DNA of 64,000 nucleotides from Conexibacter sp. DBS9H8 (lineage in GTDB: Bacteria; Actinomycetota; Thermoleophilia; Solirubrobacterales; Solirubrobacteraceae). A program made the translations under genes and the position numbers. This document shows positions 1 through 64,000 of this stretch, piece by piece; position 1 is the stretch's first letter; each line of letters starts with the position of its first letter. The stretch spans positions 62,001 to 126,000 of the forward strand of contig NZ_CP097128.1 of assembly GCF_023330685.1 (NCBI RefSeq), written 5' to 3'. Under the pieces are notes generated by a model. The model was given only the letters and a program-made list of their open reading frames with translations, had not been told where the DNA came from and did not search any database.

Positions 1-472
1 CGTTGACGAGCGTCGAGTTGAGCGAGACGGCGTTGCGGAGGTGGTCGGGGCCGACGAGTTCGAGCATGAACGACTGGCGGGCGGGGTTCTCGAAGGCGTT
101 GTTGAGTCCGAGAACGACCGCGAGCGCGCCGATCTCCCACAGGTGGACGACGTGGGCGACCGTGAGGACGCCAAGGATGAGCGCCTGGACACCCATCGCC
201 GACTGCAGCGCGATCATCAGCCGCCGTTTGTCGACGCGGTCGGCGATCACCCCGCCGTAGGGGGCGAGCAGGAGGACCGGTAGCGTCTGGGCGGCGACGA
301 TCAGGCCGAGGTCGGTCGCCGAGTGGGTGAGGGACAGCACGAGCCAGGACTGGGCGGTCATCTGCATCCAGGTCCCGATCAGCGACACGGACTGGCCGGT
401 GATGTAGCGCCGGTAGTTGGGAACCGCGAGCGACGCGAAGGTCTGATGGGAGAGACGGGCGAGGCGGGTCAT
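1..472 (-). CDS. MFS transporter, partial (N-terminal part)
   Basis: The window begins inside this leftward gene; the first ~157 residues are visible. They read as the N-terminal part of a major facilitator superfamily exporter. After a short basic start (MTRLARLSHQTF) come NYRRYITGQSVSLIGTWMQM and SWLVLSLTHSA, then a hydrophobic helix ending in the loop GGVIADRVDKRRLM. That loop matches the MFS GxxxDrxxrr signature between helices 2 and 3. The start is ATG at 470-472, overlapping the TGA of the upstream marR-type gene by 4 bp (ATGA), so the two are very probably co-transcribed and coupled. The pairing suggests a drug or toxic-compound exporter under local MarR control. Substrate unknown. Confidence 0.85.
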   Translation of the reverse strand, partial: MTRLARLSHQTFASLAVPNYRRYITGQSVSLIGTWMQMTAQSWLVLSLTHSATDLGLIVAAQTLPVLLLAPYGGVIADRVDKRRLMIALQSAMGVQALILGVLTVAHVVHLWEIGALAVVLGLNNAFENPARQSFMLELVGPDHLRNAVSLNSTLVN

Positions 473-921
473 CGCCCGAGCCGCTCGGCAAGGGCTTCCA
501 GCGCCGGCAGGGCGGCCTCGATCGTCGCCCGAGCCGCCGGGCTGAGATCCGCGAGTGCGTTCTCCATGGCCTCCGTCCGCTCCTCGCGGATCCGACGGGC
601 GAGGGCCAGCCCGGCCTCGGTCGGTTCCAGCCAGGCCGAGCGGCGGTCCTCGGGATCTGCGGTCCGAGACAACAGGCCGGTCTCGGCGAGCCAGGCGACC
701 GTACGGGAGAGCAGAGTCGGATTGAGGCCCTCGTCCTCGGCGACTTGGGCGAGGCGGACCGGCGCGTTGCGAACGACGTTCAGCAGCACGGCCACCCGGG
801 TCGGACTGAGATCGGCCGCGAGGCCGGCCTCGGTTGGACGCAGCAGCCGGGACAGCCGCATCACAGCGATGCGGATGCGAAGTGCGGACTCGATTTCGAC
901 TGCCTGGGGCATGGGGGTCAC
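469..921 (-). CDS. MarR family transcriptional regulator
   Basis: 150 residues, the usual length for MarR proteins. The winged-helix core is visible from about residue 35 to 105: LAADLSPTRVAVLLNVVRNAPVRLAQVAEDEGLNP gives helices 2 and 3, LLSRTVAWLAETGLLSRTADPEDRRSAWLEPTEAG gives the recognition helix and the wing with the conserved DxRR. Flanking helices would form the dimer interface. It overlaps the downstream MFS gene by 4 bp, so it is likely a local repressor of that exporter and of itself. An inverted repeat TTGC-N6-GCAA lies 53 bp upstream. The effector cannot be read from sequence. Confidence 0.9.
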   Translation of the reverse strand: MTPMPQAVEIESALRIRIAVMRLSRLLRPTEAGLAADLSPTRVAVLLNVVRNAPVRLAQVAEDEGLNPTLLSRTVAWLAETGLLSRTADPEDRRSAWLEPTEAGLALARRIREERTEAMENALADLSPAARATIEAALPALEALAERLGR

Positions 922-973
922 CTCCGCCCTGTCCGTGCGGCGCGAGCCAAACCGCCCGCGCCACGAGCATTAC

Positions 974-987
974 TTGCTATCAGGCAA
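974..987. promoter_or_regulatory. Candidate MarR operator, TTGC-N6-GCAA
   Basis: The sequence TTGCTATCAGGCAA has 4-bp inverted arms with a 6-bp centre and lies in the AT-richer stretch 53 bp upstream of the marR-type start. MarR proteins commonly bind short imperfect palindromes in their own promoters. Position and symmetry are seen; binding is inference. Confidence 0.35.
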
Positions 988-1015
988 CTAATTTAGCAGG
1001 CACTCGAGTTCACCA

Positions 1016-2575
1016 TCAGGCGGTGACCGGCTCGGGCGGGGCGGAGGCGGCCTCCGGGGACGGTGCGCCGGCGGGGTGGAAGTCCTTCTGGCGGATGAGC
1101 GCAAGCGTGACGATCGCCGCCGCGGCGGCGATGATCGCCCCGATCAACAGGATCGCGTTGAGCGCGTCGACGTAGCCGACCTTGGCGACCGAGAAGAGCA
1201 GATGCTGCTCCGGGCCCGGAACCGCCCGGGCGGCCGAGGCGAGCGAACCCGAGCTGACTGCCGTCCCGAGCGCGGCGCCGTGCCGCGCGAGCGCGGTGCC
1301 CGCCACGCCGCTGACGACGTGGCTCTTGACGAGGGATGCGAGGATCGAGCCGAGCGCCGCGACCCCCGTCGCGATGCCGACCTGCCGGAAGGTCGAATTG
1401 ATCCCGGACGCCATGCCGGCCCGCTCCGGCCGCACCACCCCGACAGCCGTCGAGGCGAGCGGAACGTTGATGAGGCCGCTTCCGACGCCGGCGACGATGA
1501 ACCCGGGCAGGAAGTGGGTCCACCCCTCTGCAGCGGTGAGGCCGCGCATCAGCAGCATCCCGACGGTCAGCAGACCGAACCCGCCGGCGATGAGGAAGCG
1601 GGTCTGAACGATCGCGGTGAGCCGCCCGGCGACAGCGGCGGTGATGAAGATGACCCCGGTGAAGGGGAGGAAGCGGATCCCGGCCTGGACCGCCGAGTAG
1701 CCGAGGATGTTCTGGATGTAGATGGTCAGGTAGGTGAGCAGGCTGAAGATCGACGCCGAGATACCCCAGGCCGCGGCGAGCCCGCCGTTGAAGGTCGGCA
1801 CGCGCAACAGCCCGAGGTCGAGCATCGGCCGGGCGCTTCTGCGCTCGATAACCAGAAAGGTGGCCATCAGGACGGCGGCGGCGGCGAGCGAGACGACCAC
1901 CGTCGTTGAGCCCCACCCGTCGGGCTCGCTCTCGATCAGCCCATAGACGAGGCCGGCGAGGGAGAGGCTGAAGGTGATGAAACCGGGCAGGTCGGGACGG
2001 GGCGCGCCGGGCAGCTTCGACTCCGCGACGCGCATCAGGGTGACGGCGAGGGCGAAGACCCCAATCGGCGCGTTGACGAAGAAGATCCAGCGCCACGACA
2101 GGCCACTGGTGAGGATGCCGCCGAGCACAGGACCGACTGCGACGGCGACACCGGTCACCGCGCCGAACGCCGCGAAGGCGATGTGGCGCTCCTTGGGCTC
2201 GAAGGCTTGGGCGAGCAGGGCAAGCGCGGTGGCGAACATGATCGCCCCGCCGATCCCCTGGAAGCCGCGGGAGAGGGACAGCATCGTCGCGCTCTGGGCA
2301 AGCCCGCAGAGGATCGACCCGAGGGTGAAGATGACGATTCCCGTCGCGAACACGATCCGGCGGCCGAACAGGTCGGCGAGGGATCCGGCGGTGAGCAGGA
2401 GCGCGGCGAGGGTGAGGGCGTAGGCGTCGATCACCCACTGGAGGTCAGACAGGCTCGCCTTGAACGCGGTCTCGATCGCCGGCAGGGCGACGTTGACGAT
2501 CGTGATGTCGAGCAACAGCATGAAGACGCCGATGCAAACTGCGATCAGCGTCCACCATTTCCGATCCATCACCAC
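1016..2575 (-). CDS. MFS transporter, DHA2 (EmrB/QacA-type) family
   Basis: 519 residues with about 14 hydrophobic segments, as in the 14-helix DHA2 drug:H+ antiporters. The N-terminus MDRKWWTLIAVCIGVFMLLLDITIVNVALPAI carries the family motif LDxTxVNVALP in helix 1. Motif A follows in the loop after helix 2 (GSLADLFGRRIVF) and motif C in helix 5 (GPVLGGILTSGLSWRWIFFVNAPIG). The C-terminus ends in a proline/alanine-rich tail. The gene is divergent from a TetR regulator across 38 bp containing a palindrome, a classical TetR-repressed efflux arrangement. An upstream GTG two codons earlier (2575) is the start used here; the ATG of MDRKWW at 2569 is equally possible. Confidence 0.92.
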   Translation of the reverse strand: MVMDRKWWTLIAVCIGVFMLLLDITIVNVALPAIETAFKASLSDLQWVIDAYALTLAALLLTAGSLADLFGRRIVFATGIVIFTLGSILCGLAQSATMLSLSRGFQGIGGAIMFATALALLAQAFEPKERHIAFAAFGAVTGVAVAVGPVLGGILTSGLSWRWIFFVNAPIGVFALAVTLMRVAESKLPGAPRPDLPGFITFSLSLAGLVYGLIESEPDGWGSTTVVVSLAAAAVLMATFLVIERRSARPMLDLGLLRVPTFNGGLAAAWGISASIFSLLTYLTIYIQNILGYSAVQAGIRFLPFTGVIFITAAVAGRLTAIVQTRFLIAGGFGLLTVGMLLMRGLTAAEGWTHFLPGFIVAGVGSGLINVPLASTAVGVVRPERAGMASGINSTFRQVGIATGVAALGSILASLVKSHVVSGVAGTALARHGAALGTAVSSGSLASAARAVPGPEQHLLFSVAKVGYVDALNAILLIGAIIAAAAAIVTLALIRQKDFHPAGAPSPEAASAPPEPVTA

Positions 2576-2588
2576 CTCCCGTCGTTCT

Positions 2589-2602
2589 TGAGCAGGCGCT
2601 CA
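2589..2602. promoter_or_regulatory. Candidate TetR operator, TGAGC-N4-GCTCA
   Basis: A perfect 5-bp inverted repeat (TGAGC AGGC GCTCA) sits in the 38-bp gap between the divergent efflux and tetR genes, where a TetR dimer would block both promoters. Symmetry and position are direct; function is inferred. Confidence 0.45.
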
Positions 2603-2613
2603 GGATATCATCG

Positions 2614-3243
2614 ATGCCAGCGATGACCGTCAGCGTGTCCAAACGCCGGGGGCGGCCGCCGTCGGGCGGACGGGAGGCGATTCTTGAAGCGGCCCTCGCG
2701 GTGCTCCGCTCCGACGGGATCGCGAAGCTGACGAGCCGGGCCGTCGCCGCCCGCGCCGGCGTCTCGGACGCGAGCGTCTACTACCACTTCAAGGACCGTG
2801 CGGGCCTGTTGCTCGCCGCCTTCGCCCACGGCATGCAACCGCTGGAGTTCCTCGCCGACGAGACGGCCGGACTCGAGCCGGCCGCCCTGCTCGAGCGGGC
2901 GTTCACGGCGCTCGAGGCGTTCTTTGATGAGGCGCTGCCGATCATGCACGCCGCCCAGTCCGACGCCGAGGTCGGTGCCGCGCTCGCCGAGCACATCGCC
3001 GTCCACGACCTCGGGCCCCACCGCGGGGTGCGCCTGCTCGGGGACGCCCTCCGCGCCCACCAGAACGCCGGCACGATCCCCACCACCGCCGACGCCGATG
3101 CGGTCGCCCTGCTCGTCATCGACGCTGCCTTCAGCCGCGCCGCCCGCCGGCACATGCTCACGCCCGACGACGGGGACGACCGCCTGCCGAGTCCGGATCG
3201 CCTGCTTGGAACGTTGACGGAGCTGCTGGTACCGCCCCGCTGA
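2614..3243 (+). CDS. TetR family transcriptional regulator
   Basis: 209 residues. The N-terminal DNA-binding domain is complete: GGREAILEAALAVLRSDGIAKLTSRAVAARAG, then the recognition helix and turn VSDASVYYHFKDRAGLL (about residues 15-65), an excellent TetR_N match. The rest is alpha-helical and would bind ligand and dimerise. The gene is divergent from the DHA2 transporter, which is its most likely target. Its last codons form the left arm of a 16-bp hairpin that separates it from convergent icd; the stop codon itself is in the loop. The ATG at 2614 is used; a second in-frame ATG (MTVSVSKR) follows at 2623. Confidence 0.92.
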   Translation: MPAMTVSVSKRRGRPPSGGREAILEAALAVLRSDGIAKLTSRAVAARAGVSDASVYYHFKDRAGLLLAAFAHGMQPLEFLADETAGLEPAALLERAFTALEAFFDEALPIMHAAQSDAEVGAALAEHIAVHDLGPHRGVRLLGDALRAHQNAGTIPTTADADAVALLVIDAAFSRAARRHMLTPDDGDDRLPSPDRLLGTLTELLVPPR

Positions 3244-3262
3244 CGGGCGGGGCGGTACCAGC
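3225..3262. terminator. Bidirectional hairpin between convergent tetR and icd
   Basis: Perfect 16-bp inverted repeat, GCTGGTACCGCCCCGC at 3225-3240 and its complement at 3247-3262, with a 6-nt loop (TGACGG). The tetR stop codon TGA lies in the loop and icd ends 9 bp beyond the right arm. No U-tract on either side, as is usual for terminators in high-GC actinobacteria. Confidence 0.7.
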
Positions 3263-3271
3263 GATCGTCGC

Positions 3272-5497
<2,226 letters not shown>

Positions 5498-5557
5498 CTA
5501 CTCCCGGCCCTCCCCTCGACGTGACCTCGCCCCCGGGCGCAGCGCCGGCCCGCGTCT

Positions 5558-5603
5558 GGGCGCGTGCACAGATTCGTCGATATGACGAACATTCGCACAC
5601 GCT
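5558..5603. repeat. 46-bp palindromic element, copy A
   Basis: Nested dyad of 35 bp at 5564-5598: GTGCA-N4-TTCGTC-N5-GACGAA-N4-CGCAC, the inner arms TTCGTC/GACGAA perfect and the outer arms with one mismatch. It lies 81 bp upstream of the icd start. A second copy in inverted orientation occurs at 61531-61576; I count 41 of 46 positions identical between them, with 21 consecutive identical bases in the core. Neither copy is in a gene. It could be an operator for a shared regulator or a small dispersed repeat. Confidence 0.75.
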
Positions 5604-5632
5604 CGTCCGTCCCGATCGTCCGACGACCAGCC

Positions 5633-5763
5633 GGGCGGACGGCCCCCGGTCAGAGCCGGGCGGACGGCCCCCGGTCAGAGCCGGGCGGACGGCCCCCGGT
5701 CAGAGCCGGGCGGACGGCCCCCGGTCAGAGCCGGGCGGACGGCCCCCGGTCAGAGCCGGGCGG
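5633..5763. repeat. 25-bp tandem repeat array (five copies plus a partial)
   Basis: Five identical copies of a 25-bp unit beginning GGGCGGACGGCCCCCGGTCA and ending GAGCC, at 5633, 5658, 5683, 5708 and 5733, followed by a partial unit. Each contains CCCGG-N6-CCGGG, so the array could form a row of small GC-rich hairpins. The last copies overlap the 3' end of the FAD gene and supply its stop codon (5750-5752). There are no spacers, so it is not a CRISPR. Perfect identity suggests recent slippage expansion. A role in termination or mRNA 3'-end protection is possible. Confidence 0.9.
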
Positions 5764-7441
5764 CGACGGCCCGCCCGGCGGCCCGCCCGGAGAACAGGCA
5801 ACCGCCGAGGAAGGTGCCCTCGAGGGCGTTGTAGCCGTGCATGCCACCCCCGCCAAACCCGGCGATCTCCCCGGCCGCGTACAGGCCGCCGATCGGATCG
5901 GCCACGGCGTCGAGGACCCGGGCCTCGAGGTCGGTGTGGAGGCCGCCGAGCGTCTTGCGGGTGAGGATGTTGAGCTTGACGGCGATCAGCGGGCCGGCGT
6001 CGGGGTCGAGCAGCTTGTGGGGGGCGGCGATCCGCTGGATCCGGTCAGGGAGGTAGGCACGCCCGGCCCGGATCGCCGCGATCTGGAGGTCCTTGCCGTA
6101 GCGGTTGTCCAGCTGGGCGTCTCGGGCTTCGATCTGGGCGCGAACCGCCTCGAGACTGAGGACGGGGGCGGTGCTCTCCACCTCGCGGGCGTCCTCGGCG
6201 ACGAGGGTGTTCATCCGTTCCACCAGCCGCGCGAGGTCCGCGTCGACGATGAAGTCACGCCCCCGGTCCATGAACGCCTGGATCGGCGCGGGAACGCCGG
6301 GCAGGAGTCGCTGGCGGACGGTGTCGAGCACCGACCTGCCGGTGATGTCGGGGTTCTGCTCCGAACCCGACAGCGCGAACTCCTTCTCGATGATCTTCCG
6401 GGTGAGGATGAACCACGTGTAGTCGTACCCGGTCTGGCCGATGTGGGCGAGGGTGGCGAGCGTGTCAAAGCCCGGGTAGAGCGGTGCGGGCAAACGCCGT
6501 CCCGTCGCGTCGAGCCAGAGGGAGGAGGGGGCGGGCAGGATCCGGATGCCGTGGTGGGCCCAGACGGGGTTCCAGTTGCGGATCCCCTCAACGTAGTGCC
6601 ACATCCGGTCACGGCCGATCCAGCCGGCACCGCGGCGTTCGGTCAGCTCGAGCAGCCGCCCGTCGACGTGGGCGGGCACCCCGGCGACCATCCGCCGCGG
6701 GGGCGGTCCGAGGCGGGCCGGCCAGTTGGCGCGGACGAGCTCGAAGTTGTGTCCGATCCCGCCGCCGGCGAGGATCACCGCCGGAGCGTGGGCGCGGAAC
6801 TCGCCGACGACGGTGCGGGAGCTTGCCTGCCCGCGCGCGACCGCGGAGGGAGCGAGCACGCTGCCGCTCACCCCGGTGACGGTTCCGGCCTCAACGGTGA
6901 GGTCATCGACGCGGTGGCGGAAGGCGAAGGTGAGCAACCCGGCCTCCGCGGCGGCGCGAGCCCGTGCCTCGAACGGGGCGACGACCCCGGGTCCGGTGCC
7001 CCAGGTGAGGTGAAAGCGCGGCACCGAGTTGCCGTGCGTGCCGGCGGCCCCGCCGCCGCGCTCGGCCCAGCCGGGGCTCGGCAGCACCCGGATCCCGCGG
7101 GCCGCGCACCAGGCGCGCTTTTCCTCGGCGGCGAACTCGACGTAGGCCCGAGCGACCCGGCGCGGCCAGGCGTCCTCGGGCCGGTCAAAGGCGGCGGAGG
7201 CGAGCCAGTCCGACCAGGCGAGCTCGAAGCTGTCCCGAATCCGGGCCCGGCGCTGCTCGGGCGAATCGACGAAGAAGAGGCCGCCGAGGGACCAGTAGGC
7301 CTGCCCGCCCAGGGACGCCTCCGGCTCCTGGTCGAGCAGGAGCACCCGCGCCCCCGCATCCGCCAGCTCGGCGCAGGCGACAAGCCCAGCCAGCCCGGCC
7401 CCGACGACGATGACATCGGCGCGATGCTCGAGAACGTTCAC
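5750..7441 (-). CDS. FAD-binding dehydrogenase (flavoprotein of the FAD_binding_2 family)
   Basis: 563 residues. The N-terminal Rossmann dinucleotide motif VIVVGAGLAGLVACAELADAGARVLLLDQE (about residues 10-40) binds FAD, followed by LGGQAYWSLGGLFFVD. The C-terminal FAD contact region is LNILTRKTLGGLHTDLEARVLDAVADPIGGLYAAGEIAGFGGGGMHGYNALEGTFLGGCLFSGRAAGRAVA, typical of the fumarate reductase/3-ketosteroid dehydrogenase fold and close to the uncharacterised 'FAD-binding dehydrogenase' group. Substrate unknown. It starts with GTG at 7439-7441, 10 bp after the molybdopterin oxidoreductase stop, so the two are probably co-transcribed. The last codon and stop fall in a 25-bp repeat array. Confidence 0.88.
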   Translation of the reverse strand: MNVLEHRADVIVVGAGLAGLVACAELADAGARVLLLDQEPEASLGGQAYWSLGGLFFVDSPEQRRARIRDSFELAWSDWLASAAFDRPEDAWPRRVARAYVEFAAEEKRAWCAARGIRVLPSPGWAERGGGAAGTHGNSVPRFHLTWGTGPGVVAPFEARARAAAEAGLLTFAFRHRVDDLTVEAGTVTGVSGSVLAPSAVARGQASSRTVVGEFRAHAPAVILAGGGIGHNFELVRANWPARLGPPPRRMVAGVPAHVDGRLLELTERRGAGWIGRDRMWHYVEGIRNWNPVWAHHGIRILPAPSSLWLDATGRRLPAPLYPGFDTLATLAHIGQTGYDYTWFILTRKIIEKEFALSGSEQNPDITGRSVLDTVRQRLLPGVPAPIQAFMDRGRDFIVDADLARLVERMNTLVAEDAREVESTAPVLSLEAVRAQIEARDAQLDNRYGKDLQIAAIRAGRAYLPDRIQRIAAPHKLLDPDAGPLIAVKLNILTRKTLGGLHTDLEARVLDAVADPIGGLYAAGEIAGFGGGGMHGYNALEGTFLGGCLFSGRAAGRAVAARL

Positions 7442-7451
7442 GGTCGCGAGA

Positions 7452-8144
7452 CTATGACGGGTCCGCCACGGGTGCGCCGCCGCGCAGCTCCCGGCGGCGC
7501 AGCTTGACGAGATACTCGGGCTCGCTGTAGCGCTCCTCCGCCCACGGATCGCCGCGGTGGTGGTAGCCGTTCTCCTCCCAGAACCCGAGCCGGTCCTCCG
7601 TGAGGACCTCCAGGCGCGACAGCCACTTGGCGGACTTCCACAGATACAGGTGCGGGATCAACAGCCGCACCGGGCCGCCGTGCTCGCGGGTGAGGGGCCC
7701 ACCCTGGGCGGCGTGGACGATCAGGCCGCGCCCGTCGCTCACGTCAGACAGCGGAACGTTGGTGCTGTAGCCGTCGTAGCCGTGGACGAGCAGGTGGGAG
7801 GCGTCCGCCGCGAGCCCGGCGAGCTCGAGCAGGGTGTGGACCTCCACGCCGGTGAAGGACATCCCGAACTGGGACCAGCGGGTCACACAGTGGATGTCGG
7901 TGTCCGTCCAGGTGGTCTGGGCGAGGCCGAGCAGCTCGGCATACCCGAGGGAGAGCGGCTCGGTGACCGCACCGTCGACGCGCAGGCGCCAGGCCTCAAG
8001 GCCGACGTCGGGCTGGCGGCCGAGGTCGAGCACCGGCCACTTGGTCGTCGGGGACTGGCCGGGCGGCAGCCGGAGCGGGTCGATCCCGAGCGACTCGGCA
8101 CGCCGGCGGCCGCGCTCCCCGAAGAACTTCGCGGTGATCGGCAT
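7452..8144 (-). CDS. Molybdopterin-dependent oxidoreductase, sulfite oxidase family
   Basis: 230 residues from ATG at 8142-8144 (MPITAKFFGERGRRRAESLGIDP). An in-frame upstream extension to 8225 is possible but reads as basic low-complexity and lacks family similarity. Visible motifs are LPPGQSPTTKWPVLDLG at the N-terminus, TDIHCVTRWSQFGMSFTGVEV, where the Cys is the expected molybdenum ligand, LLVHGYDGYSTNVPLSD and GGPVRLLIPHLYLWKSAKWLSRLEV. This is the oxidoreductase molybdopterin-binding (SuoX/YedY-like) fold. There is no signal peptide and no heme domain, so it is probably cytosolic and donates electrons to another carrier. It precedes the FAD dehydrogenase by 10 bp. Confidence 0.88.
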   Translation of the reverse strand: MPITAKFFGERGRRRAESLGIDPLRLPPGQSPTTKWPVLDLGRQPDVGLEAWRLRVDGAVTEPLSLGYAELLGLAQTTWTDTDIHCVTRWSQFGMSFTGVEVHTLLELAGLAADASHLLVHGYDGYSTNVPLSDVSDGRGLIVHAAQGGPLTREHGGPVRLLIPHLYLWKSAKWLSRLEVLTEDRLGFWEENGYHHRGDPWAEERYSEPEYLVKLRRRELRGGAPVADPS

Positions 8145-8285
8145 GCCGGGATTGTGGCCGATCTGGTCCCGGGTGCCCGCGTCGGCGAAGCGACACCGGT
8201 CCCGGATGCGGGATCTCCGCCGCACGGGTCACGCCAGCAGCCGACACGGGAAGACCGCGCGATCGACCCGGCGAGAGGCGCGCAC

Positions 8286-9410
8286 TCAGACGACCGCGTC
8301 GAGGAGGGCGCTGACATCCTCCTCCGAGGTCCAGGCGCCGCAGGAGGCGCGGAGGAGGCCGTGGCTGGGAATCGAACGAACGAGGATCCGCCGGTCCCGC
8401 AGGCGGGAGACCTCGGACTCGACGTCGGCGCGGGGACGCCAGGAGACGAGCGTCGAGAACCCGCGGGCAGCGAGCTCGACCCCCCGTTCCTGCAGGCCGT
8501 TGGCGAGCATCCCGGCCATGAACGCGGCGCGACCATGAACCCAGTCCCAGCCGGGTGCCGCGAGCACCTCAAGGGACGCGATCGCCCAGGCGCTGCGGAT
8601 CGCCGGCGGGAAGCTCGTATCGAGCCGGGCGGCGGTCGGCGCGAGCGCGGAGCCGAGCGGGTCGCCGTGATCGGCGACGGTGCCGTAGGACGGCCACGGC
8701 GGCTCGAGGCCCTCGAGCCGGTCGGGCCGCACATACAGCGCACCGCTGCCTTCGGGCCCGCACAACCACTTCTGCCCCGAACCGGCGTAGTAGTCGACCC
8801 CGAGCGTGCCGAGGTCGAGCGGGATCGCTCCCAGCGCCTGGGCGCCGTCGAGGAGGACGGGCACGCCGGTGGCGAGCAGCGCCGGGACGTCGACGACCTC
8901 CCCGCCGACCCAGGAGACGTGGGAGCAGGCGATCAGCCGGGTGCGGGGGCCGACCGCCTCACTGAGCCGGGCGAACGGGGCGACGGTGATCGTGACGCCG
9001 TCGCGCACGCGCAGGCGCCGCAGCGGGGCGAGCAGGCCCGGATGCTCCTGATCGGAGGTGACGATCTCATCCCCGGGCCCGAAGCGCAGCCCGCCGAGAA
9101 CGGTGTTGATGCCCGACGTCGTCGACTCCGTCAGTGCGACGTCATCGGCGCTGACCCCCATCGTGGCGGCATAGGCGGCCCGCGCCCGAGTGGCGAGGCC
9201 GAGCAGGGTGTCGAGGTAGGCGGCGCCGATCCGTCCCTGGTTGAGGTCGGCGTCGAGGCGGCCGCGGACGGCGTCGACGGCCGCTTGGGGGACCGGGCCC
9301 TCGGTGCCCGCGTTGAGGTACCGGTAGGCGCTGAGAACCGGGAACTGGGCCTGGAAGCCGTTCCACCCGGTCGCGGGTCCACCAGACCCGCGACCGGCCT
9401 CAGCGGTCAC
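8286..9410 (-). CDS. Aminotransferase class V (PLP-dependent)
   Basis: 374 residues with the class V/NifS-like fold: LNAGTEGPVPQAAVDAVRG near the N-terminus, DDVALTESTTSGINTVLGGL (phosphate-binding region), VLLDGAQALGAIPLDLGTLGVDYYAGSGQKWLCGPEGSGALYV around residues 190-235, with the PLP lysine in SGQKWLCG. It resembles the isopenicillin N epimerase-like / cysteine desulfurase-like group. The catalytic Cys loop of true NifS desulfurases was not recognised, so desulfurase activity should not be assumed. The start codon overlaps the end of the acyl-CoA synthetase gene by 11 bp, indicating co-transcription. Confidence 0.85.
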   Translation of the reverse strand: MTAEAGRGSGGPATGWNGFQAQFPVLSAYRYLNAGTEGPVPQAAVDAVRGRLDADLNQGRIGAAYLDTLLGLATRARAAYAATMGVSADDVALTESTTSGINTVLGGLRFGPGDEIVTSDQEHPGLLAPLRRLRVRDGVTITVAPFARLSEAVGPRTRLIACSHVSWVGGEVVDVPALLATGVPVLLDGAQALGAIPLDLGTLGVDYYAGSGQKWLCGPEGSGALYVRPDRLEGLEPPWPSYGTVADHGDPLGSALAPTAARLDTSFPPAIRSAWAIASLEVLAAPGWDWVHGRAAFMAGMLANGLQERGVELAARGFSTLVSWRPRADVESEVSRLRDRRILVRSIPSHGLLRASCGAWTSEEDVSALLDAVV

Positions 9411-11040
9411 GGAGCTCCCGCTTGAGCACCTTGCCGGTCGGGTTGCGCGGGAGCGCGTCGAGGAAGACGATCTCGCGCGGCACCTTGTAGTTGGCGAGGT
9501 TGTCCTTGACGTAGGCGCGGAGGGTGTCGGCGTCGACGGACTTTCCCGAACGGAGGGCGACGAAGGCCTTCAGGCGCTGGCCGAACTCGTCGTCCTCGAC
9601 GCCGATCGCGGCGGCCTCGGCGACGGCGGGGTGGCCGGCGAGGAGCTCCTCGACCTCGTGGGGGAAGACGTTCTCACCGCCGGAGACGATCATGTCGTCG
9701 TCGCGTCCGTCGATGAACAGACGGCCGCTTTCGTCGAAGTGGCCGACGTCCCCGGAGGACATCAGCCCGTCCCGGATCTCCTTGTGGCCGCCGCCGGTGT
9801 AGCCCTCGAACTGGATCGTGTTGGCGACGAAGATCCGCCCGGTCTTCCCCACCGGCTGCTCGGCGCCGTCCTCGGCGAGGATCTTGACCGTCGCGCCGTG
9901 CACGACCCGGCCGACGGTCCCGGGCGCCGCGGTGAGGTCCGCGGGAGTGGCGATCGTCGCGTAGGCGACCTCGGTCGAGCCATACAGGTTGTAGAGCACC
10001 GGCCCGAGGCGATCGAGCGTGCGCCGGGCGAGGTCGGCCGACAGCGCCGAGCCGGAGACGAAGACGATCCGCAGCGCCGACAGGTCGCGGGACTCGAATG
10101 CGGCATCATCGAGGGCCATCATCCGCTGGAGCATCACCGGCACCATCACGACGGTGTTGACCCGGTTCTCCGCCATGCTCTCCAGCGCCTGCTGGGGATC
10201 GAAGCGGCGATGGATGACCATCGTCGCATTCAGGGACACCGCGAGGATCATCTGCGAGAACCCGAGCGCGTGGAAGATCGGGGCGCAGATCTGGTGGATC
10301 TGGCCGGAGCGGTAGGGGACACGGGAGAGCGGGCCGCCGATCGGGGAGAGCGACAGCGGTACGTGGCGGCCCGCTCCCTTGGGGGTGCCGGTCGTCCCGG
10401 AGGTGAGGATGACCAGCCGCGGCGGCTGGCCGGGCCGCGGCGGGGGGGTCGGCTTGGATGAGGCGATCTGGGCCTCGAGGGTGTCATCGGCGTTGGCGCG
10501 GGTCTCGACCCAGGCGCGCACGGTTCCCAGGCGCGGGCGGTAATCGCCGATCGCGGCCGTGTACTCCTCGTCGTAGACGATCAGATCGACGCCCTCGCGG
10601 TCGGCGACCTCACGGATCTGGGGGCCCGAGAACCCCGTGTTCATCAGGATGATCTTTCCCCCGAGCTTGGCGGCGGCGAACATCGCCTCGATCAGGCCAC
10701 GGTGGTTGCGAGCCAGCAGCGCCACCCCGTCTCCGGCCCGGAAGCCGTCGTCACGCCAGGCCGAAGCGAGCGCGTTGACACGGTCGTCGAGCTCGCGCCA
10801 GGTGAGCTCCCCCTGCTCGTCGCTGATGGCGAGGCCGTCGGGGTGGCGCAGCGCGGCGGCCTCGGTGAGACTGCCGAGCACCCCGTAGCGCTCGACCGCA
10901 AGCCCGAGCCGGAGCACGCGCAGCGGCGGTTCGATCCCGAACACGCCGGCCCGGGCGCAGACGGCCGCGTAATAGGCCTCGTCGGCGGCGCGCTTAGCGA
11001 GCGTGGCGGCCCGGGAGACACCGATCGTGGCAAGCGACAT
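9400..11040 (-). CDS. Acyl-CoA synthetase (AMP-dependent ligase, FadD-like)
   Basis: 546 residues of the ANL adenylating superfamily. The P-loop motif LVILTSGTTGTPKGAGR is near residue 205, YNLYGSTEVAYATIATP is the A5 motif, DGLMSSGDVGHFDESGRLFIDGRDDDMIVSGGENVFPHEVEELL holds the hinge, and the C-terminal catalytic lysine lies in LPRNPTGKVLKREL. Together these activate a carboxylate as acyl-AMP and transfer it to CoA. The long N-terminus before the A-domain (AAVCARAGVFGIEPPLRVLRLGLAVERYG) recalls mycobacterial FadD2/FadD12-type enzymes. It heads a leftward group with the aminotransferase and is divergent from the ankyrin gene across about 50 bp. Confidence 0.9.
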   Translation of the reverse strand: MSLATIGVSRAATLAKRAADEAYYAAVCARAGVFGIEPPLRVLRLGLAVERYGVLGSLTEAAALRHPDGLAISDEQGELTWRELDDRVNALASAWRDDGFRAGDGVALLARNHRGLIEAMFAAAKLGGKIILMNTGFSGPQIREVADREGVDLIVYDEEYTAAIGDYRPRLGTVRAWVETRANADDTLEAQIASSKPTPPPRPGQPPRLVILTSGTTGTPKGAGRHVPLSLSPIGGPLSRVPYRSGQIHQICAPIFHALGFSQMILAVSLNATMVIHRRFDPQQALESMAENRVNTVVMVPVMLQRMMALDDAAFESRDLSALRIVFVSGSALSADLARRTLDRLGPVLYNLYGSTEVAYATIATPADLTAAPGTVGRVVHGATVKILAEDGAEQPVGKTGRIFVANTIQFEGYTGGGHKEIRDGLMSSGDVGHFDESGRLFIDGRDDDMIVSGGENVFPHEVEELLAGHPAVAEAAAIGVEDDEFGQRLKAFVALRSGKSVDADTLRAYVKDNLANYKVPREIVFLDALPRNPTGKVLKRELRDR

Positions 11041-11091
11041 GATCTCAGTGAAGGTACCGCCTTAGAGGCGGCTCGGTATCGTCGGTGTTGG

Positions 11092-12282
11092 GTGGCTGTG
11101 AGCGACACATTGGCGGACCAGGCCGAGGCCGTGGTGTGGAGCGCCTGCTCGGCGCTCGTCTCCACCGCGCGTGACCTACTCGCCCAGGATCCGCGCCTCG
11201 GCCGCTTCGACCTCGCCGCCGCGGCGGCCTGCGGGGAGGCTGACGTCGTCCGGCGGCTCGTGAGCGCCGACCCGGACCGGGCGAACATGTTCTTCACCCC
11301 GCTGGGCCGAACCCCGTTGCACTATGCGACCTTCTCACGGCTCGGCCGGGTCGACCCCGCGCGTGCCCTCGGGTTGCGGGAGGTCGTCAGCGTCCTGCTC
11401 GAACTCGGCGCTGACCCCAACCTCTCCTTTCACCGTGACGGGTGGGTGCAGGCCCCGATCCACGGCGCCGCCGGGATCGCCGGGGATCCAGAGATGACCC
11501 GGATGCTGCTCGACGCGGGCGCCGACCCCAACGACGCCGGCCCCGAGCAGGCGACAGCCGGAGAGGCGCTCTACCACGCAGCCGAGGTGGCCAACCCCGA
11601 GTGCGCGCGCCTGCTGATCGTCGCCGGCACGGAGCCCGAGACGGTCAGTCGCGCCCTCGGACGCGCCCTCGAGTTCGATCACCCGGCGATGGTCGCCGCA
11701 TTCTGTGAGAGCGGGGCACGGGCGGACGCCAGGCACCTGCAACACGCGGTATGGCACCGTCGTGGCCCGCACACGGTCCGCCACCTGCTCGGGGCCGGGG
11801 CGCCACCGGAGGTGCTCGACAGATTCGGGCTCTCCGCTGTCCAGGTCGCCCGACTGTGGGGGGATGAGGCCGTCGCCCAATTGCTCATCGGCGCGGGAGC
11901 GGCCGACCGGCCCGCCCCCGTGCTTGAGGCCCGGGCGCACATGGCGGTGCTCGATGAGCTGCTTCGTGTCGCCGTCGCCCGGGGGGCCCGGGCCGACGTC
12001 GCGGTCCTGCTGGACCGGGGGGCACGGCTCAACGGTGACCGGACGGCCGCCGGTCCGCTCGGCCAAGCCTGCTGGCGGGGACGCGACGAGATCGTCGAGG
12101 AGCTCCTGAGCCGTGGGGCGATCGTCACCTTCGACGACGGCAGTGACGCGCTCGGGGCCACCCGCCGGGGGGCGGGCCACTGCAACGATCCGGAGGGCGG
12201 GCCGACGCTGGGCACTGCGGAGGAGATCGATCAGGCCCCCTACCGCCGGATCGAGGCGCTGCTCGCCGGGACAGCGCACTGA
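11092..12282 (+). CDS. Ankyrin repeat protein
   Basis: 396 residues from GTG at 11092 (a second GTG is at 11098). The open frame runs back to 10702 but that part is antisense to the acyl-CoA synthetase. Ankyrin-type units are visible: FDLAAAAACGEADVVRRLVSADPDRAN, GRTPLHYATFSRL, EVVSVLLELGADPNLSF, MTRMLLDAGADPNDA, CARLLIVAGTEPETV and DEIVEELLSRGAIVTF, the helix-turn-helix LLxxGADPN pattern spread over about 350 residues. It is a probable cytoplasmic protein-binding scaffold with no catalytic domain. The stop TGA shares its last base with the ATG of the patatin gene, so the two are translationally coupled and may act together. Confidence 0.88.
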   Translation: MAVSDTLADQAEAVVWSACSALVSTARDLLAQDPRLGRFDLAAAAACGEADVVRRLVSADPDRANMFFTPLGRTPLHYATFSRLGRVDPARALGLREVVSVLLELGADPNLSFHRDGWVQAPIHGAAGIAGDPEMTRMLLDAGADPNDAGPEQATAGEALYHAAEVANPECARLLIVAGTEPETVSRALGRALEFDHPAMVAAFCESGARADARHLQHAVWHRRGPHTVRHLLGAGAPPEVLDRFGLSAVQVARLWGDEAVAQLLIGAGAADRPAPVLEARAHMAVLDELLRVAVARGARADVAVLLDRGARLNGDRTAAGPLGQACWRGRDEIVEELLSRGAIVTFDDGSDALGATRRGAGHCNDPEGGPTLGTAEEIDQAPYRRIEALLAGTAH

Positions 12283-13601
12283 TGCTCGAGGCGACGCTCA
12301 CCGCGAGCCGGGAGCGGCCGACCGTCGCGGTCGTCCTGCCCGGCGGCGGCGCCCGAGGCGCCTATGAGGTCGGCGCCCTGTCTGAGCTGCTGCCGGTCCT
12401 CGAGGCGCGCGGTGAGCGGGTGAGCGTGTGGTGCGGAACGAGCGTCGGGGCGATCAACGCGGCCGCTTTCGCCGCCCGGGCGCACCTCGGTGCCGCCGAG
12501 CAGACCGAAGCCGCCCGGAGCCTGTGGCTGGCGATGCGCAAACGGGACGTGATCGCGCCGATCGTCGGCACCGGCGGGCTGCGGACCGTCGCGCGCCTGA
12601 TCGGGCACATCACCGGCGCGCCCGGTGGCGCCGGGCCCGCCTCCCTGCTCGACCCCTCGCCGCTTGCCGCCAGCCTCGACCGCTGGATCGACTGGGACGG
12701 TCTTGAGGCCAACGTGCAGAGCCGGCTCGTGAAGACATGCGTGATCGCCACCTCGATCAGCAGCGGCGAGCCGGTCGCCTTCGTCGCCGCCGCCGACGGA
12801 CCCCCGCGCCTCTACGACGATGATGTCCGCTACGTCGGCACGCGCCTCAGCGGCGAGCACGTCCGGGCCTCGGCGGCGATCCCGGTGCTGTTCCCGGCGA
12901 TCGAGGTGACGACTCCGCGGCGATCGGTCGGCTACTACGCCGACGGGGGCACCCGGCTCAACAGCCCGATCAAGCCCGCACTCAATCTCGGTGCCGACCG
13001 GGTGATCGTGATCGGCCTCGAGCCGTTCCGGCCGGCCGGGGCCCGGCCGGCGTCCCCCCGCGGGCCGTCGCTGGCCGACGTCGCCGCCAACGTCCTCGAC
13101 GGGATGCTTGTCGACCAGGTCGCCCATGACGTCCGCCGCCTCGCGCTGATCAACAGCTTCTTCGTCGAGGACGCGACGACCGGCACACACCGATCGTCGC
13201 TGAGCTACCGCGTCTCCCGCGGGCACCAGCCCTACCGGCCGATCTCCTACGCGCTCGTCTCTCCCCGCCGGCACGGGGAGATCGGACGGATCGCCCAGCA
13301 GGTCTTCCAGCGCCGCTATGGCGGGCTGGCGAGCCTGCGCGACCTCGACTACACGCTTATCTCCCGGGTGCTCGGCTCGAGCTCCCAGGCGCGGGGGGAG
13401 CTGCTGAGCTTTCTCCTGTTCGATCAGGAGTTCACCGCTGAGCTGATCGAGCTGGGACGCCGGGATGCGCTCGCATGGCTGCGGCGCCACCCGCGGTTCT
13501 GGTGCCGGGACGCCGGTCACGACCTCCATGTCGGCGCCGTCGACCGGGTGGCGCTGTCGGAGGCGGCGACGCTCGAGGAGTTTCGCGACCGCCGGCGCTG
13601 A
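12282..13601 (+). CDS. Patatin-like phospholipase
   Basis: 439 residues. The oxyanion hole is in VVLPGGGARGAYEVGAL (about residues 20-35), the nucleophile elbow GxSxG is GTSVGAINAAAF (Ser near residue 52), and the catalytic Asp is in YYADGGTRLNSPI (DGG, about residue 225). These three elements define the Ser-Asp dyad lipid acyl hydrolases. The C-terminal ~150 residues are helical and charged and lie outside the core. No signal peptide, so cytosolic or membrane-peripheral. ATG at 12282 overlaps the ankyrin stop by 1 bp. The bacterial substrate is probably a phospholipid or neutral lipid (family knowledge). Confidence 0.92.
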   Translation: MLEATLTASRERPTVAVVLPGGGARGAYEVGALSELLPVLEARGERVSVWCGTSVGAINAAAFAARAHLGAAEQTEAARSLWLAMRKRDVIAPIVGTGGLRTVARLIGHITGAPGGAGPASLLDPSPLAASLDRWIDWDGLEANVQSRLVKTCVIATSISSGEPVAFVAAADGPPRLYDDDVRYVGTRLSGEHVRASAAIPVLFPAIEVTTPRRSVGYYADGGTRLNSPIKPALNLGADRVIVIGLEPFRPAGARPASPRGPSLADVAANVLDGMLVDQVAHDVRRLALINSFFVEDATTGTHRSSLSYRVSRGHQPYRPISYALVSPRRHGEIGRIAQQVFQRRYGGLASLRDLDYTLISRVLGSSSQARGELLSFLLFDQEFTAELIELGRRDALAWLRRHPRFWCRDAGHDLHVGAVDRVALSEAATLEEFRDRRR

Positions 13602-13608
13602 GGGCGTC

Positions 13609-13625
13609 GCCGGGCCGGCCCCGGC
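13609..13625. terminator. Short GC hairpin between convergent genes
   Basis: GCCGGG-N5-CCCGGC lies just after the patatin stop and 9 bp before the end of the convergent secreted-protein gene. No U-tract. It is placed where a bidirectional terminator is expected. Confidence 0.4.
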
Positions 13626-13633
13626 ACGGGACC

Positions 13634-14818
13634 TCAGCTGAGGATGCCGGTCGTCTCGACGCCGGCGGAGTCGACGACGACACAGAGACCGCTCGTGCAG
13701 GAGATGGCGTTGAACTGGCTCGCCGACTTGGGCCGGATCGCCGTCGCGGCGCTCCAGATCCCCTTCAGCGCCTGGCTGCTGACGTACGCGTTGTCAAAAC
13801 CGTCGAGAGCGACGCAGGTCCCGCGGGTACAGCCGACGGCGTCGAGGAGGCCGCTCCCGATCCCCGGCGGGTCGGCGACCACGGACACCGGGGCCGACCA
13901 GGTGCCGGTCGGCGTCGCGGTTGCGCTCGCCAGTCCCGGGCTCGTGTTGGAGAACCCGACCCCGATGCAGAGACGCAGGCCGACACAGTCGACGGACTGA
14001 TAGACGCCGTTGCCGAGCGCCCCGCCCGCCTTCCAGGCGGTCGTGCTCGTCGGGTCGGTGGAGACGTAGCGCTGGCTGCCGCCGATGACGCAGAGGGTGA
14101 CGGTCGAGCAGGAGACGCTCGTCGCCGGCCCCTCGAGGGCGACGGTGCTCCACGCCGCCTTCCCGCCGGTCGGGTCCGTCGAGACGAGCACGTTCGCGTT
14201 GGCGGCGCCATCGACGGCGACACATAGCCTTGCCGACGGGCAGGAGATCGCGGTCAGACCGGCCGGTCCGCCGCCGACGGAGAGGGCACTGTCGATCCGT
14301 ACCGGCCGGCTCCAGAACCGGGGGCCTTTGGTCGGATGGAGGGAGTAGACGATCGATCCGGCCTGATCGACGGCGGCGCAGAAGCTCGGGGTCGGGCAGG
14401 AGATCCCGGTGATCGGGCCGGCCGAGTCGACGTGGAACGGTCGGATCCAGGAGCCGTTGCCCGCGGTCGGGCGAACCGTCCAGGTGATGTCGCCGGACTG
14501 ATCGCCAGCGACGCAGAACTTCGCGTTCGCGCAGGAGACGGCGTCAAGACCGCCGTTACGAATCGGCTCGAGCCGGATCGCCTTGTGCCAGTGGAACGTG
14601 GCCGCGCTGGCCAGTCCGGGGAGAACGAGCAGCAGAAGAAGCAGTCCGCCGAGCGGAGCGAGGGATCGGGCACGGAGAGACAAGACGTTAGTTCTACCAG
14701 GGTGCCGTGGCGACACTCTGCAGGTTCCGGTGCAGCGCATGGGGTCACAAACGCGCTTGAGCCGGGCGAAGTTGCGGGCTGCGCCGGAGCTGTGCCGAGC
14801 CGCCCCGGGCCGTTTCAC
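13634..14818 (-). CDS. Secreted seven-repeat protein, probable beta-propeller
   Basis: 394 residues from GTG at 14816-14818, which overlaps the FUSC stop (GTGA). A clear signal peptide (RARSLAPLGGLLLLLLVLPGLASA) only begins near residue 49, so the true start may be the TTG at 14681-14683 or the ATG at 14738-14740. The mature part has seven repeats of about 45 residues, each with a paired-Cys core: AVSCANAKFCVAGDQSG, GISCPTPSFCAAVDQAG, AISCPSARLCVAVDGAA, SVSCSTVTLCVIGGSQ, SVDCVGLRLCIGVGFSN, AVGCTRGTCVALDGFDN, AISCTSGLCVVVDSAG. Seven blades with one disulfide each suggest an extracellular seven-bladed propeller. Function unknown; such proteins are frequent in actinobacterial secretomes. Confidence 0.75.
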   Translation of the reverse strand: MKRPGAARHSSGAARNFARLKRVCDPMRCTGTCRVSPRHPGRTNVLSLRARSLAPLGGLLLLLLVLPGLASAATFHWHKAIRLEPIRNGGLDAVSCANAKFCVAGDQSGDITWTVRPTAGNGSWIRPFHVDSAGPITGISCPTPSFCAAVDQAGSIVYSLHPTKGPRFWSRPVRIDSALSVGGGPAGLTAISCPSARLCVAVDGAANANVLVSTDPTGGKAAWSTVALEGPATSVSCSTVTLCVIGGSQRYVSTDPTSTTAWKAGGALGNGVYQSVDCVGLRLCIGVGFSNTSPGLASATATPTGTWSAPVSVVADPPGIGSGLLDAVGCTRGTCVALDGFDNAYVSSQALKGIWSAATAIRPKSASQFNAISCTSGLCVVVDSAGVETTGILS

Positions 14819-16941
14819 TCAGGGGCGAGGATCGCCGCGACACTGTTGACGGCGTCAACGAGCTCATCGAGGGCCAGGCCGACCGGTCCGCCCAGCTCAC
14901 CGGCGGAGCCGCGCAACAGCGCCCGCGGTGTCGGCCGGGCCGCCTCCTGTGTCGGTGACAGCATCGGGGCCGTGGGGCCCCAGTGGAGGCCCGGGGCGAG
15001 GGTCGACGGTTCGACCGGCCGGCGGAGGTCGCGCACGGCGTCGAGGAGGCCGTGGGCGAGGGGGGCGAGCTCGGGGTGGGCCGCCCCAGAGTCACCCTCG
15101 CTCAGGCGCAGGGCATGGATCGCGTAGGTGAGGCGGCGCAGCGCACCGAGCAGCGCCGGACGGTCACCCGGCCTTACCGGCCCTCCCTCCCGGTCCGGCT
15201 CCTCGGCGGCGACGGTGAGCAGCGACTCCAGGTCCGCGTAGGCGATCCGGGCCCGCCGGGCGAGCGGAGCGAGCCCCGCCGCCTGAGCCCGCCGGCCCGT
15301 GGGGCCGTCGAGGAGGTCGGAGAGGACCGCGGCGAGGTAGCGGCCCTGGGCGTCGAGCAGGCCGACCAGAGCGCGAGGCAATGCCCGCGCCGACCACGTC
15401 GGCCACAGCAGGTAGGCGACGAGCGCGATCGTGCCGCCGATCAGGGTGTCGAGCCCGCGGTCGAGGGCGATGGTGACCGAGTCCGGGGCGACCGGGTGGA
15501 GGAGGAAGACGACCATCGCGGTGAAGCCGGCCACTCCGAGGGCGAAGGACCCGGAGAAGACGGTGTAGGTGAGCACCGCGAGCGTTCCGATCGTCACGAC
15601 GATCCCCCACCCGGAGGGGTCGATCGCGACGACGATAAGGGTCGCGAGCACCGCCCCGAGGACCGTGCCCCCCATCCGCTCAGCGCCACGGGTGAGCGTC
15701 GCGGCGATGTTGGGACGCAGGACCGTCGCCGCGGCAAGCACCGCCCAGTAGCCGCGCGGGAGGGCGAGCAGGTGAACGAGCAGCGCGGTGAGGAGCACGA
15801 CGGCGGCGAGGCGCACAGCGTGACGGCCGGCCGGGGCGCGAAGGCTCGCACCCGCCCGCATCCGTGCGATCGCGGTCACGGCGCCGGCGAGCGGACGCCG
15901 CCGCCCGAGCCGCGGGTGGGGGAGACGCCAGAGCGGGCGAGGGCCCTGCCCGGTGACGACCTCCGCCTGGCGCAGAGCGGCGCGCACCTGACCTCCGAGC
16001 GCGGCGAGGCGGGCCTCGACCAGCGGGGCGTCCAGCGGCGGGCGCGCCTCCGTCCACGCGCGCAGAGCCGCCCCGCCGGCGGCGAGATCCGCCACCGCAT
16101 GCTCCCCGGAAACCCCGGCGGCGATCAGCTCGAGGGCGGCGCTGAAGCGTTCAGCCGCCGGGGCGACCACCTCGGCACCGATCCCCGCGGCGGCGAGCGC
16201 AGATCCGAGCACGAGCAGTTCGAGCCGGATCCGGCGGCCCTCGGCGTTGAGCATCACGAGGCCGGCACGCTCGGGGTCGCCGAACAGGGCGGGGGCGGCG
16301 AGCGCCTGCTCGGCCCGGTCGAACGCCTCGGCGGCGGCGACACCGGAGCCGCCGAGTTGGGCGCTGATGGCGGCGAGCTCCCGGTAGGCGTACGCGAGGG
16401 CGTGGCGCTGGCGCCGCCACGCGAGTGGAGCGGCGATCAGGCTCGCCGAGAGGATCTGGGCGCCAGCGCCGCCGAGAACCAGCCCGGCGAGGCGGACGGC
16501 TCCGAGCGGCGATTCGGGAAAGCGGCCGAAGACGATGTAGGCGATCAGGGTCTGGGTGCCGATCACCGTCCCGCCACGGCCCGTCGCGGTCCCCAGGCCC
16601 GCGAGCAGGCAGGCCCCGGCAAGCACCGTCAGATGCAGCCACGGCCAGCGGCCGGTGACCGTTCCGACGACGGTGGCGAGCGCGAGCATCAGCGCTGCCG
16701 CCGCCATCGTCTCCAGCGGCGGACTCAGGGGCGAGTCCCCGGCCCGCCAGGCGAGGCCGACGAGCATCGCCCCGACGCCGAGCGTGATCGCCGCGACCGG
16801 CTGGCGCAGCGCGGTGCCGAGGGCGAGCATCACCACGACCGGGAGCGCCGCGACGGCCCCCGCCCGGAGCGAGATCCGCTCGCGATCGATGCGGGCCGCA
16901 TCCCGCAGGGCGGTGGCGATAATGCGCAGATGGCCAGCCAC
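14815..16941 (-). CDS. FUSC family membrane protein (aromatic-acid exporter/YccS-like)
   Basis: About 708 residues from a GTG at 16939-16941; the frame is open to 17340 but that part is antisense to tag. The protein has two membrane blocks. The first, about residues 20-170, includes AGAVAALPVVVMLALGTAL and ATVVGTVTGRWPWLHLTVLAGACLLAGLG. A cytosolic linker of roughly 200 residues follows. The second block contains LPRGYWAVLAAATVLRPNIAATLTRGAERMGGTVLGAVLATLIVV, the fusaric-acid-resistance-like signature with the conserved RGxxRxxGTxxG core. A helical tail follows. It probably exports organic acids or other small molecules. Its start overlaps the divergent tag start by 12 bp. Confidence 0.82.
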   Translation of the reverse strand: MAGHLRIIATALRDAARIDRERISLRAGAVAALPVVVMLALGTALRQPVAAITLGVGAMLVGLAWRAGDSPLSPPLETMAAAALMLALATVVGTVTGRWPWLHLTVLAGACLLAGLGTATGRGGTVIGTQTLIAYIVFGRFPESPLGAVRLAGLVLGGAGAQILSASLIAAPLAWRRQRHALAYAYRELAAISAQLGGSGVAAAEAFDRAEQALAAPALFGDPERAGLVMLNAEGRRIRLELLVLGSALAAAGIGAEVVAPAAERFSAALELIAAGVSGEHAVADLAAGGAALRAWTEARPPLDAPLVEARLAALGGQVRAALRQAEVVTGQGPRPLWRLPHPRLGRRRPLAGAVTAIARMRAGASLRAPAGRHAVRLAAVVLLTALLVHLLALPRGYWAVLAAATVLRPNIAATLTRGAERMGGTVLGAVLATLIVVAIDPSGWGIVVTIGTLAVLTYTVFSGSFALGVAGFTAMVVFLLHPVAPDSVTIALDRGLDTLIGGTIALVAYLLWPTWSARALPRALVGLLDAQGRYLAAVLSDLLDGPTGRRAQAAGLAPLARRARIAYADLESLLTVAAEEPDREGGPVRPGDRPALLGALRRLTYAIHALRLSEGDSGAAHPELAPLAHGLLDAVRDLRRPVEPSTLAPGLHWGPTAPMLSPTQEAARPTPRALLRGSAGELGGPVGLALDELVDAVNSVAAILAPE

Positions 16942-17559
16942 GATCCGTTGATCATCGGCGATGACGGCCGCGCCCGCTGCCGGTGGGGGGACGCTCCCCC
17001 GCTCTACCGCGCCTACCACGACGACGAGTGGGGCCGGCCGGTCGCCGATGACGTCGCCCTGTTTGAGAAGCTCTCGCTCGAGGGGTTCCAGGCCGGGCTG
17101 TCCTGGCTGACGATCCTCAAGAAACGAGAGAACTTCCGTCGCGCCTTCTGCGGCTTTGACTTCCATCGCCTCGCCGGCTGGGGGGAGCCGGAGATCGCCG
17201 CCCGGCTCGAGGATCCGGGAATCGTGCGCCATCGCGCCAAGATCGCGGCGGTGATCACCAACGCCCGCGCGGCGGTTGAACTGATCGACGCCGAGGGGTC
17301 CCTCGCCGCGTTTGTCTGGCGCTTTGAACCTGAGGCCCAAGCGGCCGGGTCAGCCGCCGGGACGCCGGAGCCGCGGTCGGAGTCGGCGGCCTCGCGCACC
17401 CTCGCCCGCGAACTCAAGCGCCGTGGCTGGTGCTTTGTCGGGCCGACGACCGTGCACAGCTTCCTCCAGGCGATGGGCCTCGTCAACGAGCACGTCTGCG
17501 GCTGTCATGTGCGGTCCGCCGTCGAGGCGGACCGCGCCGGGTTCATCCGGCCAGGTTGA
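16930..17559 (+). CDS. tag: DNA-3-methyladenine glycosylase I
   Basis: 209 residues. It carries the family's N-terminal zinc ligand and active-site segment RCRWGDAPPLYRAYHDDEWGRPVADDVALFEKLSLEGFQAGLSWLTILKKRENFR, including the YHDxEWG motif and catalytic Glu in LEGFQAGLSW. Near the C-terminus is GWCFVGPTTVHSFLQAMGLVNEHVCGCH, which with the N-terminal Cys completes the HhH-type zinc snap (Cys, His, Cys, His). It excises 3-methyladenine from alkylated DNA in base excision repair. Start ATG at 16930, giving an 18-residue lead before RCRWG. It is convergent with the alpha/beta hydrolase, overlapping it by 17 bp at the 3' end. Confidence 0.95.
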   Translation: MASHDPLIIGDDGRARCRWGDAPPLYRAYHDDEWGRPVADDVALFEKLSLEGFQAGLSWLTILKKRENFRRAFCGFDFHRLAGWGEPEIAARLEDPGIVRHRAKIAAVITNARAAVELIDAEGSLAAFVWRFEPEAQAAGSAAGTPEPRSESAASRTLARELKRRGWCFVGPTTVHSFLQAMGLVNEHVCGCHVRSAVEADRAGFIRPG

Positions 17560-18442
17560 ACTCGTCGACGCACCGGATGAGACGGTCGCGGACGATGTCG
17601 GGCCGCTCGTCGGAGATGAAGTGGCCGACGCCCTCGATCAGCTCGAGGGCGTAGTCCTCGGCGTTGGCGGTCCGAGCGGACGCGAGGCTGTGGTGGACGG
17701 CGAAGTCCTTGGTTCCGAAGACACAGCGGGTCGGGACCCGGGAGCGACGGCTCTCGGGAGCGCGCCGGAGGGCGGGCAGCTCCTGTGTGAGGAAGGTCCG
17801 GTAGGTGTCCCGGCCCGCCGCGGCACAGACGGGGTCACGGAAGCGGTCGGCGAAGATGCGCAGGTCGGCGTCGCTCACGCCGGTCCGCCGGGGGACGTAC
17901 TGGTAGCGCAGGCTCCAGTAGACGATCTCGGTGCGGGTCTGGATCGGGATGCCGGCAAAGGCGATCATCGGCATGTAGGTGAGCGAACGCCAGACGTGCG
18001 GGCCGTAGCTGGAGCCGTCGTTCCAGGGGTGGGCGATGTTGAGGACGAGGTAGGCGAGAAAGCGGTCGGGCGCCCGCAGTGCGAGGAGATGGCCGACATA
18101 TCCGCCCCAGTCGTGTCCGAGGAGGACGACCCGGCGCAGCCCGAGCGCATCCAGCAGGGCGAGCAGATCGCTGGCGACATCCTCCTTGCGCCAGCGGTGG
18201 GGGGCCGCCCCGGACCATCCGTAGCCGGGCAGGTCCGGGGCGATGATCCGCAGGCCGGCGGGCGGATCGGCGAGCAGGTCCCGCCACTCGTAGTGGTGCT
18301 GGGGCCAGCCGTGGAGAGCGAGGACGGCGAGCCCGTCGGCCGGTCCCGCCTCCGTGACGTGAAAGTCGACTCCGCGGGCGTGAACGCGGGAGCGGCGTAC
18401 CCCGGGGATGGCGGGCGGCTCGGTGCGGGCGGGCTGCGGCAT
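17543..18442 (-). CDS. Alpha/beta hydrolase (epoxide hydrolase/haloalkane dehalogenase-like)
   Basis: 299 residues from ATG at 18440-18442. The open frame continues upstream but would run through the riboswitch region and is compositionally non-coding. Motifs: VLALHGWPQHHYEWRDLL (oxyanion HGxP), DLPGYGWSGAAP, VVLLGHDWGGYVGHLLAL with nucleophile Asp in GHDWGG (about residue 105), and a C-terminal His in IEGVGHFISDERPDIV. An Asp nucleophile rather than Ser points to the epoxide hydrolase/dehalogenase branch. Substrate unknown. It is transcribed alone, leftward, away from the fluoride operon. Confidence 0.88.
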   Translation of the reverse strand: MPQPARTEPPAIPGVRRSRVHARGVDFHVTEAGPADGLAVLALHGWPQHHYEWRDLLADPPAGLRIIAPDLPGYGWSGAAPHRWRKEDVASDLLALLDALGLRRVVLLGHDWGGYVGHLLALRAPDRFLAYLVLNIAHPWNDGSSYGPHVWRSLTYMPMIAFAGIPIQTRTEIVYWSLRYQYVPRRTGVSDADLRIFADRFRDPVCAAAGRDTYRTFLTQELPALRRAPESRRSRVPTRCVFGTKDFAVHHSLASARTANAEDYALELIEGVGHFISDERPDIVRDRLIRCVDEFNLAG

Positions 18443-18613
18443 GGGCGGGGAGGCTACCGCCCCCCGGTCCGGCCCGCCCCCTCCCGGCGCTCGGTTGCCC
18501 GCCCCGCCCGCCCGGGATCGCACCCACCCGCACCCGCCGGACCGTGATCGGGTCGCCAGCGCGACCGACGTGGCAACCCGATCGTCGGGCGCGGCCTTCG
18601 ATATGCTCCGCCG

Positions 18614-18690
18614 CGTCAGATGAGGCTCTGGCGGACCGGCGCTGTGGCGGCCGGCCCAAACCGCCCGAGATCGGGCTGATGGCTTCTTTT
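18614..18690 (+). ncRNA. Fluoride riboswitch (crcB motif)
   Basis: The segment contains the conserved blocks of the crcB RNA in order: GATGAGGCTC at 18619-18628, GGCCCAAACCGCCC at about 18653-18666, GAGAT as hairpin loop, then GGGCTGATGGCTTC at 18673-18686. GCCC/GGGC form the hairpin and GAGGC pairs with GGCTTC (one G-U). These match the well-studied Thermotoga petrophila crcB aptamer closely. It sits 30-100 bases upstream of two crcB genes, exactly where it should act. An insertion of about 25 nt with its own stem potential lies between the first two blocks, longer than in the minimal aptamer. Mechanism (transcription or translation) not evident. Confidence 0.8.
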
Positions 18691-18721
18691 CGCGCAACGG
18701 TCCACGTGCTGAGGAGGAGCC

Positions 18722-19117
18722 CTGTCTGTCGATATCCGTGAGCTGGCGGCGATCTTCGGCGGCGGCATGGCCGGAGCGCTCGCGCGGGTCGGGCTCGGTG
18801 ACCTGTTCCCCTCCGGCCCAACCGCGTGGCCGTGGGCGATCTTCGCGATCAACCTCGCGGGCGCGTTCCTGCTCGGCTGGCTCATCACCCGCCTGCAGGA
18901 GCGACTGCCGATCTCCACCTACCCGCGGCCGCTGGCGGGAACCGGGTTCTGCGGCGCGTTCACCACCTTCTCCACGCTACAGCTGCAGCTCCTGACGATG
19001 CTCGAGCACCACTGCGACGGGCTCGCGGCCGGCTACGCCGTGGCGAGCCTCGTCGGCGGCTACAGCGCGGTCGGGGCGGCAAGCGCGCTCGCTCGGCGGG
19101 CACGGGTGCTGCGGTGA
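18722..19117 (+). CDS. crcB: Fluoride channel subunit, CrcB/Fluc family (first copy)
   Basis: 131 residues if translation starts at CTG 18722, directly after a strong Shine-Dalgarno (GAGGAGG at 18711-18717). The first in-frame ATG (18767) would cut into helix 1, and no ATG, GTG or TTG lies between. Family motifs: GGGMAGALARVGLG in helix 1, INLAGAFLLGWL in helix 2 (pore Asn), and GTGFCGAFTTFSTLQLQ in helix 3 (TTFST with the Phe-box and Na+ site). Four helices in total. It works as half of a dual-topology dimer that lets fluoride out of the cytoplasm. The stop overlaps the next crcB (GTGA). Confidence 0.88.
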   Translation: MSVDIRELAAIFGGGMAGALARVGLGDLFPSGPTAWPWAIFAINLAGAFLLGWLITRLQERLPISTYPRPLAGTGFCGAFTTFSTLQLQLLTMLEHHCDGLAAGYAVASLVGGYSAVGAASALARRARVLR

Positions 19118-19479
19118 GCGCCCTGACCTGGATCGGCGTCGCCTGTCTCGGCGGCATCGGCGCCGTCGCCCGCTTCCTGATCGACACCTGGATCTCCCGG
19201 CGCAGCGGCGGCCGGTTCCCCTACGGCACGTTCGTCATCAACATCTCCGGCGCCTTCACCCTCGGGCTGCTGACCGGTCTCGCCCTGGGAGGGGACGCCC
19301 TTCTGCTCGCCGGGACGGCGACCGTCGGCGCCTACACGACCTTCTCCACCTGGATGCTGGAGACCCACCGGCTGGCCGAAGGCGCCGAGTTCTCCCGCGC
19401 CCTGGCCAACCTCACCGTCAGCCTCGGAGTCGGTTTCGGCGCCGTCGCCCTCGGACATCTGATCGGAGCTGCGCTGTGA
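19114..19479 (+). CDS. crcB: Fluoride channel subunit, CrcB/Fluc family (second copy)
   Basis: 121 residues from GTG at 19114, overlapping the previous stop by 4 bp. It shows the same signature as its neighbour: GGIGAVARFLIDTWI, YGTFVINISGAFTLGLLTGL and GTATVGAYTTFSTWMLETHRL. The two copies are clearly diverged from each other, so they probably assemble as an antiparallel heterodimer, as in other tandem Fluc pairs where each protein has one fixed orientation. It is followed at a GTGA overlap by the DUF190 gene in the same operon under the fluoride riboswitch. Confidence 0.93.
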   Translation: MSALTWIGVACLGGIGAVARFLIDTWISRRSGGRFPYGTFVINISGAFTLGLLTGLALGGDALLLAGTATVGAYTTFSTWMLETHRLAEGAEFSRALANLTVSLGVGFGAVALGHLIGAAL

Positions 19480-20546
19480 GTGCGGAGCGGCTGAAGCTGA
19501 CGACCTACTTCGGCGAGCGTGACCGCACGGCCGAGGGCCACCTCCTCGCCGACGCGCTGCTTGACCTCTATGGCGCCCGGAAGCTGCACACGAGCGTGCT
19601 GCTGCGGGGGATCGGCGGATTCGGTCTCACCCACCGGCTGCGGACCGACCAGCTGCTCAGCCTGTCCGAGGACCTCCCCGTCCTCAGCATCGCGATCGAC
19701 CGCCCAGACCGGATCGAGGCGGTACTCGCCGACGTACTCGGCCTGCAGCGTCGCGGCCTCGTCACCCTCGAACGGGCACGCGGGCTCACCGGCGACACGG
19801 CGTCGGCGGTGGCGTCCCCCGACAGCAAACTCACCGTCGCCATCGGACGCCGCGAGCGGATCGGGCGACGTCCGGCGTTCCTCGCCGTCACTGAACTGTT
19901 CCGCGAGCACGAGCTCGCCGGCGCGACGGCGCTGCTCGGCGTCGACGGAACCCGGGCCGGCTCGCGCCGGCGCGCGCGCTTCTTCGCCGCCAACGCCGAC
20001 GTCCCGATGCTCATACTCGCCGTCGGCCCCGACGCTCGCGTCCAGTCCGCCGCGGACGCGATCGCCGCCGGTCTGAGCGAGCCGACTCTGATTCGGGAGC
20101 GGATCGCGGTCTGCAAACGTGACGGGGTCCTCCATGCCCCACCCGAGCCGGTGCGCGAGCGCGACGAACACGGGCTGGCGATCTGGCAGAAGCTGACCGT
20201 GCACAGCTTCGAGCACGACCGCCACGACGGCCTGCCCCTGCACCGGGCGATCGTCTCGCAACTGCGCTCACAGGGTGTGGCCGGGGCGACGACCCTCCGT
20301 GGTGTCTGGGGCTTCCACGGCGAGCACCCGCCGCGGGGGGAGGCGTGGCTGGCCCGCCAGCGCCGGGCGCCGGTGCTCACCGTCGTCCTCGACACGCCCG
20401 ACCGCATCCAGCGGGCGTTCGCGACCATCGACGCGCTCACCGCCAGGACCGGCCTCGTCACCGTCGAGGCGGTCCCCGCCGCGCAGGCGATGAGCGCGGA
20501 AGTGGTGCGGGGTGGCATCCGCCTGGCCCGTACCCGCCCCGGGTAG
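19476..20546 (+). CDS. Triple DUF190-domain protein of the fluoride operon
   Basis: 356 residues from GTG at 19476. The DUF190 fold, a small ferredoxin-like domain usually found singly (about 110 residues) beside crcB genes, can be read three times. Unit 1, about residues 5-105: LKLTTYFGERDR, LHTSVLLRGIGGFG, LPVLSIAIDRPDRI. Unit 2, about 112-220: KLTVAIGRRERIGRRP, LAGATALLGVDG, VPMLILAVGPDARV. Unit 3, about 232-345: KLTVHSFEHDRHDGLPL, VAGATTLRGVWGFHG, APVLTVVLDTPDRI. Each repeats the LxVyxgE...GatvlrGi.Gfg...lPvlivvvd pattern; unit 2 is the most divergent. Cytosolic, no signal. Function in fluoride handling is inferred from context. Confidence 0.85.
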   Translation: MSAERLKLTTYFGERDRTAEGHLLADALLDLYGARKLHTSVLLRGIGGFGLTHRLRTDQLLSLSEDLPVLSIAIDRPDRIEAVLADVLGLQRRGLVTLERARGLTGDTASAVASPDSKLTVAIGRRERIGRRPAFLAVTELFREHELAGATALLGVDGTRAGSRRRARFFAANADVPMLILAVGPDARVQSAADAIAAGLSEPTLIRERIAVCKRDGVLHAPPEPVRERDEHGLAIWQKLTVHSFEHDRHDGLPLHRAIVSQLRSQGVAGATTLRGVWGFHGEHPPRGEAWLARQRRAPVLTVVLDTPDRIQRAFATIDALTARTGLVTVEAVPAAQAMSAEVVRGGIRLARTRPG

Positions 20547-20556
20547 CCTGCGGAGC

Positions 20557-21777
20557 GTGGGGAGCGAGACTCTCAGCGCCGCTGCCGCCCGGCGGATCGC
20601 CCTCGCCGCTCAGGGGTTCCAGTCCGGTCCGCGGGACGACGACCGGCCACCGGGCCTCGCCCAGCTGACCCGGCTCGTGCGCCGCCTCGGGTTGCTCCAG
20701 CTCGACTCGGTCAACGTCTTCTGCCGCGCCCACTACATGCCGATCTTCTCGCGGCTCGGCCCCTACGACCGCGGCCTGCTCGACCGCATCAGCGCCCACG
20801 GACGCGGGCCCTACACCCGCCGGCTCGTCGAATACTGGGCCCATGAGGCCTCACTCGTGCCGGTCGAGCTCCACCCGCTGCTGCGCTGGCGGATGGACGA
20901 CCTGGGCGGCGCCTGGGGATCGCTGCAGCGGCTCGCCCGGGACCGGCCGGAGCTGATCGCCGCCACCCGCCGGCTCGTTCACGAGCGCGGGCCCGTCCGG
21001 GCGCGGGAGACCGGCGCGGTCCGCGTTCCCGCGGCGGCGGGGGCGATGTGGAACTGGCATGAGGGCAAGGTCGCCCTCGAGTACCTCTTCTACCGGGGCG
21101 AGGTCGGCGCGGCCCGACGGATCAACTTCGAGCGCCACTACGACCTGATCGGCCGGATCCTCGCGCCGGACATCCTCGCGGCGCCGACCCCACCACGGGC
21201 CGACGCCGAGCGTGAACTCGTGCGGATCGCCGCCCGAGCCCTCGGGGTCGCCGCCGAGCCCGATCTCGGGGACTACTTTCGGCTCGAGCGGGCGCGCTCA
21301 CGCACCCGTGTGGCCGAGCTTGTCGAGACGGGGGAGCTGATCCCGGTGGAGGTGACAGGCTGGACGGTGCCCGCCTATCTCTGGCACGAGGCGGCCCGCC
21401 CGCGCCGGATCGAGGCCCGAGCGCTGATCTCCCCGTTTGACTCGCTCATCTTCTTCCGGCCCCGGACCGAGCGGCTGTTCGGGTTCCGCTACCGGATCGA
21501 GATCTACACGCCCGCGCCGGCGCGCGTGTACGGCTACTACGTGCTGCCGTTCCTGCTCGGAGACCGACTGGTGGCCCGCGTCGATCTCAAGGCCGACCGC
21601 CGGGCCGGTGTCCTGCGCGTGCACGGTGCCTACGCGGAGGCGGGCGTCGACATCCCCACCGTCAGCGTCGCGCTCGCCCGCGAGCTCGCGCTCGCCGCCG
21701 TCTGGCTCGGGCTCGGGGGCGGGGTCATCTGTGGCGACCGCGGCGATCTCATCCGAGCGCTTAAGCTCGCCCTATGA
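20557..21777 (+). CDS. Winged helix DNA-binding domain protein (YcaQ/AlkX-like)
   Basis: 406 residues from GTG at 20557, 10 bp after the DUF190 stop. The protein matches the HTH_42/YcaQ family: AAARRIALAAQGF, LTRLVRRLGLLQLDSVNVFCRAHYMPIFSRLGPYDRGLLDRI, YWAHEASLVPVELHPLLRWRM, and the C-terminal ISPFDSLIFFRPRTERLFGFRYRIEIYTPAPARVYGYYVLPFLLGDRLVARVDLKADR. Family members unhook interstrand DNA crosslinks or remove alkylated bases (E. coli YcaQ, Streptomyces AlkX). The QLDS and HEAS motifs characteristic of the family are intact, so a DNA repair glycosylase role is likely. It ends in an ATGA overlap with the FAH-family gene. Confidence 0.87.
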   Translation: MGSETLSAAAARRIALAAQGFQSGPRDDDRPPGLAQLTRLVRRLGLLQLDSVNVFCRAHYMPIFSRLGPYDRGLLDRISAHGRGPYTRRLVEYWAHEASLVPVELHPLLRWRMDDLGGAWGSLQRLARDRPELIAATRRLVHERGPVRARETGAVRVPAAAGAMWNWHEGKVALEYLFYRGEVGAARRINFERHYDLIGRILAPDILAAPTPPRADAERELVRIAARALGVAAEPDLGDYFRLERARSRTRVAELVETGELIPVEVTGWTVPAYLWHEAARPRRIEARALISPFDSLIFFRPRTERLFGFRYRIEIYTPAPARVYGYYVLPFLLGDRLVARVDLKADRRAGVLRVHGAYAEAGVDIPTVSVALARELALAAVWLGLGGGVICGDRGDLIRALKLAL

Positions 21778-22544
21778 GACTGGCCACCTTCACCGCCGAG
21801 GGCTCCCGCCATGCCGGGCTCGTCCTCGGTGAGGAGGTCCACGCGATCACCGCTCCGGTCAAGGAGGTGCTCGCCGGGCGGGCGCAGGCGGTGCGGACGG
21901 GGGCGCACTGGCCGCTTCACCGTGTCCGCCTCGAGCCGCCGATTCCCGATCCGGGCACCGTGTACGCGATCGGCCGCAACTACGCGGCCCACATCGAGGA
22001 GTTGTCCCACGAGCGGCCGGACCAGCCGATCGTGTTCCTCAAGCCTGCCGGAGCGATCAACGCGCCCGGAGGGCCGGTACGGCGCCCGGCGGTCGTGCGT
22101 CAGCTCGACTATGAGGCCGAACTGGTCGCCGTCATCGGCGCCGCCGGCGCCGTCGCCGGGTTCTGTGTCGCCAACGACGTTTCCGCTCGGGATCTGCAGA
22201 CCGAGCCCCAGTGGACGCGGGCCAAGGGTGCGGACACGTTCTGCCCGTTCGGGCCGTGGATCACCACCGCGGACGAGGTCCCCGACCCCCAATCCCTGTG
22301 GATCCGCAGCTGGGTCAACGGGGAGCTGCGCCAAGACGCGCACACGTCCCTGCTCCTGTTCGGCCTCGACGTCCTCGTCGCCTTCATCACCGAGACGCAC
22401 GCCCTCCGTCCCGGGGACATGATTCTCACCGGCACCCCGGCCGGAGTCGGTGCGGGCATGGACCCGCCCCGCTGGCTCGAGCCTGGCGACCGGGTGCGGA
22501 TCGAGATCGAGGGCCTCGGCGCGATCGAGCATCCGATTCTCTGA
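21774..22544 (+). CDS. Fumarylacetoacetate hydrolase family protein
   Basis: 256 residues, coupled to the upstream gene by ATGA. It has the FAH fold's metal and active-site motifs: VYAIGRNYAAHIEELSHERPDQPIVFLKPAGAINAPG, LDYEAELVAVIGAAG (metal-binding Glu pair), GFCVANDVSARDLQTEPQWTRAKGADTFCPFGPWI and MILTGTPAGVGAGM. The family includes acylpyruvate hydrolases, oxaloacetate decarboxylases and 2-hydroxyhepta-2,4-diene-dioate isomerases, all Mg2+ dependent and acting on beta-diketo acids. Which reaction applies cannot be decided. It is convergent with the DUF429 gene, 3 bp away. Confidence 0.92.
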   Translation: MRLATFTAEGSRHAGLVLGEEVHAITAPVKEVLAGRAQAVRTGAHWPLHRVRLEPPIPDPGTVYAIGRNYAAHIEELSHERPDQPIVFLKPAGAINAPGGPVRRPAVVRQLDYEAELVAVIGAAGAVAGFCVANDVSARDLQTEPQWTRAKGADTFCPFGPWITTADEVPDPQSLWIRSWVNGELRQDAHTSLLLFGLDVLVAFITETHALRPGDMILTGTPAGVGAGMDPPRWLEPGDRVRIEIEGLGAIEHPIL

Positions 22545-22547
22545 CGC

Positions 22548-23375
22548 TCAGGCCGCGGCCGGCGCGAGGCGCCGCAGCCCGTCCACGGGCGGAAGGTGGA
22601 TCCACCCCTCCGTTCCGGCGTCCTCCGCAAGCGGAGCGGGCGGACCGGAGCTGTGGCCGCACTGGACCGAGCGGGCGACGAGCGCGCAGATGAGCGCATC
22701 GAGGGCGTTGTCGTCGGCGCGGCAGGCGGCCCGTTGGTCCGCGCTCAGCCGCAACCACGGCGCATCCGCGGTCAGGGTCGCCACGAGCCGGGACCGCTCG
22801 CCGTGACCGCCGGGGCCCTTGTAGCTGGGGCGGGTCTCGGTGGCGCGGGTCTCGGGCCGGCGCAGGCCGAAGCGGGTGATCGCGGGGTCGGGGTAGACCT
22901 CACAGGCCGGACCGACGGTGCCGGCCGGTTCGGCGACCGTCCCGGTCCGTTCGTGGAAGCGGCGCAGGACTCGCTGGGCACGCATCGCCGGATAGGCGAT
23001 CCTGTCGGTGCTGACGCTGAGCGGCAGCTTTCCGGTGTGGGCGTGGATCCAGCGGTCGGTGGCGCGGCGGACAAGCCGGTCCGGTGGAACCTCGTCCTCC
23101 AAAGGCCAGGGGCCAGAGCGACCGACGGCGGCGACAAAGGCGCGAGGCCAGCCGAGGGGCGCATCGATGCCGATCCGCGCCGGCGCCGGTGGGCCGGAGG
23201 CGTCCCCGCCGGTTCCGCACATCAGATCGAGCAGGTACGGATCGTCCAGGGGACGGCCGGCGTGAGCCCCGACCGCGAGCAGGACCACCTCCGTCCGGTC
23301 CGGCGCCCAGGCGAGCCGACAGACCCCGGTCGTGGCGGGCTTGGAGGCGAGGTCGATCCCGAGCGTGTGATCCAT
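22548..23375 (-). CDS. DUF429 domain protein (predicted RNase H-like nuclease)
   Basis: 275 residues. The DUF429 pattern is clear: LGIDLASKPATTGVCRLAW at the N-terminus (acidic GIDxA of an RNase H-like fold), IGIDAPLGWPRAFV (second Asp), RATDRWIHAHTGKLPLSVSTDRIAYPAMRAQRVL, CEVYPDPAITRFG, and RAACRADDNALDALICALVARSVQ with the C-terminal Asp pair. Four acidic residues fit metal-dependent nuclease chemistry, but no member is well characterised. Transcribed alone, leftward. Confidence 0.85.
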   Translation of the reverse strand: MDHTLGIDLASKPATTGVCRLAWAPDRTEVVLLAVGAHAGRPLDDPYLLDLMCGTGGDASGPPAPARIGIDAPLGWPRAFVAAVGRSGPWPLEDEVPPDRLVRRATDRWIHAHTGKLPLSVSTDRIAYPAMRAQRVLRRFHERTGTVAEPAGTVGPACEVYPDPAITRFGLRRPETRATETRPSYKGPGGHGERSRLVATLTADAPWLRLSADQRAACRADDNALDALICALVARSVQCGHSSGPPAPLAEDAGTEGWIHLPPVDGLRRLAPAAA

Positions 23376-23477
23376 GTCGTGAGGGTATGGTCGAGCTCGT
23401 CGGCAGGACCAACCGGACCCGTGAGTGGCTGGCCGCTCGCGTTCTGGGCCCCGGCACCCCCTTTCCCCGTGACGCGT

Positions 23478-24608
23478 TCAGAAGAGGAGGACCTGGCGGA
23501 CCGCCTCGCCGGCGGCAAGCCGGTCAAACCCCGCGTTGAGATCATCGAGGCCGATCCGGTGAGTGAGCAGGCGCTGCACGGGGAGGCGTCCAGACCGGTA
23601 CAGATCGATGAACCGCGGGATGTCCCGCGCCGGCACGCAGGAGCCGAGGTAGGAACCGCGCAGCGTGCGCTCCTCAGCGACAAGGGAGACGGCGGGGATC
23701 GACAGTTCCTGGCTGGGATGTGGGAGACCGACGGTGACCGTCGTCCCGCCCCGCCGAGTCGCCGCATAGGCCTGGGCGAGCACCGCGGCCGACCCAACCG
23801 TCTCGATCACGTGCTCAGCTCCACCGTCGGTGAGCGCACGCAGCGTCTCCACCGTCGCGGCGTCCGCGGTCACGGCGTGGGCGACCCCGAGCGCCCGGGC
23901 GAGCTCAAGCTTGGCGACAACCCGGTCCACGGCGATCACCTCCGCGCCGGCGTCGAGGGCGGCGAGCAGGGCGGCGAGACCGACGCCGCCGAGGCCGAAG
24001 ACGACGACGCGTTCACCGGCGGCGATCGCGGTCGCGTTGAGCGCCGCTCCGGCCCCCGTGAGGACGGCGCAGCCGAACAGGGCGGCGAGCTCGAAGGGCA
24101 GCTCCTGGTCGATCTTCACCGCCGAACGGGCCGAGACGACGGTCTGTTCGGCGAACGCTGAGACACCGAGGTGGTGGTGCAGGACCGCACCGGGATCCTC
24201 AGGGTCACGGAAGCGCCGGCCGCCGGCGAGCAGGGTTCCGGCCCCGTTGGCCGCCGCGCCCGGCTCACAGAGCGCAGGACGGCCCGCCCGGCAGGGGCCA
24301 CAGGCCCCGCAGGCCGGCACGAAGGCGAGGATGACGTGGTCTCCCGCCGCAAACCCCTCCACGCCGGCGCCGACCTCAAGCACCTCACCGGCGGCCTCAT
24401 GCCCGAGCACCATCGGCATCACCCGCGGGCGGGAACCGTCGATCACCGACAGGTCCGAGTGACAGAGCCCAGCCGCCGCAACGCGGATGCGCAGTTCGCC
24501 CGGGCCGGGCGGGTCAAGTTCGAGGGTGCGGATCTCCAGCGGGCGGCTGGCGCTGTACGGGGCGGGGCGTCCCATTTCGCCGAGCACGGCGGCCCGGACC
24601 GCGGTCAT
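23478..24608 (-). CDS. Zinc-dependent alcohol dehydrogenase (MDR family)
   Basis: 376 residues. Catalytic zinc ligands are in GLCHSDLSVIDG (Cys) and MVLGHEAAGEVLEVG (His, Glu); the structural zinc lobe is CGACGPCRAGRPALC with four cysteines. The Rossmann motif VVVFGLGGVGLAALLAALDAGAEVIAVDR (about residues 190-220) binds NAD(P)H, and Asp in AVDR suggests preference for NAD. The closest style is the class III-like or mycobacterial AdhD group of alcohol dehydrogenases. The gene overlaps the end of the thioesterase gene by 4 bp, so they form one transcription unit, perhaps for breakdown of a fatty or aromatic alcohol. Confidence 0.93.
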   Translation of the reverse strand: MTAVRAAVLGEMGRPAPYSASRPLEIRTLELDPPGPGELRIRVAAAGLCHSDLSVIDGSRPRVMPMVLGHEAAGEVLEVGAGVEGFAAGDHVILAFVPACGACGPCRAGRPALCEPGAAANGAGTLLAGGRRFRDPEDPGAVLHHHLGVSAFAEQTVVSARSAVKIDQELPFELAALFGCAVLTGAGAALNATAIAAGERVVVFGLGGVGLAALLAALDAGAEVIAVDRVVAKLELARALGVAHAVTADAATVETLRALTDGGAEHVIETVGSAAVLAQAYAATRRGGTTVTVGLPHPSQELSIPAVSLVAEERTLRGSYLGSCVPARDIPRFIDLYRSGRLPVQRLLTHRIGLDDLNAGFDRLAAGEAVRQVLLF

Positions 24609-25105
24609 CGGGTGGGGGCTGCGTCGGGGGCCCGGATCTGCTCGAGTGCCTCCCGAATCGTTGCGGGGATCGGCGCGGGACGACGCCGTTCCCGGTCGAC
24701 GAACACGTGCACGAAGGATCCCTCCGCGAGCAGGCGCGTCTCAGCCGGCGCGTGCTCGTCACCGTCGTGGGCACTGGCGGGAGCGGCGGCGTCACCGTCT
24801 CGGACTTCCTCGGACAGCCCGATCCCGTAGCGGACGCTCGAGCGACCGAGGTGCTCGACACAGAGGCCGGCCCGGACCACCCCGGGGAAGGCGACCGAAG
24901 CGTGAAACCGGCAGCGAGACTCGGCACAGACGCCGATGACCGGGCCGGCGTGGATGTCGAGGCCCGCCTCGAGCACGAGGAACTCGTTGATGACGGTGTC
25001 GAAGAAGGCGTAGTACTCGACGTTGTTGACGTGCCCGTAGACGTCGTTGTCCTTCCAGCGCAGGGAGATGGAGCGGTGGTAGCGATAGCGCAGCGGCGGG
25101 GTCAT
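24605..25105 (-). CDS. Acyl-CoA thioesterase, hotdog fold (4HBT family)
   Basis: 166 residues from ATG at 25103-25105 ([12 protein letters not shown]); a GTG five codons upstream is also possible. The 4-hydroxybenzoyl-CoA thioesterase signature is obvious: [30 protein letters not shown], with the catalytic Asp of the DxxGHVNN motif. The rest ([35 protein letters not shown]) is the hotdog sheet. It hydrolyses acyl- or aryl-CoA esters. A small stretch rich in Ala/Asp/Glu around residue 110 is an insertion. Co-transcribed with the alcohol dehydrogenase through an ATGA overlap. Confidence 0.92.
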
Positions 25106-25137
25106 GACAACGGGCGGCACCGACGAGGACGAGATCG

Positions 25138-25536
25138 CTATTCGGACTGGCGCGCGAGGATCGCCACGAACCGGTCGATCCGCCGGCGTTCCTCTTCGCT
25201 CAGGGCAGCCGGGGTTTCGACGAGCAGGGTCATCGGCCCGCGCTCACGAGCCCAGCTGGCGACCCGATCGCTGAACGCCGGGGCGATCCAGATGAGCGGG
25301 AGGCTCGCCGCATAGGCGATCACCGTCGCGTCCTGGTCGGCGGCCGTCTCCTCCGCGCGAACGATCTGGATCGTCACCTGGCCGAGGTCGTGGGCGACGC
25401 GGCTGGCGGCCGCGGAGTCGGCCCCCACCAGCAGGGCCACCTCACCGTCCCGCAGCATCGCAGCCGCCCATCCGCCCGGGCCACCCGCGAGCGCGGCAGG
25501 GGCGGACACGAGACGGAAGGCTGGATTGCTCATCAC
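25138..25536 (-). CDS. Hypothetical protein, no family recognised
   Basis: 132 residues (or 131 from the second ATG). The sequence is moderately hydrophobic, starts [62 protein letters not shown] and contains [21 protein letters not shown]. Alternating strands and helices suggest a small alpha/beta protein, not a membrane protein. No motif that I recognise. It lies 32 bp upstream of the thioesterase gene on the same strand and could share its transcript. Codon use (strong third-position G/C) supports real coding. Confidence 0.6.
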
Positions 25537-25675
25537 GACGAGAGTATCCGGGAACGGCCGATGGCCGGCGCACCGGGAACGGTGTGCCGGCCATCGACTC
25601 GCCGAGGAGATGATGGAGCGAGAGCGTGTCGCGAGGGAATGCCCGCCGCGAGGGAAGCCTCCGCAACGGGAGAGG

Positions 25676-25721
25676 CCCCGCGGGGAAGAGGTCCCCCGCG
25701 GGGAAGAGGTCCCCCGCGGGG
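25676..25721. repeat. 18-bp direct repeats around CCCCGCGGGG
   Basis: The self-complementary decamer CCCCGCGGGG occurs three times at 18-bp spacing (25676, 25694, 25712), separated by AAGAGGTC. It lies in the 226-bp non-coding gap between the hypothetical gene and the DUF6458 gene, downstream of the latter. The hairpin potential could serve as a terminator for the leftward DUF6458 gene. Confidence 0.75.
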
Positions 25722-25763
25722 AAGCCGGGCCCGCAGGCCGGCTGTGTCAGCCCGGCTGCCGCC

Positions 25764-26006
25764 TCACACGCTACCTCGCGGCGGCACGTATCCCTCCGCC
25801 GGTGGCGCGGCCGTCGCGCGGATCGCCGCGCGGTCACGGTCGGCGGCGTTGACCATCCAGAGGAGCGAGACGAGGAACCCGACCGCTCCGACGATCATCA
25901 GGATCACGCCGATGGTGTGGATGTTGATGCCGCTCACGCTCGCCGTCACCGCAAAGCGGAGGACGGCGCCGATCGCAACGAGTAAGAGTGATGTGGACCA
26001 ACCCAT
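25764..26006 (-). CDS. DUF6458 family small membrane protein
   Basis: 80 residues from ATG at 26004-26006, preceded by AGGAGG seven bases upstream; the longer frame to 26030 lacks such a site. Two hydrophobic helices are present, LLLVAIGAVLRFAVT and IHTIGVILMIVGAVGFLVSLLWMV, followed by a charged cytoplasmic tail. The pattern (MGWSTSLLLVAIGAVLRFAV...GINIHTIGVILMIVGAVG) is that of a small actinobacterial membrane family, DUF6458, often in stress regulons. A sigma-B/F-like promoter (GATTGA-N14-GGGAAT) lies just upstream, which fits the neighbouring sigma factor locus. Function unknown. Confidence 0.85.
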   Translation of the reverse strand: MGWSTSLLLVAIGAVLRFAVTASVSGINIHTIGVILMIVGAVGFLVSLLWMVNAADRDRAAIRATAAPPAEGYVPPRGSV

Positions 26007-26045
26007 GGTTCTGCCTCCTGTTCGTCTCAAACTGTCGAGACTGAG

Positions 26046-26071
26046 ATTCCCCGTCCGTCAGCCTTTCAATC
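26046..26071 (-). promoter_or_regulatory. Sigma-B/F-like promoter for the DUF6458 gene
   Basis: On the minus strand GATTGA (26066-26071), 14-bp spacer, GGGAAT (26046-26051), close to the GTTTxx-N12-15-GGGWAW consensus of alternative stress sigma factors. It predicts a leader of about 35 nt with the AGGAGG site. Confidence 0.5.
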
Positions 26072-26086
26072 GTCCGTTTCCGCAAA

Positions 26087-26129
26087 GTCGGGTCGATCGT
26101 TGCCGGCACGTCGGGTCGATCGTTGCCGG
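26087..26129. repeat. 23-bp-period direct repeat
   Basis: GTCGGGTCGATCGTTGCCGG occurs twice, at 26087-26106 and 26110-26129, 3 bp apart, in the non-coding DNA between the divergent DUF6458 and STAS genes. The period is about two helical turns. Each contains the palindromic CGATCG. It could be a paired operator or simple slippage. Confidence 0.7.
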
Positions 26130-26244
26130 AGTGATCCCTGCGCACCGTGGCGGGAAGCTGAGAGTGTGCGTTTGTGTTCCTCATGTGCGTGCGCCCGCGT
26201 CCGCTCGCCCAGCACGTCAGTTCCGTGTACGCTCTCGAACCTTG

Positions 26245-26574
26245 ATGGAACCGCACTTTCAGGTTGAGGTCAGCAGCGAGGGAACCAAGGCCGTGCTGCG
26301 CCTGAGCGGCGAGCTCGATGTGTCCTCAAGCGCGGCGCTCGAGGACGAGCTGGCCCGGATCGACGGCTCGACGCTGATCGTCCTCGATCTCAGTGAACTC
26401 GAGTTCGTCGACTCGACCGGCCTCGGCGTGCTCGTCAAGGCCCACCAGCGGGTCCGCGAGGAGGGCGTCCGGATGGTCGTGGTCCAGGGCGGTGGCCAGG
26501 TCAAGCGGCTACTCGAACTGACCGGACTCGACCAGCAGCTCGAGCTCGTTCCGAGCCCCGAACTCGCTGACTGA
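26245..26574 (+). CDS. STAS-domain anti-sigma factor antagonist (RsbV-like)
   Basis: 109 residues from ATG at 26245; the frame is open further upstream but non-coding. The domain is complete: VEVSSEGTKAVLRLSGELDVSSSAALEDELARI, LIVLDLSELEFVDSTGLGVLVKAHQRVREEG, VQGGGQVKRLLELTGLDQQLELV. The phosphorylated residue is the Ser in FVDSTGLGVL (about residue 58). Unphosphorylated, it would bind the ATPase-type anti-sigma protein and free the sigma factor. It lies 9 bp from the end of the convergent anti-sigma gene and is part of the stress locus. Confidence 0.93.
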   Translation: MEPHFQVEVSSEGTKAVLRLSGELDVSSSAALEDELARIDGSTLIVLDLSELEFVDSTGLGVLVKAHQRVREEGVRMVVVQGGGQVKRLLELTGLDQQLELVPSPELAD

Positions 26575-26583
26575 GTCCGTGGG

Positions 26584-27420
26584 TCAGCCGCCGGGAGCCG
26601 GAGGCTGGGCGGCCCGGTCGCGCAACTCGACACAGAGCCGTTCACGGTCGGTTCGGAACCCGGCGACGACTCCGGCGAGGACCTTCTCCGCGCTCTTGGG
26701 ATCGTTGGCGGGGAGCGGGGCGGCGATCAGTTCGAGCCGGTGCGCGGTGCTCGCGATGGCAACGTTGACGATACCGTCGGCGGCATCCTCGAGGTAACGG
26801 GCGATCGCATCGTTGGCGGTCCGTAGGTCCGAGAGGGTCGTGATCGAGAAGTGGGACGCGGCGGCGATCGCCTGTACGGTCCGACCGAGCACGTACCGGG
26901 CAACTGCCACCGGAGTGAGAGAGATGAGGACCTCGTCACTGGCCCGCGCGACCGTCGCCGGAGCCGCGGCGCGAGCGTGCTGATGGGCGGTGAGGGCGCC
27001 GTCGACCCCGCCGGGCTGGTCGGTCGCCGCACGGCGGAAGAACATCCGCACCTCCGTGCCCCCCTCCTCGGGGCGACGAAACTCCGATTGGCTGGCGAGC
27101 GCGCTGATGACGGCGAGCCCGAGCCCCATCCGGTCCTCCCCGCCCGAGATCCGGCGCAGACCGCTGCCCTCGTCACGCACGCTCACGCTGACACCGTGCG
27201 CGGTGACGGCGATCTCCGTGACGAGCGGCCCGCTCCCCCCCTCGTAGGCGTGCAGAGCGACGTTGTTGCACGCCTCACTGAGCGCGGTCTTCAGATCGGA
27301 GGTGAGTTCGTCCCCGAGACCGACCGCGTCCGCGATGCCGCTCAGGGCCGCACGGACGAGAGCAACGTTCTCAGGAAGACTCTCGAGGTCGAGCCGCACC
27401 GTGACGGGCTGATGAATCAC
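26584..27420 (-). CDS. ATP-binding anti-sigma factor (RsbW-like) with degenerate second half
   Basis: 278 residues. The N-terminal half (about 5-135) is a GHKL ATPase/kinase domain: DLKTALSEACNNVALHAYE is the N-box with Glu and Asn, VSVRDEGSGL the G1 box, and MGLGLAVISALAS the G2 box. That is the RsbW/SpoIIAB fold that sequesters sigma and phosphorylates the STAS antagonist. The C-terminal half (about 165-275: ISLTPVAVARYVLGRTVQAIAAASHFSITTLSDLRTANDAIARYLED...) resembles the front part of a second such domain but lacks the N-box and glycine loops. The tandem arrangement is unusual. Starts opposite to the 27521 gene. Confidence 0.85.
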   Translation of the reverse strand: MIHQPVTVRLDLESLPENVALVRAALSGIADAVGLGDELTSDLKTALSEACNNVALHAYEGGSGPLVTEIAVTAHGVSVSVRDEGSGLRRISGGEDRMGLGLAVISALASQSEFRRPEEGGTEVRMFFRRAATDQPGGVDGALTAHQHARAAAPATVARASDEVLISLTPVAVARYVLGRTVQAIAAASHFSITTLSDLRTANDAIARYLEDAADGIVNVAIASTAHRLELIAAPLPANDPKSAEKVLAGVVAGFRTDRERLCVELRDRAAQPPAPGG

Positions 27421-27480
27421 GATTCTTATCTACCCCTCTTTGGTCCGGCGAATCCCGGCCTGGTGCAGGCATGTCAATCG

Positions 27481-27505
27481 GTTTACTGCCGCCACCGGCG
27501 GGTAC
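27481..27505 (+). promoter_or_regulatory. Sigma-B/F-like promoter upstream of the 27521 gene
   Basis: GTTTAC (27481-27486), 13-bp spacer, GGGTAC (27500-27505), ending 15 bp before the ATG. A close match to the GTTTxx-N13-GGGTAx form. Confidence 0.55.
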
Positions 27506-27520
27506 CTCGCTTCGGTAGCC

Positions 27521-27892
27521 ATGCTACGCAAAACCCGAATCCGAAGCATTTACCGCGTTCCGCGCGGTGTGGCGGCTCCGGAGACCGCGCGGCACATCAC
27601 CGAGCGGGAACTGGATGAGACGCGGTTTCCCGAAACCGCGGAAAGCGCCCGCCTCCTGCTCAGCGAGATCATGTCCGAGCGGCTCGGTGATCCCGAGACG
27701 CCCGAGCCACCGCTCACCGTCGACGTTCGGCGCTCGGCCGGCCGGCACCGCTGGTCGGTGATCGACCGCGGACGGCCCCAGGTGCCCGCCGGGATGCGCT
27801 CGACCGCGCTCGATCAGATCGCCGACGCGTGGGGCGTGAGCCGGCGGGCGGGTCTCACCCGGACCTGGTTTGAGCTGAGAAGCCGTCGCTGA
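27521..27892 (+). CDS. Degenerate GHKL ATPase-like protein of the stress locus
   Basis: 123 residues from ATG at 27521. The segment FPETAESARLLLSEIMSERLGDPE occupies the place of helix 1 and the N-box of RsbW-type ATPases, VDVRRSAGRHRWSVIDRGRPQV the central strands and G1 region, and ALDQIADAWGVSRRAGLTRTWFELRSR the C-terminal strand, matching the typical ...LLDxLAxxWGxxxxxxGkxVWFEL ending of actinobacterial anti-sigma ATPases. The N-box Asn and the glycine-rich ATP lid are missing, so it may bind a partner without kinase activity. Preceded by a sigma-B/F-like promoter, so probably a member of the regulon it regulates. Confidence 0.6.
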   Translation: MLRKTRIRSIYRVPRGVAAPETARHITERELDETRFPETAESARLLLSEIMSERLGDPETPEPPLTVDVRRSAGRHRWSVIDRGRPQVPAGMRSTALDQIADAWGVSRRAGLTRTWFELRSRR

Positions 27893-27984
27893 CGCAAACC
27901 GCCCGGGGCCACCACTTTCAGAAGCGGGTCGGTCCCGCCGGCACGAACGCCGGCGGGGCTCCACGCGAACGGCTGGAAATCGAT

Positions 27985-28779
27985 TCAGAGGTCGACGGGA
28001 TCGGCGGCCGCCGCGGCCAGCCGGTCGAGAGAGCTGCGCAGAATCCGCGACACCTGCATCTGGGAGACGCCGATCTCACGGGCGATCTCCGACTGGGTGC
28101 GATCTTCAATGAAGCGGAGAGCGAGGACGCGCTTCTCACGTTCGGTGAGCTGCTCGGCCGCTTGGGCGATCGTCGCCCCCAGCTCGATCCGCTCGAAGCT
28201 CGCGTCGATCTCCCCGAGACTGTCGCCGAGACGGCTCGACTCATCGTCTCCCTCCGTCGGGGCCTCAAAGGAGAGCGGTTTGTGCGCGTGTCCGGCATCG
28301 AGGGCCTCGAGGACGTCCTCGACCGGGACCTCAAGGAACCCGGCGACCTCCTGGAAGCTCGGCGGCCGTCCGGTGCGGGCCGTCAGCTCGCGCTGGGCCT
28401 GGTCGACCTTGAGGGAGAGCTCCTGGACGCGGCGAGGGACGTGAACGACCCATCCGCAATCACGGAAGTAGCGCTTGAGCTCACCGAGGATCGTCGGCAC
28501 GGCAAAGGACTGGAAGGTGATCCCCCGGCTCGTATCGAACCGGTCGATCGCCTTGACGAGCCCCATGCTCGCAACCTGCTTGAGATCGTCGATCGGCTCA
28601 TGCGGCCCGCGGTAGCGGTAGGCGAGCTTGTTCGCCAGCGGCAGGTACCGCCGGACGAGTTGCTCACGGGCGTGACGGTCACCGCGCGTCTGCCAGGCGG
28701 CGAAGAGCTCATTGACCGGGCGCGTCGCCAGTGCGGCGCCACGATCGATCGTTCCGTTGGACATCGTTCCGTTGGACAT
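27985..28779 (-). CDS. RNA polymerase sigma factor, SigB/SigF/SigG family
   Basis: 264 residues if started at the ATG 28777-28779. Region 2 (about 30-110): EQLVRRYLPLANKLAYRYRGPHEPIDDLKQVASMGLVKAIDRFDTSRGITFQSFAVPTILGELKRYFRDCGWVVHVPRRVQEL. Region 3 (about 115-180) and region 4 (about 200-258: LTEREKRVLALRFIEDRTQSEIAREIGVSQMQVSRILRSSLDRL) are complete. The family drives general stress or sporulation genes and is held by RsbW-like anti-sigma factors, as found here. The in-frame ATG at 28789-28791 overlaps a GGGTAT -10 element, so the internal ATG is preferred. The N-terminus contains the duplicated MSNGT pentapeptide. Confidence 0.93.
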   Translation of the reverse strand: MSNGTMSNGTIDRGAALATRPVNELFAAWQTRGDRHAREQLVRRYLPLANKLAYRYRGPHEPIDDLKQVASMGLVKAIDRFDTSRGITFQSFAVPTILGELKRYFRDCGWVVHVPRRVQELSLKVDQAQRELTARTGRPPSFQEVAGFLEVPVEDVLEALDAGHAHKPLSFEAPTEGDDESSRLGDSLGEIDASFERIELGATIAQAAEQLTEREKRVLALRFIEDRTQSEIAREIGVSQMQVSRILRSSLDRLAAAAADPVDL

Positions 28780-28789
28780 AAGGTGAGTC

Positions 28790-28814
28790 ATACCCCTTCG
28801 TTCGCGGTTCAAAC
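28790..28814 (-). promoter_or_regulatory. Sigma-B/F-like promoter of the sigma factor gene (autoregulation)
   Basis: On the minus strand GTTTGA (28809-28814), 13-bp spacer, GGGTAT (28790-28795), i.e. GTTT-N15-GGGTAT, a perfect sigma-F style promoter. The -10 overlaps the first in-frame ATG, so transcription would start just before the ATG at 28779, giving a nearly leaderless mRNA. It implies that the sigma factor transcribes its own gene. Confidence 0.65.
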
Positions 28815-28829
28815 ATTTTCTCCGCCGCG

Positions 28830-28855
28830 GTTTAGCGGGAGAGAAAGCTGGGAAT
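28830..28855 (+). promoter_or_regulatory. Sigma-B/F-like promoter of the 28870 gene
   Basis: GTTTAG (28830-28835), 14-bp spacer, GGGAAT (28850-28855), 14 bp before the ATG at 28870. It is divergent from, and 15 bp away from, the promoter of the sigma gene. Confidence 0.6.
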
Positions 28856-28869
28856 CCGCCCCAACCAGG

Positions 28870-29436
28870 ATGGAGCTTCAACTTATCAACATCGTCGAGC
28901 GTCTCAGGTTGGATGTGTGCGAGCAGACGCAAGCATTCGTTCTGCTCGAGGCCGGGCGACTCCGGTGCGAGCGTCTCACTGACACGGTCGGCTGCGCCTC
29001 CGACGCCGGGTCCTCGGACCCCGTGAGCGGCGCCGCGCTCCTCGACATCCATTGGGAGCTCGGAATGGCCGGGTACGTCCTCAGTGACCCGCTCAGCGCT
29101 GAGATCCGGCGCCGGTGCACCGGCCTGGCGCGCGAGATGATCGCCGCCGCCCCGATCCTCGTGACGCGATCGACGGGTACAGCCACGGCCGAGGACGCGC
29201 CTGCGTCCGCGCCAGACGCAGGCCTTGGACCGGTCCTCGCGCAAATGTTCTCCGATGCGATCGCCGCCTCGGATGCGCTCGCGCGCACCCTCGCGGACGA
29301 GCGCCTTGACGACACCGTGCGTGACCGGCTCTACCTTGTGCATGCGCACGTGATGGCCGCATGTGAGCGGCTCGACGAGGCGCTGACCGCCCTTGAGCTG
29401 GCCGCCACCGACCGTGCCGCCGGTCAGGTCAGTTGA
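28870..29436 (+). CDS. Hypothetical protein in the stress locus
   Basis: 188 residues from ATG at 28870; the frame is open to 28162 but that part is antisense to the sigma gene. No family recognised. It reads as helix (MELQLINIVERLRLDVCEQTQAFVLLEAGRLRCERLTDTVG), a middle part with IHWELGMAGYVLSDPLSAEIRRRCTGLAREMI, a short Ala/Pro/Thr linker, and a C-terminal helical pair FSDAIAASDALARTLADERLDDTVRDRLYLVHAHVMAACERLDEALTALELAA. Four Cys, no membrane segment. Position between the sigma gene and the phosphatase, and a sigma-B/F-type promoter, suggest a regulatory or sensory accessory. Its end overlaps the convergent phosphatase by 8 bp. Confidence 0.65.
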   Translation: MELQLINIVERLRLDVCEQTQAFVLLEAGRLRCERLTDTVGCASDAGSSDPVSGAALLDIHWELGMAGYVLSDPLSAEIRRRCTGLAREMIAAAPILVTRSTGTATAEDAPASAPDAGLGPVLAQMFSDAIAASDALARTLADERLDDTVRDRLYLVHAHVMAACERLDEALTALELAATDRAAGQVS

Positions 29437-30628
29437 GGCGGACGACGAGCAGCGCGACGTCATCGTTAAGCGGCCCACCGTTGAGTGCCTCGACACGATC
29501 GAGCAGGGCGTCCGGAGCGGCACGCCAGAGCGCATCGGGGCCGGTCCCAGCAAGCAGCTCGACGAGCCCGGTCAGCTCGAGCCGCTCGGCACGGCCGTTG
29601 ACGTGGCCCTCATAGAGACCGTCGGAGAACAGCATCAGGGCCCAGCGATGGCCGAGGTCGACCTGGTCGACCGCCCATCCGGGCGGAAGGCCAAGCCCGA
29701 GCGGGGGCCCGCCCGGTTGCCCGGTCATGATCTGGATCGCGCCGTCTCGCTCAAGCAGGGGTGACGGGTGTCCGGCGAGGGAGACCCTCGCCTGGCTCGC
29801 GGTGAGGTCGATCTCCACGCTCGCGACCGTCGCGAAGATGTGGTCGGCATGGCGTTCCCGAGCCGCGATCCGATCGAGGGTGTGGAGGATCTGATCGTGC
29901 GGGGTGCCGGCGAGCACGAGCGTGCGCCAGGCGATCCGGAGCACAACCCCGAGGGCCGCCTCGTCCGCGCCGTGCCCACAGACGTCGCCGAGGACGAGGT
30001 TGAGGGTGTGAGGGCTGCGCTGCACGACGTCGAAGAAATCCCCGCCGAGCACCATCCTCCGGTCACCGGGGCGATATCCGCTGCGGGTCGCGATCCGCGG
30101 CTCTGAGACGATGAAGCGAGGGATGAGCCCACGCTGAATCCGGGCCGCCTCCGCGCTCTGGGAGCGCAGGGCGGCGGTCGCACGCTGGAAGCCGGCGGTC
30201 TGCTCGAGCTGGATCGAGCGCCGGACGACCCGCGCGACCTCACCGGACTCGATCCGATCACGGAGCAGGAAGTCGCGGGCACCGGCGGCGACAAGCGCCT
30301 CACCGGCGGCCCGATCGGCGGTGACGGCGACGACGGGAACGTGCGCGGTGATCGAGCGTATCTCATCGAGCAGGTGCCGCCACGGCAGCGCCACGTCGGT
30401 GACGCTCACCTCGACGATCACGCACGCCAGTCCGCGTCCGAGCTGCTCACTGAGCGCCGGCAGGGTCCCGACCCGCTGCACCTCGAAGTCCGGCCACAGC
30501 GCGACGAGGATCCGGCTCAGCTCATCCGCGACAGCCCCGGAGTCGGCCAGCAACGCGAGGCGGCGCGGCGGGAGCGCCGGCGGGGCGACGGCGGCATCGG
30601 CGAACGTCTGCAGAGGATCGACGATCAC
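29429..30628 (-). CDS. PP2C-type phosphatase (SpoIIE/RsbU-like) with receiver-like N-terminus
   Basis: 399 residues from GTG at 30626-30628 (VIVDPLQTF); the upstream frame to 30682 overlaps the divergent gene. The N-terminal ~125 residues resemble a response-regulator receiver: RLALLADSGAVADELSRIL, ACVIVEVSVTD, VPVVAVTADRAAGEALVAAGARDFLLRD; the phospho-acceptor Asp is replaced (VIVEVS). A coiled linker precedes the SpoIIE domain (about 185-398) with metal ligands in VLGGDFFDVV, LVLGDVCGHGADEA, LMLFSDGLYEG and LNDDVALLVV. It would dephosphorylate the STAS antagonist and so activate the sigma factor. The modified receiver suggests a signal other than phosphorylation. Confidence 0.9.
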   Translation of the reverse strand: MIVDPLQTFADAAVAPPALPPRRLALLADSGAVADELSRILVALWPDFEVQRVGTLPALSEQLGRGLACVIVEVSVTDVALPWRHLLDEIRSITAHVPVVAVTADRAAGEALVAAGARDFLLRDRIESGEVARVVRRSIQLEQTAGFQRATAALRSQSAEAARIQRGLIPRFIVSEPRIATRSGYRPGDRRMVLGGDFFDVVQRSPHTLNLVLGDVCGHGADEAALGVVLRIAWRTLVLAGTPHDQILHTLDRIAARERHADHIFATVASVEIDLTASQARVSLAGHPSPLLERDGAIQIMTGQPGGPPLGLGLPPGWAVDQVDLGHRWALMLFSDGLYEGHVNGRAERLELTGLVELLAGTGPDALWRAAPDALLDRVEALNGGPLNDDVALLVVRLN

Positions 30629-30655
30629 GGGGACAAAGCGGCAGCATAGGGAGTT

Positions 30656-31117
30656 ATGTACGCGTCCGTGTTCTTTGGTCACATCCTCGGCGTGCTGGCG
30701 CTCTTCTCCGGACTGGCGATCGCCGGCACGGCATTCTCGGCGGCCCGCGGCCGCGACACGGCGAGAGACGTCGCGCTGCTGCTCGGCCTGAGCCGGATCG
30801 GCGTCCTGCTCGTCGCCGGCGGAACCCTACTGGCCGGACTCTGCGGCCTCTGGCTCGTCCACCTCGGTCGGTGGGGATACGGGTCGGGCTGGGTCGACGC
30901 CTCCTTCGCCCTGTTCGCAGCCGCCCTCACCCTCGGCGGGCTCGGCGGACGGACCCCGCGACAGGCCCGTGTCCTGGCGGTCACACTCGCGGCGCAGAGT
31001 GAGGCGGTCACCCCGGAACTGCGGGCGCTGCTCGAGCACCGGGCGACCCGCTGGACGAACACCGTCGCGTTCGCGCTGATGGTGGCGATCGTCGCCGACA
31101 TGTGCTTCAAGCCCTGA
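30656..31117 (+). CDS. DUF2269-like integral membrane protein
   Basis: 153 residues with four hydrophobic helices: FFGHILGVLALFSGLAIAGTAFSAA, RIGVLLVAGGTLLAGLCGLWLVHLG, GWVDASFALFAAALTLGGLGG and WTNTVAFALMVAIVADMCFKP. The spacing and motifs (HxxGVLALFSGLA, GxWLVxLGRWGYGxGW) resemble the DUF2269 group of small bacterial membrane proteins. An AGGGAG site precedes the ATG at 30656. It is divergent from the phosphatase gene; a functional link is not shown. Confidence 0.7.
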   Translation: MYASVFFGHILGVLALFSGLAIAGTAFSAARGRDTARDVALLLGLSRIGVLLVAGGTLLAGLCGLWLVHLGRWGYGSGWVDASFALFAAALTLGGLGGRTPRQARVLAVTLAAQSEAVTPELRALLEHRATRWTNTVAFALMVAIVADMCFKP

Positions 31118-31162
31118 GCCCGAAGTGGCCGGGGCCCCGGCCACGTCTGCCACCCTCACCCG

Positions 31163-32641
31163 GTGCCCTCGCCCGCGACGGTCATCCGCTCACGCCTCCC
31201 CGGCGGCCGCGATGCCGGCCTGCTGCTGAGCGCCCGGGTGCTGATGAGCGCCCAGCGCGCCCTCGTCGGGGTGATCGTGCCGATCTACCTCGCGCGGCGC
31301 GGGTTCTCGGCAACCGAGTTGGGAGTGCTGTTCTCGGTGATCGCGATCGTGGCTGCGCTGATGAGCACGGCGATCGGGCTTGCCGCCGACCGGATCGGAC
31401 GGCGGGTGTTCGTCGTCTCGGTCCCCCTGCTGGCGGCCGGCGCCGGGCTCGTCTTCGCTCTCTCCGACGTCACCGCCGTCCTCTTTCTTGCGGCGGCGCT
31501 CGGCAGCTTCGGCCGTGGCGCGGGTGCCGGTGGGGGCCAGATCGGCCCCTACCAGCCCGCCGAACAGGCACTGCTCGCCGAGAAGGTCGGCTCGGAGTCC
31601 GACCGCAACCGGCTGTTCGGCTTCATCGCCTCCGCGAGCGCGGTCGGCGGGCTCGTCGGCTCGGCGCTCGCGATCACCCCGCTCACCTCCCCGACCGGCC
31701 CGGGAGTCGGCGCCGCGACCTATCGCCCCGTGTTCCTCGCCGCCGCCGCCCTCGCGCTGCTCGCCTCCCTGTGCGCCCTTCCGGTCCGTGAACAGCCCGC
31801 GAACCCGGGGCCCGCGCCCCCACCCGCGCCCGGTTCCCGCCGGCGGCTCACAGGCCGCCGGCGGGCCCAGCGGCCCGCCCGGCTCTCGACCCGGTCACGC
31901 ACCCTGATCTACCGCCTCGCCCTCACCAACGGGGTCAACGGCGCCGCCGTCGGGCTGTTCGGCCCGTTCATCACCTACTGGCTCTACCGCCGTTACGGGG
32001 CCGGCCCGGTGGCGATCGGGACGCTCTACACGATCGCGAACCTCGTGACGATCGCGACCAACCAGCTCGCCGCCCCGATCGCAGGTCGGCACGGGACGGT
32101 TCGGACCGTCGTCGTGGTCCGGATCCTCCAGGCCCTCGCCCTGCCGCTGCTCGCGCTGATGCCCTCCCTCGCCACCGCCGGCGCCCTCTACACCGCCCGG
32201 CTCGTCGTTCAGAGGATCGGGCTCGCGCTGCGCCAGTCCTTCGTGATGGGTGCGGCCCCGCCGTCCGAGCGGGCGCGGGTCGCCGCGCTCTCCCAGCTCC
32301 CCACCCAGGCGATCTCCGCGGTCTCCCCGACCCTCTCGGGCTACCTGTTCGACGAGGTGAGTCTCGCGGCGCCGTTCGTCATCGCCGGTGTGCTCCAGCT
32401 CGCCAACGCGCTGCTGTTTCAGTACTTCTTCGGCCGGCCGGCCGCCGGCGAGTCCGCCGCAAGGCCCCGCTCAGGTGACGTGGCTGAAGGTGACGAACAC
32501 GAGCAGGGTGACGAAGACGCAGCTCACAGCGAGAAGCCGGACCCGTTCGGTCAGCGGCTGCCGACCCCGCAACAGCCAGGCGCTGAGCCTGATCAGAATG
32601 AGTTCGTCGAACGTGGCGGTGAGATCGGGAATCCTGGGTGA
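31163..32641 (+). CDS. MFS transporter with hydrophilic C-terminal tail
   Basis: 492 residues from GTG at 31163. Twelve helices are readable: SARVLMSAQRALVGVIVPIYLARRGFSATELGVLFSVIAIVAALMSTAIGLAADRIGRRVFVVSVPLLAAGAG carries MFS motif A (GLAADRIGRR). The second half begins near LTNGVNGAAVGLFGPFITYWLYRRYG and ends at FVIAGVLQLANALLFQYFFGRP (about residue 430). The last 58 residues (from about 32466) are charged low-complexity and antisense to the next gene, overlapping it by 171 bp. Such a long convergent overlap is unusual; a sequence error or frameshift near the stop could explain it. Substrate unknown. Confidence 0.85.
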   Translation: MPSPATVIRSRLPGGRDAGLLLSARVLMSAQRALVGVIVPIYLARRGFSATELGVLFSVIAIVAALMSTAIGLAADRIGRRVFVVSVPLLAAGAGLVFALSDVTAVLFLAAALGSFGRGAGAGGGQIGPYQPAEQALLAEKVGSESDRNRLFGFIASASAVGGLVGSALAITPLTSPTGPGVGAATYRPVFLAAAALALLASLCALPVREQPANPGPAPPPAPGSRRRLTGRRRAQRPARLSTRSRTLIYRLALTNGVNGAAVGLFGPFITYWLYRRYGAGPVAIGTLYTIANLVTIATNQLAAPIAGRHGTVRTVVVVRILQALALPLLALMPSLATAGALYTARLVVQRIGLALRQSFVMGAAPPSERARVAALSQLPTQAISAVSPTLSGYLFDEVSLAAPFVIAGVLQLANALLFQYFFGRPAAGESAARPRSGDVAEGDEHEQGDEDAAHSEKPDPFGQRLPTPQQPGAEPDQNEFVERGGEIGNPG

Positions 32642-33022
32642 CTCGGGGTGGCCGAGGTCGGGCCCGAGCGGCAGCCCGACCGTCCGGGACAGAACCCAGA
32701 CGACGACGACCCCGAGGCTGAGGAACTGGCCGACGCTGAGCACCCGGCGTCCGCCCCCGGTCGCGATGAGCAGCGCGCTCCAGCCGCTCTGGGCGAGCGC
32801 GAGGGCGATGAAGGTGAGGCCATAGAGAAGCGATTCGTTGATGTGCCCGATCGCGGCGGAGGCATGGAGGACGGCGATCGACCCCGACAGCGTGGCGAGG
32901 ATGATGATGTCGACGCGACGCTGCTCCCGTTCGTCGACCGCACCGGGAGCGGCGACGGTCGCCACGGGGCTCCGAGAGGCATCCGAGCCCGCGGCGGGAC
33001 GAGGCGGCGCGGTGAGACTCAC
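32471..33022 (-). CDS. Hypothetical integral membrane protein
   Basis: 183 residues with about four helices after a Pro/Ala-rich N-terminus: VDIIILATLSGSIAVLHASAAIGHI, LLYGLTFIALALAQSGWSALLIATGG, VLSVGQFLSLGVVVVWVLSRTVGLPLG and VRLLAVSCVFVTLLVFVTFSHV. The first ATG overlaps the stop of the diguanylate cyclase gene by 4 bp, so it is translated from the same mRNA and may be a membrane partner of the cyclase. No family recognised with certainty. Its last 57 codons are antisense to the MFS tail. Confidence 0.72.
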   Translation of the reverse strand: MSLTAPPRPAAGSDASRSPVATVAAPGAVDEREQRRVDIIILATLSGSIAVLHASAAIGHINESLLYGLTFIALALAQSGWSALLIATGGGRRVLSVGQFLSLGVVVVWVLSRTVGLPLGPDLGHPESPRIPDLTATFDELILIRLSAWLLRGRQPLTERVRLLAVSCVFVTLLVFVTFSHVT

Positions 33023-34782
33023 GGAGACCTCCGCGGCGACACCGACGGCTGCGTCGCGGCGCGCCGGTCGGCGAACGACGGCACCGGTCCCTCCGTCGCA
33101 CCGGCGAAAGCCCGTGAACGGTCATACAGCACGACCCGGTCACGCCCGGCCGCCTTGGCCTCATACATCGCCTGGTCGGCCTCGATCAGCAGCTCGCTGC
33201 CGACTTGCCCGGGGCGGCCGCTGAAGAGGGCGATCCCGACCGATGCAGTCACCCTCACCTGCTCGCTTTCGCGGCCCACTGTCCCCTCACGCGCGACCGC
33301 GGCCAGCAGCTTGTCGGCGACGTGTCGGGCCTCGGGCTCATCGGCGCTGGGGAGGATCACGGCGAACTCGTCCCCACCGGTGCGGGCGATGAAGTCACTC
33401 TCGCGCAGGGTGGCGCGCAGGGCACCGGCGATCTGGATGACGAGCCGGTCGCCCGCAGCGTGACCGAACGTGTCGTTGACGCTCTTGAAACCGTCGAGAT
33501 CGAGGGCGAGCAGTGCGCCCTCGCCCCCGTAGCGGCGCGCGCGGGCGAGGGTCTGCTCGAGGTCCTCCTCGAACCGGCGACGGTTGTGCAGGCCCGTGAG
33601 CGGGTCATGCTCGGCGAGGTGGCGCAGCTCCCCCTCCAGCCGTTTGCGATCGGAGATGTCGAGCGCCTGCTCGATGATCACCTGCTCACCGTCGGGCCCG
33701 ACGATGACCGCGTCCGTGATCAGGGCCGACACCTCCCGACCCTCCGCGCTGCTGAAGCGGCGCTCGAACTGGACGCGGGCGCCGTCGCGCCCAGAGAGCC
33801 GAGCGAGCGGCGCGCGGAAGCGGCGCTCACGATCGTCGGCGGCGATCAACGGTTCGAGCCCGGCGTCGAGCAGGGTCGTGAGCGGGACCCCGAGCATGTC
33901 CGCGTAGGCGGCGTTCGCGTCGAGGAGGCGACCGTGGTCGGCCCCCTCGAGGCCGATGATCGCCAGCGGTACCCCGGCCTGCTCGAAGGCGACCTTGAAG
34001 CGCTCCTCGGCGGCGGTCCGCGCCGCCTCGGCCCGTACGCGCTCGGTGATGTCCTGCACGGTGCCGGTGAGCCGGGTCGCCCCGGCCGCGTCGAGCTCGG
34101 CGTGGCCGAAGGCCTGGAGGACGAGCTCGTGTCCCTCCGCGGCGACCCGGAAGGTTTCGTTGAGCGGCACACCGTCGGTGAGCAGGCGGCCCCGGGCCCG
34201 CCGGACCCGGGGCCGGTCCTCAGGGTGGATCCGCTCGAGCTGGATCTCGGCGACCGCCTCCTCCGGCCCGATCCCGAACAGGCGCCGGTACTCGGCGCTG
34301 ACGGCAAGCGTCCCCGTGCCCGGGTCATAGGTCCAGGAGCCGAGCCGGGCGACCGCCTGGGCCTCGGCGAGGGCGGCCCGTTCCCGGGCGATCTCCGCCG
34401 CGGCCCGGTCCCGGTCGAGGTCGGCGAACATCGCCGGGGTCGCCAGCAGCCGGGCGTAGGAGGTGCGCAGCCCGAGGTAGGCGATCCCGACCGCGGCTCC
34501 GAAGATGTCCCAGACGTCCATCTGCCAGGTGAAGGTCCGCCGGGCGAGCAGGCCGACCGGGTCATGGCCGATGAGCAGGGGCAGCACCCCCTCGAGGGCG
34601 TTATCTCCGTGGTGGACGGCGCAGGTGAAGAAGATCAGCGCCGTCGCGGCGGCGAGCCGGTTCGCGCGCAGCTGCCCGGTGCGGATGAGCCCCCGGAAGA
34701 TGAGCCAGGAGATGACGAGGTAGCAGGCGGCGATCACCCCGTTGGCCGCCGACCCGACGACCCATGCGGGCAAGCCGAACAT
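33019..34782 (-). CDS. Membrane-anchored PAS-PAS-GGDEF diguanylate cyclase
   Basis: 587 residues. Three to four N-terminal helices (about 1-120) include GVIAACYLVISWLIFRGLI, ATALIFFTCAVHHGDNALEGVLPLLI and MDVWDIFGAAVGIAYLGLR. Two PAS domains follow: about 145-250 (LGSWTYDPGTGTLAVSAEYRRLFGI...GTVQDITERV) and about 262-375 (FKVAFEQAGVPLAIIGLEG...IIEQALDISDRK). The GGDEF domain (about 380-550) has HDPLTGLHNRRRFEEDLEQ, LLALDLDGFKSVNDTFGHAAGDRLV and the intact active site RTGGDEFAVILP. RESD five residues upstream is a proper inhibitory I-site. It makes c-di-GMP in response to signals at the membrane or in the PAS pockets. The buried HHGDN in helix 2 could bind metal or a cofactor. Confidence 0.94.
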   Translation of the reverse strand: MFGLPAWVVGSAANGVIAACYLVISWLIFRGLIRTGQLRANRLAAATALIFFTCAVHHGDNALEGVLPLLIGHDPVGLLARRTFTWQMDVWDIFGAAVGIAYLGLRTSYARLLATPAMFADLDRDRAAAEIARERAALAEAQAVARLGSWTYDPGTGTLAVSAEYRRLFGIGPEEAVAEIQLERIHPEDRPRVRRARGRLLTDGVPLNETFRVAAEGHELVLQAFGHAELDAAGATRLTGTVQDITERVRAEAARTAAEERFKVAFEQAGVPLAIIGLEGADHGRLLDANAAYADMLGVPLTTLLDAGLEPLIAADDRERRFRAPLARLSGRDGARVQFERRFSSAEGREVSALITDAVIVGPDGEQVIIEQALDISDRKRLEGELRHLAEHDPLTGLHNRRRFEEDLEQTLARARRYGGEGALLALDLDGFKSVNDTFGHAAGDRLVIQIAGALRATLRESDFIARTGGDEFAVILPSADEPEARHVADKLLAAVAREGTVGRESEQVRVTASVGIALFSGRPGQVGSELLIEADQAMYEAKAAGRDRVVLYDRSRAFAGATEGPVPSFADRRAATQPSVSPRRSP

Positions 34783-34965
34783 CAGCCCCGGGGTCCGCCC
34801 CGGCCGCGGCGGGCGTTGCCGGAGTCTGACCGCAGGTCGGGTCGGGTCCAGGCCATTCAGGACAGTTCATCGACCGTCCGCGCGAAAGCTTGAGCCGTCT
34901 CCCGGCGGCGCTGGCTGCCCCCGCCCGCCGCGGTGCCAGCAGGCCCCGACCGGGCATCCTCAGCG

Positions 34966-35277
34966 TCATCGTGACGGCGGAAGCTCACGCCCGAGCTGAG
35001 GGGCGATCCAGAGCCCGGGGGTCATCGCGACGATCTGAGCGGGCGGGAGATCGGCCACCGTGATCGCGTGCGTCGCCAGCATCAGCGCCGCAAGCTCACC
35101 CCAGGCGGCCGCGACCGGCATCACCCGGGCGGTTGGCCCCCAGCCAGCGGCGGCGCGCAACTCCTCCGCACGGGCGCGCACCTCGCCGATCGTCAGCTCG
35201 CCGAAACGGCGGTTGACGCCCTCACTGAACACCGGTGTCGCGAGGAGGGCGGCCACGCACGGGGCTCGCTCACCCAT
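34966..35277 (-). CDS. Unrecognised 103-aa protein at the end of the hydrogenase operon
   Basis: 103 residues from ATG at 35275-35277, overlapping the hypF stop (TGATG). It reads MGERAPCVAALLATPVFSEGVNRRFGELTIGEVRARAEELRAAAGWGPTARVMPVAAAWGELAALMLATHAITVADLPPAQIVAMTPGLWIAPQLGRELPPSR. Predicted mostly helical, one Cys, no metal-binding pattern, no signal peptide. I do not recognise the family. Tight coupling to hypF puts it in the hydrogenase transcription unit, so an assembly or regulatory accessory role is the simplest guess. Confidence 0.65.
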   Translation of the reverse strand: MGERAPCVAALLATPVFSEGVNRRFGELTIGEVRARAEELRAAAGWGPTARVMPVAAAWGELAALMLATHAITVADLPPAQIVAMTPGLWIAPQLGRELPPSR

Positions 35278-37661
35278 CACTCCTCACCCCCAACGGGCGG
35301 CGCCCCGTTGACGGGCCCCGATCTGGACCGCCACGCAGCGACCGCCGCCTGGCCGAAGGAGATGCCGCCGTCCCCGGCGGGCAGGCGCTCGGGGACGAGC
35401 ACCCGCAAGCCGGCGTCCGCGAGCCCGGCGGCGGCACGCTCGAGCAGCCGTCGGTTCTGGAACACGCCGCCGGCGAGCACGACCGTGTCGGTCTGGGCCG
35501 CGCCGGCAAGGGAGATGCACGCCCGGACCGTGACCGAGCTGACCGCCGCGTGAAAGCGGGCTGCGATGATCGCCGTCGGGACGGCGCGAGTGAGATCACG
35601 ACACAGCTCAGCCAATGCGGGCGTGGGATCCATGCATAACAGCTGACCGTTGTGGTGCAGATCGAACTGATAGCTCCCGCGTTCTGCCCGATCGCAGGCG
35701 GACTCCAGCTCGATCGCCGCCTGGCCCTCATAGGTGGCGACGGTGCGCAGCCCACAGAGAGCGGCGACTGCGTCGAAGAGCCGGCCCATGCTGGTGGTCT
35801 CGGGTGCTTGAAACCCGCGTCCGGCCATCGCCGCGACCAATTCCCATCGGCGCCGGTCCACACCCCGGGCGAGAGCCGGGGGGATGGTTTCGAATCCACA
35901 GCGGGTGAGCCACGCGCAGGCCATCCGCCACGGCTCCCGGATCGCCTTGTCTCCACCGGGCATCCTCACGGCCGTCAGCGCACCGGCACGGCGGAAGCCG
36001 CCGAGGTCGCCGACCAGCAGCTCACCTCCCCACACCGTCCCGTCGCTGCCGTATCCGGTCCCGTCGAAGATCGCCCCGACCGCGGGCCCGGTGCTCCCGT
36101 GCTCGGCAAGACAGGCGGCCAGGTGCGCATGATGGTGCTGGACGGCGATCAGCTCAGCCCCGGCCTCCCCGCGGTCCCGGGCGTATTTGGTGCTGAGGTA
36201 TTCAGGATGGAGATCATGGGCGATCACGGCGGGAGCGATGTGGAACAGCCGCTGGAAATGCTCGATTCCGTCCGTGAAGGAGGCGAGCGCTTCCACGTCG
36301 GCGAGGTCGCCGACGTGGTGGCTGAGCCACGCCCGTCCCCCCTTGCTCACGCAGAAGGTGTTCTTCAGCTCTGCGCCGCAGGCGAGGATCGGGGCGGCGC
36401 CCGGTTCCGGCAACGCCAGGCTGCCGGGCACAAAACCGCGGGAGCGGCGCAGCATGACGGTGCGCCGGCCCCCGGGAAGCCCCACCGGCTGCACGATCGA
36501 ATCGTCGGCACGGACCTCGATCGGGCGATCGTGGGTGAGCATGAGTTCGGCGATTCCGCAAAGCCGTCCGGTCGCCTCGGCGTCCCGGTACAGCGTCGGC
36601 TCATCGGCGACGTTGGCGCTCGTCATCACCAGTGGCCGACCGACGTCCTTGAGCAGCAGATGATGCAGCGGTGAGTATGCGAGCATGACGCCCAGATCAG
36701 GGGACCCAGCGGCGACGGCATCGGCGACCCGAGCCCCCGGGCGACGTGGCACGAGCACGATCGGCCGGGCACGGTCGGTCAACGCGCTCGCGCTCACGTC
36801 ATCGAGTTCCACCAGCGCAGCCGCCTGTGCGAGCGTCGCCACCATCACGGCAAAGGGCCGGTCCGGACGGCGCTTGGCCAGGGCCAGGGCCCGGACCGCC
36901 TGCTCGTCGTCGGCGCAGCAGGCGAGGTGGAACCCGCCGATGCCCTTGACGGCAACCAGCGCTCCGGAGTCGAGTGCCGCGGCCGCGCGCCGGATCGGAT
37001 CTCCCGGTGCTGCACAGACGTCCGTGACACTGTCCCCAAGTACGCGGAGCTCAAGCTGGGGGCCGCACGCCGGGCAGGCGTTCGGCTGGGCGTGAAACCG
37101 CCGGTCCCACGGGTCCTCGTACTCGGACTGGCAGGCGACGCACATGGTGAACCCGGCCATCGTCGTCGCCGGGCGGTCATAGGGCACCCCGGTGACGATC
37201 GTGAAGCGCGGCCCGCAGTCGGTGCAATTGATGAACGGGTATCGATAACGGCGGTCCCGAGGATCCGCAAGTTCCGCCAGACATGCGTCACAGGTCGCGG
37301 TGTCCGCTGCCACCGGCACGTCTGCGGACCCGCCGACCGGGCTCTCGCGGATTCTGAAGGTGTGCTCACCTCCCGGGGCACGGGCGGTCACGGTAACCCG
37401 CTCCACGTTGGCCAGCGGAGGAGCCTCGGACGCGAGGCGACCGAGGAACGCGTCCACTGCCACACGGGTGCCCTCAACCTCGATCGACACGCCGTGGACG
37501 TCATTGCGCACCCAACCGGCGAGCCCCAACTCGCCGGCCAGGCGGAAGACGTGGGGCCGGAACCCGACACCCTGTACGGTACCGGTCACGCGAACGCCAA
37601 CCCGCCGCCCGGGGGCCTCACGCTCGGAGGGTGAACCTCGCGGCTCAGCCGACAAGTTCAC
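35277..37661 (-). CDS. hypF: Hydrogenase maturation protein HypF (carbamoyltransferase)
   Basis: 794 residues, with all HypF domains in order. Acylphosphatase (about 20-105): VRVTGTVQGVGFRPHVFRLAGELGLAGWVRN. Zinc-finger block (about 120-195): CDACLAELADPRDRRYRYPFINCTDCGPR, CVACQSEYEDPWDRRFHAQPNACPACG. YrdC-like (about 215-400). Kae1-like carbamoyltransferase (about 410-780) with HDLHPEYLSTKYA, VQHHHAHLAACLAEH, GAIFDGTGYGSDGTVWGGE and VLAGGVFQNRRLLERAA. It uses carbamoyl phosphate and ATP to load HypE, the first step towards the CN ligands of the NiFe site. Starts with GTG at 37659-37661, overlapping the SIS gene by 17 bp. Confidence 0.96.
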   Translation of the reverse strand: MNLSAEPRGSPSEREAPGRRVGVRVTGTVQGVGFRPHVFRLAGELGLAGWVRNDVHGVSIEVEGTRVAVDAFLGRLASEAPPLANVERVTVTARAPGGEHTFRIRESPVGGSADVPVAADTATCDACLAELADPRDRRYRYPFINCTDCGPRFTIVTGVPYDRPATTMAGFTMCVACQSEYEDPWDRRFHAQPNACPACGPQLELRVLGDSVTDVCAAPGDPIRRAAAALDSGALVAVKGIGGFHLACCADDEQAVRALALAKRRPDRPFAVMVATLAQAAALVELDDVSASALTDRARPIVLVPRRPGARVADAVAAGSPDLGVMLAYSPLHHLLLKDVGRPLVMTSANVADEPTLYRDAEATGRLCGIAELMLTHDRPIEVRADDSIVQPVGLPGGRRTVMLRRSRGFVPGSLALPEPGAAPILACGAELKNTFCVSKGGRAWLSHHVGDLADVEALASFTDGIEHFQRLFHIAPAVIAHDLHPEYLSTKYARDRGEAGAELIAVQHHHAHLAACLAEHGSTGPAVGAIFDGTGYGSDGTVWGGELLVGDLGGFRRAGALTAVRMPGGDKAIREPWRMACAWLTRCGFETIPPALARGVDRRRWELVAAMAGRGFQAPETTSMGRLFDAVAALCGLRTVATYEGQAAIELESACDRAERGSYQFDLHHNGQLLCMDPTPALAELCRDLTRAVPTAIIAARFHAAVSSVTVRACISLAGAAQTDTVVLAGGVFQNRRLLERAAAGLADAGLRVLVPERLPAGDGGISFGQAAVAAWRSRSGPVNGAPPVGGEE

Positions 37662-38853
37662 AAAGGACGTGATACGCGCTCGCCTGTGCTTCCTGGATCC
37701 GCGGGATGTATTCGGAGGGGGTGACGATCACGCGATCAGCCAACCGTTCCGAGACGATCCGGCCGCCGTCATACCCGACGAGCGCCACGGACACAAGATC
37801 TCGCCGGCGGGCTTCTGCGAGCGCCGAGATCACGTTCGCCGAACTGCCGGACGTGGAGAGGGCGATGAGTGCGTCCCCCCGGTGACCATGGGCGATCACC
37901 TGCCGGGCGAAGATCGCCTCGGTGCCGATGTCGTTGGCGATCGCGGTGATGATCGCCGTGTCCTCGGTGAGATCGACGGCGGGATGACCCGCCGCTCGCA
38001 GGTCGGCAGCGAGATCCATCGCGTCGGTGGCCGAACCGCCGTTGCCGAGCGTGAACACCGTTCCGCCGCCGCTGAGGCAGCGGCGCAGATCCGCGGCGGC
38101 ATCAGCCAGCACGCGGCCGTTCTCACGCAACGTCCGCTCCCGCAGCGCGCCGGTCTCCCTCGCCTTCATCACCACCGAGCGACGCACATCCTCGAGGACC
38201 GGCCCCAGCGCAACCTCGGACTCTGCGAGGAACGGGTACAGAAACGCCGAGGCACCGGCGTCGTGGACCGGTCGCGGCGTCCGTCCGGCCAGAAGCCCGC
38301 GGTGCTCGAAGAACACATGCACAAGTTCCCAGAGCACGTGGTAGAGCGTCTCGATCAACTCCTGTCGGACCATCGGATCGTCGGCGGACGGATCAAAGAG
38401 CCATTCCGCCTTCATCCCGGCCCTGAAACCCAGGGTCAGACAGCCACGAGCGCGGGCGACGGCGACTGCGCGGACGCCGTCCGCGACCGCGTCGGCGTCG
38501 CTTCCGAAGCTGATCACGACGTCCTCGGTCCGCGCCAGCAGGTCGACCTGGACGGCGAGGGCGCCCCCTTCAGGGCCGAGCGCGAGCGCCGGGAGGGCAC
38601 GCTTGCCGACGATCACGGGGTGGACGAACTCCACCGCCACGTGCCGCGCGTCGGAGCGGTCCGCCGGCGTCGCACCGAGCGCGATCAGCCGTCCACCCCG
38701 AGCGAACCGCTCGGCCATCTGGTGACAGAGCGCCGCGATCGGCGCGGCCTCGGCCGAGAAGAAGCGCAGGTTCGCCGCCGTCCGCCGGTGCAGCTGATCA
38801 TCGATGCGGCGGCCATCAGCATCGGCCAGGGCTGTCAGCGCCGGCCCACTCAC
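37645..38853 (-). CDS. Double SIS-domain protein in the hydrogenase operon
   Basis: 402 residues from GTG at 38851-38853, which overlaps the hypB stop by 4 bp; a longer frame to 38907 would intrude further into hypB. The C-terminal half (about 230-400) is a GmhA-type SIS domain: LSGGGTVFTLGNGGSATDAMDLAADLRAAGHPAVDL, HGHRGDALIALSTSGSSANVISALAEARRRDLVSVALVGYDGG, IPRIQEAQASAYHVLCELV. The N-terminal half (about 35-170) is a second, more divergent SIS-like unit: MAERFARGGRLIALGATPADRSDARHVAVEFVHP, RTEDVVISFGSDADAVADGVRAVAVARARGCLTLGF. SIS domains bind sugar phosphates. Similar genes occur in other actinobacterial-type hydrogenase clusters (from memory), but the role is unknown. Confidence 0.82.
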   Translation of the reverse strand: MSGPALTALADADGRRIDDQLHRRTAANLRFFSAEAAPIAALCHQMAERFARGGRLIALGATPADRSDARHVAVEFVHPVIVGKRALPALALGPEGGALAVQVDLLARTEDVVISFGSDADAVADGVRAVAVARARGCLTLGFRAGMKAEWLFDPSADDPMVRQELIETLYHVLWELVHVFFEHRGLLAGRTPRPVHDAGASAFLYPFLAESEVALGPVLEDVRRSVVMKARETGALRERTLRENGRVLADAAADLRRCLSGGGTVFTLGNGGSATDAMDLAADLRAAGHPAVDLTEDTAIITAIANDIGTEAIFARQVIAHGHRGDALIALSTSGSSANVISALAEARRRDLVSVALVGYDGGRIVSERLADRVIVTPSEYIPRIQEAQASAYHVLCELVG

Positions 38854-39536
38854 CGGAGACTCACCTGCGCCGGAGGGCGGGCGGCGGCCATCAGCCAGTG
38901 CCGCCACCGGTCAAGCCCCTCACCGGAGGAGCCGCTCGCGACGATCATCTCGACGCCGGGATGGACCTGATCGATGTGGGCGCAAAGACGTTCGAGGTCG
39001 ACATCGACGTAGGGGAGAAGATCGACCTTGTTGATGATGACGAGGTCACAGGCCCGGAACATCAGCGGATACTTCAGCGGCTTGTCCTCCCCCTCGGTGA
39101 CCGAGCAGACCATCGCGCGCACGTCCTCACCGATGCGGAACTCGGCCGGACACACCAGGTTGCCGACGTTCTCGACCACGAGCAGGTCGATCTCCGACAA
39201 CGGAAGGGCGCCGATCGCCGAGCGGACCATGTTGGCATCCAGGTGACACTCGCCACCGAAGCTCGGATCGGTGTTGAGCTGGGTGACGGGCACGTGGAGG
39301 GAGGCGAGCCTGTCCGCGTCCAGAGACCCCTGCACGTCACCCTCGAGCACGCCGACGCGCACACCCTCGAGTCGGCCGAGGACCCGCTCCAGCAGCGTCG
39401 TCTTCCCCGCTCCGGGAGCGCCCATCAGATTGATCACCCGCACGCGGTGGCGATCGAAGTCGGCCCGGTTCGCGGCCGCGATCGTGTTGTTGGCGTCCAG
39501 GGCCTCCTCCACCACCGTCACCTTCACGCGATGCAT
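38850..39536 (-). CDS. hypB: Hydrogenase nickel incorporation GTPase HypB
   Basis: 228 residues. Walker A GAPGAGKTTLLERVLGRL is near residue 38, VGVLEGDVQGSLDADRLA follows, then GGECHLDANMVRSAIGALPLSEIDLLVVENVGNLVCPAEF carries the C-H metal site and Walker B, and DLVIINKVDLLPYVDVD the NKxD guanine-specificity motif. There is no N-terminal His-rich nickel store, so nickel must be delivered directly, probably from HypA. It powers nickel insertion into the large subunit. Gene order hypA-hypB with 13 bp overlap is standard. Confidence 0.96.
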   Translation of the reverse strand: MHRVKVTVVEEALDANNTIAAANRADFDRHRVRVINLMGAPGAGKTTLLERVLGRLEGVRVGVLEGDVQGSLDADRLASLHVPVTQLNTDPSFGGECHLDANMVRSAIGALPLSEIDLLVVENVGNLVCPAEFRIGEDVRAMVCSVTEGEDKPLKYPLMFRACDLVIINKVDLLPYVDVDLERLCAHIDQVHPGVEMIVASGSSGEGLDRWRHWLMAAARPPAQVSLR

Positions 39537-39877
39537 GCCGTCTCCTCCTCGACCTCGATGGACTCAACCTCGAACTCCTGGCCGGTGAGGATCTCGACCT
39601 CCGAGCCACCGCAGTGCGGGCAGCGGAACGCGGGGATCTCAATCCCCCAGGTCGCGGCACAGCCCCGGCATCCGAGCCGCGCGCCGATCCGCTCCTGATC
39701 GAGAGTGGCGCCCTCACAGAGAGTGCCGCGCGCCACGAAGGCGAAGTAGAACGCAAGCGTGTCGGGCACAACCTGGCGCAGGACGCCAACACGGAGGTGG
39801 ATCGCGCTCACCGGCCGTCCGCGGGCATGCTTGACCGCGGTGTTGACGATCGCCCCCGACAGTGCCAGCTCATGCAC
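39524..39877 (-). CDS. hypA: Hydrogenase nickel chaperone HypA
   Basis: 117 residues. MHELALSGAIVNTAVKHARGRPVSAIHLRVG has the strictly conserved MHE N-terminus, whose His2 binds nickel. The structural zinc site is formed by CRGC (about residue 72) and CPHC (about residue 90) in LGCRGCAATWGIEIPAFRCPHCGGSEVEILTGQEFEVESIEVEEE. Both sites are intact. It hands nickel to the hydrogenase precursor with HypB. The start overlaps the protease stop by 8 bp. Confidence 0.97.
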   Translation of the reverse strand: MHELALSGAIVNTAVKHARGRPVSAIHLRVGVLRQVVPDTLAFYFAFVARGTLCEGATLDQERIGARLGCRGCAATWGIEIPAFRCPHCGGSEVEILTGQEFEVESIEVEEETACIA

Positions 39878-40418
39878 GGCTGGACCTCGGCTCGGGCGCG
39901 GGTGCGCCGAGCAGCTCCGCTGCGGTCTCGATCACGACGCTGACGGCGTGCTCCACCGCCTCGGCCACAGGCGCTGAGAGGCCCCACCTGGGCTCGTCCA
40001 CCGTGGCGGGCTCACAGGCGATCACCAGGACCCGGCCGGGCCAGGCACCCACTGACTTGACGAAGCGCAGCACGGTCCTGGGGTCCATCCCGTGGGGATT
40101 GATCACCGCCCCGTCCTCGATCCCCGCCTCCACGTCGGCTTCGTCTGGCTCGATCACGTACAGCGTTCCCGGAGCGCCACCCTGCTTGCTGACGTCGACG
40201 ATGATCAGCGCGTCGTAGCCGCGCATCACCTCATAGGCGAGATCGAGTCCACCGGTTCCGGCATCCATCACCGCCACCCCCGGCGGGAGTAAGCCTGCCG
40301 ACAGCCGTCGTGCGACCTCCCCACCGAACCCGTCGTCCCCCAACCAACTACTGCCGACGCCGGCGATCAGCACACTGCCCAACCGCTCGGCGCCACCCGG
40401 TTCGTGAATGACGCTCAC
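39870..40418 (-). CDS. Hydrogenase maturation protease (HupD/HyaD/HoxM family)
   Basis: 182 residues. The fold is recognised from VLIAGVGSSWLGDDGFGGEVARRLSAGLLPPGVAVMDAGTGGLDLAYEVMRGYDALIIVDVSKQGGAPGTLYVIEPDEAD. The nickel-sensing residues Asp in GDDGFG and Asp in VDVS are present, and a later INPHGMDPRTVLRFVKSVG contains the conserved His. It removes the C-terminal peptide of the large subunit after nickel insertion; that peptide is present in the large subunit here (19 residues after the last His). The start overlaps the 385-aa gene by 4 bp. Confidence 0.93.
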   Translation of the reverse strand: MSVIHEPGGAERLGSVLIAGVGSSWLGDDGFGGEVARRLSAGLLPPGVAVMDAGTGGLDLAYEVMRGYDALIIVDVSKQGGAPGTLYVIEPDEADVEAGIEDGAVINPHGMDPRTVLRFVKSVGAWPGRVLVIACEPATVDEPRWGLSAPVAEAVEHAVSVVIETAAELLGAPAPEPRSSRA

Positions 40419-41572
40419 GGGTCGATCACCTCCACCTCAGGGGGAAAGAAATACAGCAGTCGTCCGGACTCGCGCATCAGCGCCTGGCCGGGGTCGCCGT
40501 CGATGGTCACACCCAGATGGATGCAGCCGTCATAGGCAGTCATGATCCGCTCGATCGTCGCGGTGCGTCCCTCGAGCATGCGGGCCTGCAGGTCGGCATC
40601 CACCCCTGGCCGGAGCCGGACCCTGCTTCCGCGCGCAAAGGACCGGCCGCCGACCTCGACGGACTGTTCACCGACGCTCGGATCGCTGAGCCCGGGCGGC
40701 TCGGTCGGCGGCTCGTCGGTCTGGCGGTCGCGGAGGCTGACGCGACCGTGCAGGGCGGCGAGATCAGCGGGGGTTGCCGTCGCGGCGCGCACGAGGGCGG
40801 CCCTCAGAGCGGGGTCCTGTCCGGCGATCTCGGCGCGCTCACCGTCACTGAGCGCCTGCAGATGCAGCAGCAGCGCCTCCTCGATCTCGGTCCCGTCAAA
40901 GAGCGAACCGCGGCTTTCCGGCGCGATCTGAGGGTGATCGGGCAGCATGATCGTGGCGCCGATGATCACGTCATCCGCGGGTGTGGCGAGCACCGGAAAC
41001 GTGTTGACGCTGTCATAGGCACGTTCGAAGGGCGAGATGAAGCGGCCCCCGCTGACCCGCAGGATCGGGTGCGTGGAGAGCAGTGAGAAGGCCAGGGCCC
41101 CGGACCGGTCGAGATGGCCGACTCGATGCATGGCCGTCCGGTTCTCAACCATCAGGGTCACCTCATGGCGGTCAGAACCGGAGTCGATCACCCGCGCGCT
41201 GAGGCACAACCCGACGGTCAGACCGGGACCGTCCTTGCAGGGGACCAGGACCTGCTTGGCCATCGGCCCGTGGGTGAGCGCGCCGAGCATGCCGCCCGGT
41301 TGATCGACGCGCTGAGCCTGAGCCCGGTGCCGCTCACCCTCGGGGCTCAGGAAGCGGACCTCTGCGGCGAGCACCGCGTCCGGGGGCGCGTGGAGCTCGC
41401 AGCGGAGTTCGAGGTGATCAAATGCCGTGGCGAGCGTCCTGGCGTAGGCGGGCGGGTAGAGGATCCCGAACGGTGTCGGGGTCGCGTTCTTGGTCGAGCC
41501 GGGGGTGTAGGGGTAGAGGGCGTAGCCCTCGAACACCAGCGAATCAAGCAGTTCCTCCAGCGTGTCAACCAT
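40415..41572 (-). CDS. Unrecognised 385-aa protein of the hydrogenase operon
   Basis: 385 residues, no named domain known to me. The N-terminus MVDTLEELLDSLVFEGYALYPYTPGSTKNATPTPFGILYPPAYA is notable, and the central part (LTVGLCLSARVIDSGSDRHEVTLMVENRTAMHRVGHLDRSGALAFSLLSTHPILRVSGGRFISPFE) looks beta-rich. The last ~75 residues, FARGSRVRLRPGVDADLQARMLEGRTATIERIMTAYDGCIHLGVTIDGDPG, read as a small SH3/KOW-like barrel. It sits in the conserved block between DUF6084 and the protease, with 4-8 bp overlaps on both sides. From memory, equivalents accompany actinobacterial-type hydrogenases. Cytosolic. A role in assembly is inferred from position only. Confidence 0.75.
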   Translation of the reverse strand: MVDTLEELLDSLVFEGYALYPYTPGSTKNATPTPFGILYPPAYARTLATAFDHLELRCELHAPPDAVLAAEVRFLSPEGERHRAQAQRVDQPGGMLGALTHGPMAKQVLVPCKDGPGLTVGLCLSARVIDSGSDRHEVTLMVENRTAMHRVGHLDRSGALAFSLLSTHPILRVSGGRFISPFERAYDSVNTFPVLATPADDVIIGATIMLPDHPQIAPESRGSLFDGTEIEEALLLHLQALSDGERAEIAGQDPALRAALVRAATATPADLAALHGRVSLRDRQTDEPPTEPPGLSDPSVGEQSVEVGGRSFARGSRVRLRPGVDADLQARMLEGRTATIERIMTAYDGCIHLGVTIDGDPGQALMRESGRLLYFFPPEVEVIDP

Positions 41573-42254
41573 CGCCGTGCTCCAGCAGCGTCCGGACGCA
41601 CGCGTCGAGGGTCGGCAGACCGCGGTCGAGCTTTGCGCGCTGCAGCGCCTCCAGGGTCTCGGTGTGCACCGCGACCCACGCCGTGTTGGGGTAGTAGTGA
41701 TCGACGGTCTGGCGCCAGACCGCCATCTCCAGCCGGTAGTCGATCGACTTGGTCCACGGCACCAGCGTCATCTGGATCTGACCGTCGGGGCCGGGGTAGT
41801 AGATGGTGCCGTTGAAGTGCAGCGCCAGCGGCGCCTCCCCGTCCGGCAGCGCGTACAGGTACTTGACGGCGGCGAGCTCCATGTCGAAGCTGCAGGGGAC
41901 CGAGAGTGTGACCACGGTCGACTGGGTAAATGCGGGAACGAGGACCTCGCAGGTGGACCACACCAGGCTGTGGGTCGTCACCGCCCAACGCTCGGGCGAA
42001 CCGAACAGCTCGAGCAACCGCTCACCGGTGGCGTCGTCATAGCGCCGCCGGGCGGGTTCGATCATGATCGCCACGCTGAGGGCGATCAGCCAGACCGGCC
42101 GTCCGCTCGGTTCCGACACCGCCAGGTCAAGTGACATCATCGGCAGCGCCGCATGACGCAGCGGGCGGGCGGCGAGGATCGCGAACTCCGGATCGGGCAC
42201 GGCCGCAGGACCTGCGTCAGGTTCGCCCGCTGACAGCATGGCGCTCACGGCCAT
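41565..42254 (-). CDS. DUF6084 family protein
   Basis: 229 residues. The sequence is beta-rich and soluble: PDPEFAILAARPLRHAALPMMSLDLAVSEPSGRPVWLIALSVAIMIEPARRRYDDATGERLLELFG, then WSTCEVLVPAFTQSTVVTLSVPCSFDMELAAVKYLYALPDGEAPLALHFNGTIYYPGPDGQIQMTLVPWTKS, and a helical end. I match it from memory to DUF6084, a family found beside group 1h hydrogenases in Streptomyces and relatives. Biochemical role unknown. ATG at 42252-42254 overlaps the DUF5947 gene by 10 bp. Confidence 0.75.
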   Translation of the reverse strand: MAVSAMLSAGEPDAGPAAVPDPEFAILAARPLRHAALPMMSLDLAVSEPSGRPVWLIALSVAIMIEPARRRYDDATGERLLELFGSPERWAVTTHSLVWSTCEVLVPAFTQSTVVTLSVPCSFDMELAAVKYLYALPDGEAPLALHFNGTIYYPGPDGQIQMTLVPWTKSIDYRLEMAVWRQTVDHYYPNTAWVAVHTETLEALQRAKLDRGLPTLDACVRTLLEHGDG

Positions 42255-42979
42255 GTCCGGGCCTCGCGCCGCAGGCGCGTGAAGAACGCGGCCACCGCCT
42301 CCGCAACGCCGGCTCCGCCGGAGATCCCCTCCCAGTGCGCCTTGATCGTGCCCGTCAGCTCATAGCAGCGGTCGATCGGGGCGATCACGGACTGGGCAGG
42401 TTCGCTGAGCCGGTTGACGATCAGCGCTTCAATGTCGGGCTCCAGGCTTGCGAGCAGCGGGTTGCGCTCCGTCATCTCGTTCCAGGCGCTGAAGTGCAGC
42501 TCCGATTCCGTGGCGCCGACGGGACTGGGATACATGGCCACGACGCAGGCGGTGACCGTCGAGTGCATGAAGAAGGCCAGACCGATGGGAATCTGAAAGC
42601 GCGCCCAGAGGTCATCGGGCAGCTGCAGTTCCCCCAGCCACAGGGTGCGGCTCCCGACCGGCCGGTAATCGCCCTCTCCCGACCGCATCCCCCAGCAGGC
42701 CTCACACGTGCAGATGATCTGGCGTGGGACGAGCGCGATGAGATGGCGATGCTGATCCTCGATCCTTCCCCCACACAGCTCACAGCACGCGCTCAGCGGT
42801 GCCGGTCCCGCCAGCGCATGCCCCGGGCGACCGGACCGGGCGTCTGGACGGACACCCGGGGCCTCACCTTGCATCAGGGCCCGCAAGCCGGACACCGTCC
42901 TGGCGCGCTGGTGCGCGGTCACCGGCGCGCCGGCACGCCGGGCCTGGACGTACCCCGGAGTGAGGCCCTGGGGGCTCAT
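42245..42979 (-). CDS. DUF5947 family protein
   Basis: 244 residues. A Cys-rich segment, LSACCELCGGRIEDQHRHLIALVPRQIICTCEACWGM (about residues 62-98), carries CCELC, two His and CTCEAC and is likely to hold zinc or an Fe-S cluster. The remainder, IPIGLAFFMHSTVTACVVAMYPSPVGATESELHFSAWNEM...LEPDIEALIVNR, matches from memory the DUF5947 family linked to actinobacterial-type hydrogenases. Soluble, no signal peptide. ATGA overlap with the NifU-type gene places it in the same unit. Could be a redox carrier or an assembly factor. Confidence 0.8.
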   Translation of the reverse strand: MSPQGLTPGYVQARRAGAPVTAHQRARTVSGLRALMQGEAPGVRPDARSGRPGHALAGPAPLSACCELCGGRIEDQHRHLIALVPRQIICTCEACWGMRSGEGDYRPVGSRTLWLGELQLPDDLWARFQIPIGLAFFMHSTVTACVVAMYPSPVGATESELHFSAWNEMTERNPLLASLEPDIEALIVNRLSEPAQSVIAPIDRCYELTGTIKAHWEGISGGAGVAEAVAAFFTRLRREARTWP

Positions 42980-43971
42980 CGGGCGAGCGCCACCCGCACG
43001 CAGCCTGCCTCGATCAGCAACGGGACGGGCTCGAGCTGGAGCTGATCGTCATCCATCGATCGCCCGGCGCGGGGCAGGAAGAAGGCACGCCGACAGTGCG
43101 GACAGGTGAGCGTCCCGTCGGTGAGAGCACCGTCATGGATCGGTGCGCCACAGCCCGCGCAGACGTCGCGGTAGGCAAGCAGCGTTCCGTCGACGTCCGC
43201 CACCACCAGCGCCGTGTCCCCGACAGTCGCCCCGAGTACGGTGTCCCCCGGCGGCCGTTGATCGGACGCCAGCTCGATCCATGCTCCCGGCCCCGCCGCG
43301 GTGCCAGGCCCCGGGTCGGCAGACCCGCCGGCGGACCCGCCTCCAGACCCGCCGGCCCGGGTTCGCTCCCGCGGCGGTCCCGCCATCACCACGGGCAGCT
43401 CCATCCCCGAGCCGTGCGCCCCGGTGAGCATCGGGAGACCGGCGCGGCCGACGGTCTGGGGCGCGACACCCTCGACCTCAAGACCCTCGAGGTCGGGGGC
43501 ATGGGCCTCCAGCGCCTGCTTGATCGCCAGCTCGAGCGTGACCGCTGACGCCGAACAGTCAGAGCAGCTGCCACGCAGATGGATGCGAGCGACCCCCGCC
43601 TCGACCCCGAGCAGTTCGACATTGCCCCCATGGGAGGCCATGTAGGGGCGGACCGAATCGAGGGCGGCCTGCACCCGGTCCTCCAGCGGAACCGGGTGGA
43701 GGTCATGGATGAACAGCAGGGTCGTGATCAGTGGATCCTCAGTGAGCGCCGCGATGATCTGGGCGCCCGTGTCTCCGGCCGCCGCGACGGTCGCGAGCAG
43801 CCGCTCCAGACCGCTGCCGTACATCCTGATCACGGCGGCGACAAGTTCCTCGGCCAGCCCGCGGACCAAGGCGTCGCCGGCGCCATCCATGGCGGCCTGT
43901 AACTCCTGCACAGCCCCGACCAGTTCCTCGACACGGTCGGGTGCGGGGGCCGTCTGAACCGGGACGGTCAT
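42976..43971 (-). CDS. NifU-domain protein fused to a four-Cys Rieske-like domain
   Basis: 331 residues. N-terminal ~90 residues are helical. A NifU C-terminal type Fe-S scaffold follows (about 95-165): VQAALDSVRPYMASHGGNVELLGVEAGVARIHLRGSCSDCSASAVTLELAIKQAL with the CxxC (GSCSDC). After a Gly/Pro linker the C-terminal domain (about 240-325) has the Rieske-like layout VVADVDGTLLAYRDVCAGCGAPIHDGALTDGTLTCPHCRRAFFLP, but both cluster motifs are CxxC instead of CxH/CxxH. This may hold a rubredoxin-type or all-Cys cluster. It lies 5 bp after the large subunit gene, so it probably carries electrons from the hydrogenase or helps build its clusters. Confidence 0.85.
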   Translation of the reverse strand: MTVPVQTAPAPDRVEELVGAVQELQAAMDGAGDALVRGLAEELVAAVIRMYGSGLERLLATVAAAGDTGAQIIAALTEDPLITTLLFIHDLHPVPLEDRVQAALDSVRPYMASHGGNVELLGVEAGVARIHLRGSCSDCSASAVTLELAIKQALEAHAPDLEGLEVEGVAPQTVGRAGLPMLTGAHGSGMELPVVMAGPPRERTRAGGSGGGSAGGSADPGPGTAAGPGAWIELASDQRPPGDTVLGATVGDTALVVADVDGTLLAYRDVCAGCGAPIHDGALTDGTLTCPHCRRAFFLPRAGRSMDDDQLQLEPVPLLIEAGCVRVALAR

Positions 43972-43976
43972 CTGCG

Positions 43977-45746
43977 TCAGGCCATCGCCGTGGGCGTGTG
44001 GGTGACCTTGCGCACCCGGCCCGTCCCGGTGTACATGTGGACCCCACAGGGCAGACAGGGGTCAAAGGAGCGCACCGCGCGCATGATGTCGATGCCTTTG
44101 AAGTTATCCGGGCCGTTCTCCTCGAAGAGAGGAGTGTTCTGGACCGCGTCCTCATACGGTCCGGGGGTACCGTAGACATCACGGGGGCTGGCATTCCACG
44201 GCGTCGGAGGGTAGGGCTGGTAGTTGGCGATCTTCCCCTCCCGGATCACCATGTGATGGGAGAGGACGCCGCGGGCTGCTTCGTGGAAGCCGACGCTGAC
44301 GGCGTCCTCGGGCACCTTGAAGCTGTTCCAGCTCTTGGTACGTCCGGCCTGCACCTCCTTGATCGCCCGCTCAAGATTGTGCAGGGCGATCAGCGCACTG
44401 TAGGCCTGGTGGTAGGTACGCGCGCGGTCGCGCTCGATCGCGTTGGACTTCTCGGGCACCTGCCACTCAAGCTCCATCTCCGGCAGCTTGGGTGAGCGCG
44501 GGAGCACCATCTGGATCGAGTGCCCGGTCGCCTTGGCATAGCCGAAGTCGACCACTCCTGCCTTTGCCGTGCACCACTGGCGCGCAAACGGACCCCCGCC
44601 GGTATCGCAGCAGACATGCGCCCCCGTCCGCTTGTCGAACATGCGGGGTGACACGACCCAGGTGTACTTGTCGGTGAAGTCCCGCTTTTGGGGGCGGGGC
44701 AGCGTGACCTTGTTCCAGGGATGGTTCTTGTCGACCGGATTCCCCAGCGGATCATGGGTGACGAACGTCGGCTCGTTCTGCCAACCGTCAAAATAGGAGG
44801 AGCCGAGCAGGATCCGGATCATCAGGTTGATCTCAACCAGGTCCGTTGAGATCAACTCCCCACCGATCGCCACGCCAGGGGTGATGTAACGGCGGCGACC
44901 CCAGTCGGTCATGTGACGGTAGTCGTAGTCAACATAATCAGGGTCGTCAAACGACCCCCAGTTGACGAGGTTGGTCTCCCGGTATCCGACCATGTCATAG
45001 CCGGGAAGTTCCTGAAGGAAGAAGTCGTAGAGATCATCGTGCATCGGCACGCTGCGCTTGACATAGTCGAAGTAGCGCATCAGGCGCACGTAGTAATCGG
45101 TACAGGTCTGGTGGGTGATATCCGCGCTGCAGCCGCCCGGCATGATCGTCGACGGATGGGTGTGACGACCGCCGAAGAGGCAGTACATCTCTCGCGTGTA
45201 ACGAGCAACGTGCAGCGTCTCCAGATAGAACTCGCCGGTGAATGGATTCAGCGCCCGCATGATGTCGGCAATCGTCTTGTGGCCATGGATGTCCCGTCCC
45301 GGCGCAGCCGTCTGCTCGGCCTTGGCGAGCAGGCTCGGGTTGGTCTCCTTGACCATCTGCTCACAGAAGTCGACGTTGGCCATGCAGTCGTTGTAGATCG
45401 CGTGGTCGAAGATGTAGTCGGCGGTCTCTGCGAGGTTGAAGGCAAGGTCGCCGAGCTTGGGTGGCTTGACCCCATAGGCCATGTTCTGGTTCAGGCATGA
45501 ACACGTACAGTGGTTGTCGCCGCAGATCCCACAGATCCGACTCGTGATGAAGTGGGCGTCACGCGGATCGATCCCCTTCATGAAGATGTCAAAGCCACGG
45601 AAGATCATCGACGTGCTGTAGCACTTGAGTACCTGCCGATTGGAGAAATCGATCTCCGTGTGGATTCCGAGGCTGCCCACGATCCGCGTGATCGGATCCC
45701 AGGACATCTCCTTGACCATGACCTTGTTTGCCGTTGTGACCGCCAT
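43977..45746 (-). CDS. hhyL: [NiFe]-hydrogenase large subunit, group 1h (actinobacterial type)
   Basis: 589 residues from ATG at 45744-45746, with GAGGAGG upstream. WDPITRIVGSLGIHTEIDFSNRQVLKCYSTSMIFRGFD is the N-terminal RxxGxxxxH/FRGFE-like motif. The L1 nickel motif is FITSRICGICGDNHCTCSCLNQN, and L2 is SFDPCLPCGVHMYTGTG at the C-terminus; these provide the four Ni-binding cysteines. The peptide after the last His (MYTGTGRVRKVTHTPTAMA) is the maturation tail. DPCLPCGVHMY and the small-subunit ligand pattern match the high-affinity, oxygen-insensitive group 1h enzymes of Mycobacterium, Streptomyces and Cupriavidus. It would oxidise H2, down to atmospheric level if like its relatives. Confidence 0.95.
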   Translation of the reverse strand: MAVTTANKVMVKEMSWDPITRIVGSLGIHTEIDFSNRQVLKCYSTSMIFRGFDIFMKGIDPRDAHFITSRICGICGDNHCTCSCLNQNMAYGVKPPKLGDLAFNLAETADYIFDHAIYNDCMANVDFCEQMVKETNPSLLAKAEQTAAPGRDIHGHKTIADIMRALNPFTGEFYLETLHVARYTREMYCLFGGRHTHPSTIMPGGCSADITHQTCTDYYVRLMRYFDYVKRSVPMHDDLYDFFLQELPGYDMVGYRETNLVNWGSFDDPDYVDYDYRHMTDWGRRRYITPGVAIGGELISTDLVEINLMIRILLGSSYFDGWQNEPTFVTHDPLGNPVDKNHPWNKVTLPRPQKRDFTDKYTWVVSPRMFDKRTGAHVCCDTGGGPFARQWCTAKAGVVDFGYAKATGHSIQMVLPRSPKLPEMELEWQVPEKSNAIERDRARTYHQAYSALIALHNLERAIKEVQAGRTKSWNSFKVPEDAVSVGFHEAARGVLSHHMVIREGKIANYQPYPPTPWNASPRDVYGTPGPYEDAVQNTPLFEENGPDNFKGIDIMRAVRSFDPCLPCGVHMYTGTGRVRKVTHTPTAMA

Positions 45747-45818
45747 CACTCACTCCTCCTCGTTGCATTCTCAGCGCGCGCTCGCGCTTACCTGCCGGCG
45801 CGCTCGAGCGTCCACCGT

Positions 45819-46877
45819 TCACCAGCGCTTTGCGTAGCCGCTGCTGAGCGTCGAGCTCCGGCGGCGCCACTCGGGTTCCACGTCATATTCCCGCCTGATA
45901 TTGCGCATGCGGAAGTAGCGGACGATCGGCCCGTAACTGAACTTGATCACGTTGGCCGCCATCGCGCCGTATTTGTCCTCGTCCATGAACGGCATGAACT
46001 TGTCCGGAAAGCCAGGCATCGTGCAGGCCATGCAGATGCCCCCGACGTTCGGGCATCCGCCGATGCCGTTGACCCAGCCCCGCACCGGAACGTTGCACTT
46101 CACCACGGGCCCCTTGCAGCCGAGCTTGATCAGACAGCGATGATCTGACCCGTACTCGGTGGCGAAGTCGCCCTGCTCGGCGAACCCGGCGCGGTTGCAG
46201 CTCTCACGGACGGTGCGCCCGAACAGCCATTTGGGCCGCAGTGCCTCATCCAACTCGGGTGCGGGTGCCAGCCCGGCGAGGTGCAGCGCGAGGTAGAGCA
46301 GAACCTCGGTCATATTGTCCGGCTGGGCCGGACAGCCGGGGATGCAGATGACCGGCAGGCCGGCCTTTGACTTCCAGCTCCAGCCGAGATAGTCGGGGAC
46401 ACCCATCGCCCCGGTCGGGTTGTTCTTCATCGCCGGGATCCCGCCGTAGGTGGCGCAGGTTCCGATCGCGACGACGGCGGCCGCCTTGGGTGCGAGCCGG
46501 TCCATCCACTCATTCATGGTGATCGGCTGGCCGTTGGACGGGTTGACCGCAAAGCCCGTCCAGTGCCCGTCACCGTTGATCTCCTCGTTGCCGAGCGATC
46601 CTTCGATGCAGAGGACGAACGGGTCGAGTTTCCCTGCCTCCGCGTCAAACCATGCCTGGGCGTACTCCTGCCCGACGGCATAGTCGATCACCTGGTTGTG
46701 GACGATCACCTTCGGCATTCCCGGGATCGCCTGCAAGATGATGTCCTCGAGGCTCGGGTTGGTGGCCGAGGTCATCGCCACCGAGTCCCCCTCGCAGCTC
46801 AGTCCGGTGGTCATCCACAGGACGTGGGCGGTGACCGCCTCGGTCTTGGACTGCTCTGCGTATGCCGTACTCGCCAT
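45819..46877 (-). CDS. hhyS: [NiFe]-hydrogenase small subunit, group 1h
   Basis: 352 residues from ATG at 46875-46877, with an AGGAG site. LWMTTGLSCEGDSVAMTSATNPSLEDII is the proximal-cluster segment: Cys28 is kept but the usual second Cys is Asp31, the 3Cys-1Asp pattern known from the Cupriavidus actinobacterial-type enzyme. Other ligands are in VAIGTCATYGGIPA and IPGCPAQPDNMTE. The distal/medial clusters are in HRCLIKLGCKGPVVKCNVPVRGWVNGIGGCPNVGGICMACTMPGFPD. There is no Tat signal peptide and no C-terminal membrane anchor, so the enzyme stays on the cytoplasmic side. 72 bp separate it from hhyL. Confidence 0.95.
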   Translation of the reverse strand: MASTAYAEQSKTEAVTAHVLWMTTGLSCEGDSVAMTSATNPSLEDIILQAIPGMPKVIVHNQVIDYAVGQEYAQAWFDAEAGKLDPFVLCIEGSLGNEEINGDGHWTGFAVNPSNGQPITMNEWMDRLAPKAAAVVAIGTCATYGGIPAMKNNPTGAMGVPDYLGWSWKSKAGLPVICIPGCPAQPDNMTEVLLYLALHLAGLAPAPELDEALRPKWLFGRTVRESCNRAGFAEQGDFATEYGSDHRCLIKLGCKGPVVKCNVPVRGWVNGIGGCPNVGGICMACTMPGFPDKFMPFMDEDKYGAMAANVIKFSYGPIVRYFRMRNIRREYDVEPEWRRRSSTLSSGYAKRW

Positions 46878-46917
46878 GTTGTCTCCTCTCACCCATACAC
46901 GCGGTGCGAGCCGCGCC

Positions 46918-48012
46918 TCAACAGATCCGTGGCAGTGGATCGCCGACGAGTTGATCCAGCACCCGCCGGCCCCCGAAGCTCGTGTGCAACAGCACCATGC
47001 CCGGGGGCTCCCGTCGTACCTCGCCGATCTCAACGGCCTGCTCACAGCCCGGGACGGCCCGAAGCGCCGCCAGAGCCTCCGCCGCCACCTCCGGCGCGAC
47101 GAACACGACCATCTTGCCCTCGTTGGCCATGTACAGCGGATCGATGCCGAGGATCTCCGCCGCACCGGCCACGGCGTCCCGCACCGGCACGTCCGCCTCA
47201 CGTACGACCATCGCGACACCGGAACTGCGCGCCAGTTCATTGAGCACCGACGCCACCCCGCCGCGGGTGGCGTCCCGCAGGCATCGCAGCGACGGTCCCA
47301 CCCCCTCCAGCAGCGCGTCGACGGCCGGCCACAGCGAGCAGCTGTCTGAGCTGATCTCGGCGTTGAGCTCAAATGCGTTGCGTGCGAGCATGATCGCCGT
47401 CCCGTGCTCGCCGATCGTCCCCGACAGCAGGATCCGGTCGCCGGGGACCAGCGACGCCGGAGAGAGCCGGGCCCGCGGGTCCCGCAGTCCCACGCCGGTG
47501 GTGGTGAGGTACATCCCGTCGGCACGGCCGCGCTCGACGACCTTGGTGTCGCCGGCGATCACGCTGACGTCGGCTCCCCGTGCCGCCTCCGCGATCGCGG
47601 TCACCTCCGCTCCTAACACGTCCGCGCCCAGCCCCTCCTCGAGGATCATCGACAGGGTCAGCGCGAGCGGACGCGCTCCGACCATGGCCAAATCGTTGAT
47701 GGTGCCGTGAACCGCGAGGCTCCCGATCGATCCACCCGGAAACTGCAGCGGAGACACCACGAACGCGTCCGTGCTGAGGGCCAGTTCCACCCCGCCGGTG
47801 ACCAGCGCCCCCGCATCAGCCATCGCGTCAAGGGTGGCGTTGGCAAACGCGGGCGCGAGCAGGCCCTCGATCAGGCTCTGAGTCGCTCGGCCTCCGGCAC
47901 CGTGTGACATCGTGATCGTGGGGTCCCGGAACTTCGCACGCCGGCGGCGCGCGGTCTCGATGATCCCGAGGACGGTCGCCTCACGGGCAGACAGGGCCGC
48001 GGAGTTGGTCAT
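46918..48012 (-). CDS. hypE: Hydrogenase maturation protein HypE
   Basis: 364 residues from ATG at 48010-48012, coupled to the hypD stop (ATGA). The PurM-like fold shows ITMSHGAGGRATQSLIEGLLAPAF, VTGGVELALSTDAFVVSPLQFPGGSIGSLAVHGTINDLAMVGARPLALTLSMILEEGL (ATP site), RDATRGGVASVLNELARSSGVAM, and the conserved C-terminus DPLPRIC whose Cys carries the thiocarbamate that is dehydrated to thiocyanate. It makes the cyanide ligands from the carbamoyl group loaded by HypF. 40 bp precede the small subunit gene. Confidence 0.97.
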   Translation of the reverse strand: MTNSAALSAREATVLGIIETARRRRAKFRDPTITMSHGAGGRATQSLIEGLLAPAFANATLDAMADAGALVTGGVELALSTDAFVVSPLQFPGGSIGSLAVHGTINDLAMVGARPLALTLSMILEEGLGADVLGAEVTAIAEAARGADVSVIAGDTKVVERGRADGMYLTTTGVGLRDPRARLSPASLVPGDRILLSGTIGEHGTAIMLARNAFELNAEISSDSCSLWPAVDALLEGVGPSLRCLRDATRGGVASVLNELARSSGVAMVVREADVPVRDAVAGAAEILGIDPLYMANEGKMVVFVAPEVAAEALAALRAVPGCEQAVEIGEVRREPPGMVLLHTSFGGRRVLDQLVGDPLPRIC

Positions 48013-49127
48013 CACAGGACCTCCCGTTCCCGCGCGAACCGGCCGTAGTTGTAATAAGCGGCACAGGCTCCCTCGGAGGAGACCATGCAGGTGCCGATCG
48101 GTCGCTCCGGGGTGCAGGCGCTCCCGAACACCTTGCATTCCCACGGTTTGATCACGCCCTTGAGCACCTCCCCGCACTGGCAGGCCTTGGGATCGGCGAC
48201 CCGCACCCCGGGAACATCGAAGCGCCGTTCCGCATCAAGATCCGCGTAGGCGTCCGACAGGCGCAGACCGCTGTGGGAGATGAAGCCCAAACCCCGCCAT
48301 TCGAAGTGGGGCCGCAGCGTGAACACCTCGGCCATCACCTCGAGTGCCCGCAGGTTGCCCTCATCCGGAACGACGCGCCGGTACTGGTTCTCAACCTCAC
48401 TGCGGCCGTCCCCGATCTGGCCGAGGATCATCACGATCGCCGCGAGGATGTCGAGGGGCTCAAAGCCGGCGATGACCACCGGTTTGGCGTAGTCATCTGC
48501 GATGAACTGGAACGGTCGGGCACCGACGATCGTGGCGACGTGGCCGGGGCCGATGAACCCGTCAAGACGGAGATCGGGCGACTCCAGCAGCGCACGTAGC
48601 GGCGGTACGATCGTGACGTGGTTGCACAGGCAGGAGAAGTTGTGGACCATCTCGGCCCGTGCACGCTTGAGAGTGAGCGCGGTGGACGGAGCCGTCGTCT
48701 CAAAGCCGATCGCCAGGAAGACAACCTCTCGGTCCGGGTTGTCCTTCGCGATGCGCAGGGCATCAAGCGGGGAGTAGACCATGCGGACGTCCGCTCCGGC
48801 CGCCTTGGCCTCGAGTAGACAGTGATCAGAGCCGGGGACGCGCAGCATGTCGCCAAAGCAGGTGAAGATGACACCCGGCTGGCGGGCGATGGCGACGGCG
48901 TCATCCACACGTCCCATCGGGATCACGCACACCGGGCAGCCGGGACCGTGCACCAACTCGACGTTGGCCGGCAACAGGTCATCAACGCCGTACTTGTAGA
49001 TCGCGTGCGTGTGCCCGCCACAGACCTCCATCAGCTTGTAGTGACGGCCGGGCTCCACCAGCGACAGAATCTCCCCAGCGAGCGCGCGGCCCAGCGTGGG
49101 GTTGCGGAACTCGTCGACGAACTTCAT
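48012..49127 (-). CDS. hypD: Hydrogenase maturation protein HypD
   Basis: 371 residues from ATG at 49125-49127; upstream sequence in frame is shadow of the neighbouring gene. Conserved HypD motifs: KLMEVCGGHTHAIYKYGVDDLLP (Cys of the catalytic site), VHGPGCPVCVIPMGRVDDAVAIA (CPVC redox pair), FCFGDMLRVPGS-like TCFGDMLRVPGSD, FLAIGFETTAPSTALTL, GPGHVATIVG and the C-terminal [4Fe-4S] ligands in ACQCGEVLKGVIKPWECKVFGSACTPERPIGTCMVSSEGACAAYY. With HypC it forms the platform on which Fe(CN)2CO is assembled. TGA of the upstream gene overlaps the start. Confidence 0.97.
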   Translation of the reverse strand: MKFVDEFRNPTLGRALAGEILSLVEPGRHYKLMEVCGGHTHAIYKYGVDDLLPANVELVHGPGCPVCVIPMGRVDDAVAIARQPGVIFTCFGDMLRVPGSDHCLLEAKAAGADVRMVYSPLDALRIAKDNPDREVVFLAIGFETTAPSTALTLKRARAEMVHNFSCLCNHVTIVPPLRALLESPDLRLDGFIGPGHVATIVGARPFQFIADDYAKPVVIAGFEPLDILAAIVMILGQIGDGRSEVENQYRRVVPDEGNLRALEVMAEVFTLRPHFEWRGLGFISHSGLRLSDAYADLDAERRFDVPGVRVADPKACQCGEVLKGVIKPWECKVFGSACTPERPIGTCMVSSEGACAAYYNYGRFAREREVL

Positions 49128-49372
49128 CACGGCGCCGCCTCCCCCGCCAGCGTCACGATCGCGGTTCCGGCGTGGACGAGCAGGCGCTGGCCGACCGTGA
49201 CCGGTCCGACCAGAGCGGTCTGCACCGTGATCTCCTCGCCACCGGATGCGGTGCAGCACGCCAGTCCGGCAGCGGCGTCGACGGACACGATGCTCACCGG
49301 CTCGGCTGCGTCAGCGCAGGTGATGCAGTGCACCGGGATCGCGCCAGCCGAGCTCGGGAGCGCTCCGGTCAT
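49127..49372 (-). CDS. Second HypC-like protein (HypC/HupF family, divergent)
   Basis: 81 residues. It has the small barrel typical of HypC, IVSVDAAAGLACCTASGGEEITVQTALVGPVTVGQRLLVHAGTAIVTL, ending in the DxVLVHxGxAi-like motif. The N-terminus, however, is MTGALPSSAGAIPVHCITCADAAEP: the essential Cys2 of HypC is absent and replaced by an internal CITC pair. It overlaps both hypC (4 bp) and hypD (3 bp). It may bind metal or act as a chaperone paralogue specific to this hydrogenase type; similar extra copies accompany other group 1h clusters (from memory). Confidence 0.8.
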   Translation of the reverse strand: MTGALPSSAGAIPVHCITCADAAEPVSIVSVDAAAGLACCTASGGEEITVQTALVGPVTVGQRLLVHAGTAIVTLAGEAAP

Positions 49373-49653
49373 TCGATCACGCTCGCCTTCAGCTGTTCGA
49401 GTTCCTGTTCATAGTCAGCCCCCATCCGCTCCAACAGATCCCGGGTGGCCCGCGCCTCATCCTCATCCACGGCGGAGATCGCGAAGCCGACGTGGATGAG
49501 CACCCAGTCCCCCGACTGAGCACCGCTCCCGGAACCGTCACCGTCCAGCAGGCTGACGTTGATCCGGCGACGAACGCCCGCGACGTCGACGACGGCGATC
49601 CGACGTGCCTCGTCGACAATCTCAAGGATCTGTCCGGGGATGGCCAGACACAT
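49369..49653 (-). CDS. hypC: Hydrogenase chaperone HypC
   Basis: 94 residues from ATG at 49651-49653, giving the required MCLAIPGQILEI N-terminus with Cys2, which binds the iron centre and contacts HypD. Then VDVAGVRRRINVSLLDG and SGDWVLIHVGFAISAVDEDEARATRDLLERMGADYEQELEQL, with the WVLIHVGFAIS motif and the C-terminal helix. It is the first gene of the leftward hydrogenase run, about 105 bp after the nearest GGTAACCC palindrome. Confidence 0.96.
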   Translation of the reverse strand: MCLAIPGQILEIVDEARRIAVVDVAGVRRRINVSLLDGDGSGSGAQSGDWVLIHVGFAISAVDEDEARATRDLLERMGADYEQELEQLKASVIE

Positions 49654-49758
49654 GCGGCGCGCTCTCCTCGCTGGTCGCCGGCACACCGCCGAGTCAACGG
49701 CCTGCCAGGTGGATCGCTGCCGGTTCTAGCACCGCCTCCGACCAGTCAACACCTGTCC

Positions 49759-49798
49759 GTAACCCGGGTTACCCCAAGGGTCGGTAACCCGGGTTACC
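49759..49798. promoter_or_regulatory. Two perfect palindromes, candidate operators for the Crp/Fnr regulator
   Basis: GTAACCCGGGTTAC at 49759-49772 and GGTAACCCGGGTTACC at 49783-49798. Their centres are 25 bp apart. They are in the 241-bp gap between divergent hypC (starting 49653) and the Crp/Fnr-type gene (starting 49895), roughly midway. The 14-16 bp perfect dyads have the size of a dimer site for a winged-helix regulator. They probably control both the hydrogenase operon and the regulator-nickel permease pair. The rest of the gap shows no other clear signal. Confidence 0.7.
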
Positions 49799-49894
49799 GC
49801 AGCGGATTTCACTCACATCCCGCCAGCGCCGGCCCATAGACTCACCGAAGCGGGCAGCGGGAGAACGCCGATCAGGAGTTGGGAGCCAGGACTG

Positions 49895-50737
49895 ATGATG
49901 AGCGATGGTGATTGGACGCTCAGACCACTGGCACGCCCCTTCGGTCTCAGCGCCTCCCCGGCCCGCCGGCCCGATTCCAGCGCCCTCTACGGCTACGTGC
50001 TCGATCTCGATGACGAGCTCGCCGAAGGGGTCGAGATCCGGATGCGCCCCTCCGCCCGCCAGCATGCGACAGCGAAGGTGCTCGAGGCCGATCCCGGTGA
50101 ATGCGACCTCTCGCTGCTGTTCGGCGCAGTCGGGTCCGGGCCGGGGCTGTTGATCGTTGACGGGCTGATCGCGGCGGAGACGAACCTGGCAGGTCGGACC
50201 GTGACGGAACTACTCGGCCGTACGGATCTGCTCCTGCCCCCGGAGACGAACGAGGACGAGATGATCGGCGGGGCATCCACGTGGCGGGTGCTGGCACGGA
50301 CGCGCATCGCTGTCCTCGACGGGGAATTCCTCGATCGCATCCGTGCCTGGCCCCAGATCAGCCACGTGCTGTACCGGCGCTCCGAACACCGAGCCACCGA
50401 CCTGACGGTGTTGCGGGCGATCTCCTGCCAACCCAAGCTCGAGGTCCGCCTGGTCCTGCTGCTGTGGCATCTGGCGGTCCGCTGGGGACGGGTCGAACCC
50501 TGCGGGCTGCGCCTCACCCTGCCGCTGACACACCGGCTGGTGGGCCAGATGGTCGGCGCTGAGCGTCCCTCCGTCTCGCACGCTTTCAGCCGGCTGTCCC
50601 AGGCCGGGATCGTGACCGGAAGCGCCGGTGACTGGCATCTTCGCGGCAGCGTCGCAGATCACCTCAACACGCTGCTGGAGTGTGGCGGGCTGCTGCGCCC
50701 GGAACACTCGACCCATCGGTCGGCCGAGCGCGTGTGA
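49895..50737 (+). CDS. Crp/Fnr family transcriptional regulator
   Basis: 280 residues; the second ATG (49898) is an alternative. The N-terminal ~150 residues would form the beta-roll sensor (VEIRMRPSARQHATAKVLEADPGECDLSLLFGAVGSGPGLLIVDGLIAAETNLAGRTVTELLGRTDLLLPPE). The long dimer helix is TWRVLARTRIAVLDGEFLDRIRAWPQISHVLYRR. The C-terminal winged helix reads LRLTLPLTHRLVGQMVGAERPSVSHAFSRLSQAGIVTGSAGDWHLRG. There is no FNR-type Cys cluster; the ligand is unknown. Divergent from the hydrogenase operon and 4 bp from the nickel permease, so it is the obvious local regulator of both. Confidence 0.9.
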   Translation: MMSDGDWTLRPLARPFGLSASPARRPDSSALYGYVLDLDDELAEGVEIRMRPSARQHATAKVLEADPGECDLSLLFGAVGSGPGLLIVDGLIAAETNLAGRTVTELLGRTDLLLPPETNEDEMIGGASTWRVLARTRIAVLDGEFLDRIRAWPQISHVLYRRSEHRATDLTVLRAISCQPKLEVRLVLLLWHLAVRWGRVEPCGLRLTLPLTHRLVGQMVGAERPSVSHAFSRLSQAGIVTGSAGDWHLRGSVADHLNTLLECGGLLRPEHSTHRSAERV

Positions 50738-50741
50738 GCTG

Positions 50742-51926
50742 ATGGGTGGAGGCGCGCGCGTGAGGACCGCCGGCGCACGCGGACATCCGGCTCGTCTGCG
50801 CTCACTCTGGAGATCCCTCGAGCGACCCCAGCGTCGCGCGCTCGGGCTGATGGTCGCTGTGGTCGGTCTCCTGCACGTGATCGGATTTGTGACCCTGGTG
50901 ATGGTGGTTGTCCCGGGCCACTACCGGCTGGGGGCGTCGGGCACCTTCACGGTCGGGATCGGGATCACCGCCTACACGCTCGGCATGCGGCACGCCTTTG
51001 ATGCCGACCACATCTCGGCGATCGACAACACGACACGCAAGCTGATGGGGGAAGGTCAACGGCCGTTGAGCGTCGGCTTCTGGTTCTCACTCGGGCATTC
51101 CACGATCGTCTTCGCGCTCGCGTTTGCGATCTCACTCGGGGTTCGCGCGCTCGACGGGCCCATTCGGCACGACAGCTCCAGTCTGCATCAAATCACCGGC
51201 TGGATCGGGACGATCGTCTCAGGGAGCTTCCTCTACCTGATCGCAGCCCTCAACCTCGTCATCCTCGTCGGGATCGTTCGGGCCTTTCGGGGAATGCGAA
51301 CCGGTCAGCTCGATGAGGCGGCGCTCGCACAGGAACTCGCCCGCCGCGGCCTGATGAACCGCTTCTTCGGACGGTTGACCCTGACCGTCACCCGGCCGGC
51401 GCAGATGTATCCGATCGGCGTGCTGTTCGGACTCGGCTTTGACACCGCCACCGAAGTCGCCCTGCTCGTGATCGCCGCCAGCGCAGGCGCCGCCGGCCTG
51501 CCGTGGTACGCGATCCTCTGCCTGCCGGTTCTGTTCGCGGCCGGCATGTCGCTGCTGGACTCAATCGACGGGTCCTTCATGAACCTCGCCTATGGCTGGG
51601 CGTTCTCTGCACCGGTGCGCAAGGTCTTCTACAACCTCACCATCACCGGTCTGTCGGTGGCCGTCGCGCTGCTGATCGGAACGATCGAGATCGGCGGGCT
51701 GCTCGCCCAGCACCTCGCTCTCACCGGCGGGTTCTGGAACTGGTTCGAGAACATCGACATCAACGTCCTCGGGTTCATGATCGTCGGGATGTTCGTCGTG
51801 ACCTGGGCGATGGCGCTGACGGTCTGGCGGGTCGGACGCTTCGAGGAGCGCTGGCAGACCGGGAAGGTCGACCCCGCGACGCCAACCGCCTCCATGGACC
51901 CGTTGCTCTCCTCGGACCGCCACTGA
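50742..51926 (+). CDS. Nickel/cobalt permease, NiCoT family (HoxN/NixA-like)
   Basis: 394 residues from ATG at 50742. The family signature in helix 2, TLGMRHAFDADHISAIDNTTR, is perfect (HAxDADHIxxIDN). The second signature, LGFDTATEVALLVIAAS, and LFAAGMSLLDSIDGSFMNLAYGWAF are also present. Eight helices. A cytoplasmic loop of about 45 residues (RAFRGMRTGQLDEAALAQELARRGLMNRFFGRL) is usual. It imports Ni2+ (or Co2+) with high affinity; the hydrogenase context argues for nickel. Four bp after the regulator stop, so co-transcribed. Confidence 0.95.
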   Translation: MGGGARVRTAGARGHPARLRSLWRSLERPQRRALGLMVAVVGLLHVIGFVTLVMVVVPGHYRLGASGTFTVGIGITAYTLGMRHAFDADHISAIDNTTRKLMGEGQRPLSVGFWFSLGHSTIVFALAFAISLGVRALDGPIRHDSSSLHQITGWIGTIVSGSFLYLIAALNLVILVGIVRAFRGMRTGQLDEAALAQELARRGLMNRFFGRLTLTVTRPAQMYPIGVLFGLGFDTATEVALLVIAASAGAAGLPWYAILCLPVLFAAGMSLLDSIDGSFMNLAYGWAFSAPVRKVFYNLTITGLSVAVALLIGTIEIGGLLAQHLALTGGFWNWFENIDINVLGFMIVGMFVVTWAMALTVWRVGRFEERWQTGKVDPATPTASMDPLLSSDRH

Positions 51927-52002
51927 AGCGCACGCCGGCCTTCGACGGTCGCCAGGAAGGCGACCCAGCTCACAGCCTGGACGAGTGCGAAAATCTCATG
52001 TA

Positions 52003-52026
52003 TACTCACTCATATCACAGCGAGTA
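52003..52026. promoter_or_regulatory. Inverted repeat in the hsp20 promoter region
   Basis: TACTCAC-N10-GCGAGTA (6 of 7 positions symmetric) lies 37-60 bp before the hsp20 start, overlapping a TATACT sequence at 52001-52006 that could be a -10 element. The ACTC...GAGT pattern recalls CIRCE- or HAIR-like heat-shock operators, but it is not a full match to either. Confidence 0.35.
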
Positions 52027-52062
52027 CAGGCCGTACTACGGCCACGGTATAGGAGGTATCTC

Positions 52063-52554
52063 ATGGCACTCATCCGCTGGGAGCCGGTTTCGGAGCTCAA
52101 CACGATTCAGTCCGAGATGAACCGGCTCTTCAACACCTTCTTCGACCATTCCGGCAACGCCGGCGCAACCGGCGCGGCGCGGCGCTGGATCCCGGCGATG
52201 GACCTCGTCGAGAGCGAAGACCACTACGTCCTCTACGCCGACCTGCCCGGCCTCAGCGACGCCGACGTCACCGTCTCCCTCGAGGACAGCACCCTGACGA
52301 TCTCCGGCGAGCGTAAGCCCCTGCACGACGCCCACAAGGCGGCGTATGCCCGGCTCGAGCGTGGCAGCGGCAGCTTCTCCCGTTCGCTCACCCTGCCCGA
52401 GGGCGTCGACGGCGACAAGGTGCAGGCGCACTTCGACCGTGGCGTGCTGGAGATCCTCATCCCCAAGCCCGAGCAGAAGAAGCCCCGCCAGGTGCAGATC
52501 AGGCTCGGCGACCGGACCGTCGAGGAGTCTCCGGCGATCAGCTCGGCGGCCTGA
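52063..52554 (+). CDS. Small heat shock protein, Hsp20/alpha-crystallin family
   Basis: 163 residues from ATG at 52063, with a strong AGGAGGT site (52051-52057). LIRWEPVSELNTIQSEMNRLFNTFF is the usual N-terminal arm. The alpha-crystallin domain runs from about 45 to 140: RRWIPAMDLVESEDHYVLYADLPGLSDADVTVSLEDSTLTISGERKPLH, FSRSLTLPEGVDGDKVQAHFDRGVLEILIPKPEQKKPRQVQI, with the AxxxxGVLxI-type signature (RGVLEILIPK). It is an ATP-independent holdase for unfolding proteins. Transcribed alone and followed by a strong hairpin. Confidence 0.95.
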   Translation: MALIRWEPVSELNTIQSEMNRLFNTFFDHSGNAGATGAARRWIPAMDLVESEDHYVLYADLPGLSDADVTVSLEDSTLTISGERKPLHDAHKAAYARLERGSGSFSRSLTLPEGVDGDKVQAHFDRGVLEILIPKPEQKKPRQVQIRLGDRTVEESPAISSAA

Positions 52555-52584
52555 TCCTCGGTTCGCACCCTGAGCCGCAGTGGC

Positions 52585-52614
52585 GGGGGGGCCGGCCTGT
52601 GAGCCGGCCCCCCC
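52585..52614 (+). terminator. Strong GC hairpin after hsp20
   Basis: Perfect 12-bp stem, GGGGGGGCCGGC at 52585-52596 and GCCGGCCCCCCC at 52603-52614, with loop CTGTGA, 30 bp after the hsp20 stop. No U-tract. The remaining ~165 bp to the helicase gene show nothing else. Confidence 0.75.
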
Positions 52615-52778
52615 GGGCGGCGTACCGGGGGCTCGGGCGACCCGCCACCCCGGCGCACCGGGTCCGTGGGCGGACAGCGTGCCGGCCGGCTGGATCTGGC
52701 GGCAGGGCGGCAGCAAACACCGCACGGTGCGGGAAGCGGGCGCGGTTCCGTCCCGGGGCTGCGCGATGATGCCGGGGC

Positions 52779-55700
52779 GTGTCGGTGCTCGAGCTCCCCT
52801 CTCGTGTCGACCTCGATGAGGTCGCCCGCTCCGTCGGCAAGACCTCCTACTCCCGCGGGTCCGCCTATGCCCGCGGCAAGCGGGTGCTGTCGGTCGACTG
52901 GAATGAGGAGGAGCTCGCGCTCACCGGCCGCGTGCGCGGCAGCGGTCTGTACACGACGCGGGTGCGCTTCGCCGAGGTCGGCACGGAGTTGCAGTTCGTC
53001 TACGGCGAGTGCACCTGCCCGATCGGCTATGACTGCAAGCACGTCGCCGCGGTCGCGGTTGCGGCGACGGCGCGACAGCCGCCGCCTCCTGCGCCGACGG
53101 AGAGGGGACCGACGGGCGCGACGGGGTCGGCCGGCGCGGGCGAGCCGCCTGTGGCCGCTGCGTCGACGGGTGGGGTCACGCACACCGGTCCGTCCTGGCG
53201 GGACCGGCTCGTGCCGTTGGTGAGCCGCCCGACCGGGTCCACCGCGGGCGCCCCCCTCGCCCTCGAGCTCGTCGTCACCGGCGGCCCCGACGCGCACCGC
53301 CGGCGCCTGCAGGCGAAGCTGATGCGCCCGGGCGCCCGCGGCGGCTGGGTCAACGGATCGCTCACCTGGAATCGCCTTGACCCCTGGGATCAGCGCGCCT
53401 CGGCCCTGCGTGAGGATCACCTCGGCATCGTTCGCGAGCTCGCCTCCCTCGCCCAGGCCCACCGGGGGAGCCGCTACCTGTACGGCTACGGGAGCCAGGA
53501 CAAGCTGCTCGATCTCACCGACGTCGACGGCGGGCCGTTCTGGGGCCTGCTCGAGGAGGCGCGTGTCCGCGGCGTCGAGCTGCTCGACGCCGCCGGCGGC
53601 CCGCCCGTGCGGGAGATCGGGTCCGCCGAGCTTCGCCTCGACGTCACCGTCGCCGTGGACGGGGCCGCGGAGGCGGTGCCGATCATGTCTGAGGAGCCGC
53701 CCCGCCCGTCGGTGCTCACGCGGACGCCGGTCCTGTTCCTGGGTGAGGGTGGCCACGGTCTCCTCCTGCGCGAGTTCGGCGAGCCCGACGGTGGTGCACG
53801 GTCCGATCACGGAGCGCTGCGGCTGCTGCGCCTGACGCGGCCCGCCCCGGCGTCCCTGCAGACGATGGTGCTCGCCGGGGAACGGGTGCAGATCCCCGCC
53901 GCGGATCTGGCGGCCTTCACCGCGGAGGTCGCCCCCGCCCTCGGCCGGGTCGCCCCGATCGTCTCCCACGACGGGAGCTTCTGCGCCCCGGAGGTGAGCG
54001 GCCCCGAGCTGGTTCTCCGCGTCGAACACGGGCCCGAGCACCGCACCTGGCTCGACTGGGCGGTGCGTTACCGCGTCGGTGAGACGCTGATCGATGCCGA
54101 CCTCGGCGACCTCGCCGCGGTCGGCGGGGACGATCCGGCCGCGGCGATCCGCGATCGCGGCGCCGAACGGGCCCTGCTGGAGGCGATCGCCCGCGACCCG
54201 GAGGCCGGGACGGTCTGGGGTTCCTCGGACGGGACCGGGACCCCGACGGGCGCTCCGATCATCCTCGAGGGCCTCGCGACCGCGCGGTTCGTCGCCCAGG
54301 CGCTGCCCGCCCTGCGCGAGTCGGTGACCGTCGAGGAGACCGGCACCCCCGCCGACTACCGCGACGTCGCCGACAGCCTGGTCGTCGAGCTCTCGACCGA
54401 GCCGGCGGCCGGTCAGACCGACTGGTTCGATCTCGGCGTGACGATCCGGGTCGCCGGGGTGGAGCTGGCCTTTGCGCCCGTGTTCGCCGCCCTCGCGCGG
54501 GGTGAGACCGATCTGCTGTTGGATGACGGCGCCCACTTCTCCCTGCTCGTCCCCGAGCTCCGCGCTCTCGCGCAGCTGATCGCCGAGGCGCGGACGCTCG
54601 GAGACGGGTCAGCTCCCGGGTCGCTGCGGATCAGCCGCTACCAGGCGACGCTGTGGGAGGAGCTCGTCGCCCTCGGCGTCGTCGGCGCCCAAGCGGAGGC
54701 CTGGCAGGCCCAGCTCGAGGCGCTCCGCGGGCTCGAGGAGGTCATCTCACCACCGCTCCCGGGCGGCTTCACGGCGACGCTGCGCCCCTACCAGCGTGAG
54801 GGTTTTGACTGGCTCGCCACCCTCTGGCAGCTCGGGCTCGGCGGGATCCTCGCCGACGACATGGGCCTGGGCAAGACCGTCCAGGCCCTCGCCCTCATCG
54901 CCCATGCGGTGCGCGGCGGCGCCGAGGACCCGTTCCTCGTCGTCGCGCCGACGAGCGTTCTGCCCAACTGGATGACCGAGGCGCAGCGGTTCGTCCCCGA
55001 CCTCAACGTCCGGGCGATCGCCGACACCCACCGCAAGCTCGGGGCCGACATCCTCGACACGACCGCAGGGGCCCACATCGTCGTCACCACCTACACGCTG
55101 CTGCGCCTCGACGCCGACCGCTACGGCGCGCGCCGCTGGGCCGGACTGCTCCTCGACGAGGCCCAACACGTCAAGAACCACAACGCCAAGACCCACCAGG
55201 CGGCCCGGCGGATCGACGCGCCGTTCAAGCTGGCGATCACCGGTACGCCGATGGAGAACAACCTCACCGAGCTGTGGGCGCTGCTGTCGATCACCGCCCC
55301 CGGCCTGTTCCCCGACCCCGAGCGCTTCAGCGAGTTCTGGGCCCGGCCGATCGAGCGCCACGGCGACGGTGAGCGGCTCGCCACGCTGCGGCGACGGATC
55401 CGGCCGCTGCTCAAACGCCGCACCAAGGAGCTCGTCGCCGCCGAGCTCCCGGCCAAGCAGGAGCAGCTCCTCACCGTTGCCCTGCACCCGCGTCACCGCA
55501 CGCTCTATGACCGCCACCTCCAGCGCGAACGGACGCGGATCCTCGGGCTGCTCGAGGACTTCAACGCGAACCGGCTCAGCGTCCTCACCGCGATCACCAA
55601 GCTGCGCCAGCTCAGCCTCCACGCCGGGCTGATCGATGACGCGCACGCGAACGTGCCCTCGGCCAAGCTCGATGAACTCGTCACCCAGTTGCATGAGGTG

Positions 55701-56162
55701 ATCGACGGCGGCCACCGAGCGCTCGTCTTCAGCCAGTTCACCGGCTTTCTCGCCCGCGTCCGGGCCCGCCTCGACGCCGAGGGGATCGGCTACTGCTATC
55801 TGGACGGCCGCACCCGCAACCGGGAGCGGGTCCTCACCCGGTTCAAGACCGGAGCCGATCCGGTGTTCCTGATCAGCCTCAAGGCGGGCGGGGCCGGGCT
55901 CAACCTGACCGAGGCCGACTACGTCTTCGTGCTCGATCCGTGGTGGAATCCGGCGGTGGAGGCCCAGGCGATCGACCGCAGCCATCGGATCGGCCAGACC
56001 CGGCCGGTCGTCGTCTACCGCCTCGTGTCCGAGGGCACGGTCGAGGAGAAGGTCGTCGCCCTCGCCCGCCGCAAGGCCCAGCTCTTCTCCGGGGTGATGG
56101 ACGACGGGGATCTGTTCGCCGGTCAGATCACCGCGGCCGACATCTCCGGGCTGCTGGGCTGA
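52779..56162 (+). CDS. SNF2-family helicase with N-terminal SWIM zinc finger
   Basis: 1127 residues from GTG at 52779. The SWIM finger CTCPIGYDCKHVA gives Cys78, Cys80, Cys86 and His88. A long middle part (about 130-640) is a beta-rich region typical of bacterial SNF2 proteins. The motor follows: GGILADDMGLGKTVQALALIAHAV (Walker A, near 690), LLLDEAQHVKNHNAKTHQAARRI (DEAQ box, near 792), KLAITGTPMENNLTELWALLSI, and in the second lobe LVFSQFTGFLARV and VLDPWWNPAVEAQAIDRSHRIGQTRPVVVYRLV. It is a double-stranded DNA translocase that could act in repair, transcription or defence; it stands alone with no partner genes, so housekeeping seems more likely. Confidence 0.93.
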   Translation: MSVLELPSRVDLDEVARSVGKTSYSRGSAYARGKRVLSVDWNEEELALTGRVRGSGLYTTRVRFAEVGTELQFVYGECTCPIGYDCKHVAAVAVAATARQPPPPAPTERGPTGATGSAGAGEPPVAAASTGGVTHTGPSWRDRLVPLVSRPTGSTAGAPLALELVVTGGPDAHRRRLQAKLMRPGARGGWVNGSLTWNRLDPWDQRASALREDHLGIVRELASLAQAHRGSRYLYGYGSQDKLLDLTDVDGGPFWGLLEEARVRGVELLDAAGGPPVREIGSAELRLDVTVAVDGAAEAVPIMSEEPPRPSVLTRTPVLFLGEGGHGLLLREFGEPDGGARSDHGALRLLRLTRPAPASLQTMVLAGERVQIPAADLAAFTAEVAPALGRVAPIVSHDGSFCAPEVSGPELVLRVEHGPEHRTWLDWAVRYRVGETLIDADLGDLAAVGGDDPAAAIRDRGAERALLEAIARDPEAGTVWGSSDGTGTPTGAPIILEGLATARFVAQALPALRESVTVEETGTPADYRDVADSLVVELSTEPAAGQTDWFDLGVTIRVAGVELAFAPVFAALARGETDLLLDDGAHFSLLVPELRALAQLIAEARTLGDGSAPGSLRISRYQATLWEELVALGVVGAQAEAWQAQLEALRGLEEVISPPLPGGFTATLRPYQREGFDWLATLWQLGLGGILADDMGLGKTVQALALIAHAVRGGAEDPFLVVAPTSVLPNWMTEAQRFVPDLNVRAIADTHRKLGADILDTTAGAHIVVTTYTLLRLDADRYGARRWAGLLLDEAQHVKNHNAKTHQAARRIDAPFKLAITGTPMENNLTELWALLSITAPGLFPDPERFSEFWARPIERHGDGERLATLRRRIRPLLKRRTKELVAAELPAKQEQLLTVALHPRHRTLYDRHLQRERTRILGLLEDFNANRLSVLTAITKLRQLSLHAGLIDDAHANVPSAKLDELVTQLHEVIDGGHRALVFSQFTGFLARVRARLDAEGIGYCYLDGRTRNRERVLTRFKTGADPVFLISLKAGGAGLNLTEADYVFVLDPWWNPAVEAQAIDRSHRIGQTRPVVVYRLVSEGTVEEKVVALARRKAQLFSGVMDDGDLFAGQITAADISGLLG

Positions 56163-56183
56163 GCCGGCGGGACGGACGCCCGG

Positions 56184-57098
56184 TCACAACTGCGCGAACA
56201 GGGCCGCCGCGGCGATCTGGTCGGGGAACGTCTCCGTGTCGGTGAGTCCCCAGGCGAGGCTGTGCACGAGCGCCCAGCCGCGCACGCGGGCCCGGTCGAG
56301 CCCGAACCGGTCGACGTAGAAGTCGAGGCGCCGGCTGAGACGCCGGCGTGGGTCCGGTGCGCTCAGCAGGGCAGGGAGGCGGTCGCGCAGCGGTGAGGCG
56401 AGGTCGAAGGCCCGCTCGCCGATCAGCGGCTTGGGGTCGATCGCCACCCAGCCCGCCGCCCCCGCCAGCAGGTTGCCGCCGTGGGCGTCCTGGTGACAGA
56501 GAACCGGCGCGGGTGGGCGCGCGCTGAGCTCGTCGACGAGGGTGAGCGCCTCTTCGAGCAGCCGGCGGGGAAACGGCTCTCTGTGGCGTCGCCAACGGCC
56601 GGGGAGGCCGGCGGCCCAATCGCGGGCATCGTCGGTGAGGGTGCGGAACGGTCCGTCGGCGGGAGCGGGCCGCCAGAGGGTCGCGAGGACGGTGGCGGTG
56701 ATCGCGTCGGCGGCCGCCTCGTCCTCGACGGACCAGAGCGGGTCGCCTGGGAGGCAGCGGTCGATCAGCAGCGCCCGGCGGTCGCGGTCCTGGTCGATCA
56801 ACCCGACCGCTCCGCGCCGGTCCCAGAATGCGAGCGCATCCCCCTCCGGTTCGCTCTCGGGCTCGGGGAAGTTGACCTTCAGCACCGCCGGGCTCCCGTC
56901 CGCACGGGTGACCGGGGCGACCCAGGCGACGTTGCCGGCGCGGAACGGTTCCCCGAGGGTCAGCGCCCAGCGGTCCGCGCAGGCGGAGACGGTCGCCGGG
57001 AGCGCCTCGAGCCAGGGTTCGGCGACCGGGGTGTGGCGCCAGAAGGCCCGGAGGTGGTCGGGGACCGGGACGCGGTGCGGCTCGCACATCACCGCCAC
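56184..57098 (-). CDS. Aminoglycoside phosphotransferase, APH(6)/streptomycin kinase family
   Basis: 304 residues; start GTG at 57096-57098 or ATG three codons later (MCEPHRVPV). N-lobe: ADRWALTLGEPFRAGNVAWVAPVTRADGSPAVLKVNFPEPESEPEGDALAFW. Catalytic loop: APVLCHQDAHGGNLLAGAAGWVAIDPKPLIGERAFDLASPL, with HQDxHxxN and the metal-binding IDPKP motif. This is the aminoglycoside/hydroxyurea kinase family (APH(6), e.g. streptomycin 6-kinase). Chromosomal actinobacterial members often have unknown natural substrates, so resistance is not established. It starts 4 bp after the stop of the membrane protein gene on the same strand. Confidence 0.88.
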   Translation of the reverse strand: MAVMCEPHRVPVPDHLRAFWRHTPVAEPWLEALPATVSACADRWALTLGEPFRAGNVAWVAPVTRADGSPAVLKVNFPEPESEPEGDALAFWDRRGAVGLIDQDRDRRALLIDRCLPGDPLWSVEDEAAADAITATVLATLWRPAPADGPFRTLTDDARDWAAGLPGRWRRHREPFPRRLLEEALTLVDELSARPPAPVLCHQDAHGGNLLAGAAGWVAIDPKPLIGERAFDLASPLRDRLPALLSAPDPRRRLSRRLDFYVDRFGLDRARVRGWALVHSLAWGLTDTETFPDQIAAAALFAQL

Positions 57099-57102
57099 CG
57101 TG

Positions 57103-57732
57103 TCAGGTCCACAGCCGCCCGACGACGAGTCCGACTCCGAGCAGCACCGTCGCCATCCACAGCGCCGACAGGGCCCCCTCGAGCGGGCCGAGCAGGCCGG
57201 CCCGGTCGAGGGTCCAGACGCGCCCGTCGGTGAGGGTGAGCTCTCCGTGCAGGGTGGCGGTGCGGCGCCTGAGGTCGCGCGCAGGCGTGGAGAGCCGCCG
57301 CTGGGCGAGGCTGAGGAGGGTGCAGAAGCCGGCGATCACCACCGGCTCGGCGCGCAGGTCGGTCGCCTCGACGAACCAGCCGGTGAGGGCGGGAAACGCC
57401 CCCCAGGCGAGAGCAAACCAGACGTCACTGTGAAAACGGCCGGCGAACAGCTCGAGGTTGTAGGCGAGGGCGAGGAACGCCCCGGCGAGGATGAACGGGA
57501 TCAGCCAGACTGAGACGGTGAGGGCACCGAGGACCCCGAGCAGGATCGCGCCGCCGAGGCCAAACCCGGCGAGTCCGATCAGGGCCCGCCGAGACAGCCG
57601 GGTCCCCAGTGGCCGTCCGGCCAGCTCGTCCAGCGCGTGGCAGCCGATCCCGAGGGCGAGCAGGAACGCCGCGAGCGCGGCGCCGAGCCGCCAGAGCACG
57701 AACGTCGGCGCGAGCGCCGCGCCGATCGCCAC
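57103..57732 (-). CDS. Integral membrane protein with unresolved start
   Basis: The only standard start in this frame after the ubiE-type stop is GTG at 57730-57732, giving 209 residues. Coding similarity to a natural N-terminus (FYALAPGGWRDLVTLLHPPYTAWHLSY) clearly extends further, to about 57815, where no ATG, GTG or TTG is found. Helices: VAIGAALAPTFVLWRLGAALAAFLLALGIGCHALDEL, ALIGLAGFGLGGAILLGVLGAL, VWLIPFILAGAFLALAYNLEL, FALAWGAFPALTGWFVEA and ALWMATVLLGVGLVVGRL. The HALDEL and HSDVWFALAWGAFP motifs could bind metal. It follows the methyltransferase on the same strand, so translation may depend on frameshifting or coupling from it. Function unknown. Confidence 0.65.
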   Translation of the reverse strand: MAIGAALAPTFVLWRLGAALAAFLLALGIGCHALDELAGRPLGTRLSRRALIGLAGFGLGGAILLGVLGALTVSVWLIPFILAGAFLALAYNLELFAGRFHSDVWFALAWGAFPALTGWFVEATDLRAEPVVIAGFCTLLSLAQRRLSTPARDLRRRTATLHGELTLTDGRVWTLDRAGLLGPLEGALSALWMATVLLGVGLVVGRLWT

Positions 57733-57871
57733 GTAACTGAGATGCCAGGCCGTATACGGCGGGTGCAGGAGGGTGACGAGGTCCCGCCAGCCGCCGGGCG
57801 CGAGCGCATAGAAGGAGGTCGCGGGCGTTGCGGGCGTTGCGGTCGGTGCGGGCGGTGTCGGCCCCGCCGGG

Positions 57872-58594
57872 TCAGGCCGACGTGGCGGCGTCTTTGACCC
57901 CCAGGATGACGAGCCCGGCTCCGAAGCTGAGGTCGCGACGGACGAGCTGCCCGATCCCGGCCGCCCGCCACAGCGCGAGCAGGTCGGGCCGTCCGGCGTG
58001 GAAGGCCTCAATGTTCGGGCCGAGGAAGCGACCGACCTCATACCAGTCCTCAGAGACGACCCGGCCGATGAGCGGTAGGCCGACCCGGGTGTGGACCCGC
58101 CACAGCGCCCGCAGGGCCGGGTCGCCGGGCACGCCGAACTCGACCATCCCGATCCGTCCGCCCGGCTTGACGACGCGCGCGAGCTCCGCGAGCGTCGCGG
58201 CAGGGTCGTCGACGTAGCGGAGCAGGTAGGTGAAGGAGAGCGCGTCAAAGCTCGCATCGGGGAACGGCAACGCCTCGGCCTCACCGCGCCGGAAGGCGAG
58301 CCGGCCCGCGAGCCCGGGCGTTGCCGCGAGGCGCGCCTGGGCGCCTGACAGCATCGCCTCACTCTGGTCGAGTCCGATCACGTCCGCTCCCCGTTCGGCG
58401 TGGGCGAAGGCGACCATCCCGGTCCCGGTGGCGACGTCCAGGATCGACATCCCTGGGGCGGCGGCGATGTAGTCGACGAGGGCCCGGCGCCACCGGGGGT
58501 CCTGGCCGAAGCTCATCACCGCACCGACGCGGTCATAGTGGGCGGGCAGCCCGGAGAACAGTTCGACGGCGTGGCGCTTGCGGGTCGAGGCCAT
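57872..58594 (-). CDS. Class I SAM-dependent methyltransferase, UbiE/MenG-like
   Basis: 240 residues. RKRHAVELFSGLPAHYDRVGAVMSFGQDPRWRRALVDYI is the UbiE-type N-terminus. SAM motif I is ILDVATGTGMVAFAHAERGADVIGLDQSEAML, post-I and II are LAFRRGEAEALPFPDASFDALSFTYLLRYVDDPAATLAELARVVKPGGRIGMVEFG. The C-terminal helix differs from E. coli UbiE. It may be the demethylmenaquinone methyltransferase of the respiratory quinone pathway, which in actinobacteria makes menaquinone, but the general family also methylates other substrates. No other men genes are near. Confidence 0.85.
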   Translation of the reverse strand: MASTRKRHAVELFSGLPAHYDRVGAVMSFGQDPRWRRALVDYIAAAPGMSILDVATGTGMVAFAHAERGADVIGLDQSEAMLSGAQARLAATPGLAGRLAFRRGEAEALPFPDASFDALSFTYLLRYVDDPAATLAELARVVKPGGRIGMVEFGVPGDPALRALWRVHTRVGLPLIGRVVSEDWYEVGRFLGPNIEAFHAGRPDLLALWRAAGIGQLVRRDLSFGAGLVILGVKDAATSA

Positions 58595-58611
58595 CAGCGA
58601 GCGAGCATACG

Positions 58612-59256
58612 GTGAGCGGAGGCGCGGTGAGCCGCTGGGTGACGGTGGCGGGCGCGCCGCGCAACACTGCGGGGGTGGAACCGAGGGTGGGAGCAGCGGT
58701 GGCGGAGGGGCTCGACGGCTGGCTGCCCACTCCAGTGATCCGCGTACAGCACCGGCGCGAGGCCAACGTTGACGCCGTCTCGCTGTGGCGAGCGGCCGGG
58801 GCCATCACCCTCGCCGACACCCGCGCCCTCGGCGCGCTTGTGCGCCTGCGGATCCCCGGGCTCACACCGGCCACTCGCTTCGACGAGATGTTCCGGTCCG
58901 CCCCGTTCAACCCTCTGTGCGTAGCCGATGGCGTGCTCGTGTCCGGGCTCGTCGGCCGGATCTGGACGCTGCGGCGCGACTACCCATCCCTCCCTGACGC
59001 GGCCGCGTTCCGGGAGTGGCGCGAGCGTGGGACCGTCCGAGTGCTGTTTGCCAACTGGGTCGAGCCCCTGCCTCAGGGCCGGTCGGCGTTGGTCAGCGAA
59101 ACGCGGGTGGATGCCGTCGACCGGATCGCCCGGCTCGGCCTGACCACGCTGGCGCCGCTGATCACCGGATCGCACAGCCTGATCGGCAGCGACGGCCTCG
59201 CCGCCGCGGTCCGTCGGGCCGAGGCGGGGCGGCGGGCCGAGACCGCGCCACGGTGA
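58612..59256 (+). CDS. Hypothetical protein, no family recognised
   Basis: 214 residues from GTG at 58612, 17 bp from the divergent methyltransferase start. GLDGWLPTPVIRVQHRREANVDAVSLWRAAGAITLADTRALGALVRLRIPGLTPATRFDEMFRSAPFNPLCVADGVLVSGLVGRIWTLRRDYPSLPDAAAFREWRERGTVRVLFANWVEPLPQGRSALVSETRVDAVDRIARL. The alternation and the VLFANWVEPLPQGRSALVSETRV strand pair suggest a SRPBCC (helix-grip) type ligand-binding fold, but this is a fold guess. It ends in GTGA, the start of the longest version of the DUF2071 gene, so the two genes are probably co-transcribed. Confidence 0.65.
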   Translation: MSGGAVSRWVTVAGAPRNTAGVEPRVGAAVAEGLDGWLPTPVIRVQHRREANVDAVSLWRAAGAITLADTRALGALVRLRIPGLTPATRFDEMFRSAPFNPLCVADGVLVSGLVGRIWTLRRDYPSLPDAAAFREWRERGTVRVLFANWVEPLPQGRSALVSETRVDAVDRIARLGLTTLAPLITGSHSLIGSDGLAAAVRRAEAGRRAETAPR

Positions 59257-59324
59257 GGGCGGTGGGCGCTGCCGTGGCCGCCACATCTTCATCGATGCTT
59301 CTCGTCGCCCCCTACGCTCGGGGT

Positions 59325-60143
59325 ATGGCCGTTGACGCGGCGACCGCCCTTGAGTTCGCCGGGACCTACGATCCAACCCCCGGTCCCGTGCCCGCTCGGG
59401 TGGTGATGTCCCAGCGCTGGACCCAGCTGACCTATCTGCACTGGCCCTACGATCCGGCGGCGGTCGCCCCGCTGCTGCCGGCCGGAACGGTTCCCGACAC
59501 CTTCGGGGGGGTCACCTGGATCGGGCTGATCGCGTTCTGGATGCGGGACGTCCGGGTCCTCGGATCCGCCCCGGTGCCCTACTTGTCGAGCTTTCTCGAG
59601 ACGAACGTCCGCGCCTATGCGGTCGACGGTGAGGGGCGCCGCAGTGTCGTCTTCTTCTCCCTCGACGCGAGCCGTCTGCTTCCGGTCGCCGTTGCCCGAG
59701 CGAGCTACCGGATCCCCTACATCTGGTCCTCGATGCGCCTGCTCGCCAGTGGCCGCGAACTCACCTATCTCACCCGCCGGCGTGTCGGCCCCGCCGCCTC
59801 CCGGATCACCGTGCGGATCGGAGCCCCGGTGACGGCGACCCCGCTCGACCATTTCCTCACCGCCCGCTGGGGTCTGCACAGCCGCTGGTACGGGATCACC
59901 ACCTACGTTCCGATCATCCACGAGCCGTGGCCGCTGCTCTCTGCCGAACTCCTCGAACTCGACGATTCACTCGTGGTCGCCGCCGGCCTGCCCGCCCCCT
60001 CGGGCCCGCCACGGGTCCTCTGCTCCCCCGGCGTCCGCGTGCGGCTGGGCACCCCCCAGCGGCTGGGCACCCCCCAACGGCTGGGCACCCCCCAGCGGCT
60101 GGGCACCCCCCAGCGGCTGGGGACGACCGCCGACGGCCGGTGA
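59325..60143 (+). CDS. DUF2071 (YqjF-like) protein with RLGTPQ repeat tail
   Basis: 272 residues from ATG at 59325; ATG 59295 or GTG 59253 (overlapping the previous stop) are also possible. SQRWTQLTYLHWPYDPAAVAPLLPAGTVPDTFGGVTWIGLIAFWMRDVRVLGSAPVPYLSSFLETNVRAYAVDGEGRRSVVFFSLDASRLLPVAVARASYRIPYIWSSM is the DUF2071 core, a beta-rich fold related to acetoacetate decarboxylase-like proteins. The C-terminus carries four exact RLGTPQ hexapeptides encoded by an 18-bp tandem repeat. The function of DUF2071 proteins is unknown. Followed after 61 bp by the broken glycosyltransferase. Confidence 0.85.
   Translation: MAVDAATALEFAGTYDPTPGPVPARVVMSQRWTQLTYLHWPYDPAAVAPLLPAGTVPDTFGGVTWIGLIAFWMRDVRVLGSAPVPYLSSFLETNVRAYAVDGEGRRSVVFFSLDASRLLPVAVARASYRIPYIWSSMRLLASGRELTYLTRRRVGPAASRITVRIGAPVTATPLDHFLTARWGLHSRWYGITTYVPIIHEPWPLLSAELLELDDSLVVAAGLPAPSGPPRVLCSPGVRVRLGTPQRLGTPQRLGTPQRLGTPQRLGTTADGR
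60042..60119 (+). repeat. 18-bp minisatellite encoding RLGTPQ
   Basis: Four tandem 18-bp units (60042, 60060, 60078, 60096; CGGCTGGGCACCCCCCAG with one base change in one copy) plus a partial fifth. In frame, so it adds RLGTPQ units to the protein end. Copy number may vary between strains. Confidence 0.9.
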
Positions 60144-60204
60144 ACGACCGCCCAACGCGGGACCGACTGGCGGACACGCTATACGGGCGCAAGCGGAAAC
60201 CAGG

Positions 60205-61392
60205 ATGAGGGTCCTGCTCGGCTGTTCGCTCGGTGGTGCGGGCCACCTGTTGCCGCTCACCGCCGCCGCGGCGGCCCTTGAGCGCCTCGGCCACACCGCG
60301 ATCATGGTTGTTCCACCCACCCTCCGCGACCGCGCGGCGGCGACCGGTCTACGAGTGACCATCGGCGCGGACCCCGCGCCCGGCGTCGTCGATGCGGTCT
60401 GGGAGCGCGTCCGGGGCGGACCCGCGGAAAGCGTCTCGGGGCTCATCGACCGGTAGCTGTTCGCCGGGCACGGTGCGGCGGCGATGCTCGCCCCCGTCCG
60501 CGCCGCCCTGTTGGCCGAGCGGCCCGACCTGATCCTGCGCGAACCCAGCGAGTACGCAACGGCCGTCGTCGCCCACCAAGCGGGCCTTCCCCACGCCCAG
60601 GTCGGGATCTCGCTCTCCGCCGTCGAGGGTTCTGTGCTCGGTGACGTCGCGGACGTTCTCGACGGCTACGGCGCCGGAACCGTCGCGGCGATCCGCCGCG
60701 CGCCCTACCTGACCGCGTTCCCGTCCTCCCTTGATCCCTCGCCGTGGCGGGACACGCGCCGCTACCGCCTGCCCCGGCTCGCGGTGCCGCCGCTGCCGGA
60801 CTGGTGGGACGGCGATGAGCGACCGCTCATCCTCCTCAGCTTCGGGACCGTGTTCGGCCGCCTCCCGGAGGCGGTCGCGTCCTACCGCACCGCGATCGCC
60901 GCCCTCGCGGGGCTTCCCGTCCGTGTCCTGGTAACCGTCGGCCGGGACGGGCTGTCGCTCGGTCCCCAGCCGGCGAACGTCCGCGTCGAACCGTGGGTCG
61001 CCCAGGACCGGGTGCTCGGGGTGGCCCGGCTCGTCGTCTGCCATGGTGGTTCGGGGACGACCTACGGGGCCCTCGCCGCCGGCGTGCCGGTCGTCGTCTG
61101 CCCCTTCTTCGCCGATCAGGGCGCCAACGCAGAGCGCGTCGCGCGGTCCGGTGCCGGCCGGGTATATGTCCCACGGTCCGGGGAGGGACAGGGTATTGGT
61201 GGGCTCACCGGTGCCGACATCGCCCCGCTGGCGGCCGTGGTGGCCGCCGCCCTGGCGGACGAGCACCACCGCGCTGCCGCCCTGCGCATCGCCTCCGAGG
61301 TCACGGGCGCCCCGTCCCTCGATGACGTTCTCGGTCAGCTCCTGGAGGAGGTACCGGGGATGAGCGGCACCGAGGGTCCGCGGCCGACCTGA
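60205..61392 (+). pseudogene. MGT-type glycosyltransferase interrupted by an in-frame TAG
   Basis: One frame encodes the whole protein, but codon 84 is TAG (60454-60456): ...SVSGLIDR-stop-LFAGHGAAAMLAPVRAALL. Before it comes MRVLLGCSLGGAGHLLPLTAAAAALERLGHTAIMVVPP, the N-terminal Rossmann half of a GT-B UDP-glycosyltransferase. After it, LILREPSEYATAVVAHQAGLPHAQVGISLSAVEG, LILLSFGTVFG, VEPWVAQDRVLGVARLVVCHGGSGTTYGALAAGVPVVVCPFFADQGANAERVARSGAG holds the donor-binding PSPG-like motif with HGGSGT. A Gln or Glu codon to TAG change is enough to explain it. Otherwise intact (about 395 codons), so the lesion is recent, a sequencing error, or read through. The second half could restart at ATG 60484. 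Confidence 0.85.
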
Positions 61393-61749
61393 GCGCGGAC
61401 GAAGAGCGGGCGGCTCGGGCCGGACGCCTGGGGCGGAGCGCGCCCGTCTCGCCTCTCGTCCTTGGTCCCCGAGTGCCGGCGTTGCTGCGCAGAGCCCTTC
61501 AGTGCCCGCGTCACCGGCCGTTACGCCCTCAGCGAGTGCGATTTTTCGTCATATCGACGAATCTGCGCACTCGCCCGCCCGATCCCCGGACGCTCGGCGC
61601 GCCACGGGTTATGATCGTCGTTCGCGCGCAGGACGCGACCGGTCCGCGGAAAGGGCAAAGCCCACCTGCACACGACGGTCATCAGTCTGGTCGGCTCTCC
61701 TTTCCGGCCTGCGATTGCGGACTCCGGGCCCTGATGAAAGGAGGCACCT
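61393..61749. other. 357-bp intergenic region before the ankyrin gene
   Basis: No gene is supported here. It holds copy B of the 46-bp palindrome (61531-61576) and ends with an AAAGGAGG Shine-Dalgarno at 61738-61745 for the GTG at 61750. The remainder shows no further repeat or recognised RNA. Confidence 0.6.
61531..61576. repeat. 46-bp palindromic element, copy B
   Basis: The 35-bp dyad at 61536-61570 is perfect in both arms: GTGCG-N4-TTCGTC-N5-GACGAA-N4-CGCAC. Its reverse complement matches copy A at 5558-5603, including 5-6 flanking bases on each side. It lies 174 bp upstream of the ankyrin protein start and 138 bp after the glycosyltransferase stop. Confidence 0.75.
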
Positions 61750-63759
61750 GTGCCACCCCGCGGTCTTCCCGGCAACGCCAACCTCGAGCAACTCAGGAAC
61801 GGCGCCAAGTCCTTTCAGCGCGCCGTCCGTGCCGGCGACCCGGGCGCCGCGCGCATCGTCAACGAGTTCCATCCGCGGCTCGGCGCCGCGGCGCCCGGCT
61901 CTGCTGAGCTGGCGGGCTTCACCCGCGCCGACGCCCAACTCGTCGTCGCCCGGCAGTTCGGATTCCCCAGCTGGCCCAGACTGAAGGCCCACCTCGAACT
62001 GGTCGCCCGTTACGTGCGTTCCCCCCACCACGCACACGCCGCGGCATCGGCCTGTGATGACGGAGCCCCCGTCGACGCGTTCCTGAGGCTCGCCTGCCTC
62101 ACCTACGGCGACGATGACCCCGACCGGTTCCGGCAGGCGACGGCCCTGCTGTTCGCGCACGAGGGGTTGGCATGCGCGAGCATCCACACGATCGCGGTGA
62201 CCGGCGAGGTCGAGGCCGCTCGCGCATGGCTGGCCGATGATCCCTCCCAGGCATCCCTGGTCGGCGGCCCGTTCGCGTGGGAGCCACTGCTGTATCTGAC
62301 CTACTCGCGGGTGCCGCTGTGCTCGGGCTGCTCGAGTGTCGGGGTCGCGCGGCTGTTGCTCGAACAGGGAGCGGATCCGAACGCCGGCTACCTGTGGGAG
62401 GGGCTGCTTCCCCCGTTCACCGCCCTGACCGGGGCGCTGGGTGGCGGCGGCAGACTCCCAAAGCATCCGGAGGGACTCGCACTCGCGCGCCTGCTGCTCG
62501 AGTTCGGTGCCGACCCCAATGATGCTCAGGCGATCTACAACGAGGGCGGGGACGAGAGCGCAGATGAGGAGTGGCTTGAACTGCTGTTCGCATTCGGGCT
62601 CGGCCGCGGCGACGGCGGTCCGTGGCGGCGCCGGTTCGGTGACCGCCAGGATTCGCCGACCAAGATGCTCGAGGATCTGCTGATCGCCGCGGCGACACGC
62701 GGACACACCGAACGCGTTCGGCGGCTGCTCGCCCGTGGCGTCGATCCCGACGGTGCTCGGATCACGCACCCGATCTACGGCGGCCGCTCACCCGTGCAAC
62801 AGGCGGCGCTCAACGGGCACATGGACATCGTTGCGCTCCTCGTCGACGCCGGCGCGACCTGGGAGCACGATGCCGTTGACGCCCTGATTGCCGCCGCGAT
62901 GGCTGGCGACCGCCCCGCGGTGGAACGGCTCCTGGCGGCGAAGCCCGGCTGCCGCGAGCGTGCGCTCGAACGCTACCCCGTTCAGCTCGTTCGCGCCGCC
63001 GAGCAGAACCGCCGTGACGCGGTGGCGCAACTCCTCGCGTTGGGGTTCGACCCCAACGCGCGCTCGCAGACCACACCGTTGCACGAGGCCGCGATGCGCG
63101 GCAACCTCGCCGTCATCGACCTGCTCCTCGCTCACGGGGCGGACCCGACCGTGCACGATCGGGCCCACCACGCGACCCCGGCCGGGTGGGCCGAGCACCA
63201 CGACCAACCCGAGGCCCAACGGGTTCTGGCCGAGGCCGAGGCAGCGGCCGAGGCAGCGGCCGAGGCAGCGACGACGCGAGACCGTGCCATCGCGGGCATG
63301 GCCTCGGCGGACCCCTCGGGAGCGGCGATGCGGACGGTGACCGTCGCGTTCACCGCCGCGGCGGCGGGCCGGTTTGACGAGCTCGGCGGTCTGCTCGCAG
63401 AGGCGATCGACTGGCGGGGACTCCCGGACGGGCAGGATGCGATCCCGCGTTGTGCCGGACGCGACGCGTCGCTCGAGCGGATCCGGACCGGGCTGTTGGC
63501 GCGCCGAGACGTGTCGGTCCGCGCGTTCGTCGAGGTCGGTGATCGGGTCCTCGCGCACGTGCGCCGGGTCCGAGATGATGAGAGCGGTCCCCCCGAGCGG
63601 TTCCTCGTCGCCGAGGTCCGCGATGGGCAGATCACCCATCTCCACGCCTACGTGACCCAGGCCGAGGCCGAGGCCGCTCTGCATGCCGGCGAGCCGGCTG
63701 ACGCGAAGAGTGACCCTGCGGCGCGACCCGCACCGGCGACCATGGCGGACCCGAAATGA
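61750..63759 (+). CDS. Large ankyrin repeat protein with C-terminal SnoaL/NTF2-like domain
   Basis: 669 residues from GTG at 61750 with an AAAGGAGG site. The N-terminus NLEQLRNGAKSFQRAVRAGDPGAARIVNEFHPR leads to ankyrin-type units: VARLLLEQGADPNAGY, LARLLLEFGADPNDA, VRRLLARGVDPDGARITHPIYGGRSPVQQAALNGHMDIVALLVDAGATW, AVAQLLALGFDPNARSQTTPLHEAAMRGNLAVIDLLLAHGADPTVHD (about 150-490). A short AEAEAAAEAAAEAA helix follows. The last ~110 residues, VTVAFTAAAAGRFDELGGLLAEAIDWRGLPDGQDAIPRCAGRDASLERIRTGLLARRDVSVRAFVEVGDRVLAHVR...FLVAEVRDGQITHLHAYVTQAEAEAAL, read as a SnoaL-like cone fold. Likely cytosolic adaptor; ligand of the last domain unknown. Confidence 0.88.
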   Translation: MPPRGLPGNANLEQLRNGAKSFQRAVRAGDPGAARIVNEFHPRLGAAAPGSAELAGFTRADAQLVVARQFGFPSWPRLKAHLELVARYVRSPHHAHAAASACDDGAPVDAFLRLACLTYGDDDPDRFRQATALLFAHEGLACASIHTIAVTGEVEAARAWLADDPSQASLVGGPFAWEPLLYLTYSRVPLCSGCSSVGVARLLLEQGADPNAGYLWEGLLPPFTALTGALGGGGRLPKHPEGLALARLLLEFGADPNDAQAIYNEGGDESADEEWLELLFAFGLGRGDGGPWRRRFGDRQDSPTKMLEDLLIAAATRGHTERVRRLLARGVDPDGARITHPIYGGRSPVQQAALNGHMDIVALLVDAGATWEHDAVDALIAAAMAGDRPAVERLLAAKPGCRERALERYPVQLVRAAEQNRRDAVAQLLALGFDPNARSQTTPLHEAAMRGNLAVIDLLLAHGADPTVHDRAHHATPAGWAEHHDQPEAQRVLAEAEAAAEAAAEAATTRDRAIAGMASADPSGAAMRTVTVAFTAAAAGRFDELGGLLAEAIDWRGLPDGQDAIPRCAGRDASLERIRTGLLARRDVSVRAFVEVGDRVLAHVRRVRDDESGPPERFLVAEVRDGQITHLHAYVTQAEAEAALHAGEPADAKSDPAARPAPATMADPK

Positions 63760-63774
63760 ACTGCGGCACGAACG

Positions 63775-63815
63775 GACAGGCCGTGACCTGTCTCCCGCTC
63801 AGAGCGTCCGGACGC
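63775..63815. terminator. Two small hairpins between convergent genes
   Basis: GACAGG-N6-CCTGTC (63775-63792) and the perfect palindrome GCGTCCGGACGC (63804-63815) fill the 60-bp gap between the ankyrin stop and the end of the leftward partial gene. Likely bidirectional termination. Confidence 0.45.
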
Positions 63816-63819
63816 GGCG

Positions 63820-64000
63820 CTACCGGTGACGCATCCAGAGGTTCTCCTCACGATGGACGGCACGGTCCTGCTCCCGGTCGCCCCCGACGAGGTTGAGGGC
63901 ATCCGCCACCACGTGGACACCGGAGACCCGCACGGCCATCTCCGCCCTTTGCTCCCACTCGGCGGCCGTGCCGGCGAGGACCATCGAGTTCGGTGCGGGT
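63820..64000 (-). CDS. BON-domain-like protein, partial (C-terminal end)
   Basis: About 60 residues before the TAG at 63820-63822; the rest lies beyond the window. Reading PAPNSMVLAGTAAEWEQRAEMAVRVSGVHVVADALNLVGGDREQDRAVHREENLWMRHR, it resembles the second half of a BON domain (xVxLxGxVxxxxErxxAexxaxxvxGVxxVxnxL). BON proteins are usually attached to membranes or act in osmotic protection. Short and partial, so tentative. Confidence 0.5.
   Translation of the reverse strand, partial: PAPNSMVLAGTAAEWEQRAEMAVRVSGVHVVADALNLVGGDREQDRAVHREENLWMRHR

Follow-up and report, generated by a model that had tools for sequence, protein, structure and literature searches.

Why does a nested palindrome of about 46 bp occur twice, in opposite orientations, within one 64,000-nucleotide stretch of the Conexibacter sp. 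DBS9H8 chromosome (the window)? A preliminary description of this DNA offered two answers: an operator linking icd to an ankyrin gene, or a dispersed genomic palindrome. The two sites themselves are well defined (Table 1). BLAST of both intergenic regions aligns 46 bp at 89.13%, confirming the inverted orientation and the agreement at 41 of 46 bases, and the identical 21-base core, CAGATTCGTCGATATGACGAA, is readable in the oriented copies. With up to three mismatches allowed, the arm pattern has exactly these two matches in the window, and none of 100 dinucleotide-preserving shuffles contains any; no Rfam match at the gathering score and no tRNA is present in the window. The reported size needs only slight refinement, to a conserved unit of about 45–47 bp with sharp edges at which conservation falls. 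The copies do lie upstream of icd and of the ankyrin gene, yet each also lies downstream of another gene, encoding an FAD-binding oxidoreductase and a glycosyltransferase-like protein, respectively. Read directly, the unit of the tandem array beside copy 1 is similar to the 3′ terminus of the adjacent FAD-oxidoreductase gene, stop codon included.

Table 1. Positions in the window of the two palindromic repeats and the features around them.
Feature	Position	Strand	Basis
F1 repeat (47-bp quasi-palindrome), copy 1, at locus L002	5558..5604	+	pattern + covariance-model match, E 2.6e-12
Inner dyad of copy 1, TTCGTC-GATAT-GACGAA	5573..5589	.	sequence
F1 repeat (47 bp), copy 2, at locus L003; A-type arm on right	61530..61576	-	pattern + covariance-model match, E 6.1e-13
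Inner dyad of copy 2, TTCGTC-ATATC-GACGAA	61545..61561	.	sequence
icd (monomeric isocitrate dehydrogenase), at a distance of 75 bp from copy 1	3272..5482	-	PF03971, 1199 bits
Array of 5.7 tandem 25-bp units, at 25 bp from copy 1	5629..5772	.	sequence
FAD-binding oxidoreductase gene, end 145 bp from copy 1	5750..7441	-	PF00890
Glycosyltransferase-like gene, end 137 bp before copy 2	60484..61392	+	PF06722, PF00201
Ankyrin-repeat protein gene, start 173 bp after copy 2	61750..63759	+	PF12796 + other ankyrin models

Both copies belong to a family, here called F1, with at least 16 members in the 3.64-Mb genome. Fourteen have an exact core, in every case embedded in longer related arms, and two diverged copies are full-length covariance-model matches (E 1.3e-4 and 3.2e-4). 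The preliminary description had expected hundreds of sites for a dispersed repeat; there are about 16, and it is nevertheless this second of its alternatives that the family bears out. The copies sit at gene boundaries, next to unrelated genes, and their flanks share short weak matches only. Since the two window palindromes are members of a family of at least 16 copies lying between unrelated genes, they represent a dispersed repeat and not a shared two-gene switch. By our own gene calls, five of the 16 copies are in 3′-3′ regions (three if two short ORFs, one near L006 and one near L010, are genuine) and two, L001 and L004, are in divergent regions; at least one gene 3′ end flanks 14 of them.

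The family is restricted to one lineage. In a covariance-model search of the 145 further genomes of the Solirubrobacteraceae, nothing matches F1 at E<=0.01, and the pattern with two mismatches or fewer is found in one of 232 genomes of the order, the window's own. At three mismatches it is matched in 17 further genomes of the family, and a reversed control in 7; seven of nine such sites fetched from relatives are inside called ORFs and two outside. We treat these sites as chance matches. Two loci were compared with their orthologues, and the element is absent from the orthologous gap at both. Between a carboxyltransferase gene and a BKACE gene there is a 153-bp gap here, with the element directly after the stop codon, whereas in 10 of the 14 congeners with the ortholog the two genes overlap by one base or the second starts at the stop codon of the first; in the remaining four a gap is present but is smaller than 153 bp. 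Similarly, the gap between the FAD gene and icd is 267 bp here, compared with 20 bp, without the element, in G022, the one congener examined. With the element in wide gaps where congeners have overlapping or closer genes, the comparison indicates that F1 was gained at both loci tested. We conclude that the 47-bp unit is probably a dispersed, non-coding, lineage-specific REP/MITE-like palindromic repeat, inserted at least 16 times at gene boundaries of this chromosome.

How palindromic, then, is the element? The nested dyad is present, but the palindrome is incomplete: in 12 of the 16 copies, the 8-base middle segment of one arm agrees with that of the other at five positions or fewer. In four copies, on the other hand, these segments are alike at seven or more of the eight positions, against a mean of 0.68 copies on shuffling (P 0.0004); total arm similarity gives P 0.083, and per-column covariation among 14 copies is not in excess of shuffles. 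When folded as DNA, 8 of the 16 copies do no better than three or more of their 200 shuffles. This weak folding of about half of the family counts against any hairpin mechanism.

The same poor folding bears on the best of the alternative readings, a bidirectional transcription terminator or mRNA 3′-end hairpin that has been copied to many genes. The frequency of gene 3′ ends beside F1 would suit such a role, as would the placing of 9 of 21 copies in 3′-3′ regions, compared with 17% of intergenic length (P 0.005), when F1 is pooled with a second family, F2, described below; for F1 alone the value is 5 of 16 (P 0.12). At the two window copies, which were the ones scanned, a GC-rich hairpin followed by a T run is absent, however, and families of the same size but unrelated sequence in congeners point to turnover and not to a housekeeping signal. 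We consider this reading improbable.

An operator is slightly less probable still. Here the nested dyad would be bound by a putative tetrameric or paired-dimer regulator of icd, the ankyrin gene and other neighbours, which would accord with the invariant inner hexamers, fixed spacing and conserved GCGAG-type outer ends of 14 copies (copies that were, though, chosen for an exact core), with the copies in divergent regions, and with the NADP(H)-linked function of several neighbours: icd, malic enzyme and PntB. The copies beside malic enzyme and PntB, however, are among those in 3′-3′ regions, and the neighbours overall are heterogeneous. One copy splits a gene pair that is tight in congeners, and F1 was not found in the relatives searched. 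A true operator, by the rule set in the preliminary description, should recur at orthologous promoters; the element is absent from the 20-bp gap before icd in G022, and by that rule the reading fails there. The unrelated neighbours, the orientation of the copies, the lack of F1 in relatives and the short gap at icd in G022 have led us to set aside the proposed link between icd and the ankyrin gene. A chromosome-organising site of parS or matS type, although such sites are also palindromic and F1 has tens of copies or fewer in one species, is scarcely credible, given the lack of conservation in the 145 family genomes and of positional clustering: the contig start first looked like a focus, but dnaA is at 558.6 kb, the copies are 69 to 1794 kb from it, and a Rayleigh test on all 16 yields P 0.65. 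A regulatory function is unnecessary to account for the data, and effects on neighbours, through operon spacing or mRNA ends, would be side effects of the repeat.

F1 is not the only family of its kind. The window's genome carries F2, with 5 copies in 1.261 Mb sampled, and two of three congeners sampled have their own, unrelated quasi-palindrome families of about 48–49 bp: a 49-bp family with 8 copies in 800 kb in G022, and another, present four or more times in 280 kb, in G010. No comparable family was seen in 116 kb sampled from G024. The palindromes are, moreover, accompanied by tandem arrays (TRF score >=75). An array lies within 100 bp of 7 of the 16 F1 copies, compared with 4.5% of 18,790 positions drawn at random from intergenic DNA (P 3e-6), with the same outcome at 30, 50 and 150 bp; arrays also occur at 3 of the 5 F2 copies and at 4 of 4 in G010, where the background is 22% of random positions. 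At three loci only, L186, L270 and L273, do the array units share the element tip beyond shuffled flanks (p 0, 0 and 0.01); at L005 and L014 p is about 0.06.

How might such a repeat multiply? F1 copies could spread as a hairpin, in extruded or single-stranded DNA, by means of a putative trans-acting activity. Template switching between the arms would sometimes render both arms alike, and the hairpin might disturb replication, with the result that adjacent DNA, sometimes including the element tip, is duplicated in tandem. F1 perhaps provokes local tandem duplication. More broadly, the genus may harbour a recurrent class of quasi-palindromes of about 47–50 bp, in which each species has its own unrelated families that spread by some route other than a RAYT-type transposase, such as template switching or hairpin-primed replication, and seed minisatellite arrays from tip and adjoining DNA, palindrome and array together lengthening intergenic regions and splitting tight gene pairs; we offer this tentatively, as a possibility that is rather unlikely as a whole. 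All this bears on the question of how short bacterial palindromes multiply when no transposase can be recognised. Three congeneric genomes carry several low-copy families of near-equal length; gain is visible at two loci, and arrays are in excess beside the palindromes, so that both the spread and the palindrome–array link can be tested by strain comparison.

The motif strings of F1 have no match in the literature searched, and among the papers listed for Solirubrobacter none on such palindromes is apparent. Like a MITE, F1 is non-coding, dispersed, built of inverted repeats and inserted at the two loci tested. It differs in having no longer relative that bears the same ends and in lacking a target-site duplication (the highest z over 104 combinations is 2.75), although duplications may have been lost in older copies. 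With three mismatches allowed, a search for solo arms or a parent transposon returned for one arm the repeats and 3 further sites (reversed control 7), and for the other the repeats only. The resemblance to REPINs, which are paired REPs mobilised by RAYT, lies in two inverted, often dissimilar arms that form one unit, as PMC3116915 and PMC3733652 describe them; the F1 arms (about 20 nt), however, have no hairpin of their own by eye, and no Y1 transposase/RAYT gene (PF01797, E<=0.001) was found in the genome, in a search whose control was positive in 5 of 14 named genomes. That criterion concerns GTAG REPs only, CGTC REPs being reported, in PMC3733652, to be without a dedicated transposase. A REP is a unit of 20–40 bp that ends in an unpaired GTAG or CGTC tag, whereas F1 is a single 47-bp quasi-palindrome whose conserved CGTC is paired inside the stem; GTAG stands at the edges of none of the 16 F1 copies, and five of them have CGTC or its complement GACG at an edge, in no conserved place. 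According to PMC3733652, REPs of the GTAG and CGTC superfamilies are short intergenic palindromes, mostly in unidirectional or convergent regions and often near 3′ ends, in species-specific families of 20–100 or fewer units. F1, palindromic, multicopy and extragenic, is on this description likewise short, intergenic, species-specific and often near 3′ ends.

Both palindromes that the preliminary description had placed in the window (positions 62001-126000 of the single 3,636,119-bp contig that makes up the genome) are present where it put them, and they belong to F1, a dispersed quasi-palindromic repeat. The exact core TTCGTC-N5-GACGAA occurs at 14 sites genome-wide, these two included, and all 14 have related arms of about 15 bases on each side of the core; the pattern read backwards, as a control, has no site in the genome. 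A covariance model trained on the 14 exact-core copies found them again in the genome, together with two diverged copies (see table); one more candidate, with E 0.62, does not enter the count. Because 150 of the 1912 first-look candidates were scored, the total of 16 copies is a lower bound. Their chromosomal positions show no clustering.

The oriented F1 consensus is roughly GAGCGAGTGCACAGA-TTCGTCGATACGACGAA-AAATCGCACTCGCTC, with conservation dropping at both edges. The arms pair at their outer ten and inner six positions, and the middle five are mostly unpaired because the arms differ there, one being of ACAGA type and the other of AAATC (GATTT) type. Near-equal arms are nevertheless seen in 4 of 16 copies, compared with a mean of 0.68 under random arm pairing (P 0.0004), and two of the four (L007 and L054) carry a rare arm type on both sides. 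Two results count against arm-likeness: total arm similarity gives P 0.083, and a column-wise covariation count over 14 copies lies within the range of shuffles. When folded as ssDNA, half of the 16 copies clearly outdo their shuffles, no more than 2 of 200 doing equally well; for the remaining eight the contrast is smaller, and between 3 and 41 of the 200 shuffles match the copy.

Gene context, from a purpose-written codon-usage gene caller, places the 16 copies in nine codirectional, five convergent and two divergent gaps, with L006 and L010 both becoming codirectional if uncertain short ORFs are counted. Two further calls are uncertain: an extended ORF at L008 would span the element, and the predicted start at L053 is overlapped by 12 bases. 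No well-supported gene body is interrupted by any of the 16 copies; the coding fraction of the sampled DNA is about 89%. The neighbours are diverse by Pfam: 5'-3' exonuclease, YchF, malic enzyme, integrase, glycosyltransferase, PntB, BKACE, acyl-CoA carboxyltransferase, flavin reductase, AMP-binding enzyme, BacA, SufBD core, DUF1697, a two-component pair, IDH and ankyrin. Three are NADP(H)-linked, and for two of these, malic enzyme and PntB, the element lies at the 3' end of the gene.

An F1 element was gained at L012 and at icd, the loci where the comparison could be made cleanly. At L012 the element begins at the stop codon of the carboxyltransferase gene, and BKACE starts 153 bp later. Of the 14 congeners compared, whose ortholog is 73-81% identical, ten have the second gene starting right on the stop codon and four have a gap before it; the stretch between the stop codon and the conserved CAISG codon measures 183 bp here, compared with 17-118 bp in the congeners. 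At icd, where the comparison is with one congener (G022), the distance from the FAD-oxidoreductase gene is 267 bp here against 20 bp, and the gap is taken up by the F1 element together with an array of 5.7 units of 25 bp.

With the own genome counted, 4 of the 28 genomes of the genus and 18 of the 146 of the family have the arm pattern when up to three mismatches are allowed; a reversed control matches in seven genomes. Outside the own genome the matches are isolated three-mismatch sites, and seven of nine that were fetched lie within ORFs. At up to two mismatches, 1 of 232 order genomes has the pattern. The covariance model, under stricter filters and with 42 candidates scored per genome, gave no match at E<=0.01 in the other 145 family genomes. 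Neither the exact A-arm pattern in genome_contigs nor the arm pattern in IMG/VR had a match, the own genome possibly being left out there. Among named relatives, the icd product is closest to those of a Solirubrobacterales MAG (75% identity) and of Patulibacter americanus (69%), which makes Solirubrobacterales the probable order.

Comparison of intergenic regions of sampled stretches revealed further palindrome families. F2, in the own genome, is of CAACGA-GGGGGAC type, about 49-51 bp long, with five copies (four convergent gaps, one divergent). G022 has an unrelated 49-bp quasi-palindrome with GAGTTTTGTGCATTTCG-type arms (8 copies in 800 kb), and the congener G010 one of ~48 bp, GGGTGGC-GCC...GGCGGCCACCC (at least 4 copies in 280 kb). 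In the G022 sample neither F1 nor F2 turned up, the own-genome sample yielded no copy of the G022 family, and 116 kb sampled from a third congener, G024, showed no such family. An intergenic pair, L206:2966-3045 and L220:2619-2698, about 80 bp long and 75% alike with AGCGACCCAAATCGTGCA arms in common, is perhaps another family.

Copies of palindromic repeats in the own genome and two congeners
Family	Locus	Positions	Remark
F1, diverged		1349177-1349223	covariance model E 1.3e-4
F1, diverged		2401021-2401067	covariance model E 3.2e-4
F2	L163	11750-11800	
F2	L168	12766-12816	
F2	L186	9160-9208	
F2	L189	18030-18078	
F2	L199	14484-14530	
G022 family	L259	7886-7934	seven more places in G022 stretches
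G010 family	L270	3775-3822	
G010 family	L264		
G010 family	L273		
G010 family	L276		

Of the 16 F1 copies, seven (L002, L005, L006, L007, L011, L012 and L014) have a tandem array (TRF score >=75) no more than 100 bp away, compared with 4.5% of 18,790 positions taken from the 499 intergenic regions of a 1.261-Mb sample of this genome (binomial P 3e-6); the excess is also seen at 30, 50 and 150 bp. Arrays accompany three of five F2 copies, 3 of 8 copies of the G022 family (background 2.6%) and all four G010 copies, but 22% of random G010 positions also have one, and the intergenic BLAST that found these copies may favour array-bearing ones. The icd array looks locally made, since by direct reading its unit is similar to the last part of the FAD gene, stop codon included. 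At L186, L270 and L273 the unit holds 10-17 bases of the palindrome tip, above shuffled flanks, the 34-bp array at L270 repeating 17 bases of the arm. At L005 and L014 such sharing is no more than suggestive (p about 0.06), and most other copies lack it. Arrays of 18-bp units also occur in the window at 60041-60121 and 25676-25724, away from any F1 copy.

The F1 element is multicopy, lineage-restricted and sharp-edged, has an excess of arrays beside it, and at two loci has no counterpart in the orthologous gap. It may have spread as a hairpin by some activity, with the arms of a copy sometimes made alike through template switching, which is known to happen at quasi-palindromes (PMC8794818, PMC7202029); the arrays would arise by slippage at the hairpin. 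The main gaps in this mechanism are that half of the copies fold weakly and that no enzyme was found.

A literature search, with subscription papers largely outside its reach, found no description of F1. As REPs are portrayed in PMC3733652, F1 resembles them in size class, in intergenic location and in favouring unidirectional and convergent regions. The defining feature of a REP in that paper, however, is a GTAG or CGTC tag left unpaired at the end, which F1 lacks, and, unlike MITEs, F1 has neither a target duplication nor ends in common with a transposon. We therefore place F1 in neither class, although it behaves as REPs or MITEs do.
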